Below are positions 1-64,000 of a DNA stretch of 64,000 nucleotides, piece after piece. Location of the stretch: assembly GCF_018881815.1 (NCBI RefSeq), contig NZ_JACVPP010000001.1, forward strand, positions 1,435,654 to 1,499,653, in the 5' to 3' direction. The number at the start of each line of letters is the position of its first letter. Position 1 is the stretch's first letter. The position numbers were made by a program, and so were the translations under genes. The notes beneath the pieces were generated by a model. It made no database searches, was not told where the DNA came from, and worked only from the letters and a program-made list of their open reading frames with translations. This DNA comes from Polynucleobacter sp. MWH-HuK1. Lineage in GTDB: Bacteria > Pseudomonadota > Gammaproteobacteria > Burkholderiales > Burkholderiaceae.

Positions 1-1
1 G

Positions 2-352
2 AAATTAGCTGGCATCGTTGAGTTTTTTTTAGCCGCCGGCGCAATTTGGCGAGCTAGCTATCAAATTTATACAGGGGCAGAGCCCGAAGCCAATGCGATG
101 ATTTGGATTTCTGTATTGGCTTTAATAGTGAATGTAACTTGCCTATTTTTAATATCCAAGCGAAAGGATGACGGAGTTCATATGCGGGCAAGCTATATCT
201 TCTCCGCTAATGATGTTCTAGCCAATTTCGGTGTAATTATTGCTGGCGTATTAGTTGCTTGGCTTAACAGTCCGATTCCCGATTGGATTATTGGTTTAGC
301 TATTGGATTCTTGGTGTTAAGTGGTGCTATTCGGATTTTGAGATTGAGGTAA
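2..352 (+). CDS. Cation diffusion facilitator-type transporter, C-terminal part (cut by window edge)
   Basis: The reading frame is already open at base 2, so the start lies outside the window and only about 116 C-terminal residues are seen. They contain three or four hydrophobic segments and the stretch HMRASYIFSANDVLAN, which resembles the conserved TM5 region (H/D metal site) of CzcD-like cation efflux transporters. Such proteins exchange Zn2+/Co2+ or similar ions for protons in the inner membrane. The frame ends at a short Arg-rich tail. Family assignment is fairly secure; the metal cannot be read from this fragment. Confidence 0.75.
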   Translation, partial: KLAGIVEFFLAAGAIWRASYQIYTGAEPEANAMIWISVLALIVNVTCLFLISKRKDDGVHMRASYIFSANDVLANFGVIIAGVLVAWLNSPIPDWIIGLAIGFLVLSGAIRILRLR

Positions 353-526
353 AGCTAGGGGCAAAGACTGTCATTGGATGATGGAAAAACAAAATAATTG
401 AGGGAAAACTCCAATCAATTTTTATTAAAAATTCAAATTTATTTTTATGAGAAATTGCGAAAAGTATCAGGATCGCTCTAATTTTCTAATACACTTTCAA
501 TAATAAAAATAGCAGCCTAGGAAACA

Positions 527-1903
527 ATGTTTATCACTAAAGCAGTCTTTCCCGTTTTAATTACTCTATATGTGCTATGCGCTGGTCTGGTGTTTGTGTT
601 GATTAAAAATAATAGATCCGCAAGATTGTGGATCTATGGTTGTTTAAGCGTAGCATTTGGTTTGGGCTTAGTATTACTTAGGCCTAATTTCCCATCTTGG
701 CTAACTTACTCTGTAGCTAATTTTTTTACTTTGTTTGGCTGGTTTTTATTTTTTGTATCCCTTGAGGTTTTACTAACTAAAAAGACTACTACACTAAATT
801 GGATCCCCATAGTTGCTGCTTTACATGGGTTAATAATTGAAATGCTGTTTTATTTTCAAATTGAAAAATATACGGCTACCTATTTAAGTTTCGTTTGGTC
901 GATTATGAATTTCTGTTTCTTCTTGATCATTATCAAGTGGAATAGAGAAGGTGCGAATAAGTTTGTAAGGGTGATGGCTTATCTATTTTTAGCTACTTCC
1001 CTTGTATGGTTGTTTAACATTTTCATTGCCGTCAATCACAATATTAAATTTGTTATAGATGACAATGTTTCAAACTATTTGACATTAACTATTAATGCAA
1101 TGTTGGCAATATTGCGGCAATTGAATTATTTTGCTATTCACTATGATTTGATCAATACGGAAAAAGAACAAATCAAACGTCTTTTGACAGAACGTGAAAG
1201 CCTCATTGCCAGCTTATTGAAAGCTAATAAAACAGCTGCTACTGGTGCTTTATCTGCCTCAATTGCTCATGAGCTAAATCAACCCTTAGGCGCATCGAAC
1301 CTTAATATTCAGTTTCTAAAAATGAAATTAGACAAAGGGGTGCTAAATCCTGAATTGGGTAAAGAAGTTTTAGAGGCGCTCGAAGCCGACAATCAACGAG
1401 CTGCCACGATTGTGAAATCATTAAGATCAATTTTTACAGAAAGCGAATCTAATTCTGAGTTAGTCCGGTTGGGTGATTCGATTTCAATAGTATTAGATAT
1501 TGCAAGGCCAGAACTGAAAGCAAAGCATATTCAAATCCAGTTACGAGTTGACGAGGACTGTGTAATACGCGTCAACCCATCTGAAATAGAGCAGGTGATT
1601 CTTAATTTAGTTAATAACGCAGCACAGGCCCTAGCAAGTTCCGATACAGCAGAGCGTAGGATCACTATAGAGGCCAATAAAGTTGGCGCACAGGTTCTGC
1701 TAGCCGTTTCCGATAATGGCTCTGGTGTTCCTGACAAATTCAAAAGTCAACTTTTTGAGCTTTTAAATACCACTAAGAAGACTGGTATGGGCCTAGGGCT
1801 ATGGTTGTGTAAGCATATTGTTACTAGATATGGCGGCTCTATTCATTACGAGGATGCCATTGGTGGTGGTGCGAAATTTGTGGTGAAGTTGCCAGCAAAT
1901 TAG
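527..1903 (+). CDS. Membrane sensor histidine kinase
   Basis: 458 residues. The first ~205 are mostly hydrophobic (about six or seven membrane segments) with no large periplasmic domain. A short coiled linker follows, then a HisKA domain with H-box SIAHELNQP (phospho-acceptor His248) and an HATPase_c domain with N-box NLVNNAAQA (~360-368), DNGSG (396-400) and GMGLG (420-424). It should autophosphorylate and pass phosphate to a response regulator. The nearest candidate partner is the FixJ-like regulator on the other strand at 2.7-3.4 kb, but a tRNA-fragment junction lies between them, so the pairing is only inferred. The signal is unknown. Confidence 0.85.
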   Translation: MFITKAVFPVLITLYVLCAGLVFVLIKNNRSARLWIYGCLSVAFGLGLVLLRPNFPSWLTYSVANFFTLFGWFLFFVSLEVLLTKKTTTLNWIPIVAALHGLIIEMLFYFQIEKYTATYLSFVWSIMNFCFFLIIIKWNREGANKFVRVMAYLFLATSLVWLFNIFIAVNHNIKFVIDDNVSNYLTLTINAMLAILRQLNYFAIHYDLINTEKEQIKRLLTERESLIASLLKANKTAATGALSASIAHELNQPLGASNLNIQFLKMKLDKGVLNPELGKEVLEALEADNQRAATIVKSLRSIFTESESNSELVRLGDSISIVLDIARPELKAKHIQIQLRVDEDCVIRVNPSEIEQVILNLVNNAAQALASSDTAERRITIEANKVGAQVLLAVSDNGSGVPDKFKSQLFELLNTTKKTGMGLGLWLCKHIVTRYGGSIHYEDAIGGGAKFVVKLPAN

Positions 1904-1975
1904 CCCAATGGCTAATTGACCAAGCTTGCCTATGGTGAAAACATAAAGCCCTAATTGTTATAGCTTGTGGGTTTT

Positions 1976-2287
1976 ATGAATTTAGCGCACATTCAATCTT
2001 TCAGGCAGCTAGGTAAGCGTCTTCGCGAAGAGCGAGAGATGCGTGGCCTGACATTACCTGCAATCGCAAGCTCGTGCGGTTTGGCAATTCAAGAAATTGT
2101 TCGGATTGAGAATGGTGAATTATTGGGATTCAGACAAGCACTCGAAGATACTTTAAATAATGCTCACATTTATGCCGAAGCATTAGATATTGAATTGGGG
2201 GGTATAGGGAGACAAAAAGCCGAGGCTGTAACAATAAATGCTCAAAACGATGAGGTCTACATCCCAGCTTTTTTAAGAAAAAAATAA
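1976..2287 (+). CDS. Small helix-turn-helix (XRE/RodZ-type) protein
   Basis: About 103 residues. Residues ~10-70 fit a lambda-repressor-like HTH (KRLREEREMRGLTLPAIAS, then GLAIQEIVRIENGE), the version seen at the N-terminus of RodZ-like proteins. No membrane segment or sensor domain follows, so it is a stand-alone DNA-binding protein or a truncated relative. I prefer the ATG at 1976 over the in-frame GTG nine bases upstream; neither has a strong Shine-Dalgarno. Two hairpins with T-rich tails follow the stop. Target unknown. Confidence 0.65.
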   Translation: MNLAHIQSFRQLGKRLREEREMRGLTLPAIASSCGLAIQEIVRIENGELLGFRQALEDTLNNAHIYAEALDIELGGIGRQKAEAVTINAQNDEVYIPAFLRKK

Positions 2288-2320
2288 CTATTATTTCGGC
2301 TTGCCCGCTCCTACGGGTTT

Positions 2321-2357
2321 AACCACTTTCAGTGAAAGCTTAAAGTGGTTTTATTTT
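2321..2357 (+). terminator. Rho-independent terminator after the HTH gene
   Basis: 9-bp arms AACCACTTT (2321-2329) and AAAGTGGTT (2342-2350) with a 12-base loop, then TTATTTTG. It is placed just after the HTH gene. The T tract is interrupted by one A. Confidence 0.6.
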
Positions 2358-2376
2358 GTCGGCTTACCCGACAAAA
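2354..2376. terminator. Second hairpin, possibly a bidirectional terminator
   Basis: 9-bp arms TTTTGTCGG and CCGACAAAA around a 5-base loop. The arms begin with T4 and end with A4, so it could terminate either strand. The same 7-bp core TTGTCGG/CCGACAA recurs with a different loop at 30334-30352, beside the second tRNA-Lys fragment. Confidence 0.4.
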
Positions 2377-2505
2377 CACCATGACCGTCCCATAAAGAGA
2401 CGCTTATAGTTCAAGCGGTCCTCCAGCGTAGAACATCCTTACCCACTAAATCCTGACAAGGTCATTTATTGTTTCCATCAGCAACCACTTTCACGCGAAC
2501 CAAAT

Positions 2506-2589
2506 GAAAAAGCCCCTAGATTTCTCCAGAGGCTTTTGTATAACTGGTGGGTCGGGCGAGATTCGAACTCGCGACCAACGGATTAAAAG
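2506..2589 (-). repeat. tRNA-Lys 3' fragment plus terminator, att-like direct repeat (left copy)
   Basis: On the minus strand, 2589 to 2545 reads the 3' 45 bases of tRNA-Lys(UUU): end of the anticodon loop (CTTTTAATCC), variable region, T-arm with GTTCGAATC, acceptor 3' strand and CCA. The tRNA terminator hairpin follows (GCC/GGC arms, then T5; 2537-2507). The 5' half of the tRNA is absent. An 84-bp copy with 4 mismatches lies at 30090-30173 in the same orientation. This is the scar left when an element inserts at a tRNA 3' end and restores an intact tRNA at its far end. Confidence 0.85.
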
Positions 2590-2713
2590 AAGTCGTGCCT
2601 CTTCAAAAACCTATATAGCATAAGGCTTTGAGAGACCAAAAAATGAGTGTGCGATTGACTGTGCGATTGCTTTTTGGTGCAAAGTTCGAATCCAGCGGTC
2701 GGATTTTGTCCTG

Positions 2714-3361
2714 TTAATGATATTGCTGGTTTGTTATAGAGAGTTTGAGAAGGGTTGCCGCTCTATTGACGCCAAGTTTATCCATTACATTAGCGCGATG
2801 TGCTTCTACGGTTTTCAGTGAGATGTGTAGATTTTGACCAACTTGTTTGTTGGTGCAACCTGCAGTAAGGCACTCCAAAACTTCCCGCTCTCGTTTGGTG
2901 AGAGTTTTGAGTTTGTTGCGTATGGAATTTAATTCCATATGTTTTTGATAGTCGCTATATGCTTTATCCAGCATTTCATTTGCTAGCTTACAAATGAGAT
3001 CTTCTTTGTAGGGCTTTTCAATAAAGTCTTGAGCGCCTTGTTTGATAGCTTGGACCGCTAGTGCAACATCAGCATAGCCGGTAATGAAAGCAGCTGGTAG
3101 TAAATAGCGCTGTTTAATTAACTGAGTATATAGTTCAAGACCGCTCATTCCGGGCAAGCGGTGATCAAGCAATAAGCAAGCTGGAATTGCTGGGTCTGCA
3201 TTTTGTAGGGCAAGCAAAAACCGCTCGGCACTTTCATGGGGGCTCACCTTAAATCCATTGCTTTCTAGTAGCCAGACTAAGGATTCCCGAGCATCCTCGT
3301 CATCGTCCACTATATAAATGACGCCAGTTTTAAGGGGGATAGATTGAGCATTCAGAGGCAT
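2714..3361 (-). CDS. FixJ/TtrR-type two-component response regulator
   Basis: 215 residues from the chosen ATG. The N-terminal receiver domain has the acidic pair VDDDED (~18-23), phospho-acceptor Asp66 in LLLDHRLPG and Lys117 in FIEKPY. The C-terminal LuxR/GerE HTH (~150-205) includes LTKREREVLECL and ISLKTVEAHRANVMDKL. FixJ-family regulators activate respiratory operons when phosphorylated. AAAGGTG lies 7 bases upstream of the ATG at 3361; an ATG at 3394, preceded by AGAAGG, would add 11 residues and is also possible. No kinase gene is adjacent; the membrane kinase at 0.5-1.9 kb is a candidate partner. Confidence 0.85.
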   Translation of the reverse strand: MPLNAQSIPLKTGVIYIVDDDEDARESLVWLLESNGFKVSPHESAERFLLALQNADPAIPACLLLDHRLPGMSGLELYTQLIKQRYLLPAAFITGYADVALAVQAIKQGAQDFIEKPYKEDLICKLANEMLDKAYSDYQKHMELNSIRNKLKTLTKREREVLECLTAGCTNKQVGQNLHISLKTVEAHRANVMDKLGVNRAATLLKLSITNQQYH

Positions 3362-3438
3362 GACTAACACCTTTACTTGATGGATTACCATCATAGGCGC
3401 CTTCTAAAGCCTATTAATTGGGAGTTACCCTAAAATAT

Positions 3439-3512
3439 GTTGCTTTGCAGCAAAAAATGCTTGCCTTTGGTGCTAGTCCCTTTTAAAATGGTGCATCGCA
3501 GCAAAATGCTGC
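3439..3512. promoter_or_regulatory. Probable PhaR-type operator upstream of the phasin gene
   Basis: A perfect inverted repeat GCAGCA-AAA-TGCTGC sits at 3498-3512, 25 bases before the phasin start. A related TGC-rich stretch (TTTGCAGCA ... TGCTTGC) lies at 3442-3464. PhaR repressors of phasin genes bind TGC-rich palindromes of this kind. Assignment rests on motif type and position only. Confidence 0.5.
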
Positions 3513-3537
3513 CTATACTCTGCTTAAAGGAAATATC

Positions 3538-4107
3538 ATGTTTCAAAACCAAGTAAATGCCCAAGTAGCACAAGCACAAGCTAAAGCTGTTGAAAACGCT
3601 AAACAATTGGCTCAAGTAGCCGCAAACTGCGCCCAAGAATTGGCTGAAATTAACCAAGCCGCTGCTAAAGATGCTGTTGCTGCTGCTCAAGAAACCAGCG
3701 CAAAGCTGTTAGCCGTAAAAGATCCACAGCAATTGGCTAAATTGGCTCAGCCAGAAGCTGCTCAAGAAGCTTTGCAATATGCCGCTCAGTATCAAGCTAA
3801 GGTAAAGAAAGTAGTTCAAAACGGTAACCATGAAGTTGCTGAAATCGTGGACGCTTCTATTGATGAGGCTCGCGCTGAATTAGTAAAGTTCGTTAAAGAA
3901 GCGACTAAGTCTGCTCCAGCAGGTTCTGAAGCATTTGTATCTGCATTTAAAACTGCTTTTGAAACTTCATTGCAACAGTTTGATGCTGCTCGTGCACATG
4001 CTACTGAAGCATTTGCAACTTATGAAAAGAATGTTGACGATGCATTGGCAACTTTGCAAGCCCAAGCTGGCGTCGCTAAGCCTGCTAAAGCTCGTAAAAC
4101 TGCATAA
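3538..4107 (+). CDS. Phasin family protein (PHA granule-associated)
   Basis: 189 residues, Ala/Gln/Lys-rich and almost wholly amphipathic helix. The N-terminal half (QVAQAQAKAVENAKQLAQ) and following helices match the phasin_2/PhaP pattern, and the tail is basic (AKPAKARKTA), as in many granule-binding phasins. Phasins coat polyhydroxyalkanoate granules and control their size. AAAGGA precedes the ATG, and a strong terminator follows at 4129-4158, so it is a single-gene unit. The TGC palindromes upstream suggest PhaR repression. No PHA synthase gene is in the window. Confidence 0.88.
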   Translation: MFQNQVNAQVAQAQAKAVENAKQLAQVAANCAQELAEINQAAAKDAVAAAQETSAKLLAVKDPQQLAKLAQPEAAQEALQYAAQYQAKVKKVVQNGNHEVAEIVDASIDEARAELVKFVKEATKSAPAGSEAFVSAFKTAFETSLQQFDAARAHATEAFATYEKNVDDALATLQAQAGVAKPAKARKTA

Positions 4108-4128
4108 TTGAGTTTTCTGTTTTCAATG

Positions 4129-4158
4129 AAAGCCGCCCACTAATGGCGGCTTTTTCTT
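4129..4158 (+). terminator. Terminator after the phasin gene
   Basis: 9-bp arms AAAGCCGCC / GGCGGCTTT around a 7-base loop, followed by a T-rich tail. Confidence 0.85.
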
Positions 4159-4173
4159 TGGACTTCATGGGCT

Positions 4174-4485
4174 ATGCCAACCATCACAAGCAAAATTGAT
4201 CCATTAGTAAGCCGCCTTAATCAGCGGGCAATAGATGCGCAAGTAGATTTTCTTGCGCAGGGCAGGGCATTGATAAGCGAGTGGTTACGGGCGACAGATC
4301 AGGAAGGTAATTTTGAATTGGCGGTAGATTGGCTATTGGGTAACGGTGCGGATCGTTACTTTAATGACAATCGAGAGGTGCTCGCAGTAATAGTCATGCG
4401 TAATGCCATGCAGTTATTTGAGATTCGCGATAGTGCTACTGAAGACGTCTACCAAGATGCAAGAAATTGGTTTGAGGTAAGTTAA
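4174..4485 (+). CDS. Hypothetical protein
   Basis: 103 residues, no recognised family. It is helical and acidic, with an Asp/Glu-rich C-terminus and no signal peptide, membrane segment or Cys. It starts 16 bases past the phasin terminator and overlaps the convergent gene on the minus strand by four bases at the stop codons. That tight convergence supports both as real genes. Function unknown. Confidence 0.55.
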   Translation: MPTITSKIDPLVSRLNQRAIDAQVDFLAQGRALISEWLRATDQEGNFELAVDWLLGNGADRYFNDNREVLAVIVMRNAMQLFEIRDSATEDVYQDARNWFEVS

Positions 4486-4835
4486 GTAACTTTCTTCAAC
4501 TTTTCTGCAATGATTTTGAGGGCCTGCTCAGCAGTCTTAGCAGGCTTTCCACTACCTGATTTACCAATGACAAAGTAGTGTTCCTTGTGAATATAAATGT
4601 GAAGATAAAGCTCATTCTTATTTGCGCCAATGACTATTTGTAAAACGGGCTCATTACTTGCGTGATCAAAAGTCTCGGTAAATGAAGTAAATCCCAAATC
4701 ATGGGCGTGTTGATCCGCTAAATCCCGAATGAGATTGCTAATGCCTTCAACGAGATTGCAATATTCCCTGTAAAAGACGGGATTGGTATGCCGAAGCTCT
4801 GCAACAGCTATAGCGTGTAGGGTGCTAGAAGCCAT
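4482..4835 (-). CDS. Hypothetical protein
   Basis: 117 residues. The N-terminal half is helical and His-rich (ADQHAHDLGF). The C-terminal half has alternating hydrophobic strands (LQIVIGANKNELYLHIYIH) and ends in a Lys-rich helix. I recognise no domain. It follows another small minus-strand gene by two bases, so the two probably share a transcript. Confidence 0.55.
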   Translation of the reverse strand: MASSTLHAIAVAELRHTNPVFYREYCNLVEGISNLIRDLADQHAHDLGFTSFTETFDHASNEPVLQIVIGANKNELYLHIYIHKEHYFVIGKSGSGKPAKTAEQALKIIAEKLKKVT

Positions 4836-4837
4836 GG

Positions 4838-5035
4838 CTATTGAATGATCTCCAGATGAACGTATGCGTCTAAATTGGCCATTGTGTCGCGCTTATCTAA
4901 AACAGCTAATCGTAAAGCTTCTTGTTTAAAGTCTTCAAGGCTCGGATGCGAGCCATCACCGCCTAATGAGACGATGTATGTCCAGAGCACTTGGCTTCTT
5001 TGATCTTTGCGGTAGATATCGACAATCCGCTTCAT
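4838..5035 (-). CDS. Hypothetical small protein
   Basis: 65 residues, starting MKRIVDIYRKD. GGGGG lies a few bases upstream of the ATG on the minus strand. It probably forms a two-gene unit with the following 117-residue protein (two-base gap). No domain recognised; soluble and mixed-charge. Confidence 0.5.
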   Translation of the reverse strand: MKRIVDIYRKDQRSQVLWTYIVSLGGDGSHPSLEDFKQEALRLAVLDKRDTMANLDAYVHLEIIQ

Positions 5036-5190
5036 CTATCCCCCTTAAAAATGACTATACGCCCAGATTTAAGATATTGGTTCTAATTTTTATAATGCAC
5101 CGCCGCAAAACGAAGTGCGTTTTCAATGAGTATGAGTTTGACTTGACTGTGGTCAATGATTGCTATGTAGAAATTGCATAAGATCTTTCA

Positions 5191-5529
5191 ATGTCAAGTG
5201 CGTATATTCGCTTTTTAAATCTCATTGATGCGCTCGATCGCATGAATCCCGGCCGCGCATTAGATTGCCTGGAGATTGAGTTACTTGAATACATCATGGC
5301 GCAGAATTCGAAAAACAATTCTTTATTGGTTGGCGATCTGATTGGTCTAAGCCATTTAGGCTCACAAGCTACCTTGCATGGCAGACTTAAAAATCTGTCT
5401 GCACAAGGCTACATTAAATTAATTTCTGACAAAGCGGATGCTCGTAAAAAATTCGTAATCCCCACTCAGCTTACGATTAAGTATGTGAAATTTATGTCTG
5501 ATTGCTTGGAGAAGAGTTTGAGATCTTAA
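5191..5529 (+). CDS. MarR-like winged-helix regulator
   Basis: 112 residues. An N-terminal dimerisation-type helix precedes a winged helix: LLEYIMA, VGDLIGLSHLGSQATLHGRLKNLSAQGYIKL with the recognition helix around LGSQATLHGRL, then a charged wing (SDKADARKKFVIPT). The layout fits small MarR-type regulators. It stands alone between the minus-strand pair and a terminator at 5646-5672. The ligand and targets are not evident. Confidence 0.7.
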   Translation: MSSAYIRFLNLIDALDRMNPGRALDCLEIELLEYIMAQNSKNNSLLVGDLIGLSHLGSQATLHGRLKNLSAQGYIKLISDKADARKKFVIPTQLTIKYVKFMSDCLEKSLRS

Positions 5530-5563
5530 TTAAAATGGCGGCCTTCGGGTTGGTATTTTTTTG

Positions 5564-5584
5564 AGCGTTACTTTAAGTAACGCT
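5564..5584. repeat. 21-bp near-perfect palindrome, copy 1
   Basis: Arms AGCGTTACTT and AAGTAACGCT around a single T. A second copy with A at the centre is at 27237-27257. The flanking bases differ, so only the palindrome is shared. The two copies bracket all nitrate genes of the island. Confidence 0.7.
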
Positions 5585-5645
5585 TGTCTCATCTAAATAT
5601 CAAGTGTAGGATTTAGCTAGTCTCCTCCATATTGGTATATGGTTT

Positions 5646-5672
5646 ATACCCGCTCATAGGCGGGTATTTTTT
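5646..5672 (+). terminator. Terminator between convergent genes
   Basis: 8-bp arms ATACCCGC / GCGGGTAT with a 6-base loop, then a T6 run on the plus strand. It lies right at the 3' end of the minus-strand membrane protein gene. Confidence 0.8.
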
Positions 5673-6144
5673 AATAAAAAAATCCGTGAGCACCCAAAAC
5701 GGAGGCAATTATTGTGACTAGACTTAATAGCAAAATAATTGCATGCACAATTTGAGTTTTTTGTAGGTTAGTGATGTTGTGCCCATTCTTGACCATCTTT
5801 CCATGATCTTTTAAGAAAAATGGTTCCACTATAAAAAGAGCAAGAAAGAAGAGTGCCCAAACAAAAACCATGGCATGCATCCAGAAGTATTGGATTTCTG
5901 TAAAGCGGTTCCAGGCATTCAGTTTATAGATCATATAGAACCCACTAATGCCTGCTAACAAGACCATTACTCTGGCGATATTGGCAAATCTATTTTCAAT
6001 GGCATTAAAAATGGCCAATTGATCAACGCGAAACGAGGTTCGTCTAAGAGTGGGAATAAGTACTAGCGTAACAAAAGTAACGCCACCCATCCAAATCACT
6101 ACGCTAACAATATGTATTGCTCTTGCGATAGTTAAGTCGTTCAT
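5671..6144 (-). CDS. CopD/DUF2269-like inner-membrane protein
   Basis: 157 residues with four hydrophobic segments. The N-terminus has ARAIHIVSVVIWMGGVTFV, a His-containing first helix typical of CopD-like and related heme or copper membrane proteins. Further His residues occur in helix 3 (FWMHAMVF) and helix 4 (IVHAIILL), so heme or metal binding is plausible. The ATG at 6144 is chosen because upstream codons overlap the preceding gene in another frame. It follows the DUF3079 gene by four bases, so they likely form one transcript. Confidence 0.65.
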   Translation of the reverse strand: MNDLTIARAIHIVSVVIWMGGVTFVTLVLIPTLRRTSFRVDQLAIFNAIENRFANIARVMVLLAGISGFYMIYKLNAWNRFTEIQYFWMHAMVFVWALFFLALFIVEPFFLKDHGKMVKNGHNITNLQKTQIVHAIILLLSLVTIIASVLGAHGFFY

Positions 6145-6148
6145 GGAG

Positions 6149-6340
6149 CTATTGTGGGTTCTTGAGTAATTCTCGATTATCCATGCCCCACGTTTCCCAA
6201 CCCTCGCCAAATAGTTCATATGGATGTTGAGCTCGATCTGAGCCATTTCCACAAGCCATTGAGTTTGAAGGGCAATACCTCTCACACCCCCAGCAGACGC
6301 GTTCAGGGTGCGGCGGATTGATTGGAAACTTCTTTTGCAT
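6149..6340 (-). CDS. DUF3079 domain protein
   Basis: 63 residues from the ATG at 6340. The core HPERVCWGCERYCP, followed by MACGNGSD and QHPYELFG, is the DUF3079 signature: small Cys-rich proteins of unknown role found in beta- and gammaproteobacteria. The Cys pattern CxxCxxxC plus a later Cys suggests metal binding (inference). An in-frame TTG at 6361 is the alternative start. It is co-directional with the membrane protein four bases downstream. Confidence 0.8.
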   Translation of the reverse strand: MQKKFPINPPHPERVCWGCERYCPSNSMACGNGSDRAQHPYELFGEGWETWGMDNRELLKNPQ

Positions 6341-6377
6341 GATGTGCTCATTAAATTCCAATTAGCTGGATTGGCAT

Positions 6378-6391
6378 TTGATCTATCGCAA
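6378..6391. promoter_or_regulatory. Possible FNR/NnrR-type half-conserved box
   Basis: TTGAT-CTAT-CGCAA matches 8 of 10 positions of TTGAT-N4-ATCAA. It lies between the divergent DUF3079 and PAS genes. One half-site is perfect and the other weak, so this is tentative. Confidence 0.3.
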
Positions 6392-6516
6392 ATGAAAGGG
6401 TGTTTTGATGATTTATTAGAAACCTTACTTTTTTACATAGTTCTATCGGGCTATATCAAACCCCACCCATTATTAGGAAAATGTTCCAAATTTGTAATTT
6501 TTAGATAGAGGCTTCT

Positions 6517-6942
6517 ATGTCAAATCAGGTGAATTTTGAACAGCTAGCAAATGTTATGGGCGATGGGGTAGTAATTTCCGATGCCAAAGGGGATATTGTT
6601 TTTTGGAATGCTGCAGCAGAGCGCATTTTTGGATATAGCTCTAGTGAAGCTTTGGGAAAAAGCCTGGACATCATTACGCCTGATCGTTTTAGAGAGCGTC
6701 ACTGGGATGGCTATAAAAAATCAATGGATACAGGAACCACCCGTTATGGCACAACACTATTGACAGTACCCGCCTTGCATAAAGAAGGTAAGCCTTTGTC
6801 TATTGCCTTTACCGTAGCCATGTTGACCGATGCCTCTGGCAAAGTTACTGGAATTGCCGCTGTAGTGAGAGATGATACTGAGCGATTCCAAAATGATCGG
6901 GCTTTAAAGAAGCGCATTGCGGAGTTAGAGGCGAAGTCTTAA
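6517..6942 (+). CDS. Single-domain PAS sensor protein
   Basis: 141 residues. One PAS domain (~5-120: GVVISDAKGDIVFWNAAAER, FGYSSSEALGKSL, then a core ending VRDDTERF) is followed by a short coiled-coil tail. There is no kinase, cyclase or HTH. The FG-region segment RHWDGYKKSMDTGTTR, with His62, resembles the place where the heme-ligating His sits in FixL-type PAS domains, so a heme or redox sensor is possible but unproven. It starts an apparent operon: nnrS begins 11 bases after its stop. Confidence 0.85.
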   Translation: MSNQVNFEQLANVMGDGVVISDAKGDIVFWNAAAERIFGYSSSEALGKSLDIITPDRFRERHWDGYKKSMDTGTTRYGTTLLTVPALHKEGKPLSIAFTVAMLTDASGKVTGIAAVVRDDTERFQNDRALKKRIAELEAKS

Positions 6943-6953
6943 GGCTAATTGAC

Positions 6954-8108
6954 ATGTCCAAAAAGACAATGCCTTTATTTGCTCTTGGGTTTAGACCATT
7001 CTATTTACTGGCAGCGCTTTGGTCTGTGATTGCCGTAGCTGAGTGGCTATGCGAATTAAGTGGCTATAGCTTCAGGGGTAATAGCGCAATACCTGGTATT
7101 CAGTGGCACGCTCATGAAATGATCTTTGGCTTCGCCGCTACGGTTGTAGCTGGTTTTGCGCTTACGGCAGTAAGGGCTTGGACGGGCTTGAATACTCCAA
7201 CTGGCACATCATTGATGCTATTGGTTTTGCTTTGGATTGCTGGCAGAGTAGGACCATTATTGAGTCCTTACCTGGCAGTTGTAGATGTTTTATTTTTGCC
7301 TGCAATTGCGTTTGCTATTGGCAGATTGATTTTGCGTCAGCGTATGTATAGAAATTTATTTCTCCCATTCATTTTGAGTGTATTGGGTGTTTTAAATGCT
7401 GTGTTCTATCTTTCGGCGAATAATCGAATTCAAATTGATGCCAATAAAGTCTTGATTATTTCTTTGTTTTTGATTGTGATGATTGAGATCATGATTGGGG
7501 GCAGAGTTATACCAAGTTTTACGGCTAACGCATTTTTTGGGATAAAGCAAATTCGTAATAAAAACTTAGCAACCTTAGTACTTGCTTGTTGTGGCGCATC
7601 TTTCTTGCTGTGGATTTTTTTTCCAGCAAGTTATTTGACTGCGATAGTTTGTCTATTTACCGGTCTGATTCAATTAAAGATGTTGTGGGGTTGGAATCCC
7701 CTTGCAACAGTTTCTAAACCAATCGTATTGGTTTTGCATGCTGCATATTTATGGATTCCACTTGGCTTTATTCTCTTGGGGCTCTCTGCATTAGGTTTTG
7801 TGACGATCTATATACCAGTTCATGCATTTGGGATTGGCGCAACCGCAGGGCTCATCATTGGAATGATTACGCGCACTGCAATGGGGCATACCGGCCGCCC
7901 ATTAATTGCAGGTGTAATCGAAACGCTTGCTTATACATTGGTACAAGCTACAGCAATATTTTGGATGTTGGCTCATGCCTTCAGTGGAACATGGTTTCAC
8001 TCCGCTCTTGGCTGGGCTGGAATTTGCTGGTGTACAGCATTTATTTTGTATTTGTTTAAATATTTTCCTTGGTTAACAAAACCTCGATTAGATGGGCAAC
8101 CTGGCTAA
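6954..8108 (+). CDS. nnrS: NnrS family heme-copper membrane protein
   Basis: 384 residues, about 12 membrane helices. The signature IQWHAHEMIFGF (His52, His54) and the later GMITRTAMGHTGR match NnrS, a heme- and copper-containing membrane protein induced under nitric oxide stress in denitrifiers and required for tolerance of nitrosative conditions. It sits between the PAS gene and the nitronate monooxygenase-like gene on the same strand with short gaps. Nitrosative protection alongside nitrate respiration is a reasonable inferred role. Confidence 0.9.
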   Translation: MSKKTMPLFALGFRPFYLLAALWSVIAVAEWLCELSGYSFRGNSAIPGIQWHAHEMIFGFAATVVAGFALTAVRAWTGLNTPTGTSLMLLVLLWIAGRVGPLLSPYLAVVDVLFLPAIAFAIGRLILRQRMYRNLFLPFILSVLGVLNAVFYLSANNRIQIDANKVLIISLFLIVMIEIMIGGRVIPSFTANAFFGIKQIRNKNLATLVLACCGASFLLWIFFPASYLTAIVCLFTGLIQLKMLWGWNPLATVSKPIVLVLHAAYLWIPLGFILLGLSALGFVTIYIPVHAFGIGATAGLIIGMITRTAMGHTGRPLIAGVIETLAYTLVQATAIFWMLAHAFSGTWFHSALGWAGICWCTAFILYLFKYFPWLTKPRLDGQPG

Positions 8109-8139
8109 GCAATAGCCACAACACTACTTAGGTAACTCA

Positions 8140-9360
8140 ATGACAACATTAATTCCGACTGACGTTATGGAGTTGCTTTCTAAGAGTGGCGTGTCTCCCT
8201 TGGTGATAAAAGGGAAAAACATATTGCCTATAGTGCAAGGTGGTATGGGCGTTGGAGTATCGGCTCATCGTTTAGCTGGTGCTGTGGCGAAAGCCGGTGG
8301 TGTAGGAACGATTTCGTCGATTGATTTGAGGCGTCTACATCCTGATTTAATGGAGCAAACCCAGCATCTCAAGCCGTGTTCTGAAAGTCGAGAGGCAATC
8401 AATGCGGCAAATATAGAGGCTTTGAGGCGTGAGATTCTTCAGGCCAAGAAAGATGCTGGCGGGTTTGGTCTTATTGCTGTGAATGTGATGAAAGCCGTCA
8501 ACGAATATGCTCAATATGTAAGGTGTTCTTTAGAAAACGGCGCTGACATCATTGTTGTAGGTGCTGGATTGCCGCTGGATTTGCCGGATTTGGCAGCAGA
8601 TTATCCAGATGCTCTTTTAATCCCCATTCTTTCTGAGGCTAGAGGTGTTCAATTATTAGTTAAGAAATGGATGAAAAAAGGTCGCCTGCCAGATGCCATT
8701 GTGATTGAAAATCCCCGTTTAGCTGGCGGGCATGTTGGAGCATCAAGCGTTACGGATATTCATAATACTAAATTTGATTTTGAAAATGTTATCCCAGAGG
8801 TGCTCAAATTTTTTGAAGAAGCTGGAATTGCAGGAAAGATTCCTTTAATCGCTGCTGGAGGTATTTCAAGTCTTGAGGATATTAAGAGGCTTCAGGCTTT
8901 GGGTGCATCAGCAGTGCAGTTGGGTACCGCCTTTGCCGTTACTACTGAAGGTGACGCGGACGATGCATTTAAACATGTCTTAGCTAACGCGAAAAAAGAA
9001 GATATCGTAGAGTTTCTCAGTGTCGCAGGCCTACCAGCCCGAGCAGTGAAGACTCCATGGCTTGGCAAATATCTCAAAGTAGAGAGTGTTCTCAAAGAAA
9101 CGGCTCGCAAAAAACCACGCTGCACAATGGTATTTGATTGTCTGCATGACTGTGGTTTAAGGGATGGGAATAGTTCGTGGGGTCAATTTTGCATTGACAA
9201 AGTTCTAGGAAGCGCATTAGTGGGTAGCGTTCAAAAAGGACTTTTTTTTAGAGGCGCAGGTGCATTGCCATTTGGCACTCAAATTCGCCCAGTAATTGAT
9301 TTAATTACAAGACTTTTATCTGATGTGGAGCCAATCGAATATGGTTATGCAGCCAATTAG
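8140..9360 (+). CDS. NAD(P)H-dependent flavin oxidoreductase / nitronate monooxygenase-like
   Basis: 406 residues, TIM-barrel FMN enzyme of the 2-nitropropane dioxygenase family: QGGMGVGVSAHRLAGAVAKAGGVGT at the N-terminus (cut here: QGGMGVGVSAHRLA), PRLAGGHVGAS in the middle, then AAGGISSLEDI and QLGTAF for phosphate/FMN binding. The Cys-rich C-terminal extension (CTMVFDCLHDCGL) is typical of the longer subgroup. Substrate could be nitronates or a lipid/quinone; the family name is no proof of substrate. It overlaps the start of the ribonucleotide reductase gene, so translation is probably coupled. Confidence 0.82.
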   Translation: MTTLIPTDVMELLSKSGVSPLVIKGKNILPIVQGGMGVGVSAHRLAGAVAKAGGVGTISSIDLRRLHPDLMEQTQHLKPCSESREAINAANIEALRREILQAKKDAGGFGLIAVNVMKAVNEYAQYVRCSLENGADIIVVGAGLPLDLPDLAADYPDALLIPILSEARGVQLLVKKWMKKGRLPDAIVIENPRLAGGHVGASSVTDIHNTKFDFENVIPEVLKFFEEAGIAGKIPLIAAGGISSLEDIKRLQALGASAVQLGTAFAVTTEGDADDAFKHVLANAKKEDIVEFLSVAGLPARAVKTPWLGKYLKVESVLKETARKKPRCTMVFDCLHDCGLRDGNSSWGQFCIDKVLGSALVGSVQKGLFFRGAGALPFGTQIRPVIDLITRLLSDVEPIEYGYAAN

Positions 9361-11758
9361 CGTTGATGTATTAGCAGAAAAATATTTAAAAAGCGGAGAG
9401 TCTGACGCTGATACAATTTTTAAGCGAGTGGCAAAAAGTCTAGCCGCAGTTGAAGATTCCAAAATTCAAGACGTCGTAGAAAAGCAATTTTTAGATAATT
9501 TCTATGCTGGTGCAATTGGGGCTGGGCGCATTATGAGTTCAGCTGGGACAAGCATTAAGGCGACCTTGATCAATTGCTTTGTGCAGCCGGTTGGGGATTG
9601 CATTCAAGATTCTGATGAAGATGGATATCCAGGCATTTATGAAGCTTTGAAGCAGGCTGCAGAAACGATGCGTCGTGGCGGAGGTGTTGGCTATGACTTT
9701 TCCAGAATTCGTCCAAAAGGTGCCGAGGTTAAGGGAACGGCCTCGATTGCCTCTGGGCCATGCAGTTATATCAATGTCTTTGATCAGTCTTGCTCAACCG
9801 TAGAGAGTGCTGGCGCACGCAGAGGCGCGCAGATGGGTGTATTGCGCATTGATCATCCTGATGTATTGGAATTTATTACTGCCAAGAGAACGCCTGGACG
9901 CTGGAATAACTTTAATGTCTCCGTAGGAGTTTCTGACGAGTTTATGAAATTAGTTGGCTCAGATGGCGAGCTCGAGCTTTGCCATAAAGCTAAACCATGC
10001 GAGGCGTTAATCGCAGCGGGAGCATATCAAAGAACAGATCGGTTCTGGGTATACAGAAAGGTCAGAGCAAGAGAGATTTGGGATGCGGTAATGCAATCTG
10101 CTTATGACTTTGCGGAGCCTGGCATTCTATTTTTAGACAATATCAATCGCGATAATAACTTGTACTATTGTGAACGGATTGATGCTACTAACCCCTGTGG
10201 TGAACAACCATTACCTCCCTACGGTTGCTGCGATCTCGGGCCGATCATTCTGCCAAAGTTTGTTGTCCATCCCTTTGGTTTTGATGGCGAGCCTTATTTT
10301 GACTTTGAGCGATTTGCTCAAGTTGTCAAAGTACAAGTACGCATGTTGGACAACGTGTTAGATGCTACGTATTGGCCGCTAGGTGAGCAAGGTTTAGAGG
10401 CTCGCGCAAAAAGGCGTATTGGTGTTGGTTTTACTGGGCTTGGTGATGCTTTAATCATGTTAAAGCTTTCCTACAATAGCGCAGCAGCACGTATTAAAGC
10501 AGCTGAAATTGCTGAGAAACTTCGCGATATTGCTTATGGCGCTTCGGTTGAATTGGCAAAGGAAAAGGGCTCATTCCCTGCTTTGGATATTGATCAATAT
10601 CTATCTGGTGGTAATTTCGCGAGTCGCTTGAGCGATGTTTTAAAGGCAGATATTCGAAAGCATGGAATTCGTAATAGCCACTTGCTTTCTATAGCCCCAA
10701 CAGGAACGGTTAGCTTAGCATTTGCTGATAACGCATCCAATGGCATTGAGCCGCCATTTTCGTGGACCTATACCCGCAAAAAGAGAGAGGCCGATGGCAC
10801 TACTAAAGAGTACGCAGTAGTGGATCATGCTTGGCGGGTGTACCGTGATTTAGGTGGGGATGTGAATAATCTTCCAGAGTACTTTGTTACTGCGTTAGAA
10901 ATGTCCGCAGAAGATCATGTATTGATGATGGAAGCTGTACAGCCATACGTTGATACTGCGATCTCAAAAACGGTAAATGTTCCTGCAGACTACCCATATG
11001 ACAAATTTAAAGATTTGTATATCACCGCTTGGAAATCTCATTTAAAGGGATTGGCAACCTATAGACCTAATAATATTTTGGGTTCAGTTTTACAGGTGAG
11101 CCCTTCTTCTACAGAAAATAATTTGCCAGCCATTGAAACAGATGAATTGCGTAGCAACCCATCTCGAAAAGTAATCGATCGACGCCCAGATGGGGAGTTG
11201 CCAGCGGTTGCTGAAAAAATTACCTATTGGACACAAGAGGGTAAAAAGACGCTTTATCTTGTTATTTCGTTCTTGGCTGTCGAAGGTTTAGTGGACGGTA
11301 AAAAAGCGAGCGTTGAGAGGGCTATTGAATTTTTTATGCCTGTAGGTCAAAGCGGTGAATCGCAGCAGTGGATTACTTCTAGTATGCGGATGCTTTCATT
11401 GGCAGCTCGCGGGGGCTTTTTAGCCAGAGCGCTAAGCGATATGAAAAAAGTAGCTTGGGATAGAGGACCTGTACGCTTAGGTACCAAGAAAAAGCAAGAT
11501 GGTGCGCTAGCGCCGATGTGGCATGACTCTGAAGTGGCTGCCGTTGCTTTTGCAATAGAAAATATTTTGGCAAAGAGAGGAATTGCTGAGTTCAAGTCCT
11601 CTGAGGATTTTGCGATTGGTGAAATCGATCCACAAAAAAGTGCAGCAGGCAGTCTTATGGCTGGTAAAAAGTGCCCAGACTGCGGAGCTCATGCCATGAT
11701 CAAAAAAGATGGCTGCGATTACTGTACTAGCTGCGGGTATGTTGGTTCATGCGGATGA
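9341..11758 (+). CDS. nrdJ: Adenosylcobalamin-dependent (class II) ribonucleotide reductase
   Basis: 805 residues from the ATG at 9341 (GGAG 10 bases upstream); a longer form from 9323 is possible. Conserved motifs: RRGGGVGYDFS near the N-terminus, active-site NPCGEQ (~283-288), FTGLGDA, and IAPTGTVSLAF (~450). The C-terminal tail has CPDCGAH ... CDYCTSCGYVG ... C, the thiol/zinc-ribbon of NrdJ used for re-reduction. The enzyme makes deoxyribonucleotides with B12 and without oxygen, suiting anaerobic growth. It ends the PAS-nnrS-flavoenzyme series and needs cobalamin from elsewhere. Confidence 0.93.
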   Translation: MVMQPISVDVLAEKYLKSGESDADTIFKRVAKSLAAVEDSKIQDVVEKQFLDNFYAGAIGAGRIMSSAGTSIKATLINCFVQPVGDCIQDSDEDGYPGIYEALKQAAETMRRGGGVGYDFSRIRPKGAEVKGTASIASGPCSYINVFDQSCSTVESAGARRGAQMGVLRIDHPDVLEFITAKRTPGRWNNFNVSVGVSDEFMKLVGSDGELELCHKAKPCEALIAAGAYQRTDRFWVYRKVRAREIWDAVMQSAYDFAEPGILFLDNINRDNNLYYCERIDATNPCGEQPLPPYGCCDLGPIILPKFVVHPFGFDGEPYFDFERFAQVVKVQVRMLDNVLDATYWPLGEQGLEARAKRRIGVGFTGLGDALIMLKLSYNSAAARIKAAEIAEKLRDIAYGASVELAKEKGSFPALDIDQYLSGGNFASRLSDVLKADIRKHGIRNSHLLSIAPTGTVSLAFADNASNGIEPPFSWTYTRKKREADGTTKEYAVVDHAWRVYRDLGGDVNNLPEYFVTALEMSAEDHVLMMEAVQPYVDTAISKTVNVPADYPYDKFKDLYITAWKSHLKGLATYRPNNILGSVLQVSPSSTENNLPAIETDELRSNPSRKVIDRRPDGELPAVAEKITYWTQEGKKTLYLVISFLAVEGLVDGKKASVERAIEFFMPVGQSGESQQWITSSMRMLSLAARGGFLARALSDMKKVAWDRGPVRLGTKKKQDGALAPMWHDSEVAAVAFAIENILAKRGIAEFKSSEDFAIGEIDPQKSAAGSLMAGKKCPDCGAHAMIKKDGCDYCTSCGYVGSCG

Positions 11759-11764
11759 ACAAAT

Positions 11765-12727
11765 TTAATAGAGTTGTCTTTTAATCAATAGAACAAAAGT
11801 CCGTAGCAGTAAATAAAAGACGAGGGCAGTAGTTAATGTAATTGCGATTGTTGCGGCAACATTGGGCCATCCACCACGAATGACGGCTTCGATGATGCAA
11901 GAAGTTGTTGCTGCTGCGGGGAAGGCGAAAGACCAAAATCCAAATGAAAACGGAACTGCTGTCCAAGATCTCCATCTGGTTAGCACTGCAAAAATAGGCC
12001 CAGAGGCAATTCCAAGACCAACTAATACAGCATCTACAGGAATGTTGGGCCAGATGCTTACTGCGGTAATAGTACTGACTGCAGCAGGACCCATTTCGAT
12101 ACCTATTGTTGCTCGGTATTGTGGTGGCAAAGGGCCGGCAAATAACCGATGCAAGATTCGCATCTCTAATAGTGCCCACCCCCCAAGACCCATACCCCAA
12201 ACCAGATACCCAAATCCAGGTAATCCAATTGCTGTTAGTGCGGCACCTCCAACTAAGCCGCCTGGAACAATCGGCAAATAAAGCGCCGGCGTTACTTGAT
12301 CACTTGGCATATTGCCCATCGATAACAGATATACCACTCGCCAGGCAATTGTTACCTGAGTGATTAGCGCAATCGCAGTTAAGGTATAGGCAAATGTTGT
12401 GTACTCTGGAAATCTGGGAAAGAGCAAAGCAATGGCAAGCATTGTGCTAATTGGAAAGTAGGCCATCATGGGGCCTAAAACTGGGTTTAGAAACTTCTCT
12501 TTAATCGCTTTTGGATAAAAAATTGCTTTAATACTCCAGAGGGTTGCTAGAAAGCATAGAATAAGCAGGCCAAGACCAAGGAAGAAGCGCTCAATCCAGA
12601 AGGTTGAAATTGATGTGATGTGGGAATACTTGCTCCACGTAAATGAAAGGCTTAGCAGCCCTAAAGACATTCCAAATAATCCAGGATGGAGGCGGTGGAG
12701 CCAATTAGGTTCTTTGTCTCTTTGCAT
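11765..12727 (-). CDS. SLAC1/TehA-type anion channel protein
   Basis: 320 residues with about ten membrane helices in the C4-dicarboxylate/malic-acid transporter (TDT/SLAC1) arrangement: HPGLFGMSLGLLSLS at the start, then repeated helix pairs with Gly-Pro kinks. SLAC1 relatives conduct small anions such as nitrate, chloride or malate. Beside nar genes, a role in nitrate/nitrite movement is an attractive inference. It converges on nrdJ (6-base gap) and diverges from narX with only 27 bases between start codons. Confidence 0.8.
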   Translation of the reverse strand: MQRDKEPNWLHRLHPGLFGMSLGLLSLSFTWSKYSHITSISTFWIERFFLGLGLLILCFLATLWSIKAIFYPKAIKEKFLNPVLGPMMAYFPISTMLAIALLFPRFPEYTTFAYTLTAIALITQVTIAWRVVYLLSMGNMPSDQVTPALYLPIVPGGLVGGAALTAIGLPGFGYLVWGMGLGGWALLEMRILHRLFAGPLPPQYRATIGIEMGPAAVSTITAVSIWPNIPVDAVLVGLGIASGPIFAVLTRWRSWTAVPFSFGFWSFAFPAAATTSCIIEAVIRGGWPNVAATIAITLTTALVFYLLLRTFVLLIKRQLY

Positions 12728-12754
12728 GATTGCTTTTATGTATAGTTTTATTAA

Positions 12755-14605
12755 ATGATGAATAGAGAATTTACCCTAAAAAAGAAGTTAATGTTCATTG
12801 GTATTGCACTTTTGGTGTTGGCCATGATTTCCATTAGCTTTACTTTATGGGTAACTTGGAAATTAGAGGGCGGCGCTGCAGCTATTAATGAAGCAGGGCG
12901 CATGCGTATGCAGACTTATCAGTTAGCGCTATTGGCTGGTGAAGGCAAAAAAGAGGCCGCTTCAAAACTGATTGCTAAATTTGATGACAGTATTATTGTT
13001 CTTAAAAACGGCGATCCATCAAGACCGCTATTTGTGCCTTGGAATAAAGTCAATCGAATTTATTTTGCCAATATCTCTAGTCAATGGAGCGCGATTAAAG
13101 CAGATTTAGTGAGTAAAAAATCGGACAGTGTTTCGATTGCGCAAGTTGATAATTTTGTCTCCAGTATTGATCGATTTGTTGGTTCAATCGAAGGCGAAGT
13201 AGATTACTGGACTAATCTGTTGCATTTATTTCAGTTTGCAATGTTAGCAACTTCACTCATTGCCACTTTATTAATTATGTATGTGGGATACTCGGTTATT
13301 TTGGATCCCGTGGAAAAGTTACGCTTAGGTTTTGAGAGTGTTAAGTCCGGTAAACTCAATACCCGAGTAAAGATTGATGCTCAGGATGAATTTGGTGATT
13401 TGGCCGCTGGGTTTAATTCAATGACTTCCACCATTAGTGATTTGTACGGCGGTCTTGAGGCTAAGGTGGCGGAGAAGACCTTGCACTTGCAGGAGCGCCA
13501 AAATCGATTGCAAGCTTTATATGATTTAAGCTCATTTGTATCGCGTGAAGATAACCTGGAAAAATTGGCCAAGGGATTTTCCGAGCGCATTATGAGTTTG
13601 AGTAATGCTTCTGCTATTGCCATTCGCTGGACTGATGAGGCGAACCGCCGATACTTTTTACTATCTGGCGCAAATCTTCCAAAAACAATTACACATGAAG
13701 AGCAGTGTGTTGTTTCAGGAGATTGCTATTGCGGCCAATCTACAGGCCTTAGTGAAGTTCAAGTCGTTACGTTTAATCCCAAAACGGAAGCAGAGCGGCA
13801 TTGTGTGCGAGCTGGCTATAAGACGCTCATTACTGTTCCGATTCTCTTTCAGCAAGACTTGCTAGGAGAGATCGATATTTTTTATTCTGATCCAACAGAT
13901 TTGGATCAAGATCAAAAGTCATTGTTTGAAACACTCGCCCACCATCTGGCGGGGGCTATGGAGGCTGTGCGTATTAAAGCGATGGAAAAAGAAGCGGCCA
14001 TATCTGAGGAGCGGAGTCTTTTGGCAAGAGAGTTACATGACTCGATTGCCCAATCGTTAGCATTTCTGAAGTTGCAAGTGGGTATGCTAAAGGATGAGTT
14101 GGTTGAGCCGGCCACCACTAAAGCGAAGAAAATTCTTGGCGAGCTTGATGAAGGTTTGCGTGAAAGTTACAGCGATGTTCGGGAGTTGTTGTTGCACTTT
14201 AGAACAAGAACTAACACTGAAGATATTGAAACGGCAATTCGAACTACTTTGCAAAAATTTGAACACCAATCAGATATTCATAGCGAATTAGAGATTCATG
14301 GGCAAGGCTTGCCTTTGGCGCCAGATGTTCAAATACAGGTAATGCATGTAATACAAGAAGCTTTATCAAATATCCGCAAGCATTCCAAAGCTAAAAATGT
14401 AAAAGTTATTGTGAATCAGTCGCCACAATGGATTTTCCAGGTGATAGATGATGGCATTGGCTTTTTACCGGATGATATTTCTATTGATAGTACGCATGTG
14501 GGTATGAGTATTATGAAGGAACGAGCAATGAAGATTGGCGCTGATTTAAAGGTCGAGACGAATACTCCAGCTGGCGCCAAAGTACTGCTAACATTGCCAG
14601 CATAA
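12755..14605 (+). CDS. narX: Nitrate/nitrite sensor histidine kinase NarX
   Basis: 616 residues. TM1 (~12-34) is followed by the P-box region INEAGRMRMQTYQLAL (~44-59), the nitrate-binding helix of NarX/NarQ. TM2 (~157-183), a HAMP linker, a GAF-like central module with Cys318, Cys324, Cys326 and Cys350, and a HisKA_3 domain with ARELHDSIAQSL (His428) follow, then HATPase with N539 and DDGIGF. It should phosphorylate NarL in response to nitrate or nitrite. narL follows by 33 bases. Start is one of two adjacent ATGs. Confidence 0.95.
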   Translation: MMNREFTLKKKLMFIGIALLVLAMISISFTLWVTWKLEGGAAAINEAGRMRMQTYQLALLAGEGKKEAASKLIAKFDDSIIVLKNGDPSRPLFVPWNKVNRIYFANISSQWSAIKADLVSKKSDSVSIAQVDNFVSSIDRFVGSIEGEVDYWTNLLHLFQFAMLATSLIATLLIMYVGYSVILDPVEKLRLGFESVKSGKLNTRVKIDAQDEFGDLAAGFNSMTSTISDLYGGLEAKVAEKTLHLQERQNRLQALYDLSSFVSREDNLEKLAKGFSERIMSLSNASAIAIRWTDEANRRYFLLSGANLPKTITHEEQCVVSGDCYCGQSTGLSEVQVVTFNPKTEAERHCVRAGYKTLITVPILFQQDLLGEIDIFYSDPTDLDQDQKSLFETLAHHLAGAMEAVRIKAMEKEAAISEERSLLARELHDSIAQSLAFLKLQVGMLKDELVEPATTKAKKILGELDEGLRESYSDVRELLLHFRTRTNTEDIETAIRTTLQKFEHQSDIHSELEIHGQGLPLAPDVQIQVMHVIQEALSNIRKHSKAKNVKVIVNQSPQWIFQVIDDGIGFLPDDISIDSTHVGMSIMKERAMKIGADLKVETNTPAGAKVLLTLPA

Positions 14606-14638
14606 TTTGCCTAAGTTGAAAGGTGTGAGGGTATAAAC

Positions 14639-15298
14639 ATGGAAAAGATTCATATACTGGTAGTAGATGACCACACTTTATTTAGGCGCGGCTTAATTGC
14701 TCTGCTGTCACAAGCACAAGATTTAGAAGTGATTGGAGAGGCTGGGGATGCCATTGAAGCCATTAGGCTATGCAAAACTTTGAAGCCCGATGTCATTTTG
14801 CTAGACAACCATTTACCAGGCGCAAGCGGTATTCAATCCTTGCCAGATATTTTTCATGCATCCCCGGAATCAACAGTGATGATGCTCACAGTTAGTGAGG
14901 ATGAAGGGGATTTAATTCAAGCGCTGCAAAATGGGGCGCAAGGGTATTTGCTCAAAACTAGCGAAAAAGATGATTTATTGTTGGGAATACGTAGGGCTTT
15001 CGCGGGTGAGTCTGTCATCAGCAAAGAGATGACGCATAAGCTTGTAAGCGCCTTTAAGACGAACAAAAAGTCAGATGAGCGCCCGACTAGTTCCTCATTA
15101 TTAGCCAGCCTTTCCCCTCGAGAGCTTGAAACCGTAAAGCTCATTGCTACTGGCTCTAGTAATAAAGAAATCGCAAGAGAGCTAGGCATTGCTGAAACAA
15201 CTGTAAAAATTCACGTTCAGCACGTGCTTAGAAAGCTCAATCTATCATCGCGCGTCCAGGTTGCTGTTTTTGCTAGCGCAGAGGGCATTACTTCTTAA
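14639..15298 (+). CDS. narL: Nitrate response regulator NarL
   Basis: 219 residues. Receiver domain with VDDH (9-12), phospho-acceptor Asp56 in LLDNHLPGASG and Lys106 in GYLLKTS. The C-terminal GerE HTH (~150-210) contains LSPRELETVKLIATG and AETTVKIHVQHVLRKL, very close to NarL. Partner of the NarX just upstream. It should activate the narK-narGHJI transcript beginning 127 bases downstream. Several hairpins separate it from narK. Confidence 0.95.
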   Translation: MEKIHILVVDDHTLFRRGLIALLSQAQDLEVIGEAGDAIEAIRLCKTLKPDVILLDNHLPGASGIQSLPDIFHASPESTVMMLTVSEDEGDLIQALQNGAQGYLLKTSEKDDLLLGIRRAFAGESVISKEMTHKLVSAFKTNKKSDERPTSSSLLASLSPRELETVKLIATGSSNKEIARELGIAETTVKIHVQHVLRKLNLSSRVQVAVFASAEGITS

Positions 15299-15302
15299 GT
15301 AG

Positions 15303-15365
15303 TAGTTCTTTAGAACTATGCCTGTCTATAGACATAGTTCGACTGCTTTTCAAAAGTAGTCTTTT
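15303..15365 (+). terminator. Overlapping hairpins and terminator between narL and narK1
   Basis: TAGTTC (15303-15308) can pair with GAACTA (15313-15318). Alternatively GAACTATG (15313-15320) can pair with CATAGTTC (15333-15340); these two are mutually exclusive. A third hairpin, GACTGCTTTT / AAAAGTAGTC (15341-15361, one G-T pair), is followed by T4. This terminates narXL or acts as an attenuating leader for narK. Confidence 0.5.
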
Positions 15366-15424
15366 GGGGGATATGCTCAGCACCCTCTAGTTTTGATAAT
15401 CACTCATGAGATTAGGGGATATTC

Positions 15425-16687
15425 ATGAGTGCGACTACCAAAACCAGTAATAAAGCTTATTCAGTCCTGATTGTGAGCACCTTAGCGTTCACTGTGTGTT
15501 TCATGGTGTGGATGATGTTTGGTGTGATTGGCATCCCAATCAAGAAAGCACTCAATCTAAATGCAACCCAATTTGGCTTATTAACGGCTACACCGATTCT
15601 GACTGGCTCATTAGTACGTGTGCCTTTGGGGATCTGGACTGATCGTTACGGCGGTCGCATTGTGATGTTTATTTTGATGCTATCGACTGTCATCCCAATT
15701 TGGATGATGGCTCATGCAACAGAGTATTGGCACTTTTTGACTATTGGTTTATTTGTTGGTTTGGCTGGTGGATCCTTTTCCGTTGGAACTCCATATGTTG
15801 CAAGATGGTTTCCAAAGAATCGCCAAGGCTTTGCAATGGGTGTATATGGCGCAGGTAATTCCGGTGCGGCGGTCAATAAATTTATTGCGCCAGCCCTAGT
15901 GGTGGCTTTTGGATGGACGATGGTTCCCCAGGTTTATGCCGCAGTGATGCTCGGGATGGCAATCTTGTTTTGGATGTTTAGCGCCAGCGATCCATCGCAT
16001 TTAGTATCAAGCAATATCTCTTTTAAAGATCAATTAAAGGCGCTTAAAGATCCAAAGGTACTTCGCTATTGCCAGTATTACAGCATTGTTTTTGGTGGCT
16101 ATGTTGGTTTAAGTCTTTGGATGGTGCAGTACTACGTTGGTGAGTTTGGTTTGGAAATTCGCACTGCAGCGTTATTGGCCGCTTGCTTTTCACTTCCAGG
16201 CGGAGTCTTAAGGGCAATTGGCGGCTGGCTTTCAGATAAGTATGGCGCTCACCAAGTGACTTGGTGGGTAATGTGGGTTAGTTGGGTTTGCCTCTTCCTT
16301 TTGTCTTATCCACAAACTGATTTCACCATTCAAACGATCAATGGTCCACAGACCTATCACATTGGCTTAAATATCTACGCCTTTACAACCTTGATGGCGA
16401 TATTGGGCGTTGCTTGGGCGTTCGGTAAAGCCAGCGTTTTCAAATATATCGGCGATGACTATCCAAACAACATCGGAACCATTTCCGGCATTGTTGGTTT
16501 AGCTGGCGGTTTAGGCGGATTTATTTTGCCGATCATGTTCGGTGCAATTTTAGATATTACCGGCATACGTTCTAGCGCATTTATGTTGATGTATGGAGTG
16601 GTCTGGGTTTCATTGATTTGGATGTATTTAACTGAAGTTCGTAAGACTGAAGTAATGGGTGAGAAATCACTTAAACCCACCCATTAA
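15425..16687 (+). CDS. narK1: Nitrate/proton symporter, NarK1-type MFS
   Basis: 420 residues, 12 membrane helices. The N-terminal half has the MFS loop motif GIWTDRYGGR and the nitrate signature GLAGGSFSVGTPYVARWFP; the second signature IVGLAGGLGGF lies in the C-terminal half. This subgroup imports nitrate with protons to start respiration before nitrite builds up. AGGGG precedes the ATG. narK2 follows 24 bases after the stop, so both carriers and narGHJI are probably one operon. Confidence 0.92.
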   Translation: MSATTKTSNKAYSVLIVSTLAFTVCFMVWMMFGVIGIPIKKALNLNATQFGLLTATPILTGSLVRVPLGIWTDRYGGRIVMFILMLSTVIPIWMMAHATEYWHFLTIGLFVGLAGGSFSVGTPYVARWFPKNRQGFAMGVYGAGNSGAAVNKFIAPALVVAFGWTMVPQVYAAVMLGMAILFWMFSASDPSHLVSSNISFKDQLKALKDPKVLRYCQYYSIVFGGYVGLSLWMVQYYVGEFGLEIRTAALLAACFSLPGGVLRAIGGWLSDKYGAHQVTWWVMWVSWVCLFLLSYPQTDFTIQTINGPQTYHIGLNIYAFTTLMAILGVAWAFGKASVFKYIGDDYPNNIGTISGIVGLAGGLGGFILPIMFGAILDITGIRSSAFMLMYGVVWVSLIWMYLTEVRKTEVMGEKSLKPTH

Positions 16688-16711
16688 TCATTTAAGAGAG
16701 AAAGGCACAAA

Positions 16712-18094
16712 ATGTCCTCCACAGTAATTACTCGTTGGGAGCCAGAAAATAAAGATTTCTGGGAGTCCACCGGAAAATCAGTTGCAAAGCGTAATCTGAT
16801 TCTTTCGATCCCTGCATTAACTTTGGCATTTGCAGTTTGGATGGTTTGGTCAGTAGTAGTAGTGAATTTGCCAAACGTGGGATTTAAATTTTCCACAAAT
16901 CAATTGTTTTGGCTTGCGTCACTACCAGCACTCTGTGGCGCCACATTGCGCATCTTCTATTCGTTCGCCGTACCCATTTTTGGTGGACGTCGCTGGACTG
17001 CTATTTCAACGGCATCCTTATTAATTCCTGCGGTAGGTATTGGATTTGCTGTTCAGAATCCAGCAACCCCTTATGAATTTTTTATTACCTTAGCATTGCT
17101 TTGTGGTTTTGGGGGCGGCAATTTTGCGTCTTCAATGTCTAACATTAGTTTCTTTTATCCAAAAGCGCAAAAAGGAACAGCTTTAGGTCTAAATGCTGGA
17201 TTGGGTAATTTGGGTGTTTCGATTGTTCAGCTAGTTGTTCCGCTGGTTATCACTGCAGGGGTGTTTGGAGCATTGGGTGGTGAGCCACAGACCGTAACCA
17301 AGGCAGGCCAACAAGTTCCAATGTGGTTACAAAATGCCGGTTTTATTTGGGTACCATTTATTGCAGTAGCAGCTATTGCTGCATGGTTTGGGATGAATGA
17401 TTTGGCTGAGGCAAAGGCATCATTTGCAGACCAAGCAGTCATTTTTAAGCGTAAACATAATTGGCTTATGTGCTGGTTGTATTTAGGTACTTTCGGCTCA
17501 TTCATTGGATACTCCGCTGGATTTCCATTGCTGATTAAAAGTCAATTTCCTGGCGTCAATGCTTTGAGTTATGCCTGGCTTGGACCTTTAGTCGGTGCTT
17601 TAGCACGCCCATTCGGTGGTTGGCTTGCCGATAAGTTAGGTGGTGCTCGCGTGACATTTTGGAATTTCATTGCAATGGGCGCCGGCGTATTTGCAGTCTT
17701 GAATTTTTTGCCTTCGCAAGGCGCAGGCGGTAATTTCTATGGGTTCCTCATTGCCTTTATGTTGCTATTTGCTACATCTGGTATTGGTAATGGCTCGACA
17801 TTCCGCATGATTCCAGTAATTTTCTTGACTGAGCGTCAACGTGCTGCCGGAAATAATCCAGCGGATAAAGAGCAGGCAATTCGTGATGCCAATAAAGAAG
17901 CGGCAGCTGTATTGGGATTTAGCTCTGCAGTTGGCGCTTATGGTGGATTCTTTATTCCAAAGAGCTACGGAACATCTATTGCTGCTACTGGCGGTCCTGA
18001 AGCTGCTTTGTATTCCTTCATTATTTTTTACGTCACATGCACCTTGATTACTTGGTGGTATTACAGCCGTAAAAACGCACCAATGCCTTGCTAA
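16712..18094 (+). CDS. narK2: Nitrate/nitrite antiporter, NarK2-type MFS
   Basis: 460 residues, 12 membrane helices with an N-terminal cytoplasmic extension. Nitrate signature GFGGGNFASSMSNISFFYP lies in TM5 and GFSSAVGAYGGFFIP in TM11. It is longer than NarK1 and fits the nitrate/nitrite exchanger subgroup, which exports toxic nitrite. The NarK1-NarK2 pair in front of narG is the arrangement known from denitrifying pseudomonads and Paracoccus. AAAGG lies upstream of the start; narG begins 19 bases after the stop. Confidence 0.92.
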   Translation: MSSTVITRWEPENKDFWESTGKSVAKRNLILSIPALTLAFAVWMVWSVVVVNLPNVGFKFSTNQLFWLASLPALCGATLRIFYSFAVPIFGGRRWTAISTASLLIPAVGIGFAVQNPATPYEFFITLALLCGFGGGNFASSMSNISFFYPKAQKGTALGLNAGLGNLGVSIVQLVVPLVITAGVFGALGGEPQTVTKAGQQVPMWLQNAGFIWVPFIAVAAIAAWFGMNDLAEAKASFADQAVIFKRKHNWLMCWLYLGTFGSFIGYSAGFPLLIKSQFPGVNALSYAWLGPLVGALARPFGGWLADKLGGARVTFWNFIAMGAGVFAVLNFLPSQGAGGNFYGFLIAFMLLFATSGIGNGSTFRMIPVIFLTERQRAAGNNPADKEQAIRDANKEAAAVLGFSSAVGAYGGFFIPKSYGTSIAATGGPEAALYSFIIFYVTCTLITWWYYSRKNAPMPC

Positions 18095-18113
18095 AAGAAC
18101 TTAAAGGATTGAT

Positions 18114-21100
18114 ATGAGCCATTTTTTAGATCGCCTGAAATTTTTATCTACAGATACTGAATCATTTTCAGAAGGACATGGACAGGTCACTGGCGAAGAC
18201 CGCACGTGGGAAGACGCCTATCGTTCACGTTGGCAGCATGACAAGATCGTGCGCTCAACCCATGGCACCAACTGTACTGGCTCATGTTCTTGGAAAATTT
18301 ACGTTAAGGGCGGTATCGTAACTTGGGAAACACAGCAAACTGATTACCCACGCACTAGACCAGACCTTCCTAATCACGAACCACGCGGTTGTGCTCGTGG
18401 CGCAAGTTATAGCTGGTACATGTATAGCGCCAATCGCGTGAAGTATCCGATGATTCGAGGAAAATTGCTAAAACAATGGCGCGAAGTAAGAGCAGTTGCA
18501 AAAAGCCCGGTAGATGCTTGGGCAACTTTAGTTGAAAGCGATGCCAAAAGAAAAACCTGGCAAGAGATGCGCGGTAAAGGTGGCTTTGTACGCACATCTT
18601 GGGATGAGGTAAATGAAATCATCGCAGCAGCCAATGTGTACACCATCAAAAAGCATGGGCCAGATCGCATTATTGGTTTCTCGCCAATTCCAGCGATGTC
18701 AATGGTCAGTTATGCCGCTGGATCACGCTACTTAAGCCTAATTGGCGGCGTATGTATGAGCTTTTATGATTGGTATTGTGACTTGCCGCCAGCAAGTCCA
18801 CAAATTTGGGGCGAACAAACTGACGTGCCAGAATCGGCCGATTGGTATAACTCTACTTACATCATTGCCTGGGGTTCCAATGTTCCTCAAACACGCACAC
18901 CTGATGCTCACTTTTTCACCGAAGTTCGCTACAAGGGCGCTAAGACAGTAGCGATTACACCAGACTATGCCGAGGTTTCAAAATTGGCTGATATCTGGAT
19001 GCATCCTAAACAAGGTACTGATGCTGCTATCGCCATGGCGATGGGCCATGTGATTTTGAAAGAGTTCTATTTCAAAAAACGCACTCAGTATTTTGATGAT
19101 TATGTGCGTCGCTATACCGACATGCCAAACTTGGTTGTGTTAGAAGAGAAGACACTTGAAGACGGTAGAACAGTATTGGTTCCCGGACGCTATGCTCGTA
19201 CAAGTGACTTTGAAGGCAATTTAGGTCAGACCAATGGTTCTGAGTGGAAGACCGTAGCATTAGATACTGCCGGTAAACCCGTGGTTCCATACGGCTCAAT
19301 TGGTTTTAGATGGGGTCAAGAAGGCCGCAAGGATCAAGGCAAATGGAATCTTGAGTCCAAAGAAGCTCATCATGATAAAGACGTGACTCTGAAATTATCT
19401 TTGATGGAAGATCAGTCAATTCACGATGTGGTGCCTGTAGGCTTCCCATATTTTGGTGGTATTGATACGCCGCATTTTGATGTGAATAAACAAAGTGATG
19501 TTTTGGTACGCAATATCCCTGCCAAAAAAATGTCCTTTGTAGAAAATGGAGCTCCAAAAGAAGTATATGTAGCTACCGTATTCGATTTATTGGCAGGCAA
19601 TTATGGTATCGATCGCGGCTTAGGCGGTGATTGCGCTAAGTCATACGATGACAATGTCCCTTATACGCCAGCATGGCAGGAATCAATCACTGGCGTAAAA
19701 CGTGAGCAAGTAATTGCTGTAGCCCGTCAATTTGCCGAAAACGCTGAGAAGACTAAAGGTAAGTCAATGGTCATTATTGGCGCAGCCATGAACCATTGGT
19801 ACCACTGTGATATGAACTATCGCGGCATTATTAATATGTTGATGATGTGTGGTTGTATTGGCCAAAGCGGTGGTGGTTGGGCGCACTATGTTGGACAAGA
19901 AAAACTACGTCCACAAACAGGTTGGACTGCACTCGCATTTGCTTTGGATTGGATTCGCCCTCCACGTCAGCAAAACTCCACCAGTTTCTTCTACGCCCAT
20001 ACAGATCAATGGCGTTACGAAAAGCTAGGGATGGAGGAGGTGCTATCTCCTTTAGCAAATAAGAATGAATACCAAGGCAGCATGATCGACTACAACGTTC
20101 GCGCCGAACGGATGGGGTGGCTACCGTCCGCACCGCAGTTGAAAACCAACCCATTAAATGTGGTTAAAGAGGCAGTTGGAGCTGGCGTTGATCCTAAAGA
20201 GTACGTAGTAAAAGGATTGAAGGCTGGCACATTGCAAATGAGTTGCGAGGATCCTGATCATCCAAGTAACTGGCCACGAAATATGTTTGTGTGGCGCTCG
20301 AATATCTTGGGTTCATCAGGTAAAGGGCATGAGTACTTCTTGAAGCACCTACTGGGCACAAGCCATGGAGTGCAAGGCAAGGACTTGGGTAAAGATGAAG
20401 CGCGGCCTTCTGAGGTTGCATGGCACGATAAGGCTCCGGAAGGTAAGCTGGATTTATTGGTTACGCTTGATTTCCGGATGAGTACTACTTGCTTGTATTC
20501 GGATATCGTTTTGCCAACCGCTACTTGGTATGAAAAAAATGATTTGAATACAAGTGACATGCATCCGTTTATTCATCCACTGTCAACAGCCGTGGACCCT
20601 GCCTGGGAGGCTCGCAGCGACTGGGAAATTTATAAAGGGTTTGCTAAAAAGTTCTCCGAGGTATGCGTAGGTCACCTTGGGGTTGAAAAAGAAATAGTGC
20701 TTACCCCCTTAATGCATGACACGCCTGCAGAAATGGCTCAGCCATTTGATGTGCAGGAATGGAAAAAAGGAGAATGCGATTTAATTCCCGGGAAAACTGC
20801 ACCACAGATGACAGTGGTGGAAAGGGATTATCCAAATACCTTTAATCGATTTACAGCCCTTGGCCCACTAATGGATAAGGTTGGCAATGGTGGTAAAGGA
20901 ATAGCTTGGGATACTAAGGTTGAGGTCGAGCAGCTACGTGAGCTTAATGGCAAAGTTGAACATGGCGAGATGGCTGGCATGGCAAAGATTTCTACTGATA
21001 TCGATGCTGCTGAAGTGGTATTAATGCTTGCCCCAGAAACCAATGGCCATGTTGCGGTAAAGGCTTGGGATGCACTTTCAAAAATTACTGGCCGTGAGCA

Positions 21101-21887
21101 TGCTCATTTGGCGCTACATCGGGAAGATGAAAAGATTCGCTTCCGTGATATTCAAGCGCAGCCACGAAAAATTATCAGTTCGCCAACTTGGTCTGGTTTG
21201 GAAAGTGAAAAAGTTTCCTATAACGCAGGCTATACCAATGTCCATGAATACATTCCATGGAGAACGCTCACTGGTCGTCAACAGTTCTATCAAGATCACA
21301 AGTGGATGAGGGCATTTGGTGAAGGGTTTGTTTCATACAGACCGCCAGTTGATCTGAAAACCATTGGTGAGGTTCAGGGCATTAAGCCAAATGGCAATAA
21401 AGAAATAGTGCTTAATTTCATTACGCCGCACCAAAAGTGGGGTATTCACTCAACCTATAGCGACAATTTGATGATGTTGACTTTAAACCGCGGTGGTCCA
21501 GTGGTTTGGTTAAGTGAAAACGATGCAGCAAAAGCAGGCATTGTCGATAACGATTGGGTTGAGCTTTACAACACCAATGGTGCTATCGCTGCTAGAGCGG
21601 TGGTCAGCCAGCGTGTAAACCCAGGAATGATCATGATGTATCACGCTCAGGAAAAAATTATCAACACTCCTGGATCGGAAATTACGGGTATGCGTGGTGG
21701 CATTCACAACTCAGTCACCAGAATTGTTCTTAAGCCCACTCACATGATTGGTGGTTATGCCCAATTAAGTTACGGATTTAACTATTACGGAACGATTGGC
21801 ACGAATCGCGATGAATTTGTGAAGGTTCGGAAAATGCGAAATATTGATTGGCTTGATAGTGAAAATGCCAACACAGTTCAAGCGTAA
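18114..21887 (+). CDS. narG: Respiratory nitrate reductase alpha subunit
   Basis: 1257 residues, the usual NarG length. The FS0 iron-sulfur ligands are visible as His50, Cys54, Cys58 and Cys93. The molybdenum-ligand Asp lies in the segment SFYDWYCDLPPASP (~217-230; Asp223 by homology). There is no twin-arginine leader in the first 50 residues apart from the short vestigial N-terminus, as expected for cytoplasm-facing NarG. It reduces nitrate to nitrite with bis-MGD. AAAGGA precedes the ATG; narH starts 12 bases after the stop. Confidence 0.98.
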   Translation: MSHFLDRLKFLSTDTESFSEGHGQVTGEDRTWEDAYRSRWQHDKIVRSTHGTNCTGSCSWKIYVKGGIVTWETQQTDYPRTRPDLPNHEPRGCARGASYSWYMYSANRVKYPMIRGKLLKQWREVRAVAKSPVDAWATLVESDAKRKTWQEMRGKGGFVRTSWDEVNEIIAAANVYTIKKHGPDRIIGFSPIPAMSMVSYAAGSRYLSLIGGVCMSFYDWYCDLPPASPQIWGEQTDVPESADWYNSTYIIAWGSNVPQTRTPDAHFFTEVRYKGAKTVAITPDYAEVSKLADIWMHPKQGTDAAIAMAMGHVILKEFYFKKRTQYFDDYVRRYTDMPNLVVLEEKTLEDGRTVLVPGRYARTSDFEGNLGQTNGSEWKTVALDTAGKPVVPYGSIGFRWGQEGRKDQGKWNLESKEAHHDKDVTLKLSLMEDQSIHDVVPVGFPYFGGIDTPHFDVNKQSDVLVRNIPAKKMSFVENGAPKEVYVATVFDLLAGNYGIDRGLGGDCAKSYDDNVPYTPAWQESITGVKREQVIAVARQFAENAEKTKGKSMVIIGAAMNHWYHCDMNYRGIINMLMMCGCIGQSGGGWAHYVGQEKLRPQTGWTALAFALDWIRPPRQQNSTSFFYAHTDQWRYEKLGMEEVLSPLANKNEYQGSMIDYNVRAERMGWLPSAPQLKTNPLNVVKEAVGAGVDPKEYVVKGLKAGTLQMSCEDPDHPSNWPRNMFVWRSNILGSSGKGHEYFLKHLLGTSHGVQGKDLGKDEARPSEVAWHDKAPEGKLDLLVTLDFRMSTTCLYSDIVLPTATWYEKNDLNTSDMHPFIHPLSTAVDPAWEARSDWEIYKGFAKKFSEVCVGHLGVEKEIVLTPLMHDTPAEMAQPFDVQEWKKGECDLIPGKTAPQMTVVERDYPNTFNRFTALGPLMDKVGNGGKGIAWDTKVEVEQLRELNGKVEHGEMAGMAKISTDIDAAEVVLMLAPETNGHVAVKAWDALSKITGREHAHLALHREDEKIRFRDIQAQPRKIISSPTWSGLESEKVSYNAGYTNVHEYIPWRTLTGRQQFYQDHKWMRAFGEGFVSYRPPVDLKTIGEVQGIKPNGNKEIVLNFITPHQKWGIHSTYSDNLMMLTLNRGGPVVWLSENDAAKAGIVDNDWVELYNTNGAIAARAVVSQRVNPGMIMMYHAQEKIINTPGSEITGMRGGIHNSVTRIVLKPTHMIGGYAQLSYGFNYYGTIGTNRDEFVKVRKMRNIDWLDSENANTVQA

Positions 21888-21899
21888 CGGAGAAATAAG

Positions 21900-23423
21900 A
21901 TGAAAATTCGCGCACAAATTGGCATGGTTTTGAACTTGGATAAGTGTATTGGTTGCCACACTTGTTCTGTTACTTGTAAACAAGTTTGGACTAACCGTCC
22001 TGGCATGGAATATGCTTGGTTTAATAACGTGGAGTCAAAGCCTGGTATTGGGTATCCTAAAAATTGGGAAGACCAAGAGAAGTGGAAGGGTGGCTGGAAG
22101 CGTAAAAGTAACGGCAAGATTGAACCAAAACAAGGCGGTAGATCTAAGATTTGGATGAACCTCTTCGGGAATCCGAATTTGCCAGAAATTGATGATTACT
22201 ACGAGCCATTTACTTTTGACTATGAGCATCTTCAATCCGCACCAGAATCTAAGGCGGCCCCAACAGCACGTCCTCGTAGTTTAATTACTGGCAAGCGGAT
22301 GGAAAAGATTGAATGGGGTCCAAACTGGGAAGAGATTCTTGGTGGTGAGTTCGTTAAGCGAAGCAAAGACTCCAATTTTGATCAAATGCAAAAAGATGTA
22401 TGGGGTCAGTTTGAAAATACCTTCATGATGTATATGCCAAGGCTTTGCGAGCATTGCCTAAATCCAGCATGCGTTGCATCATGCCCGTCAGGCTCAATAT
22501 ACAAACGCGAAGAAGACGGCATTGTTTTGATCGATCAAGATAAATGTCGCGGCTGGCGTATGTGTGTATCTGCATGCCCGTACAAAAAGATTTATTACAA
22601 CTGGAAGAGCGGCAAGGCAGAGAAGTGTATTTTCTGTTATCCCCGCATTGAAGCTGGTCAACCCACGGTATGTTCTGAAACTTGCGTTGGGCGTATCCGG
22701 TATTTGGGTGTCATGCTGTATGACGCAGATCAAATTGAAAATGCAGCAAGCGTTGAGAATGAAAAAGATCTCTATAACGCTCAATTAAAAGTATTTTTAG
22801 ATCCAAACGATCCTGAAGTTCAAAAGCAGGCCTTATTGGATGGCGTTCCACCTTCATGGGTTGAATCAGCTAAGAAAAGCCCTGTTTACAAGATGGCGAT
22901 GGATTGGAAAATTGCATTACCTCTGCACCCAGAATACAGAACTTTGCCGATGGTTTGGTATGTCCCACCATTATCTCCAGTAACAGGCGCAGTCGAAGCT
23001 GGTTATGTTGGTGTCAATGGGCATATTCCTGATGTGAAGCAATTGCGTATACCAGTTCAGTATCTGGCCAATATGTTGACGGCTGGAGATGAAGCGCCAG
23101 TGGTGTCTGCTCTTGAAAAGATGTTGGCAATGCGGGCATGGCAGCGGGATAAGCATGTAGATGGAACCAGAAATTTAGAAGCTATTAAACAGGCCGGCAT
23201 ATCTGAAGATCAGGTTGAGGATATGTATCAGATTATGGCAATTGCAAACTACGAAGATCGGTTTGTGATTCCAACTTCGCACCGAGAGTACGCTGAAAAC
23301 ACTTTTGATATGAAAGGTGGTTGTGGGTTTACCTTCGGTAATGGCTGCTCTGACGGTGACTCCGAATTAAGTTTATTCGGGGGCTCAAAACGTCGGACTA
23401 TTCCAATTAAGCCTGCAGTATAA
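21900..23423 (+). CDS. narH: Respiratory nitrate reductase beta subunit
   Basis: 507 residues with four ferredoxin-type cysteine clusters: CIGCHTCSVTC (Cys16-26), CEHCLNPACVASC, CRGWRMCVSACP and CIFCYPRIEAGQPTVCSETC. The Trp in CRGWRMC replaces a Cys, as in E. coli NarH, giving one 3Fe-4S and three 4Fe-4S clusters. It passes electrons from NarI heme to NarG. GGAG lies upstream of the ATG. narJ follows by nine bases. Confidence 0.98.
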   Translation: MKIRAQIGMVLNLDKCIGCHTCSVTCKQVWTNRPGMEYAWFNNVESKPGIGYPKNWEDQEKWKGGWKRKSNGKIEPKQGGRSKIWMNLFGNPNLPEIDDYYEPFTFDYEHLQSAPESKAAPTARPRSLITGKRMEKIEWGPNWEEILGGEFVKRSKDSNFDQMQKDVWGQFENTFMMYMPRLCEHCLNPACVASCPSGSIYKREEDGIVLIDQDKCRGWRMCVSACPYKKIYYNWKSGKAEKCIFCYPRIEAGQPTVCSETCVGRIRYLGVMLYDADQIENAASVENEKDLYNAQLKVFLDPNDPEVQKQALLDGVPPSWVESAKKSPVYKMAMDWKIALPLHPEYRTLPMVWYVPPLSPVTGAVEAGYVGVNGHIPDVKQLRIPVQYLANMLTAGDEAPVVSALEKMLAMRAWQRDKHVDGTRNLEAIKQAGISEDQVEDMYQIMAIANYEDRFVIPTSHREYAENTFDMKGGCGFTFGNGCSDGDSELSLFGGSKRRTIPIKPAV

Positions 23424-23432
23424 GGAGCAAGA

Positions 23433-24110
23433 ATGAAACATTCATTACCTTTAAGAGCGCTATCTAGATTGCTGCAATATCCTGATCAGGAATTGATGGA
23501 GCATTTAACTGAAGTTGCTGAGGCTTTATACACTATGCCAAAGTTAAGTAAGAAGGTGCATAGCGGTTTGGTAGATTTTGTAAAGAATTTACAAACATCT
23601 GATTTATTTGATTCACAAGAAAACTATGTAGAGTGCTTTGATCGCGGCAGAGCAACCTCTTTGCATCTATTTGAGCATGTCCATGGTGACTCACGTGAGC
23701 GAGGTCAGGCAATGGTGGATTTGCTGCAAACCTATAAAGAAGGTGGTTTGCAATTAAGCGCCAATGAGTTGCCTGATCATTTATCCATCATTCTTGAGTT
23801 TGCTTCAACGCTTCCATTGGACCAGGCTAAGCAATTTATTGGTGAAATGGCTCACATTTTGAATGCAGTGTATTCAACTTTGGTATCTCGTAATAATCAG
23901 TATGCATGGCTAATTGCTGCTGCCATTGAGTTTTCAGGTGAAAAGTTCAAGATTGTTGATTTAAAGCCTGAAGAAAATTCCATGGATGAGGAGTGGGCAG
24001 AGCCACCAGCATTTAGTGGTTGCTCTACGCGAGGTCAATCAAAACCAGGAGAGGCGCAGCCACTGCACTTTGTGAAGCGCACAAAAGAATTAGAAGGGGT
24101 TCAGTCATGA
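23433..24110 (+). CDS. narJ: Nitrate reductase assembly chaperone
   Basis: 225 residues, all-helical NarJ/TorD-like fold, with LSRLLQYPDQEL at the start and the conserved HLFEHVHGDSRERGQAM segment (~68-85). NarJ holds apo-NarGH until cofactors are inserted, before docking to NarI. AAGGAG sits just upstream of the start. Its stop codon overlaps the narI start (ATGA), so the two are translationally coupled. Confidence 0.95.
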   Translation: MKHSLPLRALSRLLQYPDQELMEHLTEVAEALYTMPKLSKKVHSGLVDFVKNLQTSDLFDSQENYVECFDRGRATSLHLFEHVHGDSRERGQAMVDLLQTYKEGGLQLSANELPDHLSIILEFASTLPLDQAKQFIGEMAHILNAVYSTLVSRNNQYAWLIAAAIEFSGEKFKIVDLKPEENSMDEEWAEPPAFSGCSTRGQSKPGEAQPLHFVKRTKELEGVQS

Positions 24111-24808
24111 GCTATTTAGATACTTTTATTTTTGGAATTTACCCATACATCTGCCTGACAGTTTTTTTTGTAGGTAGCTTGATTCGATTTGATCGAGACC
24201 AATACACCTGGAAAAGTGATTCTAGTCAGCTATTGCGTAAAAAACAGTTGCGCATAGGAAGCATCTTTTTTCATGTTGGGGTCTTATTCTTATTTTTCGG
24301 CCATTTCTTTGGAATGCTAACGCCGCACTTCTTGTATGAGCCATTCATTACCGCAGGGCAAAAGCAAGTAATGGCTATGGCAACAGGAGGTATTGCTGGA
24401 ACGTTTGGGTTTATTGGTCTGACGATTCTGTTACATCGTCGTTTAACGGATGATCGTATTCGTGCCACATCTAAGACAAGCGATATTTTGATTGCTGTCA
24501 TTTTATGGTTCCAGCTGTTGCTAGGTCTTGCAACTATCCCGCTTTCGGGCCAGCATTTAGATGGCTCAATGATGATGAAATTGGCTGGTTGGGCTCAGGA
24601 TATTGTTACCTTTAATTCCGGTGCAGTTGCTTTGCTGAGCGGGGTTGATTGGGTATTTAAGCTGCATATGTTTTTAGGTATGACCATCTTTTTGATTTTC
24701 CCATTTACTCGCTTAGTGCACATTTGGAGCGGCTTTGCATCTGTAACGTATTTGGTAAGACCATATCAAATAGTGCGTAGTCGCCGCCTCGGTATTGGGC
24801 GTAAGTAA
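24107..24808 (+). CDS. narI: Respiratory nitrate reductase gamma subunit (cytochrome b)
   Basis: 233 residues from the ATG that overlaps the narJ stop. Five membrane helices. The four heme-ligand histidines occur at His56, His66, His187 and His205, the same numbers as in E. coli NarI. It oxidises quinol at the periplasmic side and feeds electrons to NarH. It closes the classic narGHJI set; a carbonic anhydrase gene follows after 14 bases, probably on the same transcript. Confidence 0.97.
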   Translation: MSYLDTFIFGIYPYICLTVFFVGSLIRFDRDQYTWKSDSSQLLRKKQLRIGSIFFHVGVLFLFFGHFFGMLTPHFLYEPFITAGQKQVMAMATGGIAGTFGFIGLTILLHRRLTDDRIRATSKTSDILIAVILWFQLLLGLATIPLSGQHLDGSMMMKLAGWAQDIVTFNSGAVALLSGVDWVFKLHMFLGMTIFLIFPFTRLVHIWSGFASVTYLVRPYQIVRSRRLGIGRK

Positions 24809-24822
24809 GGTTTGGATTGACG

Positions 24823-25497
24823 ATGCCAGATGAGCTATTAGAGCGACTCAGAAAGTTTCGTACAGAATACTTTCCTGCGCATCGTCAAGAGTTTGCATCC
24901 CTTATAGAGCAAGGGCAATCGCCGAAAACTTTATTTTTAGGTTGCTCTGATTCCAGAATTGTTCCTTACCTGTTAACTGGAACTGGCCCTGGGGATTTAT
25001 TCATTCTTCGCAATGTTGGGGCCATTGTTCCTCCATATGATGGTTCTTATGGCATTCATGGTACGGCTGCAGGAATTGAATTTGCTGTAATGCAATTGAA
25101 AGTTAGCAGAATTGTGGTTTGTGGGCATAGTCATTGTGGGGCGGTAAGGTCTGCCTATGAAGGCGTGCCTAAAGAGGCGATTAACTTAACCGCATGGCTA
25201 GACTTAATTAAGGAAGCGCTTTTGCCGGTTAGGCAAACTCCAGAGGCATTAAGGAGGGTGGAGCAACGCTCTATTGTTTTGCAACTTGAGCGGCTGATGG
25301 ACTACCCCATGGTTCGCGCACAAGTGGAAAAGAAAGAGTTAACTTTACATGGTTGGTATTACGTTATCGAAGATGGCGAAGTTCAAGTTTTTGATGTAAC
25401 TGCTGGCAAATTTATTCCGGCACATTCTGCAGATAACTGTGGAACAGGCCCTTATTTAGACGATCAATTTGATGGAGAGATCAAGCATGCCAAATAA
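24823..25497 (+). CDS. Beta-carbonic anhydrase
   Basis: 224 residues from the ATG at 24823. Zinc site and catalytic dyad are visible: Cys41-x-Asp43-x-Arg45 in LGCSDSR, then His102 and Cys105 in CGHSHCGA. It interconverts CO2 and bicarbonate in the cytoplasm. It follows narI closely and overlaps the next gene, so it is likely part of the nar transcript. A role in pH or bicarbonate balance during nitrate respiration is inference; a beta-CA in a nar operon is not standard. Confidence 0.93.
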   Translation: MPDELLERLRKFRTEYFPAHRQEFASLIEQGQSPKTLFLGCSDSRIVPYLLTGTGPGDLFILRNVGAIVPPYDGSYGIHGTAAGIEFAVMQLKVSRIVVCGHSHCGAVRSAYEGVPKEAINLTAWLDLIKEALLPVRQTPEALRRVEQRSIVLQLERLMDYPMVRAQVEKKELTLHGWYYVIEDGEVQVFDVTAGKFIPAHSADNCGTGPYLDDQFDGEIKHAK

Positions 25498-26077
25498 TTC
25501 AATGACAGAAATGGCCGCGGCGCTAATTTCTTCACGTCAGTCATACTTGCCTAAACGTTTATTCCAGCCGGGGCCTTCACAAGAGCAGTTGGATTTAATG
25601 TTTTCTATGGCTGCTACAGCTCCAGATCACAATCTAACTAGACCTTGGAGGTTTGTAATTTGCCCATTGGAATGCAGGGGGCTGCTGGCTGATGCATTTG
25701 CAAAATCACTTGTTGAGCGCGATCCGGATGCCACCGAACAGCAGATTCAAGATGCTATGGTTAAGGCGCATAGAGCGCCGTTGGTGATGTTGGCAATTGT
25801 CAATGCCAGGGGAACAGAGTCAGAAGTTCCTCCTAGTGAGCGCATTATTTCAGCGGGTTGTGCTATTCAGAATATTTTTCTGATGGCAAATGCTATGGGG
25901 TTTGGTGCCAGCCCTACTAGCGGTAAATCTATGTATATGAAGCCTGTTAGAGATCTGTTTGGCTTAAAAGATCATGAGGATCCCTTATGCTTTATTAATA
26001 TTGGAACGCCTGATCGAGCAACTCCTGCTAAACCGCGAATGATCCCTACTGAATTTGTTACTACTCTCAAGTATTAG
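25487..26077 (+). CDS. Nitroreductase family flavoprotein
   Basis: 196 residues from the ATG at 25487, chosen because GGAGAG lies 7 bases upstream; it overlaps the carbonic anhydrase stop by 11 bases. SRQSYLPKRLF, ATAPDHNLTRPWRFVI and ANAMGFGASPTSGK are the FMN-binding blocks of YdjA-like nitroreductases. Such enzymes reduce nitro groups, quinones or flavins with NAD(P)H. The true substrate is not evident. Its coupling to the nar operon is notable. Confidence 0.85.
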   Translation: MPNNSMTEMAAALISSRQSYLPKRLFQPGPSQEQLDLMFSMAATAPDHNLTRPWRFVICPLECRGLLADAFAKSLVERDPDATEQQIQDAMVKAHRAPLVMLAIVNARGTESEVPPSERIISAGCAIQNIFLMANAMGFGASPTSGKSMYMKPVRDLFGLKDHEDPLCFINIGTPDRATPAKPRMIPTEFVTTLKY

Positions 26078-26116
26078 CATTTGTCTTTCCTTTGGGGTAT
26101 CTGATACATTTCAGGT

Positions 26117-26659
26117 ATGAAGAAAATAGAATGGGAAAGGGTGCGTGCGTATATAAAAAAATGCATCCCACCGGATCCATATGGATTTAGTTGGCTAGAT
26201 ATCTTAAGAGTCTGTTTTGGGCTAGATGTCTTAATTATGGCCGTTGTCCTTTTTAATGAATTTGTTGGGCCAGCAGATAAATCAATGGAAATTAATGCTG
26301 TTTTTTTGGTAACAGCTTTAATGATCTTATTGATGCCAGCTAGCCCAATGTTTCACCCAAAAACTATCATTGAGGGAAATGTTGTCTCTGCATTGCTGGC
26401 TTCCGCGAGCATTTATATTTTCCCCGAGTCAAATATTGCGATGGTTTTGAGTGTTTCTGCTTCAGCAGCTGCAATGTATGCATTGAAGTGCTTCCAACCA
26501 ACCGCTTTAATGCTGGCATTGTTTGTATCAACGGGAAAAATCAATAGTTATTACTTTGCTTTGTATCCTATCTTTGCAGACTCAGTAGTATTGGTTATTA
26601 CTGCATACCTCTATGGGAAAATTACGAAGCACCCATATCCAGCAAAGTTAGAGGCTTAA
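26117..26659 (+). CDS. HPP-family membrane protein
   Basis: 180 residues with four or five hydrophobic helices. SPMFHPKTIIEGNVVSALLA and the later FQPTALMLAL correspond to the paired HPP-type loops (His/Gln-Pro-x). HPP-family proteins in cyanobacteria and chloroplasts have been linked to nitrite transport; this is established for some members only. Placed 39 bases after the nitroreductase gene in a nitrate island, a nitrite-handling role is a reasonable inference. Confidence 0.7.
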   Translation: MKKIEWERVRAYIKKCIPPDPYGFSWLDILRVCFGLDVLIMAVVLFNEFVGPADKSMEINAVFLVTALMILLMPASPMFHPKTIIEGNVVSALLASASIYIFPESNIAMVLSVSASAAAMYALKCFQPTALMLALFVSTGKINSYYFALYPIFADSVVLVITAYLYGKITKHPYPAKLEA

Positions 26660-26684
26660 TAGGCTTAAAAGCAGCGCAACAAAT

Positions 26685-26698
26685 TTAATCTAGATCAA
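26685..26698. promoter_or_regulatory. FNR/NnrR-type binding site
   Basis: TTAAT-CTAG-ATCAA matches 9 of 10 positions of TTGAT-N4-ATCAA (perfect half-site on the right). It lies 62 bases before the start of the small Cys-containing gene and 26 after the HPP gene stop, the expected place for oxygen- or NO-responsive activation. Confidence 0.55.
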
Positions 26699-26760
26699 AT
26701 TTGGTTTTCGTAAATATTGTAAATTTACATATCAGCGCATATATGATTGGAGGAGATGAT

Positions 26761-26982
26761 ATGGAGTCGAAAGACACTTGTCCGCTAGACGGTAGTTGGA
26801 TGCGTGATTCCTGTACCACATACCATAATCAAAAAAATAACGGAACTTTATCTAAGTGCCAACATCGAGATAATTGCGCCAATGCTAGGGCGATTGTTGA
26901 ATCCGACCTTAACGAGTCAGTGTCAATTTCCAAAAAAGTATTAGTTGACCAAATACCTCATATTTTTAAAGATCAATCTTGA
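26761..26982 (+). CDS. Small Cys-containing protein, function unknown
   Basis: 73 residues, soluble and hydrophilic. Four cysteines occur in CPLDGSWMRDSC and CQHRDNC, a spacing that could bind a metal or Fe-S cluster (inference). A very strong Shine-Dalgarno GGAGGAG lies 6 bases upstream of the ATG and an FNR-type box lies in the promoter region. It therefore looks like a genuine, anaerobically induced gene. No family recognised. Confidence 0.7.
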   Translation: MESKDTCPLDGSWMRDSCTTYHNQKNNGTLSKCQHRDNCANARAIVESDLNESVSISKKVLVDQIPHIFKDQS

Positions 26983-27048
26983 TCTAATAATTTTGTCGAT
27001 GTAAAAAAGATAGAACTTAAAGTTGGATGATTGGTTATAAATTATTTA

Positions 27049-27216
27049 ATGGTCGCAATTAATCAAGCCTCAAAAATTTGCCCTAGCTGTCGAGCATTAA
27101 TACCAATTGATCGCTTGGAAATGATTACCTCTCGCAGTAGAGGCAGAATCACTAAAACGCTGCGTTGTCACAGGTGTATTGAGAAAATAGCACTAGCTAA
27201 TAAAACTAGAAAATAA
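27049..27216 (+). CDS. Small zinc-ribbon-like protein
   Basis: 55 residues from the ATG at 27049. Two CxxC knuckles, CPSC and CHRC, are separated by about 31 basic residues, so a zinc ribbon is likely. The ends are Lys/Arg-rich, compatible with nucleic acid binding. The longer start at 27031 is possible. It follows the other Cys-containing gene by 66 bases and may share its FNR-regulated promoter. Function unknown. Confidence 0.55.
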   Translation: MVAINQASKICPSCRALIPIDRLEMITSRSRGRITKTLRCHRCIEKIALANKTRK

Positions 27217-27236
27217 AAGGCTAGATCCAACTTGGG

Positions 27237-27257
27237 AGCGTTACTTAAAGTAACGCT
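27237..27257. repeat. 21-bp near-perfect palindrome, copy 2
   Basis: Arms AGCGTTACTT / AAGTAACGCT around a single A, extended by one G-C pair. Twin of 5564-5584. No T tract follows on either strand, so it is not an ordinary terminator. Confidence 0.7.
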
Positions 27258-27279
27258 CGCCAACCTCAAATAAAACCAC

Positions 27280-27314
27280 TTTGGAGCAACGAAGTGTGAA
27301 ATGGTTGCTCCAAA
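27280..27314. repeat. Hairpin with 11-bp perfect arms
   Basis: TTTGGAGCAAC (27280-27290) and GTTGCTCCAAA (27304-27314) with a 13-base loop. Next to it, TTGGTTTT-G-AAAACCAA at 27321-27337 forms another palindrome. Confidence 0.6.
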
Positions 27315-27652
27315 TATTCATTGGTTTTGAAAACCAAAGATTGAGAGAGTAATTCTTAAAAGATGAGTTATTTCACTACACAAAACGCTACACACCGATA
27401 ATCAGGTGACGTAACCTCTTGAAATCCTAATGGTTTTCTTTGGTTGTCTGCTCTCATAACCTGAGAACCTAAACTTGACCTAAAACTCATAATAAGGTCA
27501 GCTCAAAGCCGCTGCCATCACAGCCATTCAAGACCCCGATGCGGCCGATGTACTTAGGCTGGCTCCTAAAAAGCAGTTTGCGTACTACGCAGGATTGAAA
27601 ACTACCGAAAAACAAGTTAGATTTCAATACAACTATTAGATAAAAGATAAAA

Positions 27653-29656
27653 ATGAACAAATTCTCCGTCTCACTCAGTGTTTTGCTTACCTGCGCGACT
27701 GCATTTACATCAACCATCTCTCAAGCCGCAGACCTCAAGGGCAACGTACAAAGTGCTGGCAAGCCTATTGTCGGATCAACGGTAACCTTGTTTGCTGCTG
27801 GCACTGGCGCTCCCACGCTGTTGGCTCAGAGCAAAACCGACAACCAAGGCGCGTTCAAGTTAAGTTTCACGGATGCCTCGGCAGGTAGTGTCCGTTATGT
27901 CATCGCTAAAGGTGGCACGCCCACAGCCGCAGCGGATAAAAAACCGAATGATGCTCTGGCGTTACTTTCGATGCTGGGAACCTCGGTGCCAAAGAAAGTC
28001 ACAATCAACGAACTCACTACCGTGGCCTCAACATTTACTGCTGCACGTTTTATAAATGGGGAAGTGATCTCCGGAAAGCGTCTTGGACTGCAAATCGCTG
28101 CGGGTAACACTCCCAATTTGGTAGACCCCGTCACGGGTACGTGGGGCAGCGTGCTACTAGATCCGCTTAACAGCACCGAGAGCACGACACTAGTGAAGTT
28201 GAACACGCTCGCTTCACTCATTAGCGCCTTCGCCACGGTGGCAGACGATGATTGGCGCGCTCGCTTCCTGAAGGCTGCGACTCCGCCTTCTGGCGTCACA
28301 CCAAAGAACACGCTGGAAGCGATGGCTGGTATCGCGCGTGCGCCATGGGTTGCTCCTAAAGACATCTACGGATTGTTCGACCAAGCCTACCCGCAGCCCA
28401 AGGATGGTTCTCGGCGCAGCACGCCCTTTGCGCCATATCTCGCCTACGTTCCAGATGATTTCGCACTGTCGCTAAGATTTGCCGGCGGTGGTGTTTACTC
28501 TGCCGGTCGGCTCATGTTCGATGCCAAGGGCAACCTCTGGAGCGGACAGAACTGGATGGCCGGTTCACAGTCGGGAGTCAATAAGAGTATTGGCGGCGGC
28601 GTGGTCAAACTCGCCCCAAACGGAACCGCTTTGTCGCCACCAATTACTGGCTTTACCGGTATGGGCATTGACGGTGTCGGCTGGGGCACCGCCGTGACGC
28701 TTGACAAGGTCTGGGCCTCGAGCTTTAACGGGAAGATCCTCGTGCTAGATTTCGATGGCAAACCCGCGGCCAAGGAGAGTGATCTCCCTTTCAAGGAGAA
28801 GTTGCTCGGACTGATGGGTATCGGTGTTGCATCTAATGGGGATGTCTGGATTGCTGATGGCGTGGGAAACAAACTGGTCTTTTTCCCTGGTGGACGGTTA
28901 AAGGACGGAAAGATCGTCGAAGTCCCAGGGCTGAAGTCACCGTTCGACATCGTCATTGATCCCCAGAATCGCGTCTGGGTCAGCAACTCACAATCTGACA
29001 CTGTCGTGCGATTTCCCGCTGACGATCCCTCCAAGGCCGAGTCCTTTCGCGCCGGGATAGGAGTTCGCGCTCTTGCGTTGGACTCCAAAGGCAATGTCTG
29101 GGTGGCAAGCAACATGGACCTGAAAACACCTCCGCCAGTCATTCCTGACGGTGCATCGATCATGGATCAGTTTAGGATTGCCGCTGATGCTATGGTGAAG
29201 TACTTAGAGGGGCCACCAACAAGAACTACAGGTGCCATCAACATGATCCGCCCGGATGGTACTCAACCCGTGCCAATGGGCTTCACTGGCCCAGCGCTCA
29301 ATATTCCTTGGGGTTTGAACATCGACGGCAATGATGACGTTTGGATTGGAAACTTCTGGGCACGCTCGGTCGCGCTGATGGCCGGGGATGATACAAAAGG
29401 CTATCCTGCAGGCACTAAGGCTGGCGACCTGATTCACGTATTCAAAAGCGGTAACCTTCAGATGATTACCGACGTGGCCATCGATCCAGCAGGCAACGTC
29501 TGGGCAGCAAATAACTGGAACCTCGCTGAAGCGGTGACTGACCAAAAGCCAGCGAACTCTACGTCGACTTGGGGTGGAGGTTCGGGCATTACGGTTATCT
29601 ACGGTATCGCGGCACCAGTGCAAACGCCGCGCATGGGTGAGGTACGAAAACCATAA
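27653..29656 (+). CDS. Secreted beta-propeller (NHL/Vgb-like) protein
   Basis: 667 residues. A Sec signal peptide (~1-26, ending SQAA) is followed by a carboxypeptidase-regulatory-like fold (~28-90: GKPIVGSTVTLFAAG) and a region without recognised domain. From ~270 to the end repeated blade motifs appear (FDAKGNLWSG, ASNGDVWIADG, DPQNRVWVSNS, DSKGNVWVAS, DGNDDVWIGN, DPAGNVWAANN), each ~45-60 residues apart, like Vgb/NHL propellers. G+C content is visibly higher than in neighbours, which suggests transfer. Likely extracytoplasmic binding or scaffold; no catalytic site seen. Confidence 0.75.
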   Translation: MNKFSVSLSVLLTCATAFTSTISQAADLKGNVQSAGKPIVGSTVTLFAAGTGAPTLLAQSKTDNQGAFKLSFTDASAGSVRYVIAKGGTPTAAADKKPNDALALLSMLGTSVPKKVTINELTTVASTFTAARFINGEVISGKRLGLQIAAGNTPNLVDPVTGTWGSVLLDPLNSTESTTLVKLNTLASLISAFATVADDDWRARFLKAATPPSGVTPKNTLEAMAGIARAPWVAPKDIYGLFDQAYPQPKDGSRRSTPFAPYLAYVPDDFALSLRFAGGGVYSAGRLMFDAKGNLWSGQNWMAGSQSGVNKSIGGGVVKLAPNGTALSPPITGFTGMGIDGVGWGTAVTLDKVWASSFNGKILVLDFDGKPAAKESDLPFKEKLLGLMGIGVASNGDVWIADGVGNKLVFFPGGRLKDGKIVEVPGLKSPFDIVIDPQNRVWVSNSQSDTVVRFPADDPSKAESFRAGIGVRALALDSKGNVWVASNMDLKTPPPVIPDGASIMDQFRIAADAMVKYLEGPPTRTTGAINMIRPDGTQPVPMGFTGPALNIPWGLNIDGNDDVWIGNFWARSVALMAGDDTKGYPAGTKAGDLIHVFKSGNLQMITDVAIDPAGNVWAANNWNLAEAVTDQKPANSTSTWGGGSGITVIYGIAAPVQTPRMGEVRKP

Positions 29657-29791
29657 GGCTTGACCAATTGGATTGCACCTGCTCAGCCGGGTGCGGTCCC
29701 GCAGGTCATCCGAACTAAGATGAGGTCGTAGTAACTTCAGATCTCTCGATTAACAAGGGGTTGTAGTGGATTGTTTATTGGGTTGGAAAAA

Positions 29792-30019
29792 ATGCCGCAT
29801 GATGATGAGTGTCTTATAAAGCATTACGGCGAAGCTTTGGAGGCGCCTAAGTTTGGTTGGATGGTAGTTTGTGACGTCAATCCAAAAGATCGAGCAGGTG
29901 GTGATGGCCCTATGAAAACCTATATGTTCTTGTTCACCACAAATGGTAATTTTGCGTATGACTCGGCTGCCTTTGGGAATATCAATAACAATGTTCAGTT
30001 CTTAGATCTGATGAAGTAG
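29792..30019 (+). CDS. Hypothetical small protein
   Basis: 75 residues from the ATG at 29792 (an in-frame TTG at 29771 would add seven). It mixes short strands and loops (FGWMVVCDVNP, YMFLFTTNGNFAYDSAAFGN); no domain recognised. It sits between the G+C-richer propeller gene and the right tRNA-Lys fragment, so it is the last gene of the island. No clear Shine-Dalgarno for either start. Confidence 0.45.
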   Translation: MPHDDECLIKHYGEALEAPKFGWMVVCDVNPKDRAGGDGPMKTYMFLFTTNGNFAYDSAAFGNINNNVQFLDLMK

Positions 30020-30567
30020 TGATAACTTATTAAACAAAGCCACCTTCGGATGGTTTTGTTTTTCATGAAAAGCGGGTCAGCACGCAAAAGAAAAAGCCCC
30101 TAGATTTCTCTAGAGGCTTGGGTATAACTGGTGGGTCGGGCGAGATTCGAACTCGCGACCAACAGATTAAAAGATGTGGGATTGTAGATAGACAGTAGTC
30201 AAGACATTACATTAAACCTGTCTTGAAAGTTCCGCGGTATCGGCGGCCGATCTTGTGGATTAGATCGGCTTGAGGTGGAAGTCGAATTTTGTCGACAATG
30301 TCGTGTTGGAGTGTCGTGTATCCGGGCACTTGATTGTCGGGAAAACCGACAAACGTGGTTGTATTTTGCCCTTTACAAATTACCTTTTGAATTCCCGTGG
30401 CGATTCGCAAATTCCGCTAAGTCAATAGGCATTACAAGGGTTTTTGCAGATAAGACACTCTTGTTGCCAAAGATCACCTAGCTGGCTTTCAGTATTATTA
30501 AATGACTTGCGTCAGAAATTAAAATGAGCTACTAAAGGTAGCTCTTTTTAATCAAATCCCAGGTAGC
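30020..30567. other. Gene-free junction at right island end
   Basis: Holds the right tRNA-Lys fragment (30090-30173), a TTGTCGG/CCGACAA hairpin (30334-30352) and a minus-strand open frame at 30207-30410 that I do not accept as a gene. I see no tRNA 5' half and no integrase. Confidence 0.5.
30090..30173 (-). repeat. tRNA-Lys 3' fragment plus terminator, att-like direct repeat (right copy)
   Basis: Same 84-bp structure and orientation as 2506-2589 with 4 mismatches (one inside the tRNA part, AACGG versus AACAG). The tRNA part is 30173 to 30129 on the minus strand, followed by its terminator. The 5' half of the tRNA is missing here too. Confidence 0.85.
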
Positions 30568-32061
30568 TTATTTAAGGCTGATTGTTGTGTTGACGCCTGT
30601 TGATACTGTGTTGTCATCGAAAAAGCGAGCTGTGACAGTCTTTGTTTGGGTATAAAAGGCAATAACCTGTTTGCCATACGGCCCTAAGTCACCCAGTTTT
30701 GATGCCCTGGAGCCTGTAAACGAGAACATGGGGACTGGGACTGGAATAGGTACGTTAATGCCAACCTGGCCAACGTCGATATCTTCTTGGAATTTGCGGG
30801 CGGCGGCGCCCGATTGTGTAAAGATGGCGGTCCCGTTGCCATTGGGGTTTGCGTTAATCATTTCTATCGCCTGATCAAGGTTATCTGCAAACATGAGGCA
30901 TAGAACTGGACCAAAAATCTCTTGGTCATAAATTGACATGCCTGGCTTTACGTTTGAAAAAATTGTTGGACCTACAAAATTTCCATTTTCAAAACCTACA
31001 ACTTTGACGTCTCTGCCGTCAAGTAATAGGTCGGCCCCTTCATTAGTTCCTTTGTCGATAAAGCCAGTAACCCGCTTGAGTGCATCTTTTGAAACTAGTG
31101 GGCCGACGTCCACATTAGCATCAGTGCCAGAGCTAACTTTAAGCGTTTTGGACTTAGAAACCAATTCAGGAATCCAGTCTTTGGAGTTGCCAACGAGGAT
31201 GGCTACTGAAAGTGCCATGCATCTCTGTCCAGCCGCGCCAAAGGCAGCGCCAAGGAGGTTGTTTAAGGTTTGTTCCTTGTTTGCATCTGGCATAACAATT
31301 GCGTGGTTTTTGGCACCCATCATGCATTGAGCACGCTTACCGCTTGCAAGAGCTCGGTTATACACGTGTGTTCCCACGCGAGTTGATCCGACAAATGAAA
31401 TTGCCTTGATGACAGGGTGGTCACATATTGCATTAACAACCTCTTCACCTCCATGAACAACATTCAGAACTCCTGGGGGTATGCCTGCTTCATGGGCTAA
31501 TTCAACCAAGCGCATAGTAACCATTGGGTCTTGTTCTGATGGTTTTAGGACAAAAGTATTGCCTGTCACTATAGCCATCGGGAACATCCACAATGGAATC
31601 ATTGCAGGGAAGTTGAATGGGGTAATCCCAGCACAAACACCCAGAGGCTGCAGAATGCTGTAAGTGTCAACTGCGTTGGCAACATTGTTTGCAAAATCAC
31701 CTAATTGAAGATTTCCAATCGATGATGCATGTTCAACAACCTCAAGCCCCCTAAATACATCACCCTCTGCATCGGCCAATGTTTTGCCTTGTTCGGCAGT
31801 GAGAGTTTTGGCTAAATCTTTAATGTTTTCTCTAATGAGCTGCTGGTATTTCAAGAAGATTCTTGCGCGAGCACCAATCGGCGTCTTTTTCCATGTTTTA
31901 AAAGCTTCAGAAGCGGCTGAAACTGCTGCATCTACTTCATCTTTCGTTGCAAACGGCACCTTTGCTAGAACTTCTTGAGTTGCCGGATTAACAACATCTC
32001 TGAAATTTTGTGTTTTAGATTGAACAAATTTACCGTTTATGAACAGTGGAACAACTTGCAT
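30568..32061 (-). CDS. mmsA: Methylmalonate-semialdehyde dehydrogenase (CoA-acylating)
   Basis: 497 residues of the aldehyde dehydrogenase superfamily: [20 protein letters not shown] at the start, [34 protein letters not shown], and catalytic Cys in [14 protein letters not shown] (~285). The QRCMA context and NFPAMIPLW are characteristic of MmsA, which oxidises methylmalonate or malonate semialdehyde to propionyl- or acetyl-CoA in valine and myo-inositol breakdown. It stands alone on the minus strand. A final tail of ~10 residues beyond the usual end is seen. Confidence 0.93.
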
Positions 32062-32327
32062 ATCGATTTCCTAGGTTTCATTGAAATGGTTGATGGGATA
32101 TAGGGTCGTAGAATAGCAACTTATAAATTAGCAATCAATGCCATTTCTTGCACAGTGGATGTGCAAAAAGAGTCCAAAGGGAACGATTTTGCGGCGTGCT
32201 TTTGAACGAGAATATGTGTAATGCACGCGATCTGTGTTTAGCAAATCATTCGTGGAATTTATTGCTCAATCAAAAGCTTGCTATGTTAGCCATTTTATGG
32301 CGCCAAATTACTAATCGAATCTATCAA

Positions 32328-32828
32328 ATGCTCCCTCACTCAAATGAACTTTCCATGACAGTATTGATGACGCCAGATAAGGCAAACTTTTCTGGAAATG
32401 TACACGGAGGAGATTTACTGAAGCTTTTAGATCAGGTTGCCTATGCATGCGCTAGTAGATTTGCTGGTAATCAGGTTGTGACTTTAAGCGTCGATCAAGT
32501 GATCTTCAATCAACCAATACATGTTGGGGAGTTGGTAACATTTTTAGCTTCTGTGAACTACACAGGCCGAACTTCTATTGAAGTCGGGGTAAAGGTTATT
32601 TCAGAAGATATTTTGACTAAAGTCGTTCGTCATGTGAATAGCTGTTTCATAACGATGGTGGCAATGGATTCAGAGAGGAGGCCGACAGAAGTTCCAAAAC
32701 TCCTACCTTTGACCGAGGATCAACAAAGGCGTTACCGAGCTGCTGAGTTAAGGCGAGAGATGAGAGGAGAATTTGAAGATCGATTTAATAGGATCCGAGA
32801 ATCTGAGTCTAAATATGATTGGAATTGA
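32328..32828 (+). CDS. Acyl-CoA thioesterase, hotdog fold
   Basis: About 166 residues from the ATG at 32328. Single hotdog domain with ANFSGNVHGGDLLKLLDQVA, where the HGG-containing motif and Asp are the YciA/BACH-type active site, then VDQVIFNQPI and a C-terminal basic helix. It hydrolyses acyl-CoA esters. The frame extends upstream to 32148, but that part lacks family character and no start has a good Shine-Dalgarno, so the start is uncertain. The DMT transporter gene begins almost immediately after it. Confidence 0.85.
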   Translation: MLPHSNELSMTVLMTPDKANFSGNVHGGDLLKLLDQVAYACASRFAGNQVVTLSVDQVIFNQPIHVGELVTFLASVNYTGRTSIEVGVKVISEDILTKVVRHVNSCFITMVAMDSERRPTEVPKLLPLTEDQQRRYRAAELRREMRGEFEDRFNRIRESESKYDWN

Positions 32829-32830
32829 TA

Positions 32831-33724
32831 GTGAATAACCTAACCAAAGGTATATGGATGGGGATGATTGGTATCGTCACATTTAGCCTTACCTTACCTG
32901 CTACCAAGCTAGCAGTACCTGTATTTGGCGCCATTCCTAGCGCATTTTACCGGTCATCTATTGCTGGAATAATTGCCATAATTTATGTTTGGCTATACAA
33001 GCCACCAGTACCGAAACTCAAAGATGTACTTCCATTATCGATTATTGGTCTATTAATAGCTTTTGTATTTCCGGTTGGTATTGCTATAGCGATGAAGGAT
33101 TTGCCATCAGCTCATGGTGGGGTTGTGCTCGGTCTTTCGCCGTTATTTACAGCATTTTTTGCCACTATTCGATTTGGTGAACGCCCTTCAGTGGCATTTT
33201 GGTTGACGGCAATTGCTGGAAGTGCATTGGTAGTGCTGTTCTCTTTGTATGAGGGCGGCGGATCTTTACAGATCAGTGATATTGCATTGATCATTGCAGC
33301 AGTTTCGGCATCCTATGGTTATGCTGAAGCGGGAAATCTTGCTCAAACTATGGGCGGCAAAGAAGTTGTGACTTGGGCTATGGTTCTATCTTTAGTGCCA
33401 GCTATTCCAGTATCAATTTATTTTGCTTATCAGGCTGGTTGGCATGATTTTGCTTTGTTGGATTTGCCGTACGTTGCTATATCAGCGCTATTATTTGTTA
33501 GCATTTTTCCAGCATATATTGGAAATGTATATTGGTATAGTGCATTAGCACTGGGCGGCATATCTCATATTGGTCAAGTTCAATTACTACAGCCATTTTT
33601 AACATTGATATTTGCAAGCTTTCTTTTGACTGAATCAATTACCATGACAAATTTGGGGTTTGCCTTAGTCGTATTGATCATTGTTGTGATTGGAAAAAAA
33701 ATGCGAGTTAGAAGAGTTTCCTGA
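32831..33724 (+). CDS. DMT-superfamily (EamA) transporter
   Basis: About 297 residues with ten membrane helices in two EamA repeats. Typical features are LPATKLAVP in helix 1, YRSSIAGI in helix 2 and VQLLQPFLTLIFASFLLTE near the end. Inner-membrane metabolite or drug exporter; substrate unknown. GTG at 32831 follows the thioesterase stop by two bases and is the likeliest start; TTG at 32819 is possible. A bidirectional terminator follows. Confidence 0.85.
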   Translation: MNNLTKGIWMGMIGIVTFSLTLPATKLAVPVFGAIPSAFYRSSIAGIIAIIYVWLYKPPVPKLKDVLPLSIIGLLIAFVFPVGIAIAMKDLPSAHGGVVLGLSPLFTAFFATIRFGERPSVAFWLTAIAGSALVVLFSLYEGGGSLQISDIALIIAAVSASYGYAEAGNLAQTMGGKEVVTWAMVLSLVPAIPVSIYFAYQAGWHDFALLDLPYVAISALLFVSIFPAYIGNVYWYSALALGGISHIGQVQLLQPFLTLIFASFLLTESITMTNLGFALVVLIIVVIGKKMRVRRVS

Positions 33725-33737
33725 GGTGAAAAGACAA

Positions 33738-33766
33738 AAAACGCCGCATTAAATGCGGCGTTTTAG
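33738..33766. terminator. Bidirectional terminator
   Basis: Arms ACGCCGCAT / ATGCGGCGT with a 3-base loop, A-run before and T4 after. It serves the DMT gene (plus) and the binding-protein gene (minus), which converge here. Confidence 0.85.
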
Positions 33767-33779
33767 TTATGGTGTAGCC

Positions 33780-34967
33780 TTACCTCTTGCTCGGCTTTTC
33801 GGCATCCTCTTTATTGAGGTATTCCACACGTCCATTTTCAACAATGCCCATGACCAAATCGCTTGGGTTGATTGCTTCGTGGTTGGTTGGTGAAAAAGGT
33901 TTGTTATAGGTCTTAACAACCCCTTCATAAGGTGTATTCAAATTCTCCAATGCGGCCAAAATCTTAGGGCCCTCATAGCTTTTAGCTTGCTTAATACCTG
34001 CAACTAACAAGTAAACGGAATCATAGCCTTGTGCTGCAGATACTGGAGAGTCAATTCGGCCATTTTTAGGCTTGAATTCCTTCAAATACGTGTCGACAAA
34101 AGCCTTACGTTTAGGTGTAGTTGGTGGATTTTGAATGAAGGTTTCAGGCATTATGGCGCCATTACCGTTCTTTCCAGCCGTATCAATAAAGCTTGCCATA
34201 GATAAGGTCCAGCTGCCAATCATTGGCTTTTTCCAGCCTATCTTAGCCATGCCATTCGCAATCATTGCTAAATCAGGGCCAACAGCGTAAGTGAGGATCA
34301 CTTCTGCGCCAGCATTTTTTGCTTTTAGTAATTGTGAGGTCATATCAACGTCGCCAATATTGAATTTTTCAACCGCCACAGGTGTCACGCCATAGATTTT
34401 CAATGCCTTCTCTAGATCCTCGCGACCAAGCTGACCGTAGTTTGTTGCGTCTGAAAGAATGGCAACTTTCTTTAAGCCACGTTTTTCAACTGCTTCTTTA
34501 GCGATCATAGGGGCTTGAATATTATCCGGCGCAGCATTCCTAAAAACATAATTTTCAGGTGCATTTGGGAACTGTTTAGTTACGAGGGATCCAGTGGCTA
34601 CGTTATTCATTACCGGAACTTTGGCTTCTTGGTAGAAGCGTTGAGAGGCTAAGGCAACGCCAGTATTGATATATCCAACTGTTGCAACTACTTTTTCGTT
34701 GTTAATCAATTCTTGTGAAATTTGCACACCGCGTTCATTTTTTGCTTCATCGTCACGTTCAATCAAAACAATTTTGTCACCGTTAATTCCACCTGCTGCA
34801 TTAATTTCTTTAACTGCCAAGCGGACTCCATCTCGCATACTTACTCCCATAGAGGCTGAACCTCCAGTAAAGGGCCCCATAAGTCCGATTTTGATATCTG
34901 CCGCATAGGCTGCAGATGAAATGAGTGCAGCGGCCGTTATTGCAAAAACATTATTTCGAATCTTAAT
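33780..34967 (-). CDS. Branched-chain amino acid-type ABC substrate-binding protein with ATT start
   Basis: Peripla_BP_6 (LivJ-like) protein: IKIGLMGPFTGGSASMGVSM, VLIERDDEAKNERGVQ, VATVGYINTGVALA, PVMNNVATGS. The first ATG (34880) lies inside the mature domain. Upstream the frame stays open to 34991 and encodes a perfect signal peptide (KIRNNVFAITAAALISSAAYA, cut before ADIK) but has no ATG, GTG or TTG. An ATT at 34967 sits 5 bases after GGAG and gives 395 residues. ATT initiation is known but rare (infC), so this needs confirmation. No permease or ATPase genes adjoin it. Confidence 0.8.
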   Translation of the reverse strand: MKIRNNVFAITAAALISSAAYAADIKIGLMGPFTGGSASMGVSMRDGVRLAVKEINAAGGINGDKIVLIERDDEAKNERGVQISQELINNEKVVATVGYINTGVALASQRFYQEAKVPVMNNVATGSLVTKQFPNAPENYVFRNAAPDNIQAPMIAKEAVEKRGLKKVAILSDATNYGQLGREDLEKALKIYGVTPVAVEKFNIGDVDMTSQLLKAKNAGAEVILTYAVGPDLAMIANGMAKIGWKKPMIGSWTLSMASFIDTAGKNGNGAIMPETFIQNPPTTPKRKAFVDTYLKEFKPKNGRIDSPVSAAQGYDSVYLLVAGIKQAKSYEGPKILAALENLNTPYEGVVKTYNKPFSPTNHEAINPSDLVMGIVENGRVEYLNKEDAEKPSKR

Positions 34968-35169
34968 GCTATCTCCATTGCTGTAAATGTGTTAAGTATC
35001 TATAGGGTTCAACTCAGCATTGAACGCTGACACAGATTACCGCCAGCCGTTTTGTATTGATAGCAAAAGGCATTAGGGTTTATAACGAATTTGCTGTTGA
35101 ATTCTTGCACATTCGCTGGGCAAATTTATTCTGTTGATTGGCATTAAATTTTGAAAGAATGCATCACAG

Positions 35170-35190
35170 CCGCAAATAATGCGGATTTTT
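35170..35190 (+). terminator. Small hairpin with T5 just before the quinone oxidoreductase remnant
   Basis: CCGCA / TGCGG arms with a 5-base loop, then ATTTTT. It ends 24 bases before the start codon at 35214. No plus-strand gene lies immediately upstream, so it may be a leader attenuator. Confidence 0.35.
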
Positions 35191-35213
35191 AAAGATTTTT
35201 CATTGGTGATAAG

Positions 35214-35600
35214 ATGACCAAAGCAATTCGATTTCATAAGACCGGCGCTCCGGATGTGCTCGTTCTTGAAGACATATCCATTCCAGCGCCAGGTCCAGGT
35301 GAGGTGCAAATTAAACAAGAGGCAATTGGAGTTAATTACATTGATATTTATCACCGTACAGGGGCGTATCCACTTCCACTGCCAAGTGGCATGGGGGTAG
35401 AAGGTTCTGGTGTGGTTACTGCAGTAGGGCCTGATGTAACTGCTTTCCAAGTTGGTGACCGTGTAGCATATGCCGGCGGCCCTCCTGCGGCTTATTCTGA
35501 AGAGCGCAATGTTCCGGCTGCCCGTACTCTAAAGATTCCAAAAGATATTTCGGCAGAAGTTGCTGCAAGTTTGATCTTTAAAGGTTTAACCGTTGAATAA
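35214..35600 (+). pseudogene. NADPH:quinone oxidoreductase, N-terminal remnant
   Basis: 128 residues that match the GroES-like N-terminal domain of QorA-type zeta-crystallin reductases: KAIRFHKTGAPDVLVLED, GVNYIDIYHRTGAYPLPLPSG (split motif), VGDRVAYAGG. The frame ends just after FKGLTVE, where a normal protein would continue into the NADPH-binding Rossmann domain for about 200 more residues. The GMC oxidoreductase begins 13 bases later. This looks like a deletion that joined the two genes. A non-functional fragment is the likeliest reading. Confidence 0.8.
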
Positions 35601-35613
35601 TAAGGGGAATGCT

Positions 35614-37260
35614 TTGCCTCGCGATATTGGTACATTTGATTACGTAATTGTTGGTGGTGGAACTGCTGGATGCCTTATGGCAAATAGATTATCTGCAGAT
35701 CCTAAAATCAAAGTTTTACTTCTAGAGGCAGGCAAGAACGACAACTACATCTGGATTCATATTCCAGTTGGTTACTTATATTGCATTGATAACCCAAGAG
35801 CAGATTGGCGCTTTAAGACGGCTGCTGAAAAAGGTTTAAACGGTAGATCACTCCTATATCCACGCGGTCGCGTTCTAGGTGGTTGCTCTTCGATTAACGG
35901 CATGATCTATATGCGTGGTCAAGCGGGCGATTATGAGTCTTGGGTACAGGCGACGGGGGATGATGCTTGGTCTTGGGAAAATGCGCTCAAGCGTTACATG
36001 TCATTCGAGGATTATCACAGCGCTGCCAATCAATGGCACAGCAAGGGCGGCGAATGGACTGTATCCAAGCAGCGTTTGCGTTGGCCGATCATGGATCGTT
36101 TCAAGGATGCCGCGGTGCAGGCAGGCATACCAGCGTCTGACGACTTCAATCGTGGCGATAACTTTGGTGTTGGTTACTTCGATGTGAGCCAGCGCGCTGG
36201 TTGGCGTTTAAATACTTCTAAAGCCTTTTTAAGAGACGCTGCAAAGCGCAGTAATCTCACTGTATTGACTGAGGCGGTAGTGAATAAATTGAAAATTGAT
36301 CCCGCAACTAAAAATTGTTACGGCGTCCAATATATTAAGAATGGTCAAACATCTGAAGTCTTGTGCAATATTGATCATGGTGGCGAGGTATTGCTCTGTG
36401 CTGGCGCCATTGGCAGCGTACAAATATTGGAGCGCTCAGGCATTGGTTCTGCAGCACATCTCAAACAATTGGGTATCCCAGTGATTGCCGATCTACCAGG
36501 TGTAGGTGAGAATCTGCAAGACCATTTACAGCTTCGTATGGTTTACAAAGTAAGCGGTATTAAAACCTTGAACACCAAAGCCAACACGCTCTGGGGCAAG
36601 ATGATGATTGGCTTGGAATATGTACTCAAGCGCTCTGGACCGATGTCGATGGCGCCTTCACAGCTCGGCGCATTTGCTTATAGCTCGCCCGAGCAAAAGA
36701 GTGCGAATGTGGAATATCACGTTCAACCATTGTCTTTGGAAAAGTTTGGTGAGGACTTGCATTCGTTTAATGCATTTACTGCGAGTGTTTGCAATTTACG
36801 TCCCACTTCACGCGGTAGTGTGCACATTAATTCAATTGACCCAGAAGCGCCACCAGTCATTAGTCCTAATTATTTGTCGACAGATGAAGATCGCAAAGTA
36901 GCAGCAGAGTCTTTGCGCTTAACTCGCAAGATTGTTGAGCAAGCAGCACTTGCTCCTTTTGCTCCAGAGGAATACAAACCAGGCAAGCAATATCAAACCG
37001 ATGAAGAGTTGGTAAAGGCAGCCGGGGATATTGGAACCACGATCTTTCATCCGGTGGGCACTTGCAAGATGGGGCGCGCAGATGATCCGATGGCTGTACT
37101 TGACCCTCAATTACGTGTGAGAGGCATTCATCATCTACGTGTTGTCGATGCTTCAGCGATGCCGACGATTACTTCGGGTAACACTGCCGCACCAACCATG
37201 ATGATTGCGGAAAGAGCTGCCGAAATGATTCTGAATGACTTTAAAAATGGTTATCAATAA
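35614..37260 (+). CDS. GMC-family FAD oxidoreductase (choline dehydrogenase-like)
   Basis: 548 residues from TTG at 35614, chosen because AAGGGG lies 6 bases before it and family members start MPRDIGTFDY. FAD-binding VIVGGGTAGCLMANRL opens the protein; PRGRVLGGCSSINGMIYMRG is the GMC signature 1 and GAIGSVQILERSGIG signature 2. Catalytic His lies in FHPVGTCKMG and Asn in TSGNTAAPTMM near the C-terminus. It oxidises an alcohol; the substrate is unknown. The truncated quinone oxidoreductase is directly upstream, and a YciI gene follows after 14 bases. Confidence 0.9.
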   Translation: MPRDIGTFDYVIVGGGTAGCLMANRLSADPKIKVLLLEAGKNDNYIWIHIPVGYLYCIDNPRADWRFKTAAEKGLNGRSLLYPRGRVLGGCSSINGMIYMRGQAGDYESWVQATGDDAWSWENALKRYMSFEDYHSAANQWHSKGGEWTVSKQRLRWPIMDRFKDAAVQAGIPASDDFNRGDNFGVGYFDVSQRAGWRLNTSKAFLRDAAKRSNLTVLTEAVVNKLKIDPATKNCYGVQYIKNGQTSEVLCNIDHGGEVLLCAGAIGSVQILERSGIGSAAHLKQLGIPVIADLPGVGENLQDHLQLRMVYKVSGIKTLNTKANTLWGKMMIGLEYVLKRSGPMSMAPSQLGAFAYSSPEQKSANVEYHVQPLSLEKFGEDLHSFNAFTASVCNLRPTSRGSVHINSIDPEAPPVISPNYLSTDEDRKVAAESLRLTRKIVEQAALAPFAPEEYKPGKQYQTDEELVKAAGDIGTTIFHPVGTCKMGRADDPMAVLDPQLRVRGIHHLRVVDASAMPTITSGNTAAPTMMIAERAAEMILNDFKNGYQ

Positions 37261-37274
37261 TTGAAAGGACATAA

Positions 37275-37559
37275 ATGTTATTTTCTCTATATTGCTTAGA
37301 TTACCCAGATGGTTATCCATTAAGAATGGCTAACTATGATGCGCATCGTACGTATTTGGCAAATTCCCCGGTGAAGGTTGTTATGTCAGGCCCGCTTGAA
37401 TCTGACGATGGCGAAAAAAGGATTGGTAGTTTACTAATTATTGAGGCTGAGAACTTGGATCAAGCCACTGCCTTTAGTAATGCAGATCCATTTCGCATGA
37501 ATGGTGTTTTTGAAAGCGTAGAAATTAGACGGTTTGTAAAGGCTATCGATAATCGTTAA
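37275..37559 (+). CDS. YciI-like protein
   Basis: 94 residues with the YCII fold: RTYLANSPVKVVMSGPLESDDG (His/Asp pair region) and SNADPFRMNGVFESVEIRRF. YciI-like proteins are small dimeric enzymes or enzyme add-ons with a His-Asp pair. AAAGGA precedes the ATG. It follows the GMC gene and probably shares its transcript. It overlaps the convergent LysR gene by four bases at the stop codons. Confidence 0.85.
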   Translation: MLFSLYCLDYPDGYPLRMANYDAHRTYLANSPVKVVMSGPLESDDGEKRIGSLLIIEAENLDQATAFSNADPFRMNGVFESVEIRRFVKAIDNR

Positions 37560-38473
37560 TTGGGAATTTTTAGGAATAAAGATTCGTTCTTTTCAATCTC
37601 TGAGGCAATAAAATCTGCAACCGCTCTAATGTGCTGCGCATTCCTATGATCTTCGTGAATATTCATATAAAAGGAGCGGTTGATTGACAGTTGATCGGGA
37701 AGAACTGCCACTAGATCAGGAAAGCTTTCGGCTAGAAATGACGGAAGAATGCACAGGCCAACTCCGCCTAAGGCTGCAAAAACCTGAGTCATCAGATTTG
37801 TGCTGCTCAGATGGGGAATTAGATCAGTGCCTGCCATGTCCAAGTAATTCAATTCAGGAAAGAAAATGAATTCTTCTACATACCCAATGAAAGGATGTTT
37901 TGATACATCATTTTTGCTCATGATCTTGGCGGCAGTTTTTAAATATTCTTTAGAGCCATAAACAAATAATTTGTAATCAGTCAGCCTTCTGGATACTACC
38001 CGTGCGTAATCTGGTCTCGAGAATCCAATATAAATGTCAGCCTCTCGTTTTGTTAGGCTATAAATTCTGGTGGATGAAATGATTTCTACATGCAAATTTG
38101 GGTATTCTGCGGAAAGCATTTTCAAACGAGGTGCAATGAAGACGGTACATAAACCATCGGGTGATCCAAGGCGAACAGTGCCACTTATGTCCTGTTTTCG
38201 GGTGGTTGTTACATCCTCTGCGGTTAGGAGTGCGCTCTCTACGGTTTCGGCAATGTTCAGAATTTTTTCGCCAGCCGGCGTTAAATCATATCCGCTATTA
38301 CTTTTTAAAAATAACCGCGTTTTTAGCCTTTCCTCGAGCGCTCTAATATGTCTTGCAACAGTTGTGTGTTCAGTGCCCAATTGTTCGCCCGCGCCCGAGA
38401 GAGTTTTGGCTCTGACGACTGCTAAAAAATACCGAAGATCGTCCCAGTTTTGGACTGTTTTTTTGGCGTTCAT
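37556..38473 (-). CDS. LysR-family transcriptional regulator
   Basis: 305 residues. N-terminal HTH (~10-68: WDDLRYFLAVVRAKTLSGAG, TTVARHIRALEERL) and a LysR substrate-binding domain (~95-295: GTVRLGSPDGLCTVFIAPRL). It is divergent from the nitroreductase gene at 38588 with 114 bases between starts, where a perfect inverted repeat lies. The usual logic is that it controls that gene and itself. Effector unknown. Confidence 0.92.
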   Translation of the reverse strand: MNAKKTVQNWDDLRYFLAVVRAKTLSGAGEQLGTEHTTVARHIRALEERLKTRLFLKSNSGYDLTPAGEKILNIAETVESALLTAEDVTTTRKQDISGTVRLGSPDGLCTVFIAPRLKMLSAEYPNLHVEIISSTRIYSLTKREADIYIGFSRPDYARVVSRRLTDYKLFVYGSKEYLKTAAKIMSKNDVSKHPFIGYVEEFIFFPELNYLDMAGTDLIPHLSSTNLMTQVFAALGGVGLCILPSFLAESFPDLVAVLPDQLSINRSFYMNIHEDHRNAQHIRAVADFIASEIEKNESLFLKIPN

Positions 38474-38548
38474 TTATCGAAGATTGTCGTTTATAAAAGT
38501 TTGTATACCAGTTTAACCTTTAGTAATTTATATTTTTATGAAACTTAA

Positions 38549-38564
38549 TCAGTATTAGTACTGA
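38549..38564. promoter_or_regulatory. Inverted repeat in LysR/nitroreductase intergenic region
   Basis: TCAGTA-TTAG-TACTGA, perfect 6-bp arms, 24 bases before the nitroreductase start. Size and position suit a LysR-type activation site. Confidence 0.45.
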
Positions 38565-38587
38565 GAATTTGGTCATAAGTGAGAAAA

Positions 38588-39277
38588 ATGAATACAGTGG
38601 CTGAGGCAATAACATCACGCATGTCAGTGCGCGCATTTACAAAAGAGAATGTTTCAAAAGAAGTTATTCTTAAGTTACTTAATATCTCAGCACGCGCACC
38701 TTCTGGCACCAATACTCAACCTTGGAAAGTCTATGTGGTAGAGGGGGCTCCCCTCAGAGATCTATGTGAGAAAGTATGTGCTGCATATGACAGCATTGCC
38801 GCCAATCCAGAGCTAGCTAAAGAGTATCAGCCAGCCTATGAGTATTACCCTGCGAAATGGTTCAGTCCTTACATCGATAGACGTCGTGAAAATGGTTGGG
38901 GTTTATATGGGCTGCTAGGAATTACTAAGGGCGATAAAGACAAGATGCATGCACAGCATCGCAAAAACTTTGAAGCATTTGGCGCTCCCGTATGTTTATT
39001 TTTCACAATCGACAAGGAGCTTGGTAGAGGCTCAATGCTTGACTATGGAATGTTCTTGCAAAACATCATGGTCGCCGCAAGAGGTGAGGGTTTGGATACT
39101 TGCCCGCAGGCAGCTTGGAATGATTACGCAAAGATCATCTTGCCCGCTATTGGTGCCCAAGAGAATGAGATGCTGGTGTGCGGTATGGCACTAGGGTATG
39201 CCGATAAAGCCGACATTGTGAACACCTTTATTACCCCTAGAGTGAATGCTGAGGACTTTACTACCTGGGTAAAGTAG
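38588..39277 (+). CDS. Nitroreductase family protein
   Basis: 229 residues from the ATG at 38588. FMN-binding SRMSVRAF, ARAPSGTNTQPWKVYVV (~33-50), GMFLQNIMVAARGEG and MALGYAD are nitroreductase blocks. The long central insertion (EYYPAKWFSPYIDRRR … GLLGITKGD) is typical of the NfnB/PnbA-like group that acts on nitroaromatics or quinones. It is paired divergently with a LysR regulator, as many such genes are, and closed by a strong terminator at 39303-39327. Confidence 0.9.
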   Translation: MNTVAEAITSRMSVRAFTKENVSKEVILKLLNISARAPSGTNTQPWKVYVVEGAPLRDLCEKVCAAYDSIAANPELAKEYQPAYEYYPAKWFSPYIDRRRENGWGLYGLLGITKGDKDKMHAQHRKNFEAFGAPVCLFFTIDKELGRGSMLDYGMFLQNIMVAARGEGLDTCPQAAWNDYAKIILPAIGAQENEMLVCGMALGYADKADIVNTFITPRVNAEDFTTWVK

Positions 39278-39302
39278 CAAAACTAGGGTCTCCTGACTTT
39301 AC

Positions 39303-39327
39303 GCCGCCTTTGGGCGGCTTTTTTTAT
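39303..39327 (+). terminator. Terminator after nitroreductase gene
   Basis: GCCGCC / GGCGGC arms, 4-base loop, T7 tail. It abuts the 3' end of the first gene of the accessory element. Confidence 0.9.
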
Positions 39328-39686
39328 TAACCCGAATAAACAACTGTCCTATTTTTATCCGCAACTCTAACCACTAGAGCCCCAGACTTTTTCTTTCTAA
39401 GCGCTGATGCTAGTGCGTCGTTGAAGTTACCGTAAGTACCGGCAACCATCCACGATGTATATGGGTTATTCATTTTGTAGATAGTCTTATAGCTTTGAGA
39501 TTTCTTGCTATGGCTGCTTTCTACTTTTGCTAGATCTTGCTGCCCAGCTTGAATCTTCTGTCTAGCTCGTTCAGCTTTAACTGCTGATTGGGCTCGTTTA
39601 ACTTGATCTTTAAGGTTTTTAATTCGTGCTTGACCGGGGGTTAAGGGTTTTTGAGCTTTAAGATTTTGAAATTCATAAAATCGCAT
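39327..39686 (-). CDS. Hypothetical accessory protein with coiled-coil and basic N-terminus
   Basis: 119 residues from the ATG at 39686. PLTPGQARIKNLKDQVKR and following residues form a strongly basic helical or coiled-coil region (to ~60). The C-terminal part (YTSWMVAGTYGNFNDALASA then GALVVRVADKNR) is reminiscent of a short alpha/beta domain. No family assigned with confidence; similar basic QARIKxLKDQ openings occur in phage-borne proteins as far as I recall. Last gene of the minus-strand set of the element. Confidence 0.55.
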   Translation of the reverse strand: MRFYEFQNLKAQKPLTPGQARIKNLKDQVKRAQSAVKAERARQKIQAGQQDLAKVESSHSKKSQSYKTIYKMNNPYTSWMVAGTYGNFNDALASALRKKKSGALVVRVADKNRTVVYSG

Positions 39687-39708
39687 CAAGTATTTAGCGA
39701 TTCAGCTT

Positions 39709-40074
39709 TTAATACTCACTGGGTAGCATGATGATCCAGCGCTCTTCACCCCAGCAGGCGTAAAGCCGTATGCTATCTAGCGGAAAGTCCGTGTAACGTA
39801 TGTTTTGTTTGGCAAGTACGTTACCATTGCCATCATCAATGACTAGCTCAGCACCTTGTTTGACTTTAACCAGCTTACAACCCGCAAAAGTCTCTTTCTT
39901 GGATAAGTGCAATACATGGCTAGCGATTGCATCCATAAGCCAATAACAGCCCACAGTTTCAGCCAAGTACTTGGTGCCATCGGTTAACAAGACTTTGGGC
40001 CATAAGGGGTAGTAATACTCGGTACCCGTAAATTGATCCAATTGATTCAAAAGCTGGTGTTTTGTCATATTCAT
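39709..40074 (-). CDS. DUF6876-like protein
   Basis: 121 residues: LLNQLDQFTGTEYYYPLWPKVLLTDGTKYLAE (split here: FTGTEYYYPLWPK), then AETVGCYWLMDAIASH and a closing CWGEERWIIMLPSEY. This resembles the DUF6876 family, found widely on plasmids and integrative elements, role unknown. The minus-strand promoter carries a 21-bp motif (40100-40120) shared with the unknown 407-residue gene. Confidence 0.75.
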   Translation of the reverse strand: MNMTKHQLLNQLDQFTGTEYYYPLWPKVLLTDGTKYLAETVGCYWLMDAIASHVLHLSKKETFAGCKLVKVKQGAELVIDDGNGNVLAKQNIRYTDFPLDSIRLYACWGEERWIIMLPSEY

Positions 40075-40099
40075 TTTTGCTATGCCTTATCGGTAAAAA

Positions 40100-40120
40100 A
40101 GTATTCCTTGCGGTAATACT
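40100..40120. promoter_or_regulatory. Shared operator-like motif, copy 1
   Basis: AGTATT-N9-AATACT, preceded by A6. Nearly identical to 42576-42596 (AAAAGTATTCCTT… and …GTAATACTT in both). Lies 26 bases upstream of the DUF6876-like gene. Confidence 0.6.
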
Positions 40121-40187
40121 TAGAAACAAGGCAAAACCATACGATTTTGACTCGTTTGATGTATTTAATGGTTTCGATTTGCGTCAC

Positions 40188-40649
40188 TTATTTGGCAAAG
40201 TTCGCCTTGAGTGCACCACTAGCCTTATCAATAGACGCATCTAGGCTGCCTTTAGCCACGGCATCTTTAATCAGTGCCAGGGTAGTTAGTAGTTCTGCAA
40301 AGTCTTTGACTGCAATCGTGGATCTGCCTGGCTTAATTTCTAGTTGCTTAGCACCATACCGGATACAAAAGCACAGCTGTCCATCAATATCTTGAAACCA
40401 CCAGGGCTTTAGGCGCTTATTCACTTCAATACGCCGGCTATTGCCTTCTAGGTCCTTTACCGTCTTGTGCTTTTTGATGGAAAAAGTAGTGTTTTCTAGT
40501 TTGGCTTTCAGCAACTGTTCTTGCTCCCATAGCTTTGCCAGTAATTTGTTGCGCCGTACAACGATAGGGGGCTGATGAATGGGTTTGGTGGATATGACTA
40601 GATTCAGGATATCTAGGTCTGATGCTGTTGTGCTCTTTGTAGTTGCCAT
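40188..40649 (-). CDS. DUF6641-like protein
   Basis: 153 residues from the ATG at 40649 (GGAG 7 bases upstream). PPIVVRRNKLLAKLWEQEQLL, NKRLKPWWFQDIDGQLCFCIRYGAKQLEI and a C-terminal Ala/Lys helix match the pattern I associate with DUF6641 proteins of proteobacterial integrative elements. Function unknown; the basic helical N-terminus suggests nucleic acid contact (inference). Same strand and direction as the DUF6876-like gene. Confidence 0.65.
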   Translation of the reverse strand: MATTKSTTASDLDILNLVISTKPIHQPPIVVRRNKLLAKLWEQEQLLKAKLENTTFSIKKHKTVKDLEGNSRRIEVNKRLKPWWFQDIDGQLCFCIRYGAKQLEIKPGRSTIAVKDFAELLTTLALIKDAVAKGSLDASIDKASGALKANFAK

Positions 40650-40739
40650 GCTTTCTCCATAAATTAAGTGGGCAACACAACAATATGGCCAGAAAACCCA
40701 TCTGGACAACCAAAAAAGGCTGGTTTTTTAGGCTTTGAA

Positions 40740-41275
40740 CAGGATCAAAATAATTTTCAGGTTTTATCTGTTCAGACTAAATAAATTCATAGAAAGATGT
40801 AAAAACAGTAAGGTAAAGGTTGGCACGCCGAAGGTAATAGTGCTGCGAAACCCGTTCTGATGTGTGACGGTACGCAATTCAGATCACTTGCTATCTGGCC
40901 TCATTGCACTACCCAAGACTCTGTTTTGGATGCTTTAAACGACGCCTCAGTGTGGCAGTACCGTTTGCGATGTTGTATGAGTTGGTAGCGTAGAAATACG
41001 TGAATGTAGGCATATATCTATATAGGCTGAAAGTGAGTGGGAAAGCCAATGAAACAAACCCACAAGCTAGTTTGCAAGGGTTCCCTGATATAGACCGCAA
41101 ATTAGCTGCGTATGACGACACGTAATAGGAGATAGCAAAACCTGCCTTTCTTGCATTAGCAAGTTGTGTGTATATCAGTTGAAAACCTCAGTGAAAGAGG
41201 CTTGCATGAGTTAAGCCCTTTATCAGGGCTTGGCTTGTGCTTCCTAGTGAAAGAGAATATTCATTAATTCAAAAA
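40740..41275 (+). ncRNA. Candidate structured non-coding RNA
   Basis: No acceptable gene in ~600 bases, but closely packed hairpins read best on the plus strand: TGCG/CGCA enclosing CCGT/ACGG (40844-40876), CAGAT/ATCTG (40880-40897), CGTA-GAAA-TACG (40989-41000), GTGGG/CCCAC (41037-41063), CTTGC-ATTA-GCAAG (41150-41163), CCTC/GAGG (41186-41200) and AAGCCCT-TTATC-AGGGCTT (41213-41231). One is a GNRA tetraloop. The string GTGAAAGAG occurs twice. No match to RNase P, tmRNA or group II intron domain V is seen. An origin or oriT is the alternative. Confidence 0.3.
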
Positions 41276-41326
41276 AGAAAAAATGTGCCAAGCGATAGCG
41301 AAGGCACAAGCGAGCTTTAGCTCGCT
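41271..41326 (-). terminator. Terminator for the 407-residue gene (minus strand)
   Basis: On the minus strand: a hairpin AGCGAGC/GCTCGCT (41326-41309), then TGTGCC/GGCACA with a 13-base loop (41308-41284) followed by a long T-rich run (41283-41271). Confidence 0.75.
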
Positions 41327-41347
41327 CTATACATAATTAACTAAATC

Positions 41348-42571
41348 TCACTTACGAGCTTTATTCCTCAATTTCTGAATTTTTCTTCTCGTAGCCTCAA
41401 AAGCCATTTGATCATCAGCAATAGCCGCTTGTTGACTATCTGCCCAACGATCAGCGGATTTGTATGCAGTACCTAATTCTCGTTCCATGAGGTAATTGGT
41501 GAGATCATTTGCCCATACTTGCTCTGTTTTCTGTTTAATTTCCTCTTCAATCTGATCTATTTGAGGAACGAGAAATCTAGCTAAACGTTCAATCATGTCA
41601 TGGACCACATCTATATCAGGAGGTATAAAGTGCAGGGCTGAAATTTCAGCTAATGGCACTCTTGAGGCAGCGGGATTATTAGGATTAAATTCAATGTCTC
41701 GATTAAATTTGCGTACACCACGACAAATCACAATAATGAGATTGTCGGGAAGATGCACTTGCTTGGCTGCAAGTAACTCTGGATAGTCGAAATGCCCTAA
41801 GGGCCATTGTTCTTGTATATCAAAATACCGAAGTAGTGCAATTCTTGCACGTTTGAGCCTCTCTTGGTTGTCTGATGTGGCTGACTTACGGGCTAAAGCC
41901 AATATACGGGTTTGGGTAGTTGATGTGTACCACTTAATGAAGTCCTTTTTTGCCACTCCAATTTCTAAAGCATAGCGTAGTACAGTCCCATATTCGCTAA
42001 TTTGTTTGGTAGATTTGTTGGAGAATATAAAGCGTACTAGCAAGCTTTCATCGGGCGTATTACTTTGAATTGGCTCCATTTTGACTTTGTAATAATCTCG
42101 CAAAATGCTATAGAACTCGTAGGGCTCTCTATTGCTTTCGATGTATTCATACATTCCATAGCAATCACGTAATGCTTCATATAGCTTGGTTGTTTCGCGT
42201 TTAGAAATTTTGTCTAGGCGATTACGAATCGTCTCAGCTTGCTTGATTAGGCGATGGTGTTGCTTATCTCGTTCGGCAATGCGGGCTTGAAAAATATCAT
42301 GCTCAGAATCACGTTTAATCGGAGTCTGTATTTTAGTTTTTTTAACAGGGACCACTTTAATTGTTTTGACAGGAGTGTTGCGATTTTTAACAGCATTTAC
42401 TTGGGTTGCGACGCTATTGTGTTTGGCAATTACTGTGCTGCGTCTCTTGATACTCTCTGCTAGCTTTTCTACTTTGGATTTGGCTGCTTCTTGGCGTTCT
42501 AGTTCAAGGCGTTTTTGAGCTGCTTGGCTAAGGATTTTTTGCTGCTGTTTTTTGGTGTTTTTAGTGGGCAT
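41348..42571 (-). CDS. Large hypothetical accessory protein
   Basis: 407 residues. The first ~95 are very rich in Lys/Gln/Arg (KNTKKQQQKILSQAAQKR, KTIKVVPVKKTKIQTP), likely disordered and nucleic-acid-binding. A helical region follows (~95-230) with YEALRDCYGMYEYIES, then a mixed domain with RRALLR-like helices and PLGHFDYPELLAAKQ. It ends in a coiled coil (~330-407). No known family. Its Shine-Dalgarno (AAGGAA) lies inside the operator-like motif 42576-42596, so a bound regulator could also block translation initiation regions. Confidence 0.6.
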   Translation of the reverse strand: MPTKNTKKQQQKILSQAAQKRLELERQEAAKSKVEKLAESIKRRSTVIAKHNSVATQVNAVKNRNTPVKTIKVVPVKKTKIQTPIKRDSEHDIFQARIAERDKQHHRLIKQAETIRNRLDKISKRETTKLYEALRDCYGMYEYIESNREPYEFYSILRDYYKVKMEPIQSNTPDESLLVRFIFSNKSTKQISEYGTVLRYALEIGVAKKDFIKWYTSTTQTRILALARKSATSDNQERLKRARIALLRYFDIQEQWPLGHFDYPELLAAKQVHLPDNLIIVICRGVRKFNRDIEFNPNNPAASRVPLAEISALHFIPPDIDVVHDMIERLARFLVPQIDQIEEEIKQKTEQVWANDLTNYLMERELGTAYKSADRWADSQQAAIADDQMAFEATRRKIQKLRNKARK

Positions 42572-42575
42572 AAAA

Positions 42576-42596
42576 AGTATTCCTTAGCGTAATACT
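42576..42596. promoter_or_regulatory. Shared operator-like motif, copy 2
   Basis: AGTATT-N9-AATACT directly upstream of the 407-residue gene (start 5 bases away). See copy at 40100-40120; the 25-bp context differs at only a few central and edge bases. Confidence 0.6.
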
Positions 42597-42699
42597 TGTA
42601 AATCTTAGCAGTAGTGCTTGATATCCAATAAATGCCATAAATTGCCTATAAATCGTGGCAGATCCGCCACAGAAATACCTAAAAATCACTGGTTTTTGT

Positions 42700-42731
42700 A
42701 CTCAACACAAAATAGCTGGAATGTGTTGAGT
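42700..42731. repeat. 10-bp perfect inverted repeat upstream of the recombinase
   Basis: ACTCAACACA (42700-42709) and TGTGTTGAGT (42722-42731), 12-base spacer. It lies in a 312-base gap that also holds a GTGGC/GCCAC hairpin near 42655-42671 and two AATTTCGGT repeats (~42773 and ~42814). A recombinase core site or operator is possible. Confidence 0.5.
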
Positions 42732-42883
42732 GCTTGTAACCACTTGAAAATCAAGCGGTAATTTCTCAGTAAATTTCGGTTGAAAAACCCATCAATCTGA
42801 GTGTATTTGTGGCCAATTTCGGTAGGAATTTGGCAAATCTGACTACAAAATATAAGTACATATAAGGCTTATTTGGAGGGTAT

Positions 42884-43450
42884 ATGGCACAAGCAAGAAC
42901 ACTAAATGATGATGATTTAGAAAAGGCATTGAACTACGCAGCAAGGACTAAAGCAGGGCTGCGTAATCGCGCAATATTGCTGTTAACGCACTTAGCGGGT
43001 ATGCGCATAGGAGAGGTCGCTAGTGTGCGCTACTGCGACGTTTTAAGCAGCGATAACCAGGTTTTAAGTGAAATCCACTTAGCTGCTAACCAAACCAAGG
43101 GCAGCAAAAGTAGGGTGGTTTTATTGTCCGAGCGTATGCAAGCCGAGCTTGCCCATTACATTGCTGCACATCCACCAAGAGATCTTACAAAACCATTATT
43201 CCCCACCCAAAGATCATCGGGATTTACGCCAAATACCTTAACTCACGTAATAAATGGTTTATATAGACAGGCGGGACTCAATGGTGCAACCACTCACAGT
43301 GGTAGACGGGGCTTTTTATCAAAACTTAGCGAGAAAGGGGTATCTGTCAGGGTGATGATGCAGCTAGCTGGGCACAGTCAGATGTCGACAACCCAAAGAT
43401 ATATCGATACCCGTCCCGATATGTTGCGTAATGCGGTAGAGCTTATTTAG
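42884..43450 (+). CDS. Minimal tyrosine recombinase (catalytic domain only)
   Basis: 188 residues. All catalytic positions are present: Arg41 (AGMRIGEVAS), Lys72/Lys75 (TKGSKSR), His138 and Arg141 (HSGRR), His164 (GHSQ) and nucleophile Tyr173 (RYID). There is no arm-binding or full core-binding N-terminal domain; only ~10 residues precede the catalytic fold. Strong GGAGGG before the ATG. Small recombinases of this type act in element excision, resolution or DNA inversion. It overlaps the convergent 299-residue gene by 8 bases. Confidence 0.88.
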   Translation: MAQARTLNDDDLEKALNYAARTKAGLRNRAILLLTHLAGMRIGEVASVRYCDVLSSDNQVLSEIHLAANQTKGSKSRVVLLSERMQAELAHYIAAHPPRDLTKPLFPTQRSSGFTPNTLTHVINGLYRQAGLNGATTHSGRRGFLSKLSEKGVSVRVMMQLAGHSQMSTTQRYIDTRPDMLRNAVELI

Positions 43451-44342
43451 ATGTCGCCAAAATACGAGACTTTTCCTTCTTAATCCACGCATTTTTTTCG
43501 GTGATGATTTGACTAAATTCCGCCGGATCAAATTTGACGAAATAATTGGGTTTAGATTGTGATGGAAAAACTCCTCGAGCAGCATTTTCAGCAATGTAGG
43601 CTGCTGTTTTAAGCTTGCGGGATGTCATTTGCTCTAATGTGCGCAGGCTATCAAAAGCACCAGGATCAGGGCTTCTGCCTTTTCTGTTCTTTTTAATCTT
43701 GCATTCTTCGCCGATCTGCCACAGTTTCCAGTCGGGTCTTGCCGATCTAATATAGAGAACGCTCATTGCATCAATCACATTTTCCATGTGTGTATCTTTT
43801 TCTGCCAATGAATATTTAGGCTTTGCTGGAATTGGCGGTTCTTGGATGTGCTCATCTAATAGCGCTTTTATTTCTTTAAGGACTTTTTGTCTTGTGGAGT
43901 CCAAGGGGATGGCCAACAGGATAGCAGGGGGTTTGTTCAGCTTTGGTCTAGTGCTATCCAAGAATTTGGCTACCGATGCATTTACCTTTGATTTGTCAGG
44001 ATTGCTTCCTCTTGCAAATTTATAAATGGGGACTGTTCTTGAAGGGGCTCCCTGGATTCCAAATAAATCAACTCCACGCTCAACCCACCAAGTCTTAAAC
44101 AGATACTTTTGCACATCGCCAAAAGCATCATAAATCTCCAGCACCCTCTCAAAGTCTGCCGGTAATCGATCTTGATCAACCTTAGATAGCCTGCCTTTCT
44201 TTGCTCTATAGCGTCTTGCTAATTCATAGCTAGGACTAAGAGCCAAAAACTCAAACCAAAAACGATAGAGGCGGTGAATCTCTACGAACTTCCCATCCTT
44301 TTGAAAGTCTGATTTGAGCACGGCTAAAGGGTTATTGGCCAT
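43443..44342 (-). CDS. Hypothetical accessory protein
   Basis: 299 residues, Lys-rich. The N-terminal part (RLYRFWFEFLALSPSYELARRYRAKKG, split here at RRYRAKKG) and KYLFKTWWVERGVDLFG look helical and basic. The C-terminal third carries IKKNRKGRSPDPGAFDSL and an Ala-rich helix. No domain recognised. It is convergent with the recombinase and divergent from the small-gene operon, with a 12-bp-arm inverted repeat in its promoter. The residue content suggests DNA interaction, not membrane. Confidence 0.6.
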   Translation of the reverse strand: MANNPLAVLKSDFQKDGKFVEIHRLYRFWFEFLALSPSYELARRYRAKKGRLSKVDQDRLPADFERVLEIYDAFGDVQKYLFKTWWVERGVDLFGIQGAPSRTVPIYKFARGSNPDKSKVNASVAKFLDSTRPKLNKPPAILLAIPLDSTRQKVLKEIKALLDEHIQEPPIPAKPKYSLAEKDTHMENVIDAMSVLYIRSARPDWKLWQIGEECKIKKNRKGRSPDPGAFDSLRTLEQMTSRKLKTAAYIAENAARGVFPSQSKPNYFVKFDPAEFSQIITEKNAWIKKEKSRILATSK

Positions 44343-44354
44343 ATTTTGACTTCT

Positions 44355-44411
44355 TTTTGTTGACTAATTTATTTGAAATTATCTAAGTCAATTTAATAAT
44401 AGTCAACAAAA
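44355..44411. promoter_or_regulatory. Long inverted repeat in divergent promoter
   Basis: TTTTGTTGACTA (44355-44366) and TAGTCAACAAAA (44400-44411) are perfect 12-bp arms 33 bases apart; a half-copy AGTCAA sits between. It lies between the 299-residue gene and the small-gene operon and probably binds a dimeric regulator that controls both. Confidence 0.55.
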
Positions 44412-44426
44412 GAATATGCTGGATTC

Positions 44427-44573
44427 ATGGTGAAAACAAGCTGTATTTGCCATCGCTGCAGCCGCTTTTTAAGCGCTCATCTGCGTGACAGTCAGTTCTT
44501 TAAAAACCTAGTCTGTAAACAGCCCGTGCCATTTCAAAGCGCACAGCTGCCGTATTGCCAATTTTTTACTTAA
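44427..44573 (+). CDS. Cys-rich 48-residue protein
   Basis: A short frame with a striking N-terminus: VKTSCICHRCSRFL, then Cys30 and Cys44. The CxCxxC plus later Cys suggests a small zinc-binding protein. It begins 16 bases after the divergent inverted repeat and ends 14 bases before the next gene's ATG. Shine-Dalgarno weak. It could be the first gene of the small operon or a chance frame. Confidence 0.4.
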   Translation: MVKTSCICHRCSRFLSAHLRDSQFFKNLVCKQPVPFQSAQLPYCQFFT

Positions 44574-44587
44574 ACAAGGAGATTTAT

Positions 44588-45082
44588 ATGAAATCAATTT
44601 TTCAACCAGCAGTAAACGGAAAAACAAAGCGCTCTTATATGGGTGTCAATGTGATTCTGACGTTTGATACACCAGATAGCACAGGTGAGTCGCAGGAATT
44701 TTTTGATCTAGCAATTCCTGTGAATTGTCGTGAGTCTGACGCAGTTACATTTTTTGATGAGAAGCTTTTTAAGCGAATCGTCAAAAAGTGTGAGCAATTA
44801 AATCGTAAACCAAGCGACCTCATCAAGATTAGCACTTGTGGCCATTGGGATGTTTTTGAAGAAAAAACTAAACAGCCTGCATTGCCTGAATTGGGCCATA
44901 GCTGCAAATGGTTCTTCGGCAACGGTCGCACTGATCTTGATGCATGGGAGATGAGCTTGATTCATCGCTATGGATTTGGAACGGATGTCGATATGAGTTG
45001 GGTGGCTGATATGCACAATCATCCCGCTCTAAATGGATGTCTGCGAGATGCGCAACAACCTCAACAAGCTTTACCTCATTAA
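44588..45082 (+). CDS. Hypothetical accessory protein
   Basis: 164 residues from the ATG at 44588, with AAGGAG 7 bases upstream. Mixed alpha/beta: GVNVILTFDTPDSTGES, then a Lys-rich helix (FKRIVKKCEQLNRKPS), GHWDVFEEKT and a His/Asp-rich tail (MSWVADMHNHPALNG). No family recognised. First well-supported gene of a four-gene co-directional set (44.6-46.3 kb) in which each gene has a good Shine-Dalgarno. Confidence 0.6.
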   Translation: MKSIFQPAVNGKTKRSYMGVNVILTFDTPDSTGESQEFFDLAIPVNCRESDAVTFFDEKLFKRIVKKCEQLNRKPSDLIKISTCGHWDVFEEKTKQPALPELGHSCKWFFGNGRTDLDAWEMSLIHRYGFGTDVDMSWVADMHNHPALNGCLRDAQQPQQALPH

Positions 45083-45109
45083 TTTAACAATTTACTTAAA
45101 GGAACAAAA

Positions 45110-45532
45110 ATGTTTACACAAACTAAAAACCAACCCTGCGCTGTGGCTATGTCAGATCTTGGCATTTCTACGGTAATTTTGACTGACAAGGAAGAGATTG
45201 AGCAAATTTTGCATGAATATGAAACAGCTCCGGATCATGTTTGGTGTGATGGACGCGGCAAGCGGTATATGTACTTGATGCTCAAGCAGGTTCTGCAATC
45301 TAAGGATAAGCACTTCAACAAGCACCCTGAATTAATTACTCAATCTAATCAAGACTGGGTTGACTTTTGTGATGACTGCATTTTGCTATTCCTGTTGGAT
45401 GCGCATTTGCATGAGAAGCCGGTGCAGTTAATTCACCCTCAGTGTTATGCCGAGCAAATTCAACATGCGCAGTTTGATGCAACAAGCGGGCAGATGCCAG
45501 TGTTGCTTGATGGCATTCCTGTTATGCAGTAA
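45110..45532 (+). CDS. Hypothetical accessory protein
   Basis: 140 residues, acidic, with TDKEEIEQILHEYETAPDHV, WCDGRGKRYMYLMLKQVL and a Cys/Asp pair CDDC. No known domain, signal peptide or membrane segment. AAAGGA lies upstream of the ATG; 27 bases follow the previous stop. Function unknown. Confidence 0.6.
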   Translation: MFTQTKNQPCAVAMSDLGISTVILTDKEEIEQILHEYETAPDHVWCDGRGKRYMYLMLKQVLQSKDKHFNKHPELITQSNQDWVDFCDDCILLFLLDAHLHEKPVQLIHPQCYAEQIQHAQFDATSGQMPVLLDGIPVMQ

Positions 45533-45598
45533 TCCGTAGAAAGGGTCAGCACTACACGCTGACCCATATTAATCATTAAACAACAAAAGGAGAATGAA

Positions 45599-45964
45599 AT
45601 GATTCACAAAAACTTATACGTTGAACCCCATGAATTTTTGATGGAGCCTACAAAATCTAACGGCATTTGTTTGGTGTTTGAGGAAGGTATGGTCCCAGAT
45701 GAGTTGCTCATCGAATCTGTTATCAATTGGGCCAAGAGCGCTCGCACACTTGGTTTCTCTGAGGATCCATATGAGGTCGAGTATGACGAAGAGGATTTTG
45801 GGGATGGCACTAATGTCTCAATTAAATGGGCGCAAGAAGTTCCAGCAGTTTCTTATGAGGTTATCAACCTAGTAGCAGGTTACCTAGATGCGAAATTCCC
45901 GGATTCTGGCTGTAAAGAGATTCAAGTCTGCATTGCTGTAGGTAGCGAGCTTATTACTCATTGA
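45599..45964 (+). CDS. Very acidic hypothetical protein
   Basis: 121 residues with about 23 Asp/Glu against 7 Lys/Arg; the densest part is EDPYEVEYDEEDFGDGT (~55-72). Such charge is seen in DNA-mimic anti-restriction proteins of mobile elements, but here this is only an idea. The rest alternates helix and strand. AAAGGAG precedes the start. It belongs to the same co-directional small-gene set. Confidence 0.6.
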   Translation: MIHKNLYVEPHEFLMEPTKSNGICLVFEEGMVPDELLIESVINWAKSARTLGFSEDPYEVEYDEEDFGDGTNVSIKWAQEVPAVSYEVINLVAGYLDAKFPDSGCKEIQVCIAVGSELITH

Positions 45965-46001
45965 TGTTCACGATTAACGCATATTGTAGAAAGGGAAAAT
46001 T

Positions 46002-46298
46002 ATGAACCGAGTTATCTCAGACTCAAATTTAAATATGTTGATTGTTCCGCTATCGGACCCTGAGACGGAGTCTTTAGAGGACTATCTTGAAGAAAAGGTG
46101 GTGGGAAAGAAGTGGGAGGAGGAGTTTGTTTGTGTTGTGGGCGCAAGCCGTTTCAAAGGATTTTCGCTTATTAGTTACGGACGATATGATCAAGCCAAAT
46201 TTTCCGACCAAGAAAAAGGCGAGTTAGAGAAGAAAATTGCTCTTTATGGTCGGGAATGGTTGAAAGAAAATACTGACTTTCATCCTCTGACACATTAG
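46002..46298 (+). CDS. Hypothetical small accessory protein
   Basis: 98 residues, Glu/Lys-rich: DPETESLEDYLEEKVVGKKWEEEF (split here at EDYLEEKVVGKKW), FVCVVGASRFKGFSLISYG, then a charged C-terminal helix. GAAAGGG upstream of the ATG. No domain known. Last gene before the terminator at 46363-46388, so it closes the small-gene transcript. Confidence 0.55.
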   Translation: MNRVISDSNLNMLIVPLSDPETESLEDYLEEKVVGKKWEEEFVCVVGASRFKGFSLISYGRYDQAKFSDQEKGELEKKIALYGREWLKENTDFHPLTH

Positions 46299-46362
46299 TT
46301 ATGCTAATTTAATTTCAGTCTACGAAAACCCAGCCAAACTTAACTGCTTTTCAACATCCCTT

Positions 46363-46388
46363 AAGGCCAACTCAATGTTGGCCTTTTT
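46363..46388 (+). terminator. Terminator of the small-gene operon
   Basis: 9-bp arms AAGGCCAAC / GTTGGCCTT with a 5-base loop and T tail. Confidence 0.9.
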
Positions 46389-46426
46389 ACTTGTTACCTT
46401 GCATAAATTAGCTGTATATTTGCCTT

Positions 46427-46945
46427 ATGAGAATCTCAAGCAAAAGCATGATTGCTTTTCAAGTCCTTTTGGACATTGCTGCCCATACAGCTCAAGGTAG
46501 AGCCATTTCTATACCCATTATTTGTAAAAGGCAGGGGCTTTCCCACTCTTATATAGAGGCTGTTATTAGTGGGCTCAAATCGGCAGACTTTATCCGTAGC
46601 CATCGCGGTCCGGCAGGAGGCTACTCTCTACTCAAAAACCCCGACCAAATTACCTTATTTGATGTTGCGTCTTTGATGAATGAAAGTAATGATTATCGCG
46701 CCGATTTAAGTATGACCTTATGGGCTAGCTTGGATGCATACATGATTGTGCAGATGCAACAAATTACCCTAAGTTCCGCACTAAGCAAATCCCCAATCAA
46801 AATTGAGCAAAGCACTAAAGGGATCACTCAAGTCAAGGTTAGTGCACCTAGAGTTGCCCAGCCCAAACCTACTCGAAAAATCACCAAACCCAAACTAGGC
46901 CCAAACTCTGTTTTTGCTTTTGGATCTTATTTAAAGACTACTTAG
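46427..46945 (+). CDS. Rrf2-family transcriptional regulator
   Basis: 172 residues. Winged-helix Rrf2 domain at ~1-80: MRISSKSMIAFQVLLDIAAH, ISIPIICKRQGLSHSYIEAVI, RSHRGPAGGYSLLKNP. The three cysteines that hold an Fe-S cluster in IscR/NsrR are absent, so it is not a cluster sensor of that type. The C-terminal ~50 residues are Lys/Pro-rich and basic, unusual for the family. It is a good candidate for the regulator of the element's inverted-repeat promoters (inference). Confidence 0.85.
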   Translation: MRISSKSMIAFQVLLDIAAHTAQGRAISIPIICKRQGLSHSYIEAVISGLKSADFIRSHRGPAGGYSLLKNPDQITLFDVASLMNESNDYRADLSMTLWASLDAYMIVQMQQITLSSALSKSPIKIEQSTKGITQVKVSAPRVAQPKPTRKITKPKLGPNSVFAFGSYLKTT

Positions 46946-47036
46946 AAGATTTACTTCTTTTACACAGTTTTTTACACAGTCGAATTTATAAGCTACAACC
47001 ACTTGAATCTGTTGGCAATTTCAGCAGCTACGATTT

Positions 47037-47081
47037 CTTCTAAGCCGTAGGTCGCAGGTTCGACTCCTGCTGGGCAGGCCA
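47037..47081 (+). repeat. tRNA-Arg(UCU) 3' fragment, att-like
   Basis: Plus-strand CTTCTAAGCCG (anticodon loop end and stem), then variable loop, T-arm GGTTCGACTCC and acceptor 3' strand ending GGCCA. The 5' half is not present upstream. argU-type tRNA genes are frequent integration targets. Just upstream (~46958-46980) TACACAGTTTTTTACACAG repeats ACACAG twice. Confidence 0.75.
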
Positions 47082-47156
47082 CCTCCTGTTGATCGTATGC
47101 TCTAAATTGTGACCTAACTGCCTATTTTGCGGTTTGCTGTGACTTAGAATGCATCA

Positions 47157-47519
47157 ATGAACATTATTTCTTTAAAGATTTGCTCATTAATGAGCCTTAT
47201 TTTTTTGCTTAGTGCATGTTCGGTGGCGAAATTAGAGGCAAGGCTTGAAGCAAATCCACAGTGCAAAGAAGTGGTAAATCCAAAAACAGGTGCTCTCATG
47301 CCGTGCCCCGGTTCGGATAAGGCTTTCTACAGGGAAGTAGGGTTAGCACCTCCAAATGCTGTGCCTGTAGCAAATAGCACCGTCACCAATACTCCGGTAG
47401 CAAAGGCACAAGCAATTCAAGCTTCAGAGCCTAAGACTATGATTCCCGCTCAAAATGATTGCAAGCCTCAGGTACATAAAAAGACTGGTGGCACATTACC
47501 GTGCCCCGCACTAGAATAA
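47157..47519 (+). CDS. Small lipoprotein with a duplicated Cys motif
   Basis: 120 residues. Lipoprotein signal with lipobox LSAC (Cys21), so probably anchored to the outer or inner membrane. Two copies of a short motif, CKEVVNPKTGALMPCP and CKPQVHKKTGGTLPCP, lie about 75 residues apart, joined by a Pro/Ala/Thr-rich linker; each could form a disulfide loop. Family unknown to me. It is the first gene right of the tRNA-Arg fragment. Confidence 0.65.
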   Translation: MNIISLKICSLMSLIFLLSACSVAKLEARLEANPQCKEVVNPKTGALMPCPGSDKAFYREVGLAPPNAVPVANSTVTNTPVAKAQAIQASEPKTMIPAQNDCKPQVHKKTGGTLPCPALE

Positions 47520-47584
47520 TTTGAAGTAGGCACGATCTTCTGTATTAGAACCTTCTAACCAAGCAATTAACCCATGGAAACGCT

Positions 47585-48268
47585 ATGAAAAAAATGAATG
47601 TATTGTTGGTCTCCTTTGTTGCAGTTATTACTTTGGGTGCTTGTAGCAATGCGCCGAAATTAGCCACTGAATCAATGCCAAGGTCTGGATTCTTGCCTGA
47701 TTACAACCTCTTGGTGCCTGTGGCGACAAGCGATAGCGACACGCGCGTATGGAGATATCGTGTTTCTGGCGTAAACCCAGGAGCATATACTGCGGTCATT
47801 CTTGATCCAATTTACTTGAATCAAAATGCAACTATAGATGTCAGTCTTGAGTTGATTAATAAAGCAAAAGCAGCATTGCAGGAATCCATGGTCGAGGCTG
47901 TAAATGCGCGCGGCAATATTCGTATTGTTACTCAGCCCGGCCCTGGAGTAGCGCGCATTTCCGTTGGCATTACGGGCGCAGAAAGCTCAGCAAATAGTTT
48001 GCAGCCCTGGAACTTCACTCCAATTGGTTTGGCTATGAATGCTGCTGCTTATGCTGGCGGCGTTAATGCTAAAACACCTGCACTCTTAGTCGAAAGCAAA
48101 ATTACGGATAGTCAATCTAAGCAACTATTGGGCGAAGGCTTAATCACCATTCAAGGTGAGTCCTTCCGCACAAATGCGGGCTCAGCAGACTCTTTCATTG
48201 CCATGGCTAAAAAAGTAGTTCGCACTGCAATGGAAACATCTGCTAATCCAACCCCAACTGGTAAATAA
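47585..48268 (+). CDS. DUF3313 lipoprotein
   Basis: 227 residues. Signal sequence with lipobox LGAC (Cys20), then SGFLPDYNLLVPV, DPIYL, a helical segment and ISVGITGAESSANSLQPWNFTPIGLA, as in DUF3313 proteins, a family of periplasmic-facing lipoproteins of unknown role. The C-terminal VVRTAMETSANPTPTG is flexible. It follows the small lipoprotein by 65 bases. Confidence 0.8.
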   Translation: MKKMNVLLVSFVAVITLGACSNAPKLATESMPRSGFLPDYNLLVPVATSDSDTRVWRYRVSGVNPGAYTAVILDPIYLNQNATIDVSLELINKAKAALQESMVEAVNARGNIRIVTQPGPGVARISVGITGAESSANSLQPWNFTPIGLAMNAAAYAGGVNAKTPALLVESKITDSQSKQLLGEGLITIQGESFRTNAGSADSFIAMAKKVVRTAMETSANPTPTGK

Positions 48269-48414
48269 ATGCCCCACATCTACAGCAACTTTAGTTATAT
48301 TGAGTATTCAAGTAAGGGATCTGTTACTGTTGCTAAGATTCAAGCAATCGCAAATAGACAATCTTAAAAAAACCACAAGAGACTCTGTTTAGGCTCTTTT
48401 TTATTGGGTAAATG

Positions 48415-49308
48415 ATGGCAGTTTTCTTTCCTGGATTTACAGAAAGCAAAATTACCGTTTCATCGGAAGATGGTCCAATTGAAATTGCTTATTTCATTGG
48501 TGGTAGTGGTCCACCATTATTGTTATTGCATGGCTTTCCCCAAACCAAAGCCATTTGGAGTCAAGTTGCTCCTGAGCTGGCAAAACTTTTCACGGTGGTG
48601 GCTGCAGATCTAAGGGGTTATGGCGCATCTTCTAAGCCGCATGGCAAAAAAGATCATTCCACCTATTCAAAACGAGCCATGGCTGCAGATCAACACTCGC
48701 TAATGAAAGTATTGGGATTTAATCAATTCTTTTTGCTTGGTCATGATAGAGGCGGGCGTGTTTCTCATCGTTTGGCTCTAGATTTTCCTGAGAGCGTACT
48801 TCGTTTAATGGTTCTGGATATTTCTCCAACATTAACGATGTATGAAAAAACTACAATGGCATTTGCAAAAGGGTATTGGCATTGGTTTTTCTTAATTCAA
48901 CCCGAGCCTGTACCCGAAACGATGATTGGTGCAAACCCAGAGTATTGGTTAAAAAACCATATGGGTCGTCATGCTGGAACAGTTATATTTTCTGCTGAAA
49001 GATGGGCTGAATACTTGGCTAGTGCTAGCAGTCCACAATGCATGCATGCAATGTGCGAGGATTATCGTGCTGCAGCCTCAATTGATTTGATACATGATCG
49101 CTCAGATCGAGCTGAGGGCAAACACTTAAAAATGCCTCTGAAGGTTCTATGGGGGGAGCATGGCCTAGTCAATCAGTGCTTTAAGCCACTTGATGATTGG
49201 CAAGGTGTGTCAACGAGCGTCACTGGTAGGTCTGTCCCCAGCGGTCATTACATCCCAGAAGAAATCCCGGAGCTATTGATAGATGAAGCCAAGGAGTTTT
49301 TCAGGTAG
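48415..49308 (+). CDS. Alpha/beta hydrolase, fluoroacetate/haloacetate dehalogenase-like
   Basis: About 297 residues (numbers here count from the adjacent ATG at 48412). HGFPQT oxyanion region, nucleophile Asp112 in GHDRGGR with Arg113 and Arg116 (carboxylate binding), the halide-pocket pair His157-Trp158 in YWHWFFL, Tyr218 in CEDYRA and catalytic His279 in SGHYIPEE. These correspond closely to the fluoride-stabilising His-Trp-Tyr set of characterised fluoroacetate dehalogenases. It would hydrolyse haloacetates in the cytoplasm; activity is inferred from residues. Confidence 0.8.
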   Translation: MAVFFPGFTESKITVSSEDGPIEIAYFIGGSGPPLLLLHGFPQTKAIWSQVAPELAKLFTVVAADLRGYGASSKPHGKKDHSTYSKRAMAADQHSLMKVLGFNQFFLLGHDRGGRVSHRLALDFPESVLRLMVLDISPTLTMYEKTTMAFAKGYWHWFFLIQPEPVPETMIGANPEYWLKNHMGRHAGTVIFSAERWAEYLASASSPQCMHAMCEDYRAAASIDLIHDRSDRAEGKHLKMPLKVLWGEHGLVNQCFKPLDDWQGVSTSVTGRSVPSGHYIPEEIPELLIDEAKEFFR

Positions 49309-49334
49309 GAACTGAAACTTACCGTGCTAAAACA

Positions 49335-49368
49335 AAAAACCCCAAAAATCAAATATTTAGGGTTTTTA
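49335..49368. terminator. Bidirectional terminator-like hairpin
   Basis: AAAAACCC / GGGTTTTT arms between the convergent hydrolase gene and the small minus-strand gene. Confidence 0.6.
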
Positions 49369-49372
49369 AATA

Positions 49373-49558
49373 TCACTCTGGGTGAAAGTTGTTACTAGCC
49401 ATGAAGCTGATCGTACGCTCAAAGCCTAGGATACGGATGTAGCGCCAAGCAATGTCGCGATATTTGCTATCTAAATAGCCAATCGCTACTTCAGGCGTCC
49501 TTTTGGACAAGTCGATCTGTTGAATTGCACGGGCCCAACGTTTGAGTCTTGTTGACAT
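49373..49558 (-). CDS. Hypothetical small protein
   Basis: 61 residues from the ATG at 49558, preceded by GGAGGTGG 6 bases upstream, a near-ideal ribosome site that supports a real gene. Basic and helical: MSTRLKRWARAIQQIDLSKR, KYRDIAWRYIRILGFE. No family recognised. Confidence 0.6.
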   Translation of the reverse strand: MSTRLKRWARAIQQIDLSKRTPEVAIGYLDSKYRDIAWRYIRILGFERTISFMASNNFHPE

Positions 49559-49648
49559 ATTTGCCACCTCCATGACCATACAACGCATGGAAAAGGGTGC
49601 GAGATGACATAAATTACAAAATATTTATCAAAAAACTGCTGAATTTCC

Positions 49649-51064
49649 TTAAATTGAGACCACTTTATGGGGATTCAAGATGTTTTTAGGGTCCAGTGCC
49701 GTTTTGAGCGCCTTCATAAGGTCATGAGCCACCTCGCCCTTATGAGCCCTTAAGCCATCTAATTTGAGCTGTCCAACACCGTGTTCCGCAGAAATAGAGC
49801 CTTTACATCTCTCGACCTGCCCATAGACCAGCTCATGTATGAGCTTCTCGTTGGCTTCGTTAAAGGTTTTTGGGTCTGCACCTAAGGGTGGGGCAATGTT
49901 GTAGTGCAGATTCCCGTCGCCGAGATGCCCAAAATTGATGATTCTGACGCCAGGAAACTTTTCTCTCATTAATTCATCAGTCACTCGAATAAAGCTATCA
50001 AGGGAAGAGAGGGGAATGGTGATGTCATGCTTCAGGTTCGCGCCTTCTTCAGCCTGCGCAAGCGTGATGTGTTCGCGCATGTGCCAAAACGAATTTGCTT
50101 GAGTTAAATTGCTGGCGATTACCGCATCGCTAATGATTGATTTCTCAAAGGCATCCTCCAGAATAGTTTCAAGAAGTTGCCTGACGTGATCTTCACTTTC
50201 GTGATCCGATAATTCAATCAAGACTGTATAAGGGGGACTTCCTTGCAATGGGTTAGCCATTTGCGGAAAGTGCTTTTCATTCAAATCCAACGACTCTCGA
50301 GTCATCATTTCAAAACCCGTAAGTAAAGAACTTGCCCGTTTTTGAAAGAGTGATAGCAACGTAATAGTAGATGCAATACTCTCGCAAGCAACTAAGGTTG
50401 TCCATTGTGAAACGGGTAAAGGGTAAAGCTTCATAACGGCTGCCGTGATAATGCCAAGCGTGCCTTCTGACCCAATGAATAGGTCACGCAAGTCATAACC
50501 CGTATTGTCTTTGCGCAATCCCTTAATGCCGTTCCAAATCTCTCCTTTGGCGGTGACTACTTCAAGGCCCAAGCAAAGATCCCGAGTGTTGCCGTAGCGC
50601 AAAACATTAGTGCCTCCTGCATTGGTTGCGAGATTGCCGCCAATCATGCAACTACCCTCAGCACCAAGACTGAGTGGGAACAGACAGCCATTCTCTGCAG
50701 CCTTTTCTTGGACAACTTGCAAGATGCAACCAGCCTCAAGGGTAATCGTTTGGTTTGCGATATCAATCTCGCGAATTTGATTCATTCGCTTGAGATTAAG
50801 TATCACTTGATTACCGCTGTTGTCAGGAGTTGCGCCGCCACAGAAGCCAGTATGTCCACCTTGTGGAACTATTGTAATTTGGTATTGAGAACACAAGCGT
50901 ACGATTGCTGCAACTTCATTAGTATTGCTTGGCAATAAAACAGCAAATGCCTTTCCAGTAAATCGTTTGCGCCAATCAGTTAGATAGGGCGCCTTATCTT
51001 CCTCTTGAGTCAAAATATATTTTCTCTCAAGAACCTCAGATAGCTGATTGATGAATTTTTGCAT
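49649..51064 (-). CDS. FAD-linked oxidase, D-lactate/2-hydroxyacid dehydrogenase type
   Basis: 471 residues of the GlcD/DLD group. FAD_binding_4 at ~35-175 (VPQGGHTGFCGGATPD, LSLGAEGSCMIGGNLATNAGG) and FAD-oxidase C-terminal domain with NFGHLGDGNLHYNI (His-rich metal/substrate site) and SAEHGVGQLK. It oxidises a D-2-hydroxyacid such as D-lactate or D-2-hydroxyglutarate. It is the third gene of a minus-strand run wrbA, DUF2069, this gene, with gaps of a few bases. Confidence 0.88.
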   Translation of the reverse strand: MQKFINQLSEVLERKYILTQEEDKAPYLTDWRKRFTGKAFAVLLPSNTNEVAAIVRLCSQYQITIVPQGGHTGFCGGATPDNSGNQVILNLKRMNQIREIDIANQTITLEAGCILQVVQEKAAENGCLFPLSLGAEGSCMIGGNLATNAGGTNVLRYGNTRDLCLGLEVVTAKGEIWNGIKGLRKDNTGYDLRDLFIGSEGTLGIITAAVMKLYPLPVSQWTTLVACESIASTITLLSLFQKRASSLLTGFEMMTRESLDLNEKHFPQMANPLQGSPPYTVLIELSDHESEDHVRQLLETILEDAFEKSIISDAVIASNLTQANSFWHMREHITLAQAEEGANLKHDITIPLSSLDSFIRVTDELMREKFPGVRIINFGHLGDGNLHYNIAPPLGADPKTFNEANEKLIHELVYGQVERCKGSISAEHGVGQLKLDGLRAHKGEVAHDLMKALKTALDPKNILNPHKVVSI

Positions 51065-51067
51065 TGT

Positions 51068-51457
51068 TTATTTATCTGCAGAAATCTTCTTTAGAGCTTT
51101 AGCCTCTTTTTTAATTGGCTTTAAATACATTAATAAGCAAACAAAACCAATAGTTGCGAGCAGTGTTTCAATTGCAGCAAGCCAAAAGTTGGCGCCAGTT
51201 TCAAGAATGCGCACTAAGCCTTCGGTTACATAAAGTAGGATCAACATTGAGGCCCACTGCATGGTGTAAACATTACCCTTCCATAGGCCGGGAATGGCAA
51301 ATAACAAAGGAATACCCTTGAGCATCAACCATGATCCACCAGGGCGTAGGGGTGAGATGAACCACTCCCAAGATGCGCAAAGAATGAATAAATCTATAAA
51401 GGCCGCGGTGGCTATGAGCTGGTAGGGGTTCTTATCGAGGATCTTTTTAATCATCAT
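51068..51457 (-). CDS. DUF2069 membrane protein
   Basis: 129 residues with four membrane helices; PLRPGGSWLMLKGIPLLFAIPGLWKG and YTMQWASMLILLYVTEGLVR (each quoted in part) are the DUF2069 hallmarks: LRPGGSWLMLKG, GLWKGNVYTMQWAS. Role unknown. It lies between wrbA and the FAD oxidase gene; adjacency with wrbA is common in betaproteobacteria as far as I recall. Confidence 0.85.
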   Translation of the reverse strand: MMIKKILDKNPYQLIATAAFIDLFILCASWEWFISPLRPGGSWLMLKGIPLLFAIPGLWKGNVYTMQWASMLILLYVTEGLVRILETGANFWLAAIETLLATIGFVCLLMYLKPIKKEAKALKKISADK

Positions 51458-51462
51458 GCGTC

Positions 51463-52089
<627 letters not shown>

Positions 52090-52102
52090 TTATGATACGG
52101 CG

Positions 52103-52951
52103 ATGCGCCTCATTCGTAACCCCCAATTATGGCTCTCTCTTGGAAAAGAGATATGGGAGCGCAATCGTGGTCAAAATTTAAAGCAAATTGCTGCGAGCCT
52201 AGCATTTACAACGACCCTATCAATGGTCCCCATGGTGACGATAGCGACCATGTTAATTGGCTACTTGCCAAGTGTTATTCAAGTTAAGAATGCCTTTAAA
52301 TCCTGGCTTTTAGATACTTATATGCCTGGTGGAATCAATCAACAAGTATTTGTTTACTTGGATCAGTTTTCTTCCCAGGCCAAGGGCTTAACATTCGTGG
52401 GCTTAGCAGGCTTAATCATTACAACAATTATGACTTTGGCTGTGATCGAGGGTGCCTTTAATCAGATTTTTAAGGTAAATAAAAGTCGACCGCTCTACAA
52501 AAAAATTGTTATTTATAGTGGCGCAACAATATTAGGGCCAATACTCCTAGGTATAGGCATCTACCTCAGCGGTGTTTTATTTAGTGCATCAGAAGGCTGG
52601 ATCAGTGCGGTATCTTTTGGCTTTCAACTTGTTGCAACTATAGCGCCCATTTGCTTGGCGATTGTTGTTTATGCGGTTGTATACAAAGTGCTGCCATATG
52701 CAAAAATCCTCTGGCGTGATGCCTTCACCGGGGCTTTGGTGGCTGCTCTAGCTTTTGAATTGATGAAATTTGGCTTTGCTATTTTCTTAAGTCATACTGC
52801 CTTCTACAAGACCGTTTATGGGGCTTTTGCCATCTTTCCCCTGGGGCTGATGTGGATTTATATGACCTGGTGGATTACCTTAACTGGTGCGGTCCTTGTG
52901 GCAAATCTGCCAGAAATCCGCAGCGGCTTCATTAGGGTTATTCGTTACTAA
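52103..52951 (+). CDS. YihY-family inner-membrane protein
   Basis: 282 residues from the ATG at 52103 (TTG at 52082 possible). Six membrane helices; LKQIAASLAFTTTLSMVPMV is the family opening and WRDAFTGALVAALAFELMKFGF (in part: FTGALVAALAFE) and PLGLMWIYMTWWITL the later blocks. Formerly called ribonuclease BN, but not a nuclease. Role unclear, possibly export or envelope. Confidence 0.9.
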   Translation: MRLIRNPQLWLSLGKEIWERNRGQNLKQIAASLAFTTTLSMVPMVTIATMLIGYLPSVIQVKNAFKSWLLDTYMPGGINQQVFVYLDQFSSQAKGLTFVGLAGLIITTIMTLAVIEGAFNQIFKVNKSRPLYKKIVIYSGATILGPILLGIGIYLSGVLFSASEGWISAVSFGFQLVATIAPICLAIVVYAVVYKVLPYAKILWRDAFTGALVAALAFELMKFGFAIFLSHTAFYKTVYGAFAIFPLGLMWIYMTWWITLTGAVLVANLPEIRSGFIRVIRY

Positions 52952-53030
52952 ATATGAAGGCCTAACCCTTGATTCAGAGTGGTCTTAAGTCTATATTAAA
53001 TGCATATATGCATTGTTTTTTGGAGATCAA

Positions 53031-53486
53031 ATGAAAGTTCGTGACATATTGCGCGTTAAGGGCAGCACCCTTTTTACGGTAACTCCAGATACAGCTCTGC
53101 AAACAGCCGTTCTGGTAATGAGCGAACACGATATTGGCTCCTTGGTTGTCATGGAATATGACAAGTTAGCTGGCATACTGACTTTCCGGGAGGTAATTGC
53201 TGCATTGGCAAAGCATCATGGCAAGCTTGATGGATTGCAAGTTAGCTCTGTTATGAATCAAAAGCCTTTGACATGCAATATGGAAACTGAGATTGATGAG
53301 GTCCGCCGCATGATGTTGGTTGACCATGCTCGATATCTTCCAGTGGTTGATCAAAAGATGTTGATGGGCGTAATTTCTTTCTATGACGTTGCGAAATCCG
53401 TTGTCGAAGCCCAAGACTTTGAAAACACAATGCTCAAAGCCTATATTCGTGACTGGCCTGAAGACGCTGAAAAAACAGCCTCTTAA
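53031..53486 (+). CDS. CBS-pair protein
   Basis: 151 residues from the ATG at 53031 (TGGAG 6 bases upstream). Two CBS motifs: ~4-60 (VTPDTALQTAVLVMSEHDIGSLVV) quoted in part as DTALQTAVLVMSEHDIGS, and ~70-128 (MNQKPLTCN … DEVRRMMLVDHARYLPVVD). CBS pairs bind adenosyl nucleotides and act as small sensors. No partner gene is obvious. Confidence 0.9.
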   Translation: MKVRDILRVKGSTLFTVTPDTALQTAVLVMSEHDIGSLVVMEYDKLAGILTFREVIAALAKHHGKLDGLQVSSVMNQKPLTCNMETEIDEVRRMMLVDHARYLPVVDQKMLMGVISFYDVAKSVVEAQDFENTMLKAYIRDWPEDAEKTAS

Positions 53487-53529
53487 GCTATTCTGACCCT
53501 CATTTTCTGACAAATGACATAATGTCGAT

Positions 53530-54645
53530 ATGTCAGGAAATACATTAGGCCTTCTCTTTACAGTTACCACTTTTGGTGAATCTCATGGTCCGGCCATTGG
53601 AGCGGTAGTTGACGGCTGCCCACCGGGCATGGAGCTTTCTGAGGCTGACATTCAACTTGATTTAGATCGACGTAAGCCTGGTACATCAAGACACGTTACA
53701 CAGCGCAAGGAAGAAGATAAGGTTGAAATTCTTTCTGGGGTGTTTGAGGGCAAGACTACCGGCACTCCGATCGCGTTGCTAATTAGAAATACTGATCAAC
53801 GCAGCCAAGACTATGGTGATATTTTGCAGACCTTTAGACCAGGTCATGCTGATTATGCATACCAGTCTAAGTATGGGATTCGTGATCCTAGAGGTGGTGG
53901 AAGATCTTCTGCGCGCTTAACAGCACCTGTTGTGGCTGCTGCAGCTATTGCAAAAAAATGGCTGCATGAGAAATATGGCACCGAGTTTTATGGCTACATG
54001 AGTCAATTAGGCGAGCTGGAAATCCCATTTAAAGATGCGGCAGAAATTGAGAAAAATCCGTTTTTTGCTGCTAATGCAGAAATGATTCCTGAACTTGAGA
54101 CTTATATGGATGACTTGCGCAAAGCAGGGGACTCATGTGGCGCGCGTATTGAGGTTCGTGCTCGCAATGTTCCTGCAGGTCTAGGCGAGCCTTTATTTGA
54201 TAAGTTAGATGCTGATATTGCGCATGCCATGATGGGTATTAATGCAGTGAAGGGCGTAGAGATCGGCGCCGGCTTTAAATCTATTGCTCAGCGTGGTAGC
54301 GAGCATGGGGATGAGTTGCATCCAGATGGTTTTGCTACCAATAACTCAGGCGGAACTCTTGGTGGGATCAGCACTGGGCAGGATTTACGCGTGTCCATTG
54401 CGATCAAACCCACCTCAAGCATTATGAGCCCCAAGCATTCAGTTGATCTGAATGGCAAGCCCATAATCGTTCAAACGAAGGGCCGACATGACCCTTGCGT
54501 TGGTATACGCGCAACCCCTATTGCCGAGGCAATGTTAGCCCTAGTATTAATGGATCACGCTTTACGTCATCGTGCTCAATGCGCTGATGTGCCAGCATCC
54601 GCTGCGTCCATTCCGGCTGCACAACCTGGATCTTTTCGCGATTGA
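53530..54645 (+). CDS. aroC: Chorismate synthase
   Basis: 371 residues. N-terminal signature [19 protein letters not shown] (~16-34), [32 protein letters not shown] and [12 protein letters not shown] match AroC. It turns EPSP into chorismate with reduced FMN, final step of the shikimate route. The C-terminal ~15 residues are Ala/Pro-rich. An MFS gene starts 13 bases later. Confidence 0.97.
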
Positions 54646-54658
54646 TTTGGCTGATTAA

Positions 54659-55816
54659 ATGACGCCTTCGCTTCGATGGGCCTTCGGGTCCTTTTTCTTT
54701 TTATATTTTGCTTATGTTGGATTGGTATCTCCATATGCAAGCCTCTTCTTTTTAGAGAGAGGCTTTAGCGTAATTGAGATAGCGGCGCTGATGTCGATGT
54801 TGCAAGTCACCAGAATTGTTGGCCCCTTCTCTTGGGGTTGGCTGTCAGACTATCTATCAAATCGTATTAGCATTATTCGTTTTTGCGCCTGCCTGGCCGC
54901 GCTTGTTTTCTTATGTATCTATTTTTTACAAGACTACATTGGTTTTTTCATTTGGATGTTTGCTTTGCACACCATCCTGAGTAGTTTGATGCCCTTAGGT
55001 GAGTCAGCGACTATTCATGCTTTATACAAAGATAATTCTTTTGATAAACGCTATGGACGCTTGCGCTTATGGGGTTCGATTGGCTTTATAGCCATGGTTC
55101 TTGCTGCGGGCGAACTTTTCCAGCGCAAAACCATTGAGTTATATCCAATCGTAGGCACGGTAGTTTTATTTGCCTTAGCCTTCATTACCTTTTGTCTGCA
55201 CGAACCAAAGATGGAGCGACGCAAATTGGTGAAGGGGGAGTTATTAATAGTTCTTTTTAATCCTGATGTCCGCTGGTTTTTACTGTCCGGTTTTTTTATG
55301 ATTTTTGCGCATGCCGCTTTGTATGTTTTCTATTCCCTGTATCTATCAGACCTGGGGTACGACAAATTTCAAATAGGGCTTTTCTGGGCTCTAGGGGTTG
55401 CTGCTGAAGTTATTTTCTTTTACTTTCAAAGCAAGGTGCTTAGCAGACTGGATGTTGAAGTTATCTTGCAAGCAGCCTTTGGTATTGGCGTTATTCGTTT
55501 TATTTTGATTGCATTCTTACCTATCACGTCAGTCTTAATTGTGGCGCAATTAATGCATGCGGGCACCTTTGCCGCTCACCATAGTGCTGCCAATAAATTA
55601 TTACAGCGCTGGTTTACTGGCCCCGTGCAAGCTAGGGGCCAAGCTTTAATGGCTACCATTTCGTATGGTTTGGGTGGCACGATAGGCGGTCTATGCGCTG
55701 GCTGGATATGGGAGGCGTCACAGCCTAGAGATGTTTTTGTTATGTCTGCATTTGTATGCGGTCTGGCGGGCATGGCAATCCAAAAACTCAGACCGCGACG
55801 TTACTCCGCCAGATAA
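54659..55816 (+). CDS. MFS transporter (MFS_1-like / HcaT-like)
   Basis: 385 residues, 12 membrane helices. FFFLYFAYVGLVSPYASLFF at the start (LacY/HcaT-type), SWGWLSDYLSNRISIIRF loop and GRLRLWGSIGFIAMV in the N-half match the PF12832 group of nucleoside/phenylpropionate-type permeases. Substrate unknown. It follows aroC closely but is unlikely to be functionally linked. Confidence 0.85.
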   Translation: MTPSLRWAFGSFFFLYFAYVGLVSPYASLFFLERGFSVIEIAALMSMLQVTRIVGPFSWGWLSDYLSNRISIIRFCACLAALVFLCIYFLQDYIGFFIWMFALHTILSSLMPLGESATIHALYKDNSFDKRYGRLRLWGSIGFIAMVLAAGELFQRKTIELYPIVGTVVLFALAFITFCLHEPKMERRKLVKGELLIVLFNPDVRWFLLSGFFMIFAHAALYVFYSLYLSDLGYDKFQIGLFWALGVAAEVIFFYFQSKVLSRLDVEVILQAAFGIGVIRFILIAFLPITSVLIVAQLMHAGTFAAHHSAANKLLQRWFTGPVQARGQALMATISYGLGGTIGGLCAGWIWEASQPRDVFVMSAFVCGLAGMAIQKLRPRRYSAR

Positions 55817-55829
55817 AACTATAAGCCTC

Positions 55830-56624
55830 TTATTGAATCTTTGCCTTGGCGCGGAGTTTTTGCATCATCTCTGCAAATTTCGCTTTCTGCCAATTCTTAT
55901 CAGACATGATCATTTGCTTAAGCTGATCCTTCATTTCTTCCATGCTCGGCGCTTTTACATCACGAGAGTCGATCATTTTAATAATGTGCCAACCGAATTG
56001 AGATTTAACAGGTTTATCTGTAATTTGACCGTTCTTCAGCTGAACCATAGCTTTAGAAAACTCTGGCACTAGTGCTTTATCGCTTACCCAACCAAGATCT
56101 CCACCATTTTTGGCGGAGCCTGGATCGATTGATTTATCTTTAGCAATCTCTTCAAAATTGGCCCCAGCCTTTAATTGAGCAATGATTGCTTTTGCATCGG
56201 ACTCCTTTTCAACTAGGATGTGCTCTACGTGGTATTCCTTGCCAGTGTATTGGGCTTTAACAGACTCATAAGCCGCCTTAAGATCGGACTCGGCAACTCC
56301 TTCTTTTTCAACAAAATCTTCGAACACGGCAGATACTAGTACGCCAATACGTGCTTGCTCCAATTGCTCACGAACAACTTCTTTTTGAATAACACCGCGT
56401 TTGTCGGCCTCTTGCAAAATAAGTTCACGAGTCACGAGCATTTCTCGCGCCTGGTCTCGTACTTGAGGGCTGTCTGGTTGGCCTGAACGTTGAACCAATT
56501 TATCAAGCTGTGCTTTTGGAATAGATTTGCCGTTCACGATGACTGCATTTTGTGCGTATGCACCTGAAGACATAAGGGAGGCGGTGAGCAGGCTGAGTGA
56601 GAGTAATTGATGTTTAGTGAACAT
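55830..56624 (-). CDS. Periplasmic parvulin-type peptidyl-prolyl isomerase
   Basis: 264 residues from the ATG at 56624. Sec signal peptide (to SGAYA), SurA-like N-terminal helical region, a rotamase domain (~125-220: YHVEHILVEKESDAKAII, GGDLGWVSDKALVPEFSKA, SQFGWHIIKM) and a basic C-terminal helix. It helps fold exported proteins. It follows bolA by 46 bases in the msrB-yciB-bolA-parvulin order. Confidence 0.92.
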   Translation of the reverse strand: MFTKHQLLSLSLLTASLMSSGAYAQNAVIVNGKSIPKAQLDKLVQRSGQPDSPQVRDQAREMLVTRELILQEADKRGVIQKEVVREQLEQARIGVLVSAVFEDFVEKEGVAESDLKAAYESVKAQYTGKEYHVEHILVEKESDAKAIIAQLKAGANFEEIAKDKSIDPGSAKNGGDLGWVSDKALVPEFSKAMVQLKNGQITDKPVKSQFGWHIIKMIDSRDVKAPSMEEMKDQLKQMIMSDKNWQKAKFAEMMQKLRAKAKIQ

Positions 56625-56670
56625 AGTATTTGATAGATTAAATAAAAGATGCAACCATTTTAAAGTAGCC

Positions 56671-56955
56671 TTAGGTAGAAACTTCATCTGGCGTTAATGC
56701 AATAATCGTCAAAGCATGAATTTCCTTAGGAATATGGCGATTTAGGGCGGCATAAACGGCCCTGTGCCGCGCAACTAGGTTTAAACCCTTAAAGTCCGAG
56801 GCAACAATTTCCAGTCTGAAGTGACCGCCACCGCTTGCTGCGCCGACATGGCCTGCATGAAGATGGCTTTCATCCTCAATCACCAAAGATTGGGTCTGAA
56901 AAGCTTTGCGCAAGTCTTGATCAAAAGCTGCAATTCTTTGTTGATTCGCATTCAT
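56671..56955 (-). CDS. bolA: BolA-family protein
   Basis: 94 residues. BolA core: LVIEDESHLHAGHVGA, FRLEIVASDFKGLNLVARHRAVYAAL (in part RHRAVYAAL), IHALTIIALTP. Works with monothiol glutaredoxins in Fe-S handling or as a regulator. Its start overlaps the yciB stop (4 bases), so the two are coupled. Confidence 0.93.
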   Translation of the reverse strand: MNANQQRIAAFDQDLRKAFQTQSLVIEDESHLHAGHVGAASGGGHFRLEIVASDFKGLNLVARHRAVYAALNRHIPKEIHALTIIALTPDEVST

Positions 56956-57500
56956 TCGCTGGGGTGCTCCATATGTTTAGTGAGCCAAACGCCTTGAATA
57001 ATGACAAACAGCAGCAATAATCCAGTGCTTCCAAATAACTTAAAGTTGACCCAGGTTTCCTCTGAAAATTCAAAGGCAATATAAAGATTGAGGGCCCCCA
57101 TCACAAAAAAGAATGCGGACCATGCCATATTGAGTTGATGCCAAACAGAATGGGCGCTTTTTTCTTTGAGCGTTACCTGTTTACCCATCAATACCTGTAT
57201 CCAGTTTTTTTGAAAAAATTGGGCGCTAATAAAAAGAGCGCCAGAAAAAAGCCAATAAAGAGCCGTTGGTTTTAGTTGAATGAATGTTTTGTCATGCAAA
57301 AAAATAGTCAAGCTACCAAACACCACAATCATTACTAAGCTGATCCATTGCATTGCATCAATTTTGCGGTGGCGATAATAGACCCAAAGTATTTGTCCGA
57401 TCGTGGCTACCATCGCAACAATGGTGGCGGTGTAGATATCGGCAAGCTTAAAGGCGACAAAAAATAGGATGATAGGGAAGAGGTCGAATAAGAATTTCAT
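56952..57500 (-). CDS. yciB: Septation/inner membrane protein YciB
   Basis: 182 residues with five or six membrane helices; LFDLFPIILFFVAFKLADIY, FLHDKTFIQLKPTALYWLF (parts) and WHQLNMAWSAFFFVMGALNLY are YciB hallmarks. It takes part in envelope integrity and cell division. Located between msrB and bolA as in many betaproteobacteria. Confidence 0.93.
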   Translation of the reverse strand: MKFLFDLFPIILFFVAFKLADIYTATIVAMVATIGQILWVYYRHRKIDAMQWISLVMIVVFGSLTIFLHDKTFIQLKPTALYWLFSGALFISAQFFQKNWIQVLMGKQVTLKEKSAHSVWHQLNMAWSAFFFVMGALNLYIAFEFSEETWVNFKLFGSTGLLLLFVIIQGVWLTKHMEHPSE

Positions 57501-57523
57501 AGGTAGATTATCCCGGTATTTAA

Positions 57524-57937
57524 TTACTTGTCTGTCTTTGCCGAAACCGTATTAGAGCTTGGCTCAAAACTTAAAGAAGCTGAGTTGATGCAATAGCGTA
57601 AGCCAGTTGGCATAGGTCCATCCTCAAATACGTGACCTAGATGGGCATCGCAATGAGCACAGCGGACCTCGGTACGAATCATGCCATGACTGGTATCTCG
57701 AATCTCCTTAATGGAAGAAGCAGCCTCTGGTGCGTTGTAGCTGGGCCAACCACACCCTGCATCAAATTTGGTTTCTGATAAAAAGAGTGGTGTATCGCAG
57801 CAGACGCACTTATAGCGACCCTTATCCCAATGATCCCAATACCTCCCGGTGAATGGTCTTTCAGTTGCCGCTTCACGCGTTACTCGATACTCCATGTCAC
57901 TAAGTAACTGCTTATATTCTTGGTCGGTTTTCTTCAT
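57524..57937 (-). CDS. msrB: Peptide-methionine (R)-S-oxide reductase MsrB
   Basis: About 137 residues. Zinc ligands in [11 protein letters not shown] and [22 protein letters not shown] active-site loop; catalytic Cys in [12 protein letters not shown]. Repairs oxidised methionine. ATG at 57937 preferred over the upstream TTG. Heads the minus-strand run with yciB, bolA and the parvulin gene. Confidence 0.95.
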
Positions 57938-57968
57938 TTGCAATCCGAGGAAGGTGTATTAGATAAAT

Positions 57969-59435
57969 TTAGGATGAGCAACTTACTTCTACTGCCTGTG
58001 CATTGGGAGGCGGGGCTAGAGAATACGATTCATATTCTGGCTGCTCTTCAAAGGGTTTGCTCAATATTTTAAGAAGTTTAGTAACTTCTGAAAAATCTTT
58101 ATCTTGAGCATTCTCAATAGCTGTCTGCGCCAGATGATTTCGCAGTATGTATTTTGGATTAACTTGATTCATAGCTTGCTGTCGAGACAGATCAGGAGAA
58201 GATTCCATTTTTAGTCGTTCTACATACTCTCCGAACCACTGATCAATTGAGTCTCTGTCTATGAATTCATTTCGCAATGGGTTTTGCGAGATAGTTTCAT
58301 CGATCTTCAGATTGCCCAGACTTCTAAAGAAGTTGGTGAAATCTACTTTCGAATCATGCATGGCCTGCAACAATTTCTCTATTAGAGCTATATCCCCCTC
58401 ATGAGAGGTGGTAAATCCAAGTTTTTTTCTAAATAGGGATTGCCATGTCTGTGCATATATCACCGGAAACTGCTCGAGGGCAGATCGTAATTGATCTTGC
58501 GAAAGTGTTTCATCAGACTGATCTGTCAGCAAAGGAATCATTGCACTTGCAAGGCACGCCATATTCCAGTGCATGATCTGAGGTTGGCGATGATATGCAT
58601 ATCTTCCACCTTGATCGCTATGGTTGCAAATGTGATCAATCTGAAATTGATTCAAGAATCCGAATGGCCCATAGTCCATGGTTAAACCAAGGACGCTGAT
58701 GTTATCGCTATTAAGTACGCCATGACAAAAGCCAACGGCTTGCCAATGCGCTACAAGCCTAGCATTGCGAGAGCAGATTTCTTGAAAGAGGCTTAAATAA
58801 GGCACATCAGCATTTTGAGAATCTGGGTAGTGGTATTGAATTAAATAATCCGCAAACTCCTTCAAGCGCTCAACATCATCCAGCGAAGCAAAGTGTTCAA
58901 AGTGACCGATCCTTAAAAAGCTAGGGGCAAGTCTTGCACAAACTGCGGCAGTTTCTAGGCTCTCCCTTCTAACCGGTAAGTCAGACCCAACGATAGATAG
59001 GGCTCTTGTTGTCGGAATACCTAGGGCATGCATTGCTTCGCTACAAAGAAACTCTCTAATTGATGATCGAAGTACTGCTCGTCCATCGCCCATACGTGAA
59101 AAACGAGTAATGCCTGCGCCTTTGAGTTGTAACTCTTGATCGGCAATGTCACCCAATAAGATTGCTCGTCCATCGCCCAGCTGCCCAGCCCATACGCCAA
59201 ATTGATGTCCGCTGTAGACGGTTGCTATTGGATTGGAAAATTGACGATCACTAGTATTCAATTGGTTTCCAGATAAAACCCCTAACCATTCTTTGTCGAT
59301 TGGTAGACCACTTTCATCTAATGCGATGCCAATGAGATTAGCCGACGAAGATGAAAATGCAACCCAGTAGGGTGTGGGAATTGGTGTTGGTATAGTTGCT
59401 TGGCAAACGTCATCGCCACTGAATATAAAGGCCAT
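57969..59435 (-). CDS. selO: SelO-type protein adenylyltransferase (YdiU)
   Basis: 488 residues. Pseudokinase-fold protein with YSGHQFGVWAGQLGDGRAIL, LKGAGITRFSRMGDGRAVLRSSIREFLCSEAM (parts), and CHGVLNSDNISVLGLTMDYGPFGF carrying the DxG-like catalytic site. SelO transfers AMP to protein Ser/Thr/Tyr and is tied to redox stress. It ends at CSS; Cys near the C-terminus is common in the family. Confidence 0.93.
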   Translation of the reverse strand: MAFIFSGDDVCQATIPTPIPTPYWVAFSSSSANLIGIALDESGLPIDKEWLGVLSGNQLNTSDRQFSNPIATVYSGHQFGVWAGQLGDGRAILLGDIADQELQLKGAGITRFSRMGDGRAVLRSSIREFLCSEAMHALGIPTTRALSIVGSDLPVRRESLETAAVCARLAPSFLRIGHFEHFASLDDVERLKEFADYLIQYHYPDSQNADVPYLSLFQEICSRNARLVAHWQAVGFCHGVLNSDNISVLGLTMDYGPFGFLNQFQIDHICNHSDQGGRYAYHRQPQIMHWNMACLASAMIPLLTDQSDETLSQDQLRSALEQFPVIYAQTWQSLFRKKLGFTTSHEGDIALIEKLLQAMHDSKVDFTNFFRSLGNLKIDETISQNPLRNEFIDRDSIDQWFGEYVERLKMESSPDLSRQQAMNQVNPKYILRNHLAQTAIENAQDKDFSEVTKLLKILSKPFEEQPEYESYSLAPPPNAQAVEVSCSS

Positions 59436-59489
59436 GGGCTTATTCTAGGGGGATTTACCAAAACACGTACATGCCTCTAAAATTATTCT

Positions 59490-59972
59490 ATGAATAAACA
59501 AGTCCAAATCAATCCACAGACCCAATTGGCCAATTTAGGGGAAGAATTAAATGTTCCTTTTTTGAAGCTCCTTGGGGTTCGCTGTCTAAGCGCGGAAATG
59601 GGAAAAGGGGAGATTTTGCTGGCCCTTAAGCCTGAACATAACAATACCTGGGAAGTCGCCCATGGCGGCGTACTGTTAACGCTAATGGATGTGGCTATGG
59701 CCGTTGCCGCTCGCTCAGGCGATCCTAGCGACCGCAGCGTTGTAACCATTGAAATGAAAAATAATTTCATGCAGGCAGCAACTGGGGTACTCCGCGTTAA
59801 GGCAGATACAGTTCGAAGAACTGCAACTATGGCTTTCTGCGAAGCCAAGCTCTATAACGATCAAGGTGAAATTTGTTGCATGGCAACTGGGACTTTTAAG
59901 TTTCTGAAGCGCTTGGCAACTCGTAATGCTGATGGTGAGCGAGTTGTTAACGATGATGGTCGTTTCGACTAA
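59490..59972 (+). CDS. PaaI-family hotdog thioesterase
   Basis: 160 residues. Hotdog fold with WEVAHGGVLLTLMDVAMAVA (~53-72; HGG motif and catalytic Asp), VVTIEMKNNFM and a C-terminal variable tail. Hydrolyses aromatic or medium-chain acyl-CoA. Flanked by divergent selO and convergent NRDE gene, single-gene unit. Confidence 0.88.
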   Translation: MNKQVQINPQTQLANLGEELNVPFLKLLGVRCLSAEMGKGEILLALKPEHNNTWEVAHGGVLLTLMDVAMAVAARSGDPSDRSVVTIEMKNNFMQAATGVLRVKADTVRRTATMAFCEAKLYNDQGEICCMATGTFKFLKRLATRNADGERVVNDDGRFD

Positions 59973-59974
59973 CT

Positions 59975-60832
59975 TTAAACAGATAAATTAGAGTCAGATG
60001 ACGAGCTAAGCGCTCCCGTCACAACGTCATGCCCAACTGTGCCAGATGAATCAAAGCGGCGCTCTACTAACTCGAACTGCCCATCTTTTCGTATTCTAAG
60101 AATAGTGCTTGATCGCGTTCCATAAGCGGGCGTTTTAATAAAAGCCGGTGAGAGCGCCTTTTCCCACTCCTTGCTTACACCTGTATTTGGGAGCTCATGA
60201 TCACTAGCATGATGGGTATCAGCCAATAGTTTTAAGTATTGATCTGAATTCTTGAGATTGCCCTGATCCATTGCTAATGTCTGGGCAAATGCTGCTACAC
60301 GATGATTGACCTTGGGCCAGGGGGTATCTAGCATTGCATTGGATAGACCGTAGACTCCTGGATCCAGGGATTTGGGAGGGAATACTTTACGGGGGCGAAC
60401 GTTTTGGCCCATCATCATCCGATTACTAACCCAATGCATTTCTGCTTTTGCTGGATCACTAAGATCAGCCATGAGTAAATTAAAGCCGTTATATTGCGAA
60501 AATCGTTTCGAATTGTTTTGGACAAATTCCGCTGGACGATCGTTGCTAGTCAAATACATTAAAGACAGTTCGCCACGAGTTCTGGCATCTGGATTTTTTT
60601 CGCTTGGAGCCCTTACATTGGTTAAAGCGGCAAATTTACCTGTCTTAGTAAAACCAAGCCATGTCCCTGGACTTCCAACAACATCTGCACGATCTCTCCC
60701 CGCAAGAACGAGAGGGTATTCTGGCCACCAAGAAACACCCTCTGTATCTCGCTCGTAAAACTCATCGCGGTTAGCCGCAACCACGAGGGAGTAGTCTGGA
60801 TGAGAGTTCCACGCGAAAAGAATAAGACACAT
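59975..60832 (-). CDS. NRDE-family (TANGO2-like) protein
   Basis: 285 residues starting MCLILFAWNSHPDYSLVVAANRDEFYERD (in part AANRDEFYERD), the Cys2 N-terminal nucleophile-like start and NRDE motif that define the family; then GRDRADVVGSPGTWLGFTKTG and TGVSKEWEKALSPAFI. Role in bacteria uncertain; animal TANGO2 relates to lipid/heme metabolism. Lies six bases after ygfZ on the same strand. Confidence 0.92.
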   Translation of the reverse strand: MCLILFAWNSHPDYSLVVAANRDEFYERDTEGVSWWPEYPLVLAGRDRADVVGSPGTWLGFTKTGKFAALTNVRAPSEKNPDARTRGELSLMYLTSNDRPAEFVQNNSKRFSQYNGFNLLMADLSDPAKAEMHWVSNRMMMGQNVRPRKVFPPKSLDPGVYGLSNAMLDTPWPKVNHRVAAFAQTLAMDQGNLKNSDQYLKLLADTHHASDHELPNTGVSKEWEKALSPAFIKTPAYGTRSSTILRIRKDGQFELVERRFDSSGTVGHDVVTGALSSSSDSNLSV

Positions 60833-60838
60833 AAAAAA

Positions 60839-61846
60839 TTAAATTTCTATCAAAGGATAGGGTAATGAATCTATTTTTAACACAGGTCCTGTAGAGCTAC
60901 CGAGGTGAATATCGCCGTCTTCAAGTGCTTCTAGCTTACACTCAATTTGGAGATCAATGCGCCGATTGTCGACGGGGTGCTTGGTTGATAAAACAACCAT
61001 TCCAGCAGGCTGGCTAGGATCGTTGCTGTGAAAAAGTTCGGATCCAGGTAATGCATATTGCTCATCATGCTCAGCAACAATTCCGTGCGCAAGCTGAAGT
61101 CTTCGCTTAATTGCGCCTCGATACTGGCTGCGAGCAACAATTTCTTGTCCTGGATAGCAACCTTTTTTAAAGTCTACGCCGGCGACGGATTCAAAATTAA
61201 TCATTTGCGGCACAAACTGCTCTTGCGTAGCTTCAACAATACGTGGAATAGCACTTAATACTTCAAGCTCATTCCACGAGCGCATTGATTCGTCGGAGTC
61301 CTGGGTATCAATTTGAGAGTGATGAGGGCACGCCAATAGAAGACGTGCAATCGCACTGGATCCAACCAGAACATCGGGCAGCCGCAAGGCTAGGCACTGA
61401 TCGTGAAGCTTCGCACTGTTTATGATTTCACCGGTACCATAAAGACCCGCAACTGAGAAACTTGCAGAAAGGTCAATCACTTTAACTTTTGAACGCAGTA
61501 CATACATGGACAAACGTTTTGCAGTGCTAGCAGCAATATCCCTTGAGATAAATAATGCAAAGCGGTCTTCTCCATCGGATGAAGATGGGAATAAGCCAAG
61601 CCAAGCACTTGCCAACAAACGACCCTTGGGGTTGCAATAACCTACGAGACGACTTTCTGAGTAACCTTGAGCTATTGATCCCGGCAGCGTTCGGTTGAGC
61701 CCCAAAACCGAGTTTGTTAATTGATTTTGCAAAAAACTTGCAGCATCGGAGCCCTCCACTACGATAAGACCCCATTGAGTCAGATTAAAGGGTAGGGAGG
61801 GGCTGTTTTCTAGCCAGTTTTGCTGGAATTGAGTGGAATATGTCAT
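60839..61846 (-). CDS. ygfZ: Folate-binding YgfZ-like protein
   Basis: 335 residues, GcvT-like fold. The hallmark KGCYPGQEIVARSQYRG (Cys ~230) is fully present, with FLQNQLTNSV near the N-terminus. YgfZ supports Fe-S enzyme maintenance and tRNA modification through folate. Divergent from mltG with a 20-base spacer, an arrangement often seen in betaproteobacteria. Confidence 0.92.
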   Translation of the reverse strand: MTYSTQFQQNWLENSPSLPFNLTQWGLIVVEGSDAASFLQNQLTNSVLGLNRTLPGSIAQGYSESRLVGYCNPKGRLLASAWLGLFPSSSDGEDRFALFISRDIAASTAKRLSMYVLRSKVKVIDLSASFSVAGLYGTGEIINSAKLHDQCLALRLPDVLVGSSAIARLLLACPHHSQIDTQDSDESMRSWNELEVLSAIPRIVEATQEQFVPQMINFESVAGVDFKKGCYPGQEIVARSQYRGAIKRRLQLAHGIVAEHDEQYALPGSELFHSNDPSQPAGMVVLSTKHPVDNRRIDLQIECKLEALEDGDIHLGSSTGPVLKIDSLPYPLIEI

Positions 61847-61866
61847 GACCCTTTTATCATAGCCTG

Positions 61867-62940
61867 ATGAGTAGAAAAATTCATAAGAGGGGTTTTTTTA
61901 AGAAGAGATGGCCCTCATATCAAGACCTAAGAAAATGGCTAACCCTCGCTGCGGTTCTATTGGCCGTTCTTTATGGGGCTATTTTTTTACTCCCTATTGT
62001 CCCAAATCAGTCAAATACTGTTGATGCTGCTAGTTATAGGGTGAAAATTAACCCCAATTCTGGCTTATCAAGTATTTCCGATCAATTAAGCGAACAAGGA
62101 TTGACGGTTAATTCTGTTGCCCTGCATTTGGGTGCCAGAAGTTTATGGGTTGCCTCCAAACTAAAGCCTGGAACCTATTTACTCCCTCTTAGTGCGAGCC
62201 TTGGAAAAGTGCTTTTGCAAATTGCCCGTGGGGATCGCGTTAAAGAAAGTATTGCCATCATTCCTGGTATGACGATTTGGCAATTGAGATCTTTAATGGA
62301 TTCGCAATCAGCTCTAATCCATAGAACTAAGGGAATGAGTAATAAAGAACTACTCCAACAATTAAATTTGAACTACTCAAGCGATGAGGGCCTTTTTCTG
62401 CCCGATACATATGTTTTCGATCCAGATGAGCTTGATCTCAATATTTATCGTCGAGCAGCACAAGCTATGCAAAAACAGCTTATGCAGATCTGGGAGCAAC
62501 GAGATTCAGGGATGCCTCTTAAAACATCTTATGAGCTATTGATATTGGCATCGATTGTAGAGAAGGAAACTGGACGTCTAAGCGATAGGAATTTAGTTTC
62601 TGCTGTTTTTATCAACCGACTTAATAAAGGCATGCCACTTCAAACCGATCCTACGATTATCTATGGAATAGGACCCAAATTTGACGGAAATTTAAAGAAA
62701 GCGGATTTACGTAAAGACACTCCCTACAATACCTACATGCACAAAGGATTGCCTCCAACCCCTATCGCCATGCCTAGCAAAGAGTCAATTCTGGCTGCAG
62801 CACATCCTGCCAAAAGCAATGCTTTATTCTTTGTTGCTAAAGGGGATGGAAGTAGTCATTTTTCACAAAACTTAAAAGAGCATGAAGCAGCAGTTGATCG
62901 ATATCAACGGAAAATAATGCCTAAAAATAACAGCAACTAA
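61867..62940 (+). CDS. mltG: Endolytic murein transglycosylase MltG
   Basis: 357 residues. Short cytoplasmic Arg/Lys-rich start, one membrane helix (~24-44), then a LysM-like and YceG domain: [35 protein letters not shown] (catalytic Glu at ~232), [38 protein letters not shown]. Cuts nascent peptidoglycan. tmk follows by 11 bases. Confidence 0.95.
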
Positions 62941-62951
62941 AATCACTTTAT

Positions 62952-63593
62952 ATGACATCAACGCACACAGGATATTTCATCAGCTTTGAAGGAATCGATG
63001 GGGCAGGCAAGAGTACGCATGTCGATGCTTTTCGAAATTTGATGCAAGAACGTTATCCAGATAAAGAGGTTGTGATGACGCGTGAGCCTGGGGGGACAAC
63101 ACTCGGCGAGCAGCTTCGTAACTTGCTTTTAGATGCTTCAATGAATTTAGAGACTGAGGCTTTACTCATGTTTGCGGCACGTCGCGAACATCTAGCCCAA
63201 GTCATCGAGCCAGCTCTTACAGCAGGCAAGATAGTGATATCAGATCGCTTTACCGATGCCAGCTTTGCATATCAAGGCGGCGGTCGAGGTTTGAGTTTGG
63301 AGAAATTAAACGCCTTAGAGCGTTGGGTTCAGGGCCAACCTGACGGCTCACTCCTGCAGCCCAACTTAACCATTTTGTTTGATTTACCGGGTGAGGTTGC
63401 CGAAGCTCGTCGCTCAAAAGTTCGCGTACCAGATAAATTTGAAAAAATGGACTTGTCTTTTTTTGAAAGAGTTCGCCAAGAATATTTACGCCGAGCAAAT
63501 GAAGACCCCAAGCGCTTTCATCTGGTGGATGCAACACAAACGCCTGATGCAATTTGGAGCGGTTTAAAACAGATTCAGATTGCTTTTAAGTGA
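62952..63593 (+). CDS. tmk: Thymidylate kinase
   Basis: 213 residues. P-loop [12 protein letters not shown] (12-23), [11 protein letters not shown], the DR motif [18 protein letters not shown] and a lid region with [11 protein letters not shown]. Phosphorylates dTMP to dTDP. Its stop overlaps the next start (GTGA), so holB translation is coupled. Confidence 0.97.
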
Positions 63594-64000
63594 AGCAAAA
63601 GAATCATATTGCGCCGTGGCTTCAGCCTCTCTGGGGGAGCTTAGACTTTAATCAATTGCCGAATGCCATATTGCTCCATGGCCAGTCCGGCATCGGTAAG
63701 TTTCCTTTTTCGATTGAGCTAGCTAAAGCGCTACTTTGCGAAAATAATGATCAATCTATAAAACCATGTAACCACTGTGAAGCCTGCCATTGGTTTGATG
63801 CAGGCAATCACCCAGACTTTATTTCTCTCGTTCCTGAGACCCATCGCAAACTCTTGCCACACGCTGACTATGAGAGCGAAGATGCGCCAAAGAGGGGCAA
63901 GGCTGCACGTGAAGACGATAGCGAATCAAGTGAAAAAAAAGAAAAGAAAATTATCTCGATAGAAGAAACTCGACATGCGATTGAAAATTTGTCTATAGGC
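63590..64000 (+). CDS. holB: DNA polymerase III delta' subunit, N-terminal part (cut by window edge)
   Basis: At least 137 residues from GTG at 63590. [26 protein letters not shown] is the Walker A region (quoted in part as HGQSGIGK), followed by the zinc module [10 protein letters not shown] … HPDF and a charged insertion with a Lys/Glu-rich linker before [10 protein letters not shown]. This is the clamp-loader delta' subunit. The tmk-holB pairing is conserved. The end lies beyond the window. Confidence 0.93.

Follow-up and report, generated by a model that had tools for sequence, protein, structure and literature searches.

How a cluster of genes for nitrate respiration came to lie between two copies of the 3' part of a tRNA-Lys gene is the question raised by a stretch of 64,000 nt of Polynucleobacter sp. 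MWH-HuK1 (NZ_JACVPP010000001.1, positions 1,435,654 to 1,499,653), referred to below as the window. The first-pass annotation had described two 84-bp repeats with 4 mismatches, each containing the 3' 45 bases of tRNA-Lys, and both are present (2506-2589 and 30090-30173, with 4 of 84 bases different). Genome comparison indicates, with good confidence, that the nar cluster belongs to the cargo of a genomic island that is composite and nested and is located at another gene, tRNA-Arg(UCU). The comparison of the MWH-HuK1 genome (G000) covered 45 single-contig genomes and, for narG, a wider set of 186 genomes; C1 and C2 denote the two MWH-HuK1 contigs with tRNA-Lys repeat matches. The tRNA genes were called with ARAGORN, and gene families were assigned via NCBIfam curated cut-offs and Pfam domain scans. 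ARAGORN found no complete tRNA in the 64-kb window, and an Rfam search of the window gave no match at the gathering score.

Table 1. Features of the window, in window coordinates
Feature	Position	Strand	Remarks
Joint 1, tRNA-Lys-derived	2501..2593	.	terminator-like stretch and tRNA part 2545-2589, gene sense on minus strand
Arm A, conserved element end after joint 1	2594..2710	+	tandem TGTGCGATTG-like repeats
Extra cargo left of module: FixJ/LuxR-type regulator, phasin, small ORFs	2714..5529	.	
Nitrate-respiration module, 21.7 kb	5564..27257	+	common to G098, G002 and (from 5648) G086
Palindrome AGCGTTACTTTAAGTAACGCT	5564..5584	.	module left border vs G098 and G002
NnrS-family protein	6954..8108	+	domain scan
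NrdJ, adenosylcobalamin-dependent (class II) ribonucleotide reductase	9323..11758	+	TIGR02504, above cut-off
NarX/NarQ-like sensor kinase and NarL-like regulator	12755..15298	+	best matches, below NCBIfam cut-offs
Two NarK-type nitrate/nitrite carriers	15425..18094	+	second above cut-off, other below
narGHJI, membrane-bound respiratory nitrate reductase	18114..24808	+	NCBIfam above cut-off
Carbonic anhydrase, nitroreductase, HPP membrane protein, small ORF	24817..26982	+	
Palindrome AGCGTTACTTAAAGTAACGCT	27237..27257	.	module right border vs G098
Arm of tRNA(CAU) type	27258..27459	+	ends at about the anticodon-loop core CTCATAA
NHL-repeat protein, cargo between module and joint 2	27653..29656	+	in the window's G+C-richest stretch
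Joint 2, tRNA-Lys-derived	30085..30177	.	tRNA part 30129-30173
Arm B, second type of element end	30178..30272	+	copies at C1:800683 and C2:287
Three pieces common with the G073 tRNA-Arg region	39545-40087, 40669-41273, 42645-43450	.	0.5-0.8 kb each; probable island backbone
Tandem arm repeat TTTTACACAGTTTTTTACACAGT	46958..46980	+	nearly the same as the repeat before the left-end integrase
Repeat of tRNA-Arg(UCU) 3' part, island right end	47037..47082	+	46-bp exact match

The enclosing tRNA-Arg(UCU) island

The island measures approximately 49.8 kb, and its left end, outside the window, is an intact tRNA-Arg(UCU) gene (C1:1432812-1432888). Next to it, just left of the window, C1:1433011-1434372 encodes an integrase-like protein of 454 aa, for which Pfam integrase N-terminal domains score barely above their cut-offs and PF00589 gives no match. 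The orthologue in G073 (82% aa identity) also adjoins tRNA-Arg and matches PF00589 at 4e-5, below the cut-off; by itself, this profile misses the intA/intB family here. Relatives of intA at 57% identity (G027, G010) adjoin tRNA-Asn, not tRNA-Arg. The pieces shared with the G073 tRNA-Arg region probably belong to the backbone of the island, and the last of them holds a short PF00589 recombinase (42884-43450). Domain scans of some ORFs of the region detected no relaxase or mating-pair genes.

The first-pass annotation had advised looking for relatives that lack the block, and such relatives exist, as does an empty site. Among the seven genomes fetched at tRNA-Arg, G098 and G095 have an uninterrupted gene with both MWH-HuK1 flanks adjacent; in G061 and G112 the flanks are separated by about 3-4 kb of unrelated-looking DNA, and in G002, G076 and G086 the right-flank match is absent from the 20 kb fetched. 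What characterizes the locus as an island is the combination of a tRNA 3' repeat at both ends, an integrase-like gene adjoining one end and this empty site in relatives. The comparison thus shows an element with the 454-aa integrase-like gene inserted in tRNA-Arg(UCU), where the tRNA stays whole on the left side and a 3' fragment marks the other end at window position 47037. The integrase search, likewise advised, leads to this gene left of the window; between the two tRNA-Lys repeats none was found by ORF reading, domain scans, a PF00589 search or an intA search (ORFs of 1-9000 and 24000-46000 were read by eye, and the main ORFs between them were covered by domain scans).

tRNA-Lys joints inside the island

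Extended to 93 bp, the two window repeats are 94% identical, and their tRNA parts match the intact tRNA-Lys at 45 of 45 bases (2545-2589) and 44 of 45 bases (30129-30173). A single tRNA-Lys(UUU) gene was called in the fetched stretches of the MWH-HuK1 genome (C1:1096279-1096354). Searched against the whole genome, the repeat matches at 13 places, spread over two contigs and including the intact gene, so the window pair belongs to a larger set. Three tRNA-Lys anticodon-loop cores lie within the tRNA-Arg island (C1:1434898, window 2572 and window 30156) and split it into consecutive cassettes, with the nar genes in the middle one; at the first of these joints, the tRNA 3' half is present in part only. 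The joints of the island fall at tRNA anticodon loops: tRNA-Lys similarity runs through the 7-base loop (TTAAAAG at joint 1, where the tRNA part stops) and beyond it gives way to arm A, to arm B or to the 5' half of the tRNA. Further copies of arm A are found in MWH-HuK1 at C1:1434894, C1:1083747 and C2:19845, with matches in 13 other genomes of the 45 (that in G027 comprises the first 25-50 query bases only), and arm B has matches in 8 of the 45, MWH-HuK1 among them. Stacks at tRNA-Lys do occur in relatives, though simple stacking on a single tRNA-Lys gene does not account for the MWH-HuK1 locus.

The tRNA-Lys fragments may be portable attachment sites, carried in by tRNA-Lys-specific elements. 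If they are portable, cassettes could join end to end at copies of the fragment, at a distance from the genuine tRNA-Lys gene. An integrase specific for tRNA-Lys was not identified in MWH-HuK1; because the nar cassette has no integrase here, while G098 has one after this arm, the enzyme would presumably act in trans. The most serious competing explanation, to which we would give perhaps one chance in four, is that the fragments are passive and that homologous recombination between the chromosome and circular DNA, with no site-specific recombination at this locus, produced the arrangement. The five fullest repeat copies (87-93 bp, 93-100% identity) are indeed distributed over both the chromosome and C2, and the joints here, like most arm A matches in relatives, have no adjoining tRNA-Lys integrase: a PF00589 gene follows arm A in one of eight cases in G112, one of five in G095, one of two in G098, none of three in G061 and none of five in MWH-HuK1. 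The switch of similarity after the 7-base anticodon loop is, however, the pattern of an integrase, and the passive explanation is further weakened by the PF00589 gene that lies shortly after one arm A each in G098, G112 and G095 and by the integrases that adjoin tRNA-Lys in G065, G074 and G033.

The nitrate-respiration module and its borders

The narG, narH, narJ and narI genes pass the NCBIfam curated cut-offs (TIGR01580, TIGR01660, TIGR00684, TIGR00351). The sensor pair and carriers proposed in the first-pass annotation are borne out as best family matches, but the kinase, the regulator and one NarK score below the cut-offs. That everything for nitrate respiration lies between the repeats is overstated, since MoaA, a molybdenum-cofactor enzyme (PF06463), is encoded outside the block at C1:2080483. 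A MoaA match was found in all 45 single-contig genomes (partial in G102, split in two in G017). With cofactor synthesis already chromosomal, arrival of the cluster could confer nitrate respiration in a single step.

The conserved unit is not the whole 27.6 kb between the repeats, previously taken as mobile, but the module at 5564-27257; pieces of the extra cargo to its left match elsewhere in G098 (4546-5520) and G002 (3432-4162), away from their nar block. Identity of the module to MWH-HuK1 is 92.7% in G098 and 90.3% in G002 over about 21.7-21.9 kb, and 89.8% in G086, where the alignment begins at 5648, compared with 85%, 78% and 77%, respectively, for core DNA; the DNA beside tRNA-Lys is 85.4% (G098) and 76.9% (G002) identical. 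In G098, the module is part of a tRNA-Lys stack in which a PF00589 integrase follows arm A; in G002, it sits at tRNA(CAU) with a 3' direct repeat, and the right end of that G002 island resembles the arm at 27258..27459. The surroundings of narG elsewhere contain no complete tRNA in the available stretch in 14 of 18 cases, several of them cut by contig ends. The higher identity of the module than of the core, its different tRNA neighbours and the presence of narG in 4 of the 45 single-contig genomes and 20 of the 186 uphold the earlier view of horizontally moved island cargo, and the comparison supports a transfer of the module across species, with different tRNA genes as its sites.

A nar block already present in the ancestor of the genus, since lost from most lineages and relocated by rearrangement, would fit the divergent versions (about 70-80% DNA identity) in further genomes and the block of G076, which is 75.8% identical against 74-78% for core genes, so that part of the nar distribution may be old or vertical; for the module itself this is improbable, given that G002 and G086 retain 90.3% and 89.8% identity over about 21.8-21.9 kb against 77-78% in the core and that its tRNA neighbours differ between genomes. 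Least probable of all is the scheme of the first-pass annotation, in which two successive insertions into one tRNA-Lys left 3' fragments to the left and the intact gene to the right. It would fit the fragments that lie close to the intact tRNA-Lys in G061, G112, G095 and G098, as well as three decayed fragments near that of MWH-HuK1 (C1:1079-1084 kb). However, the only intact gene found in MWH-HuK1 lies to the left, about 340 kb from the window (none occurs in the next 40 kb to the right, and the repeat search of the rest of the genome on that side gave only a weak 73% match at C1:1582138), and it is tRNA-Arg repeats that form the two ends of the island, whose site is empty in two relatives.

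Besides tRNA joints, the island contains copies of a 21-bp palindrome, AGCGTTACTTWAAGTAACGCT, with 7-bp arms around a 7-bp centre. We tentatively consider, as a possibility that is less likely to be right than wrong, that the islands are interchangeable cassettes bounded by this palindrome, with cargo and integrase genes swapped between vehicles of different tRNA specificity; one cargo could then reach tRNA-Lys, tRNA-Arg or tRNA(CAU) sites. In a first count, 43 of 431 breakpoint clusters lay close to a palindrome, where uniform placement would predict 2.6; this count was too favourable, since it included loci picked for their integrase and used too easy a null. With integrase-chosen loci dropped and intergenic positions in the same regions as the null, 10 of 41 palindromes lie no more than 25 bp from a homology breakpoint, against a null mean of 3.6 and a maximum of 10 in 500 draws (7 of 5000 draws reached 10 in a repeat run); the 10 include both nar-border copies that suggested the idea, and relatedness is uncontrolled. 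Several observations speak against the palindrome as an exchange point: the G086 alignment starts 64 bp inside the left copy (5648), divergent nar blocks end elsewhere (e.g. at 6171 and 26977), and G098 has two exact palindromes away from the nar borders and degenerate forms at the borders.

Integrase genes also form a unit of approximately 1.5 kb with the order palindrome-int-palindrome. Among 14 loci fetched from the list of intA-search matches, nine align with intB in DNA (eight loci in seven other genomes and one in MWH-HuK1); these nine, intB and its close G076 copy are all flanked by a palindrome (up to 2 mismatches) at a distance of no more than about 160 bp, 8 of the 11 on both sides and the others on one. 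The other five loci (G065, G027, G010, G074, G033) have no palindrome in the available stretch. Genomes with intB-type genes, assigned by hand from the intA-search results and with phylogeny uncontrolled, average 6.2 palindromes (9 genomes) versus 0.9 in those without (36), the former mean dropping to 4.1 after removal of int-flanking palindromes. IMG/VR viral contigs contain no exact match. The palindrome may be the substrate of a recombinase, perhaps one of the intB-type integrases; the support for cargo swapping at palindromes between integrase vehicles is suggestive, not conclusive.

Relation to known systems and contig C2

Genomic islands in Polynucleobacter were reportedly treated by Hoetzinger et al. 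in 2017, a work outside our literature survey, and the novelty of a nar island in this genus is therefore uncertain. The titles and abstract openings surveyed, that of PMC7522526 among them, mention none. A whole respiratory gene set appears to move as a single unit from species to species within a genus of freshwater bacteria, seemingly tied neither to a single integrase nor to a single tRNA. The route suggested here is that tRNA fragments from earlier insertions may act as portable joints; the palindromes, if real exchange points, would explain the same cargo at different tRNA sites.

Additive flexible genomic islands at tRNA-Lys are described in PMC10872708 for 'Ca. Methylopumilus', the additive type being defined in PMC5217437. 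Both systems involve an aquatic host, recurring tRNA-Lys end copies and islands whose size and content vary as cassettes are added or lost, but the 'Ca. Methylopumilus' repeats comprise the final 20 bases of tRNA-Lys(ctt) and enclose mostly unknown genes (PMC10872708), whereas the MWH-HuK1 repeats comprise the 3' half of tRNA-Lys(UUU) and a terminator and lie, far from tRNA-Lys itself, inside a tRNA-Arg island with respiratory cargo. Tycheposons, as outlined in PMC10872708, are likewise tRNA-associated, cargo-carrying elements of aquatic bacteria with a tyrosine recombinase; the integrases discussed here adjoin tRNA-Arg, tRNA-Lys, tRNA-Asn or tRNA(CAU). The vinyl-chloride-respiration islands of Dehalococcoides at ssrA, according to PMC3146451, also place a respiratory operon on a site-specific island, with discordant histories of integration module and cargo, but use the one target, whereas in Polynucleobacter the same cargo occurs at different tRNA genes. 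The nitrate respiration conjugative element (NCE) of Thermus thermophilus is likewise a mobile region with nar genes and their regulators, as summarized in PMC5748679 and PMC6282519; unlike it, the island here shows no conjugation genes in partial scans and has tRNA joints and palindrome borders instead.

Contig C2 (23,640 bp), a segment distinct from the nar island, appears to be circular, given homology that spans its two ends. Its identity with a known plasmid was rejected, as its first 20,000 bases match none of 72,556 PLSDB records, and no replication genes were recognized among its longer ORFs, three of which were Pfam-scanned. It carries two further tRNA-Lys fragments.

Nitrate-respiration genes and the tRNA-Lys joints

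As the first-pass annotation had noticed, the nitrate-respiration genes lie between two direct repeats that contain the 3' part of tRNA-Lys (2506-2589 and 30090-30173, differing at 4 of 84 bases; 94% identity when lengthened to 93 bp). Each repeat combines a terminator-like stretch with the last 45 bases (3') of tRNA-Lys(UUU), which differ from the intact gene at 0 and 1 positions, respectively. Between them are encoded narG, narH, narJ and narI, each above the curated cut-offs, two NarK-type carriers (one above the cut-off), a NarX/NarQ-like and NarL-like pair identified by best matches below the cut-offs, and the reported oxygen-independent ribonucleotide reductase, which is the B12-dependent class II enzyme NrdJ. 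In a narG scan of genome contigs, limited to the best 80 of 590 relatives and possibly not including the own genome, the closest named relative was Polynucleobacter sp. IMCC 30228 (89%), with an uncultured betaproteobacterial MAG closer still (93%). Since all 45 single-contig genomes have a MoaA match (partial in G102, split in G017), an arriving NarG would probably find its cofactor available in most of them. The window's G+C-richest stretch (0.536 vs about 0.43) holds an NHL-repeat protein gene at 27653-29656, perhaps of other origin.

The earlier interpretation, a mobile island formed by stacked insertions with an intact tRNA-Lys to the right, is partly supported. No complete tRNA was found in the window, and the intact tRNA-Lys is instead located at C1:1096279-1096354, about 340 kb to the left. 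A search of the two contigs of this genome (C1, 2,150,721 bp; C2, 23,640 bp) yielded 13 matches to the repeat. The typical joint is tRNA-like as far as the anticodon loop TTAAAAG and continues into one of a few conserved element ends, here named arms A and B, or into the tRNA 5' half. Of 45 single-contig genomes, 14 have arm A (G027 no more than its first 25-50 bases) and 8 have arm B. A PF00589 integrase directly follows one arm A each in G112 (1/8 copies), G095 (1/5) and G098 (1/2), and none in G061 (0/3) or the own genome, G000 (0/5), so that most copies are without one. Integrases 35-38% identical to intA, the integrase-like gene beside tRNA-Arg, directly adjoin intact tRNA-Lys at G065:C1:499712-501001, G074:C1:1394795-1395970 and G033:C1:506979-508157, and are candidates for the enzyme making the tRNA-Lys joints. 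The tRNA-Lys fragment at C1:1236128-1236216, upstream of pstS-like genes (by eye), extends beyond the anticodon loop for a few bases of the 5' stem before its similarity ends.

Features of the island and matches to the tRNA-Lys repeat (window positions unless a contig is named)
Feature	Position	Remark
tRNA-Arg(UCU)	C1:1432812-1432888	just left of window
Integrase-like gene, 454 aa	C1:1433011-1434372	next after tRNA-Arg(UCU)
Palindrome, left module border	5564-5584	AGCGTTACTTTAAGTAACGCT
Palindrome, right module border	27237-27257	AGCGTTACTTAAAGTAACGCT
tRNA-Lys repeat		2 in window; 1 at 760 bp left of window
tRNA-Lys repeat	C1:1079-1084 kb	3 decayed fragments
tRNA-Lys repeat	C1 1096 kb	intact gene and adjoining terminator-only match
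tRNA-Lys repeat	C1 800 kb, 1236 kb	1 each
tRNA-Lys repeat	C2	2
tRNA-Lys repeat	C1 1582 kb	1, weak

Insertion at tRNA-Arg(UCU)

Judged by sequence comparison, the real insertion site of the island is tRNA-Arg(UCU), not tRNA-Lys. The 3' part of tRNA-Arg(UCU) is repeated at window 47037-47082 (46-bp exact match), and a tandem arm repeat is nearly identical at both island ends. In G098 and G095, the closest two among eight relatives by core DNA, both flanks join at an uninterrupted tRNA-Arg and the 49.8-kb island is missing; between the flanks of G061 and G112 lie about 3-4 kb of different sequence, and in G002, G076 and G086 the right flank had no match within the 20 kb examined. In G073, an orthologous integrase (82% amino acid identity) follows tRNA-Pro/tRNA-Arg, and four more tRNA-Arg 3' fragments are stacked right of the intact gene (C1:851057, 864759, 870370 and 878841); insertion at tRNA-Arg has therefore recurred in G073. 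More distant integrase relatives (57%) in G027 and G010 adjoin tRNA-Asn.

A travelling module and its palindromic borders

Of 186 Polynucleobacter genomes, 20 carry narG; its surroundings were compared in 19 of these, including the own genome and leaving out G055. Among the 18 others, the complete tRNA nearby is tRNA-Lys in G098, G076 and G044 and tRNA(CAU) in G002; the remaining 14 have no complete tRNA in the stretch examined, several ending at contig ends. The 21.7-kb nar module aligns at 92.7% identity with G098 (window 5560-27254), where it lies within a tRNA-Lys stack, at 90.3% with G002 (5559-27459), where its neighbour is tRNA(CAU) and a second copy of that tRNA's 3' part marks the other end, and at 89.8% with G086 (5648-27459). 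The corresponding values for the ftsH-folP-glmM core DNA are 85, 78 and 77%, and for DNA beside tRNA-Lys 85.4% (G098) and 76.9% (G002). This contrast, smaller for G098 than for G002 and G086, is the main evidence for transfer; the G076 nar block (75.8%) is not closer than core DNA.

The module is bordered by two palindromes, for which no matches are expected by chance. The G098 alignment ends at both and the G002 alignment at the left one, and degenerate forms stand at both borders in G098 and at the left border in G002; the G086 alignment begins 64 bp inside the left palindrome. Copies with at most one mismatch number 14 in G000, 1 in G002 and 2 in G098, neither of the latter at the nar borders. 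intB-type integrase genes are flanked by copies spaced about 1.5 kb apart. A stringent test placed homology breakpoints at 10 of 41 palindromes, including the two copies that prompted the idea (null mean 3.6; at least 10 in 7 of 5000 draws), a positive but modest result. The fixed place of the palindrome beside integrase genes would also be accounted for if it were an operator or insulator; palindrome-bounded cassette exchange would be the bold reading.

Assembly of the island and related elements

The system is best described as a variant of a known island type: nested, multi-tRNA and with portable tRNA joints. The succession of events given here is inferred, as is the enzyme that works at the Lys joints. 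Most likely, the tRNA-Arg element carries everything, tRNA-Lys cassettes joined it at Lys cores within, and the nar cargo derives from a tRNA(CAU)-type element, because its right border keeps that arm and the loop CTCATAA (27258-27459), as also seen in G002.

Against C1:1435072-1436014, C2 aligns continuously from its end into its start (95 and 90%), although the two ends share no overlapping sequence; C2 probably represents a circle or a collapsed tandem repeat. Two tRNA-Lys joints lie on it, together with genes for PEP carboxylase, glutamate dehydrogenase, transport and metabolism (by eye); no replication gene was recognised among the longer ORFs by eye or in a Pfam scan of three. C2 may consist of two cassettes that were excised together.

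Complete tRNA(CAU) genes split near the anticodon by a group I intron are found within islands at C1:770176, 797102, 1223815 and c1967118, and also in G076, G031, G077 and G016; RF00028 reaches the gathering score in three of the four G000 copies (not that at 1223815) and in G076. At two of these sites (770 and 1967 kb), as well as in G076, G031 and G016, the split gene begins about 200-230 bases away from a severed 5' half of tRNA(CAU) that leads into an arm. The intron-bearing copy may restore the tRNA while masking the attachment site. A further segment of about 27 kb, with intB and metal-efflux-like genes (by eye), is 98.4-99.9% identical between C1:798763-825889 and G076:C1:1618118-1590828, against 74-78% for core DNA, which points to a very recent transfer.
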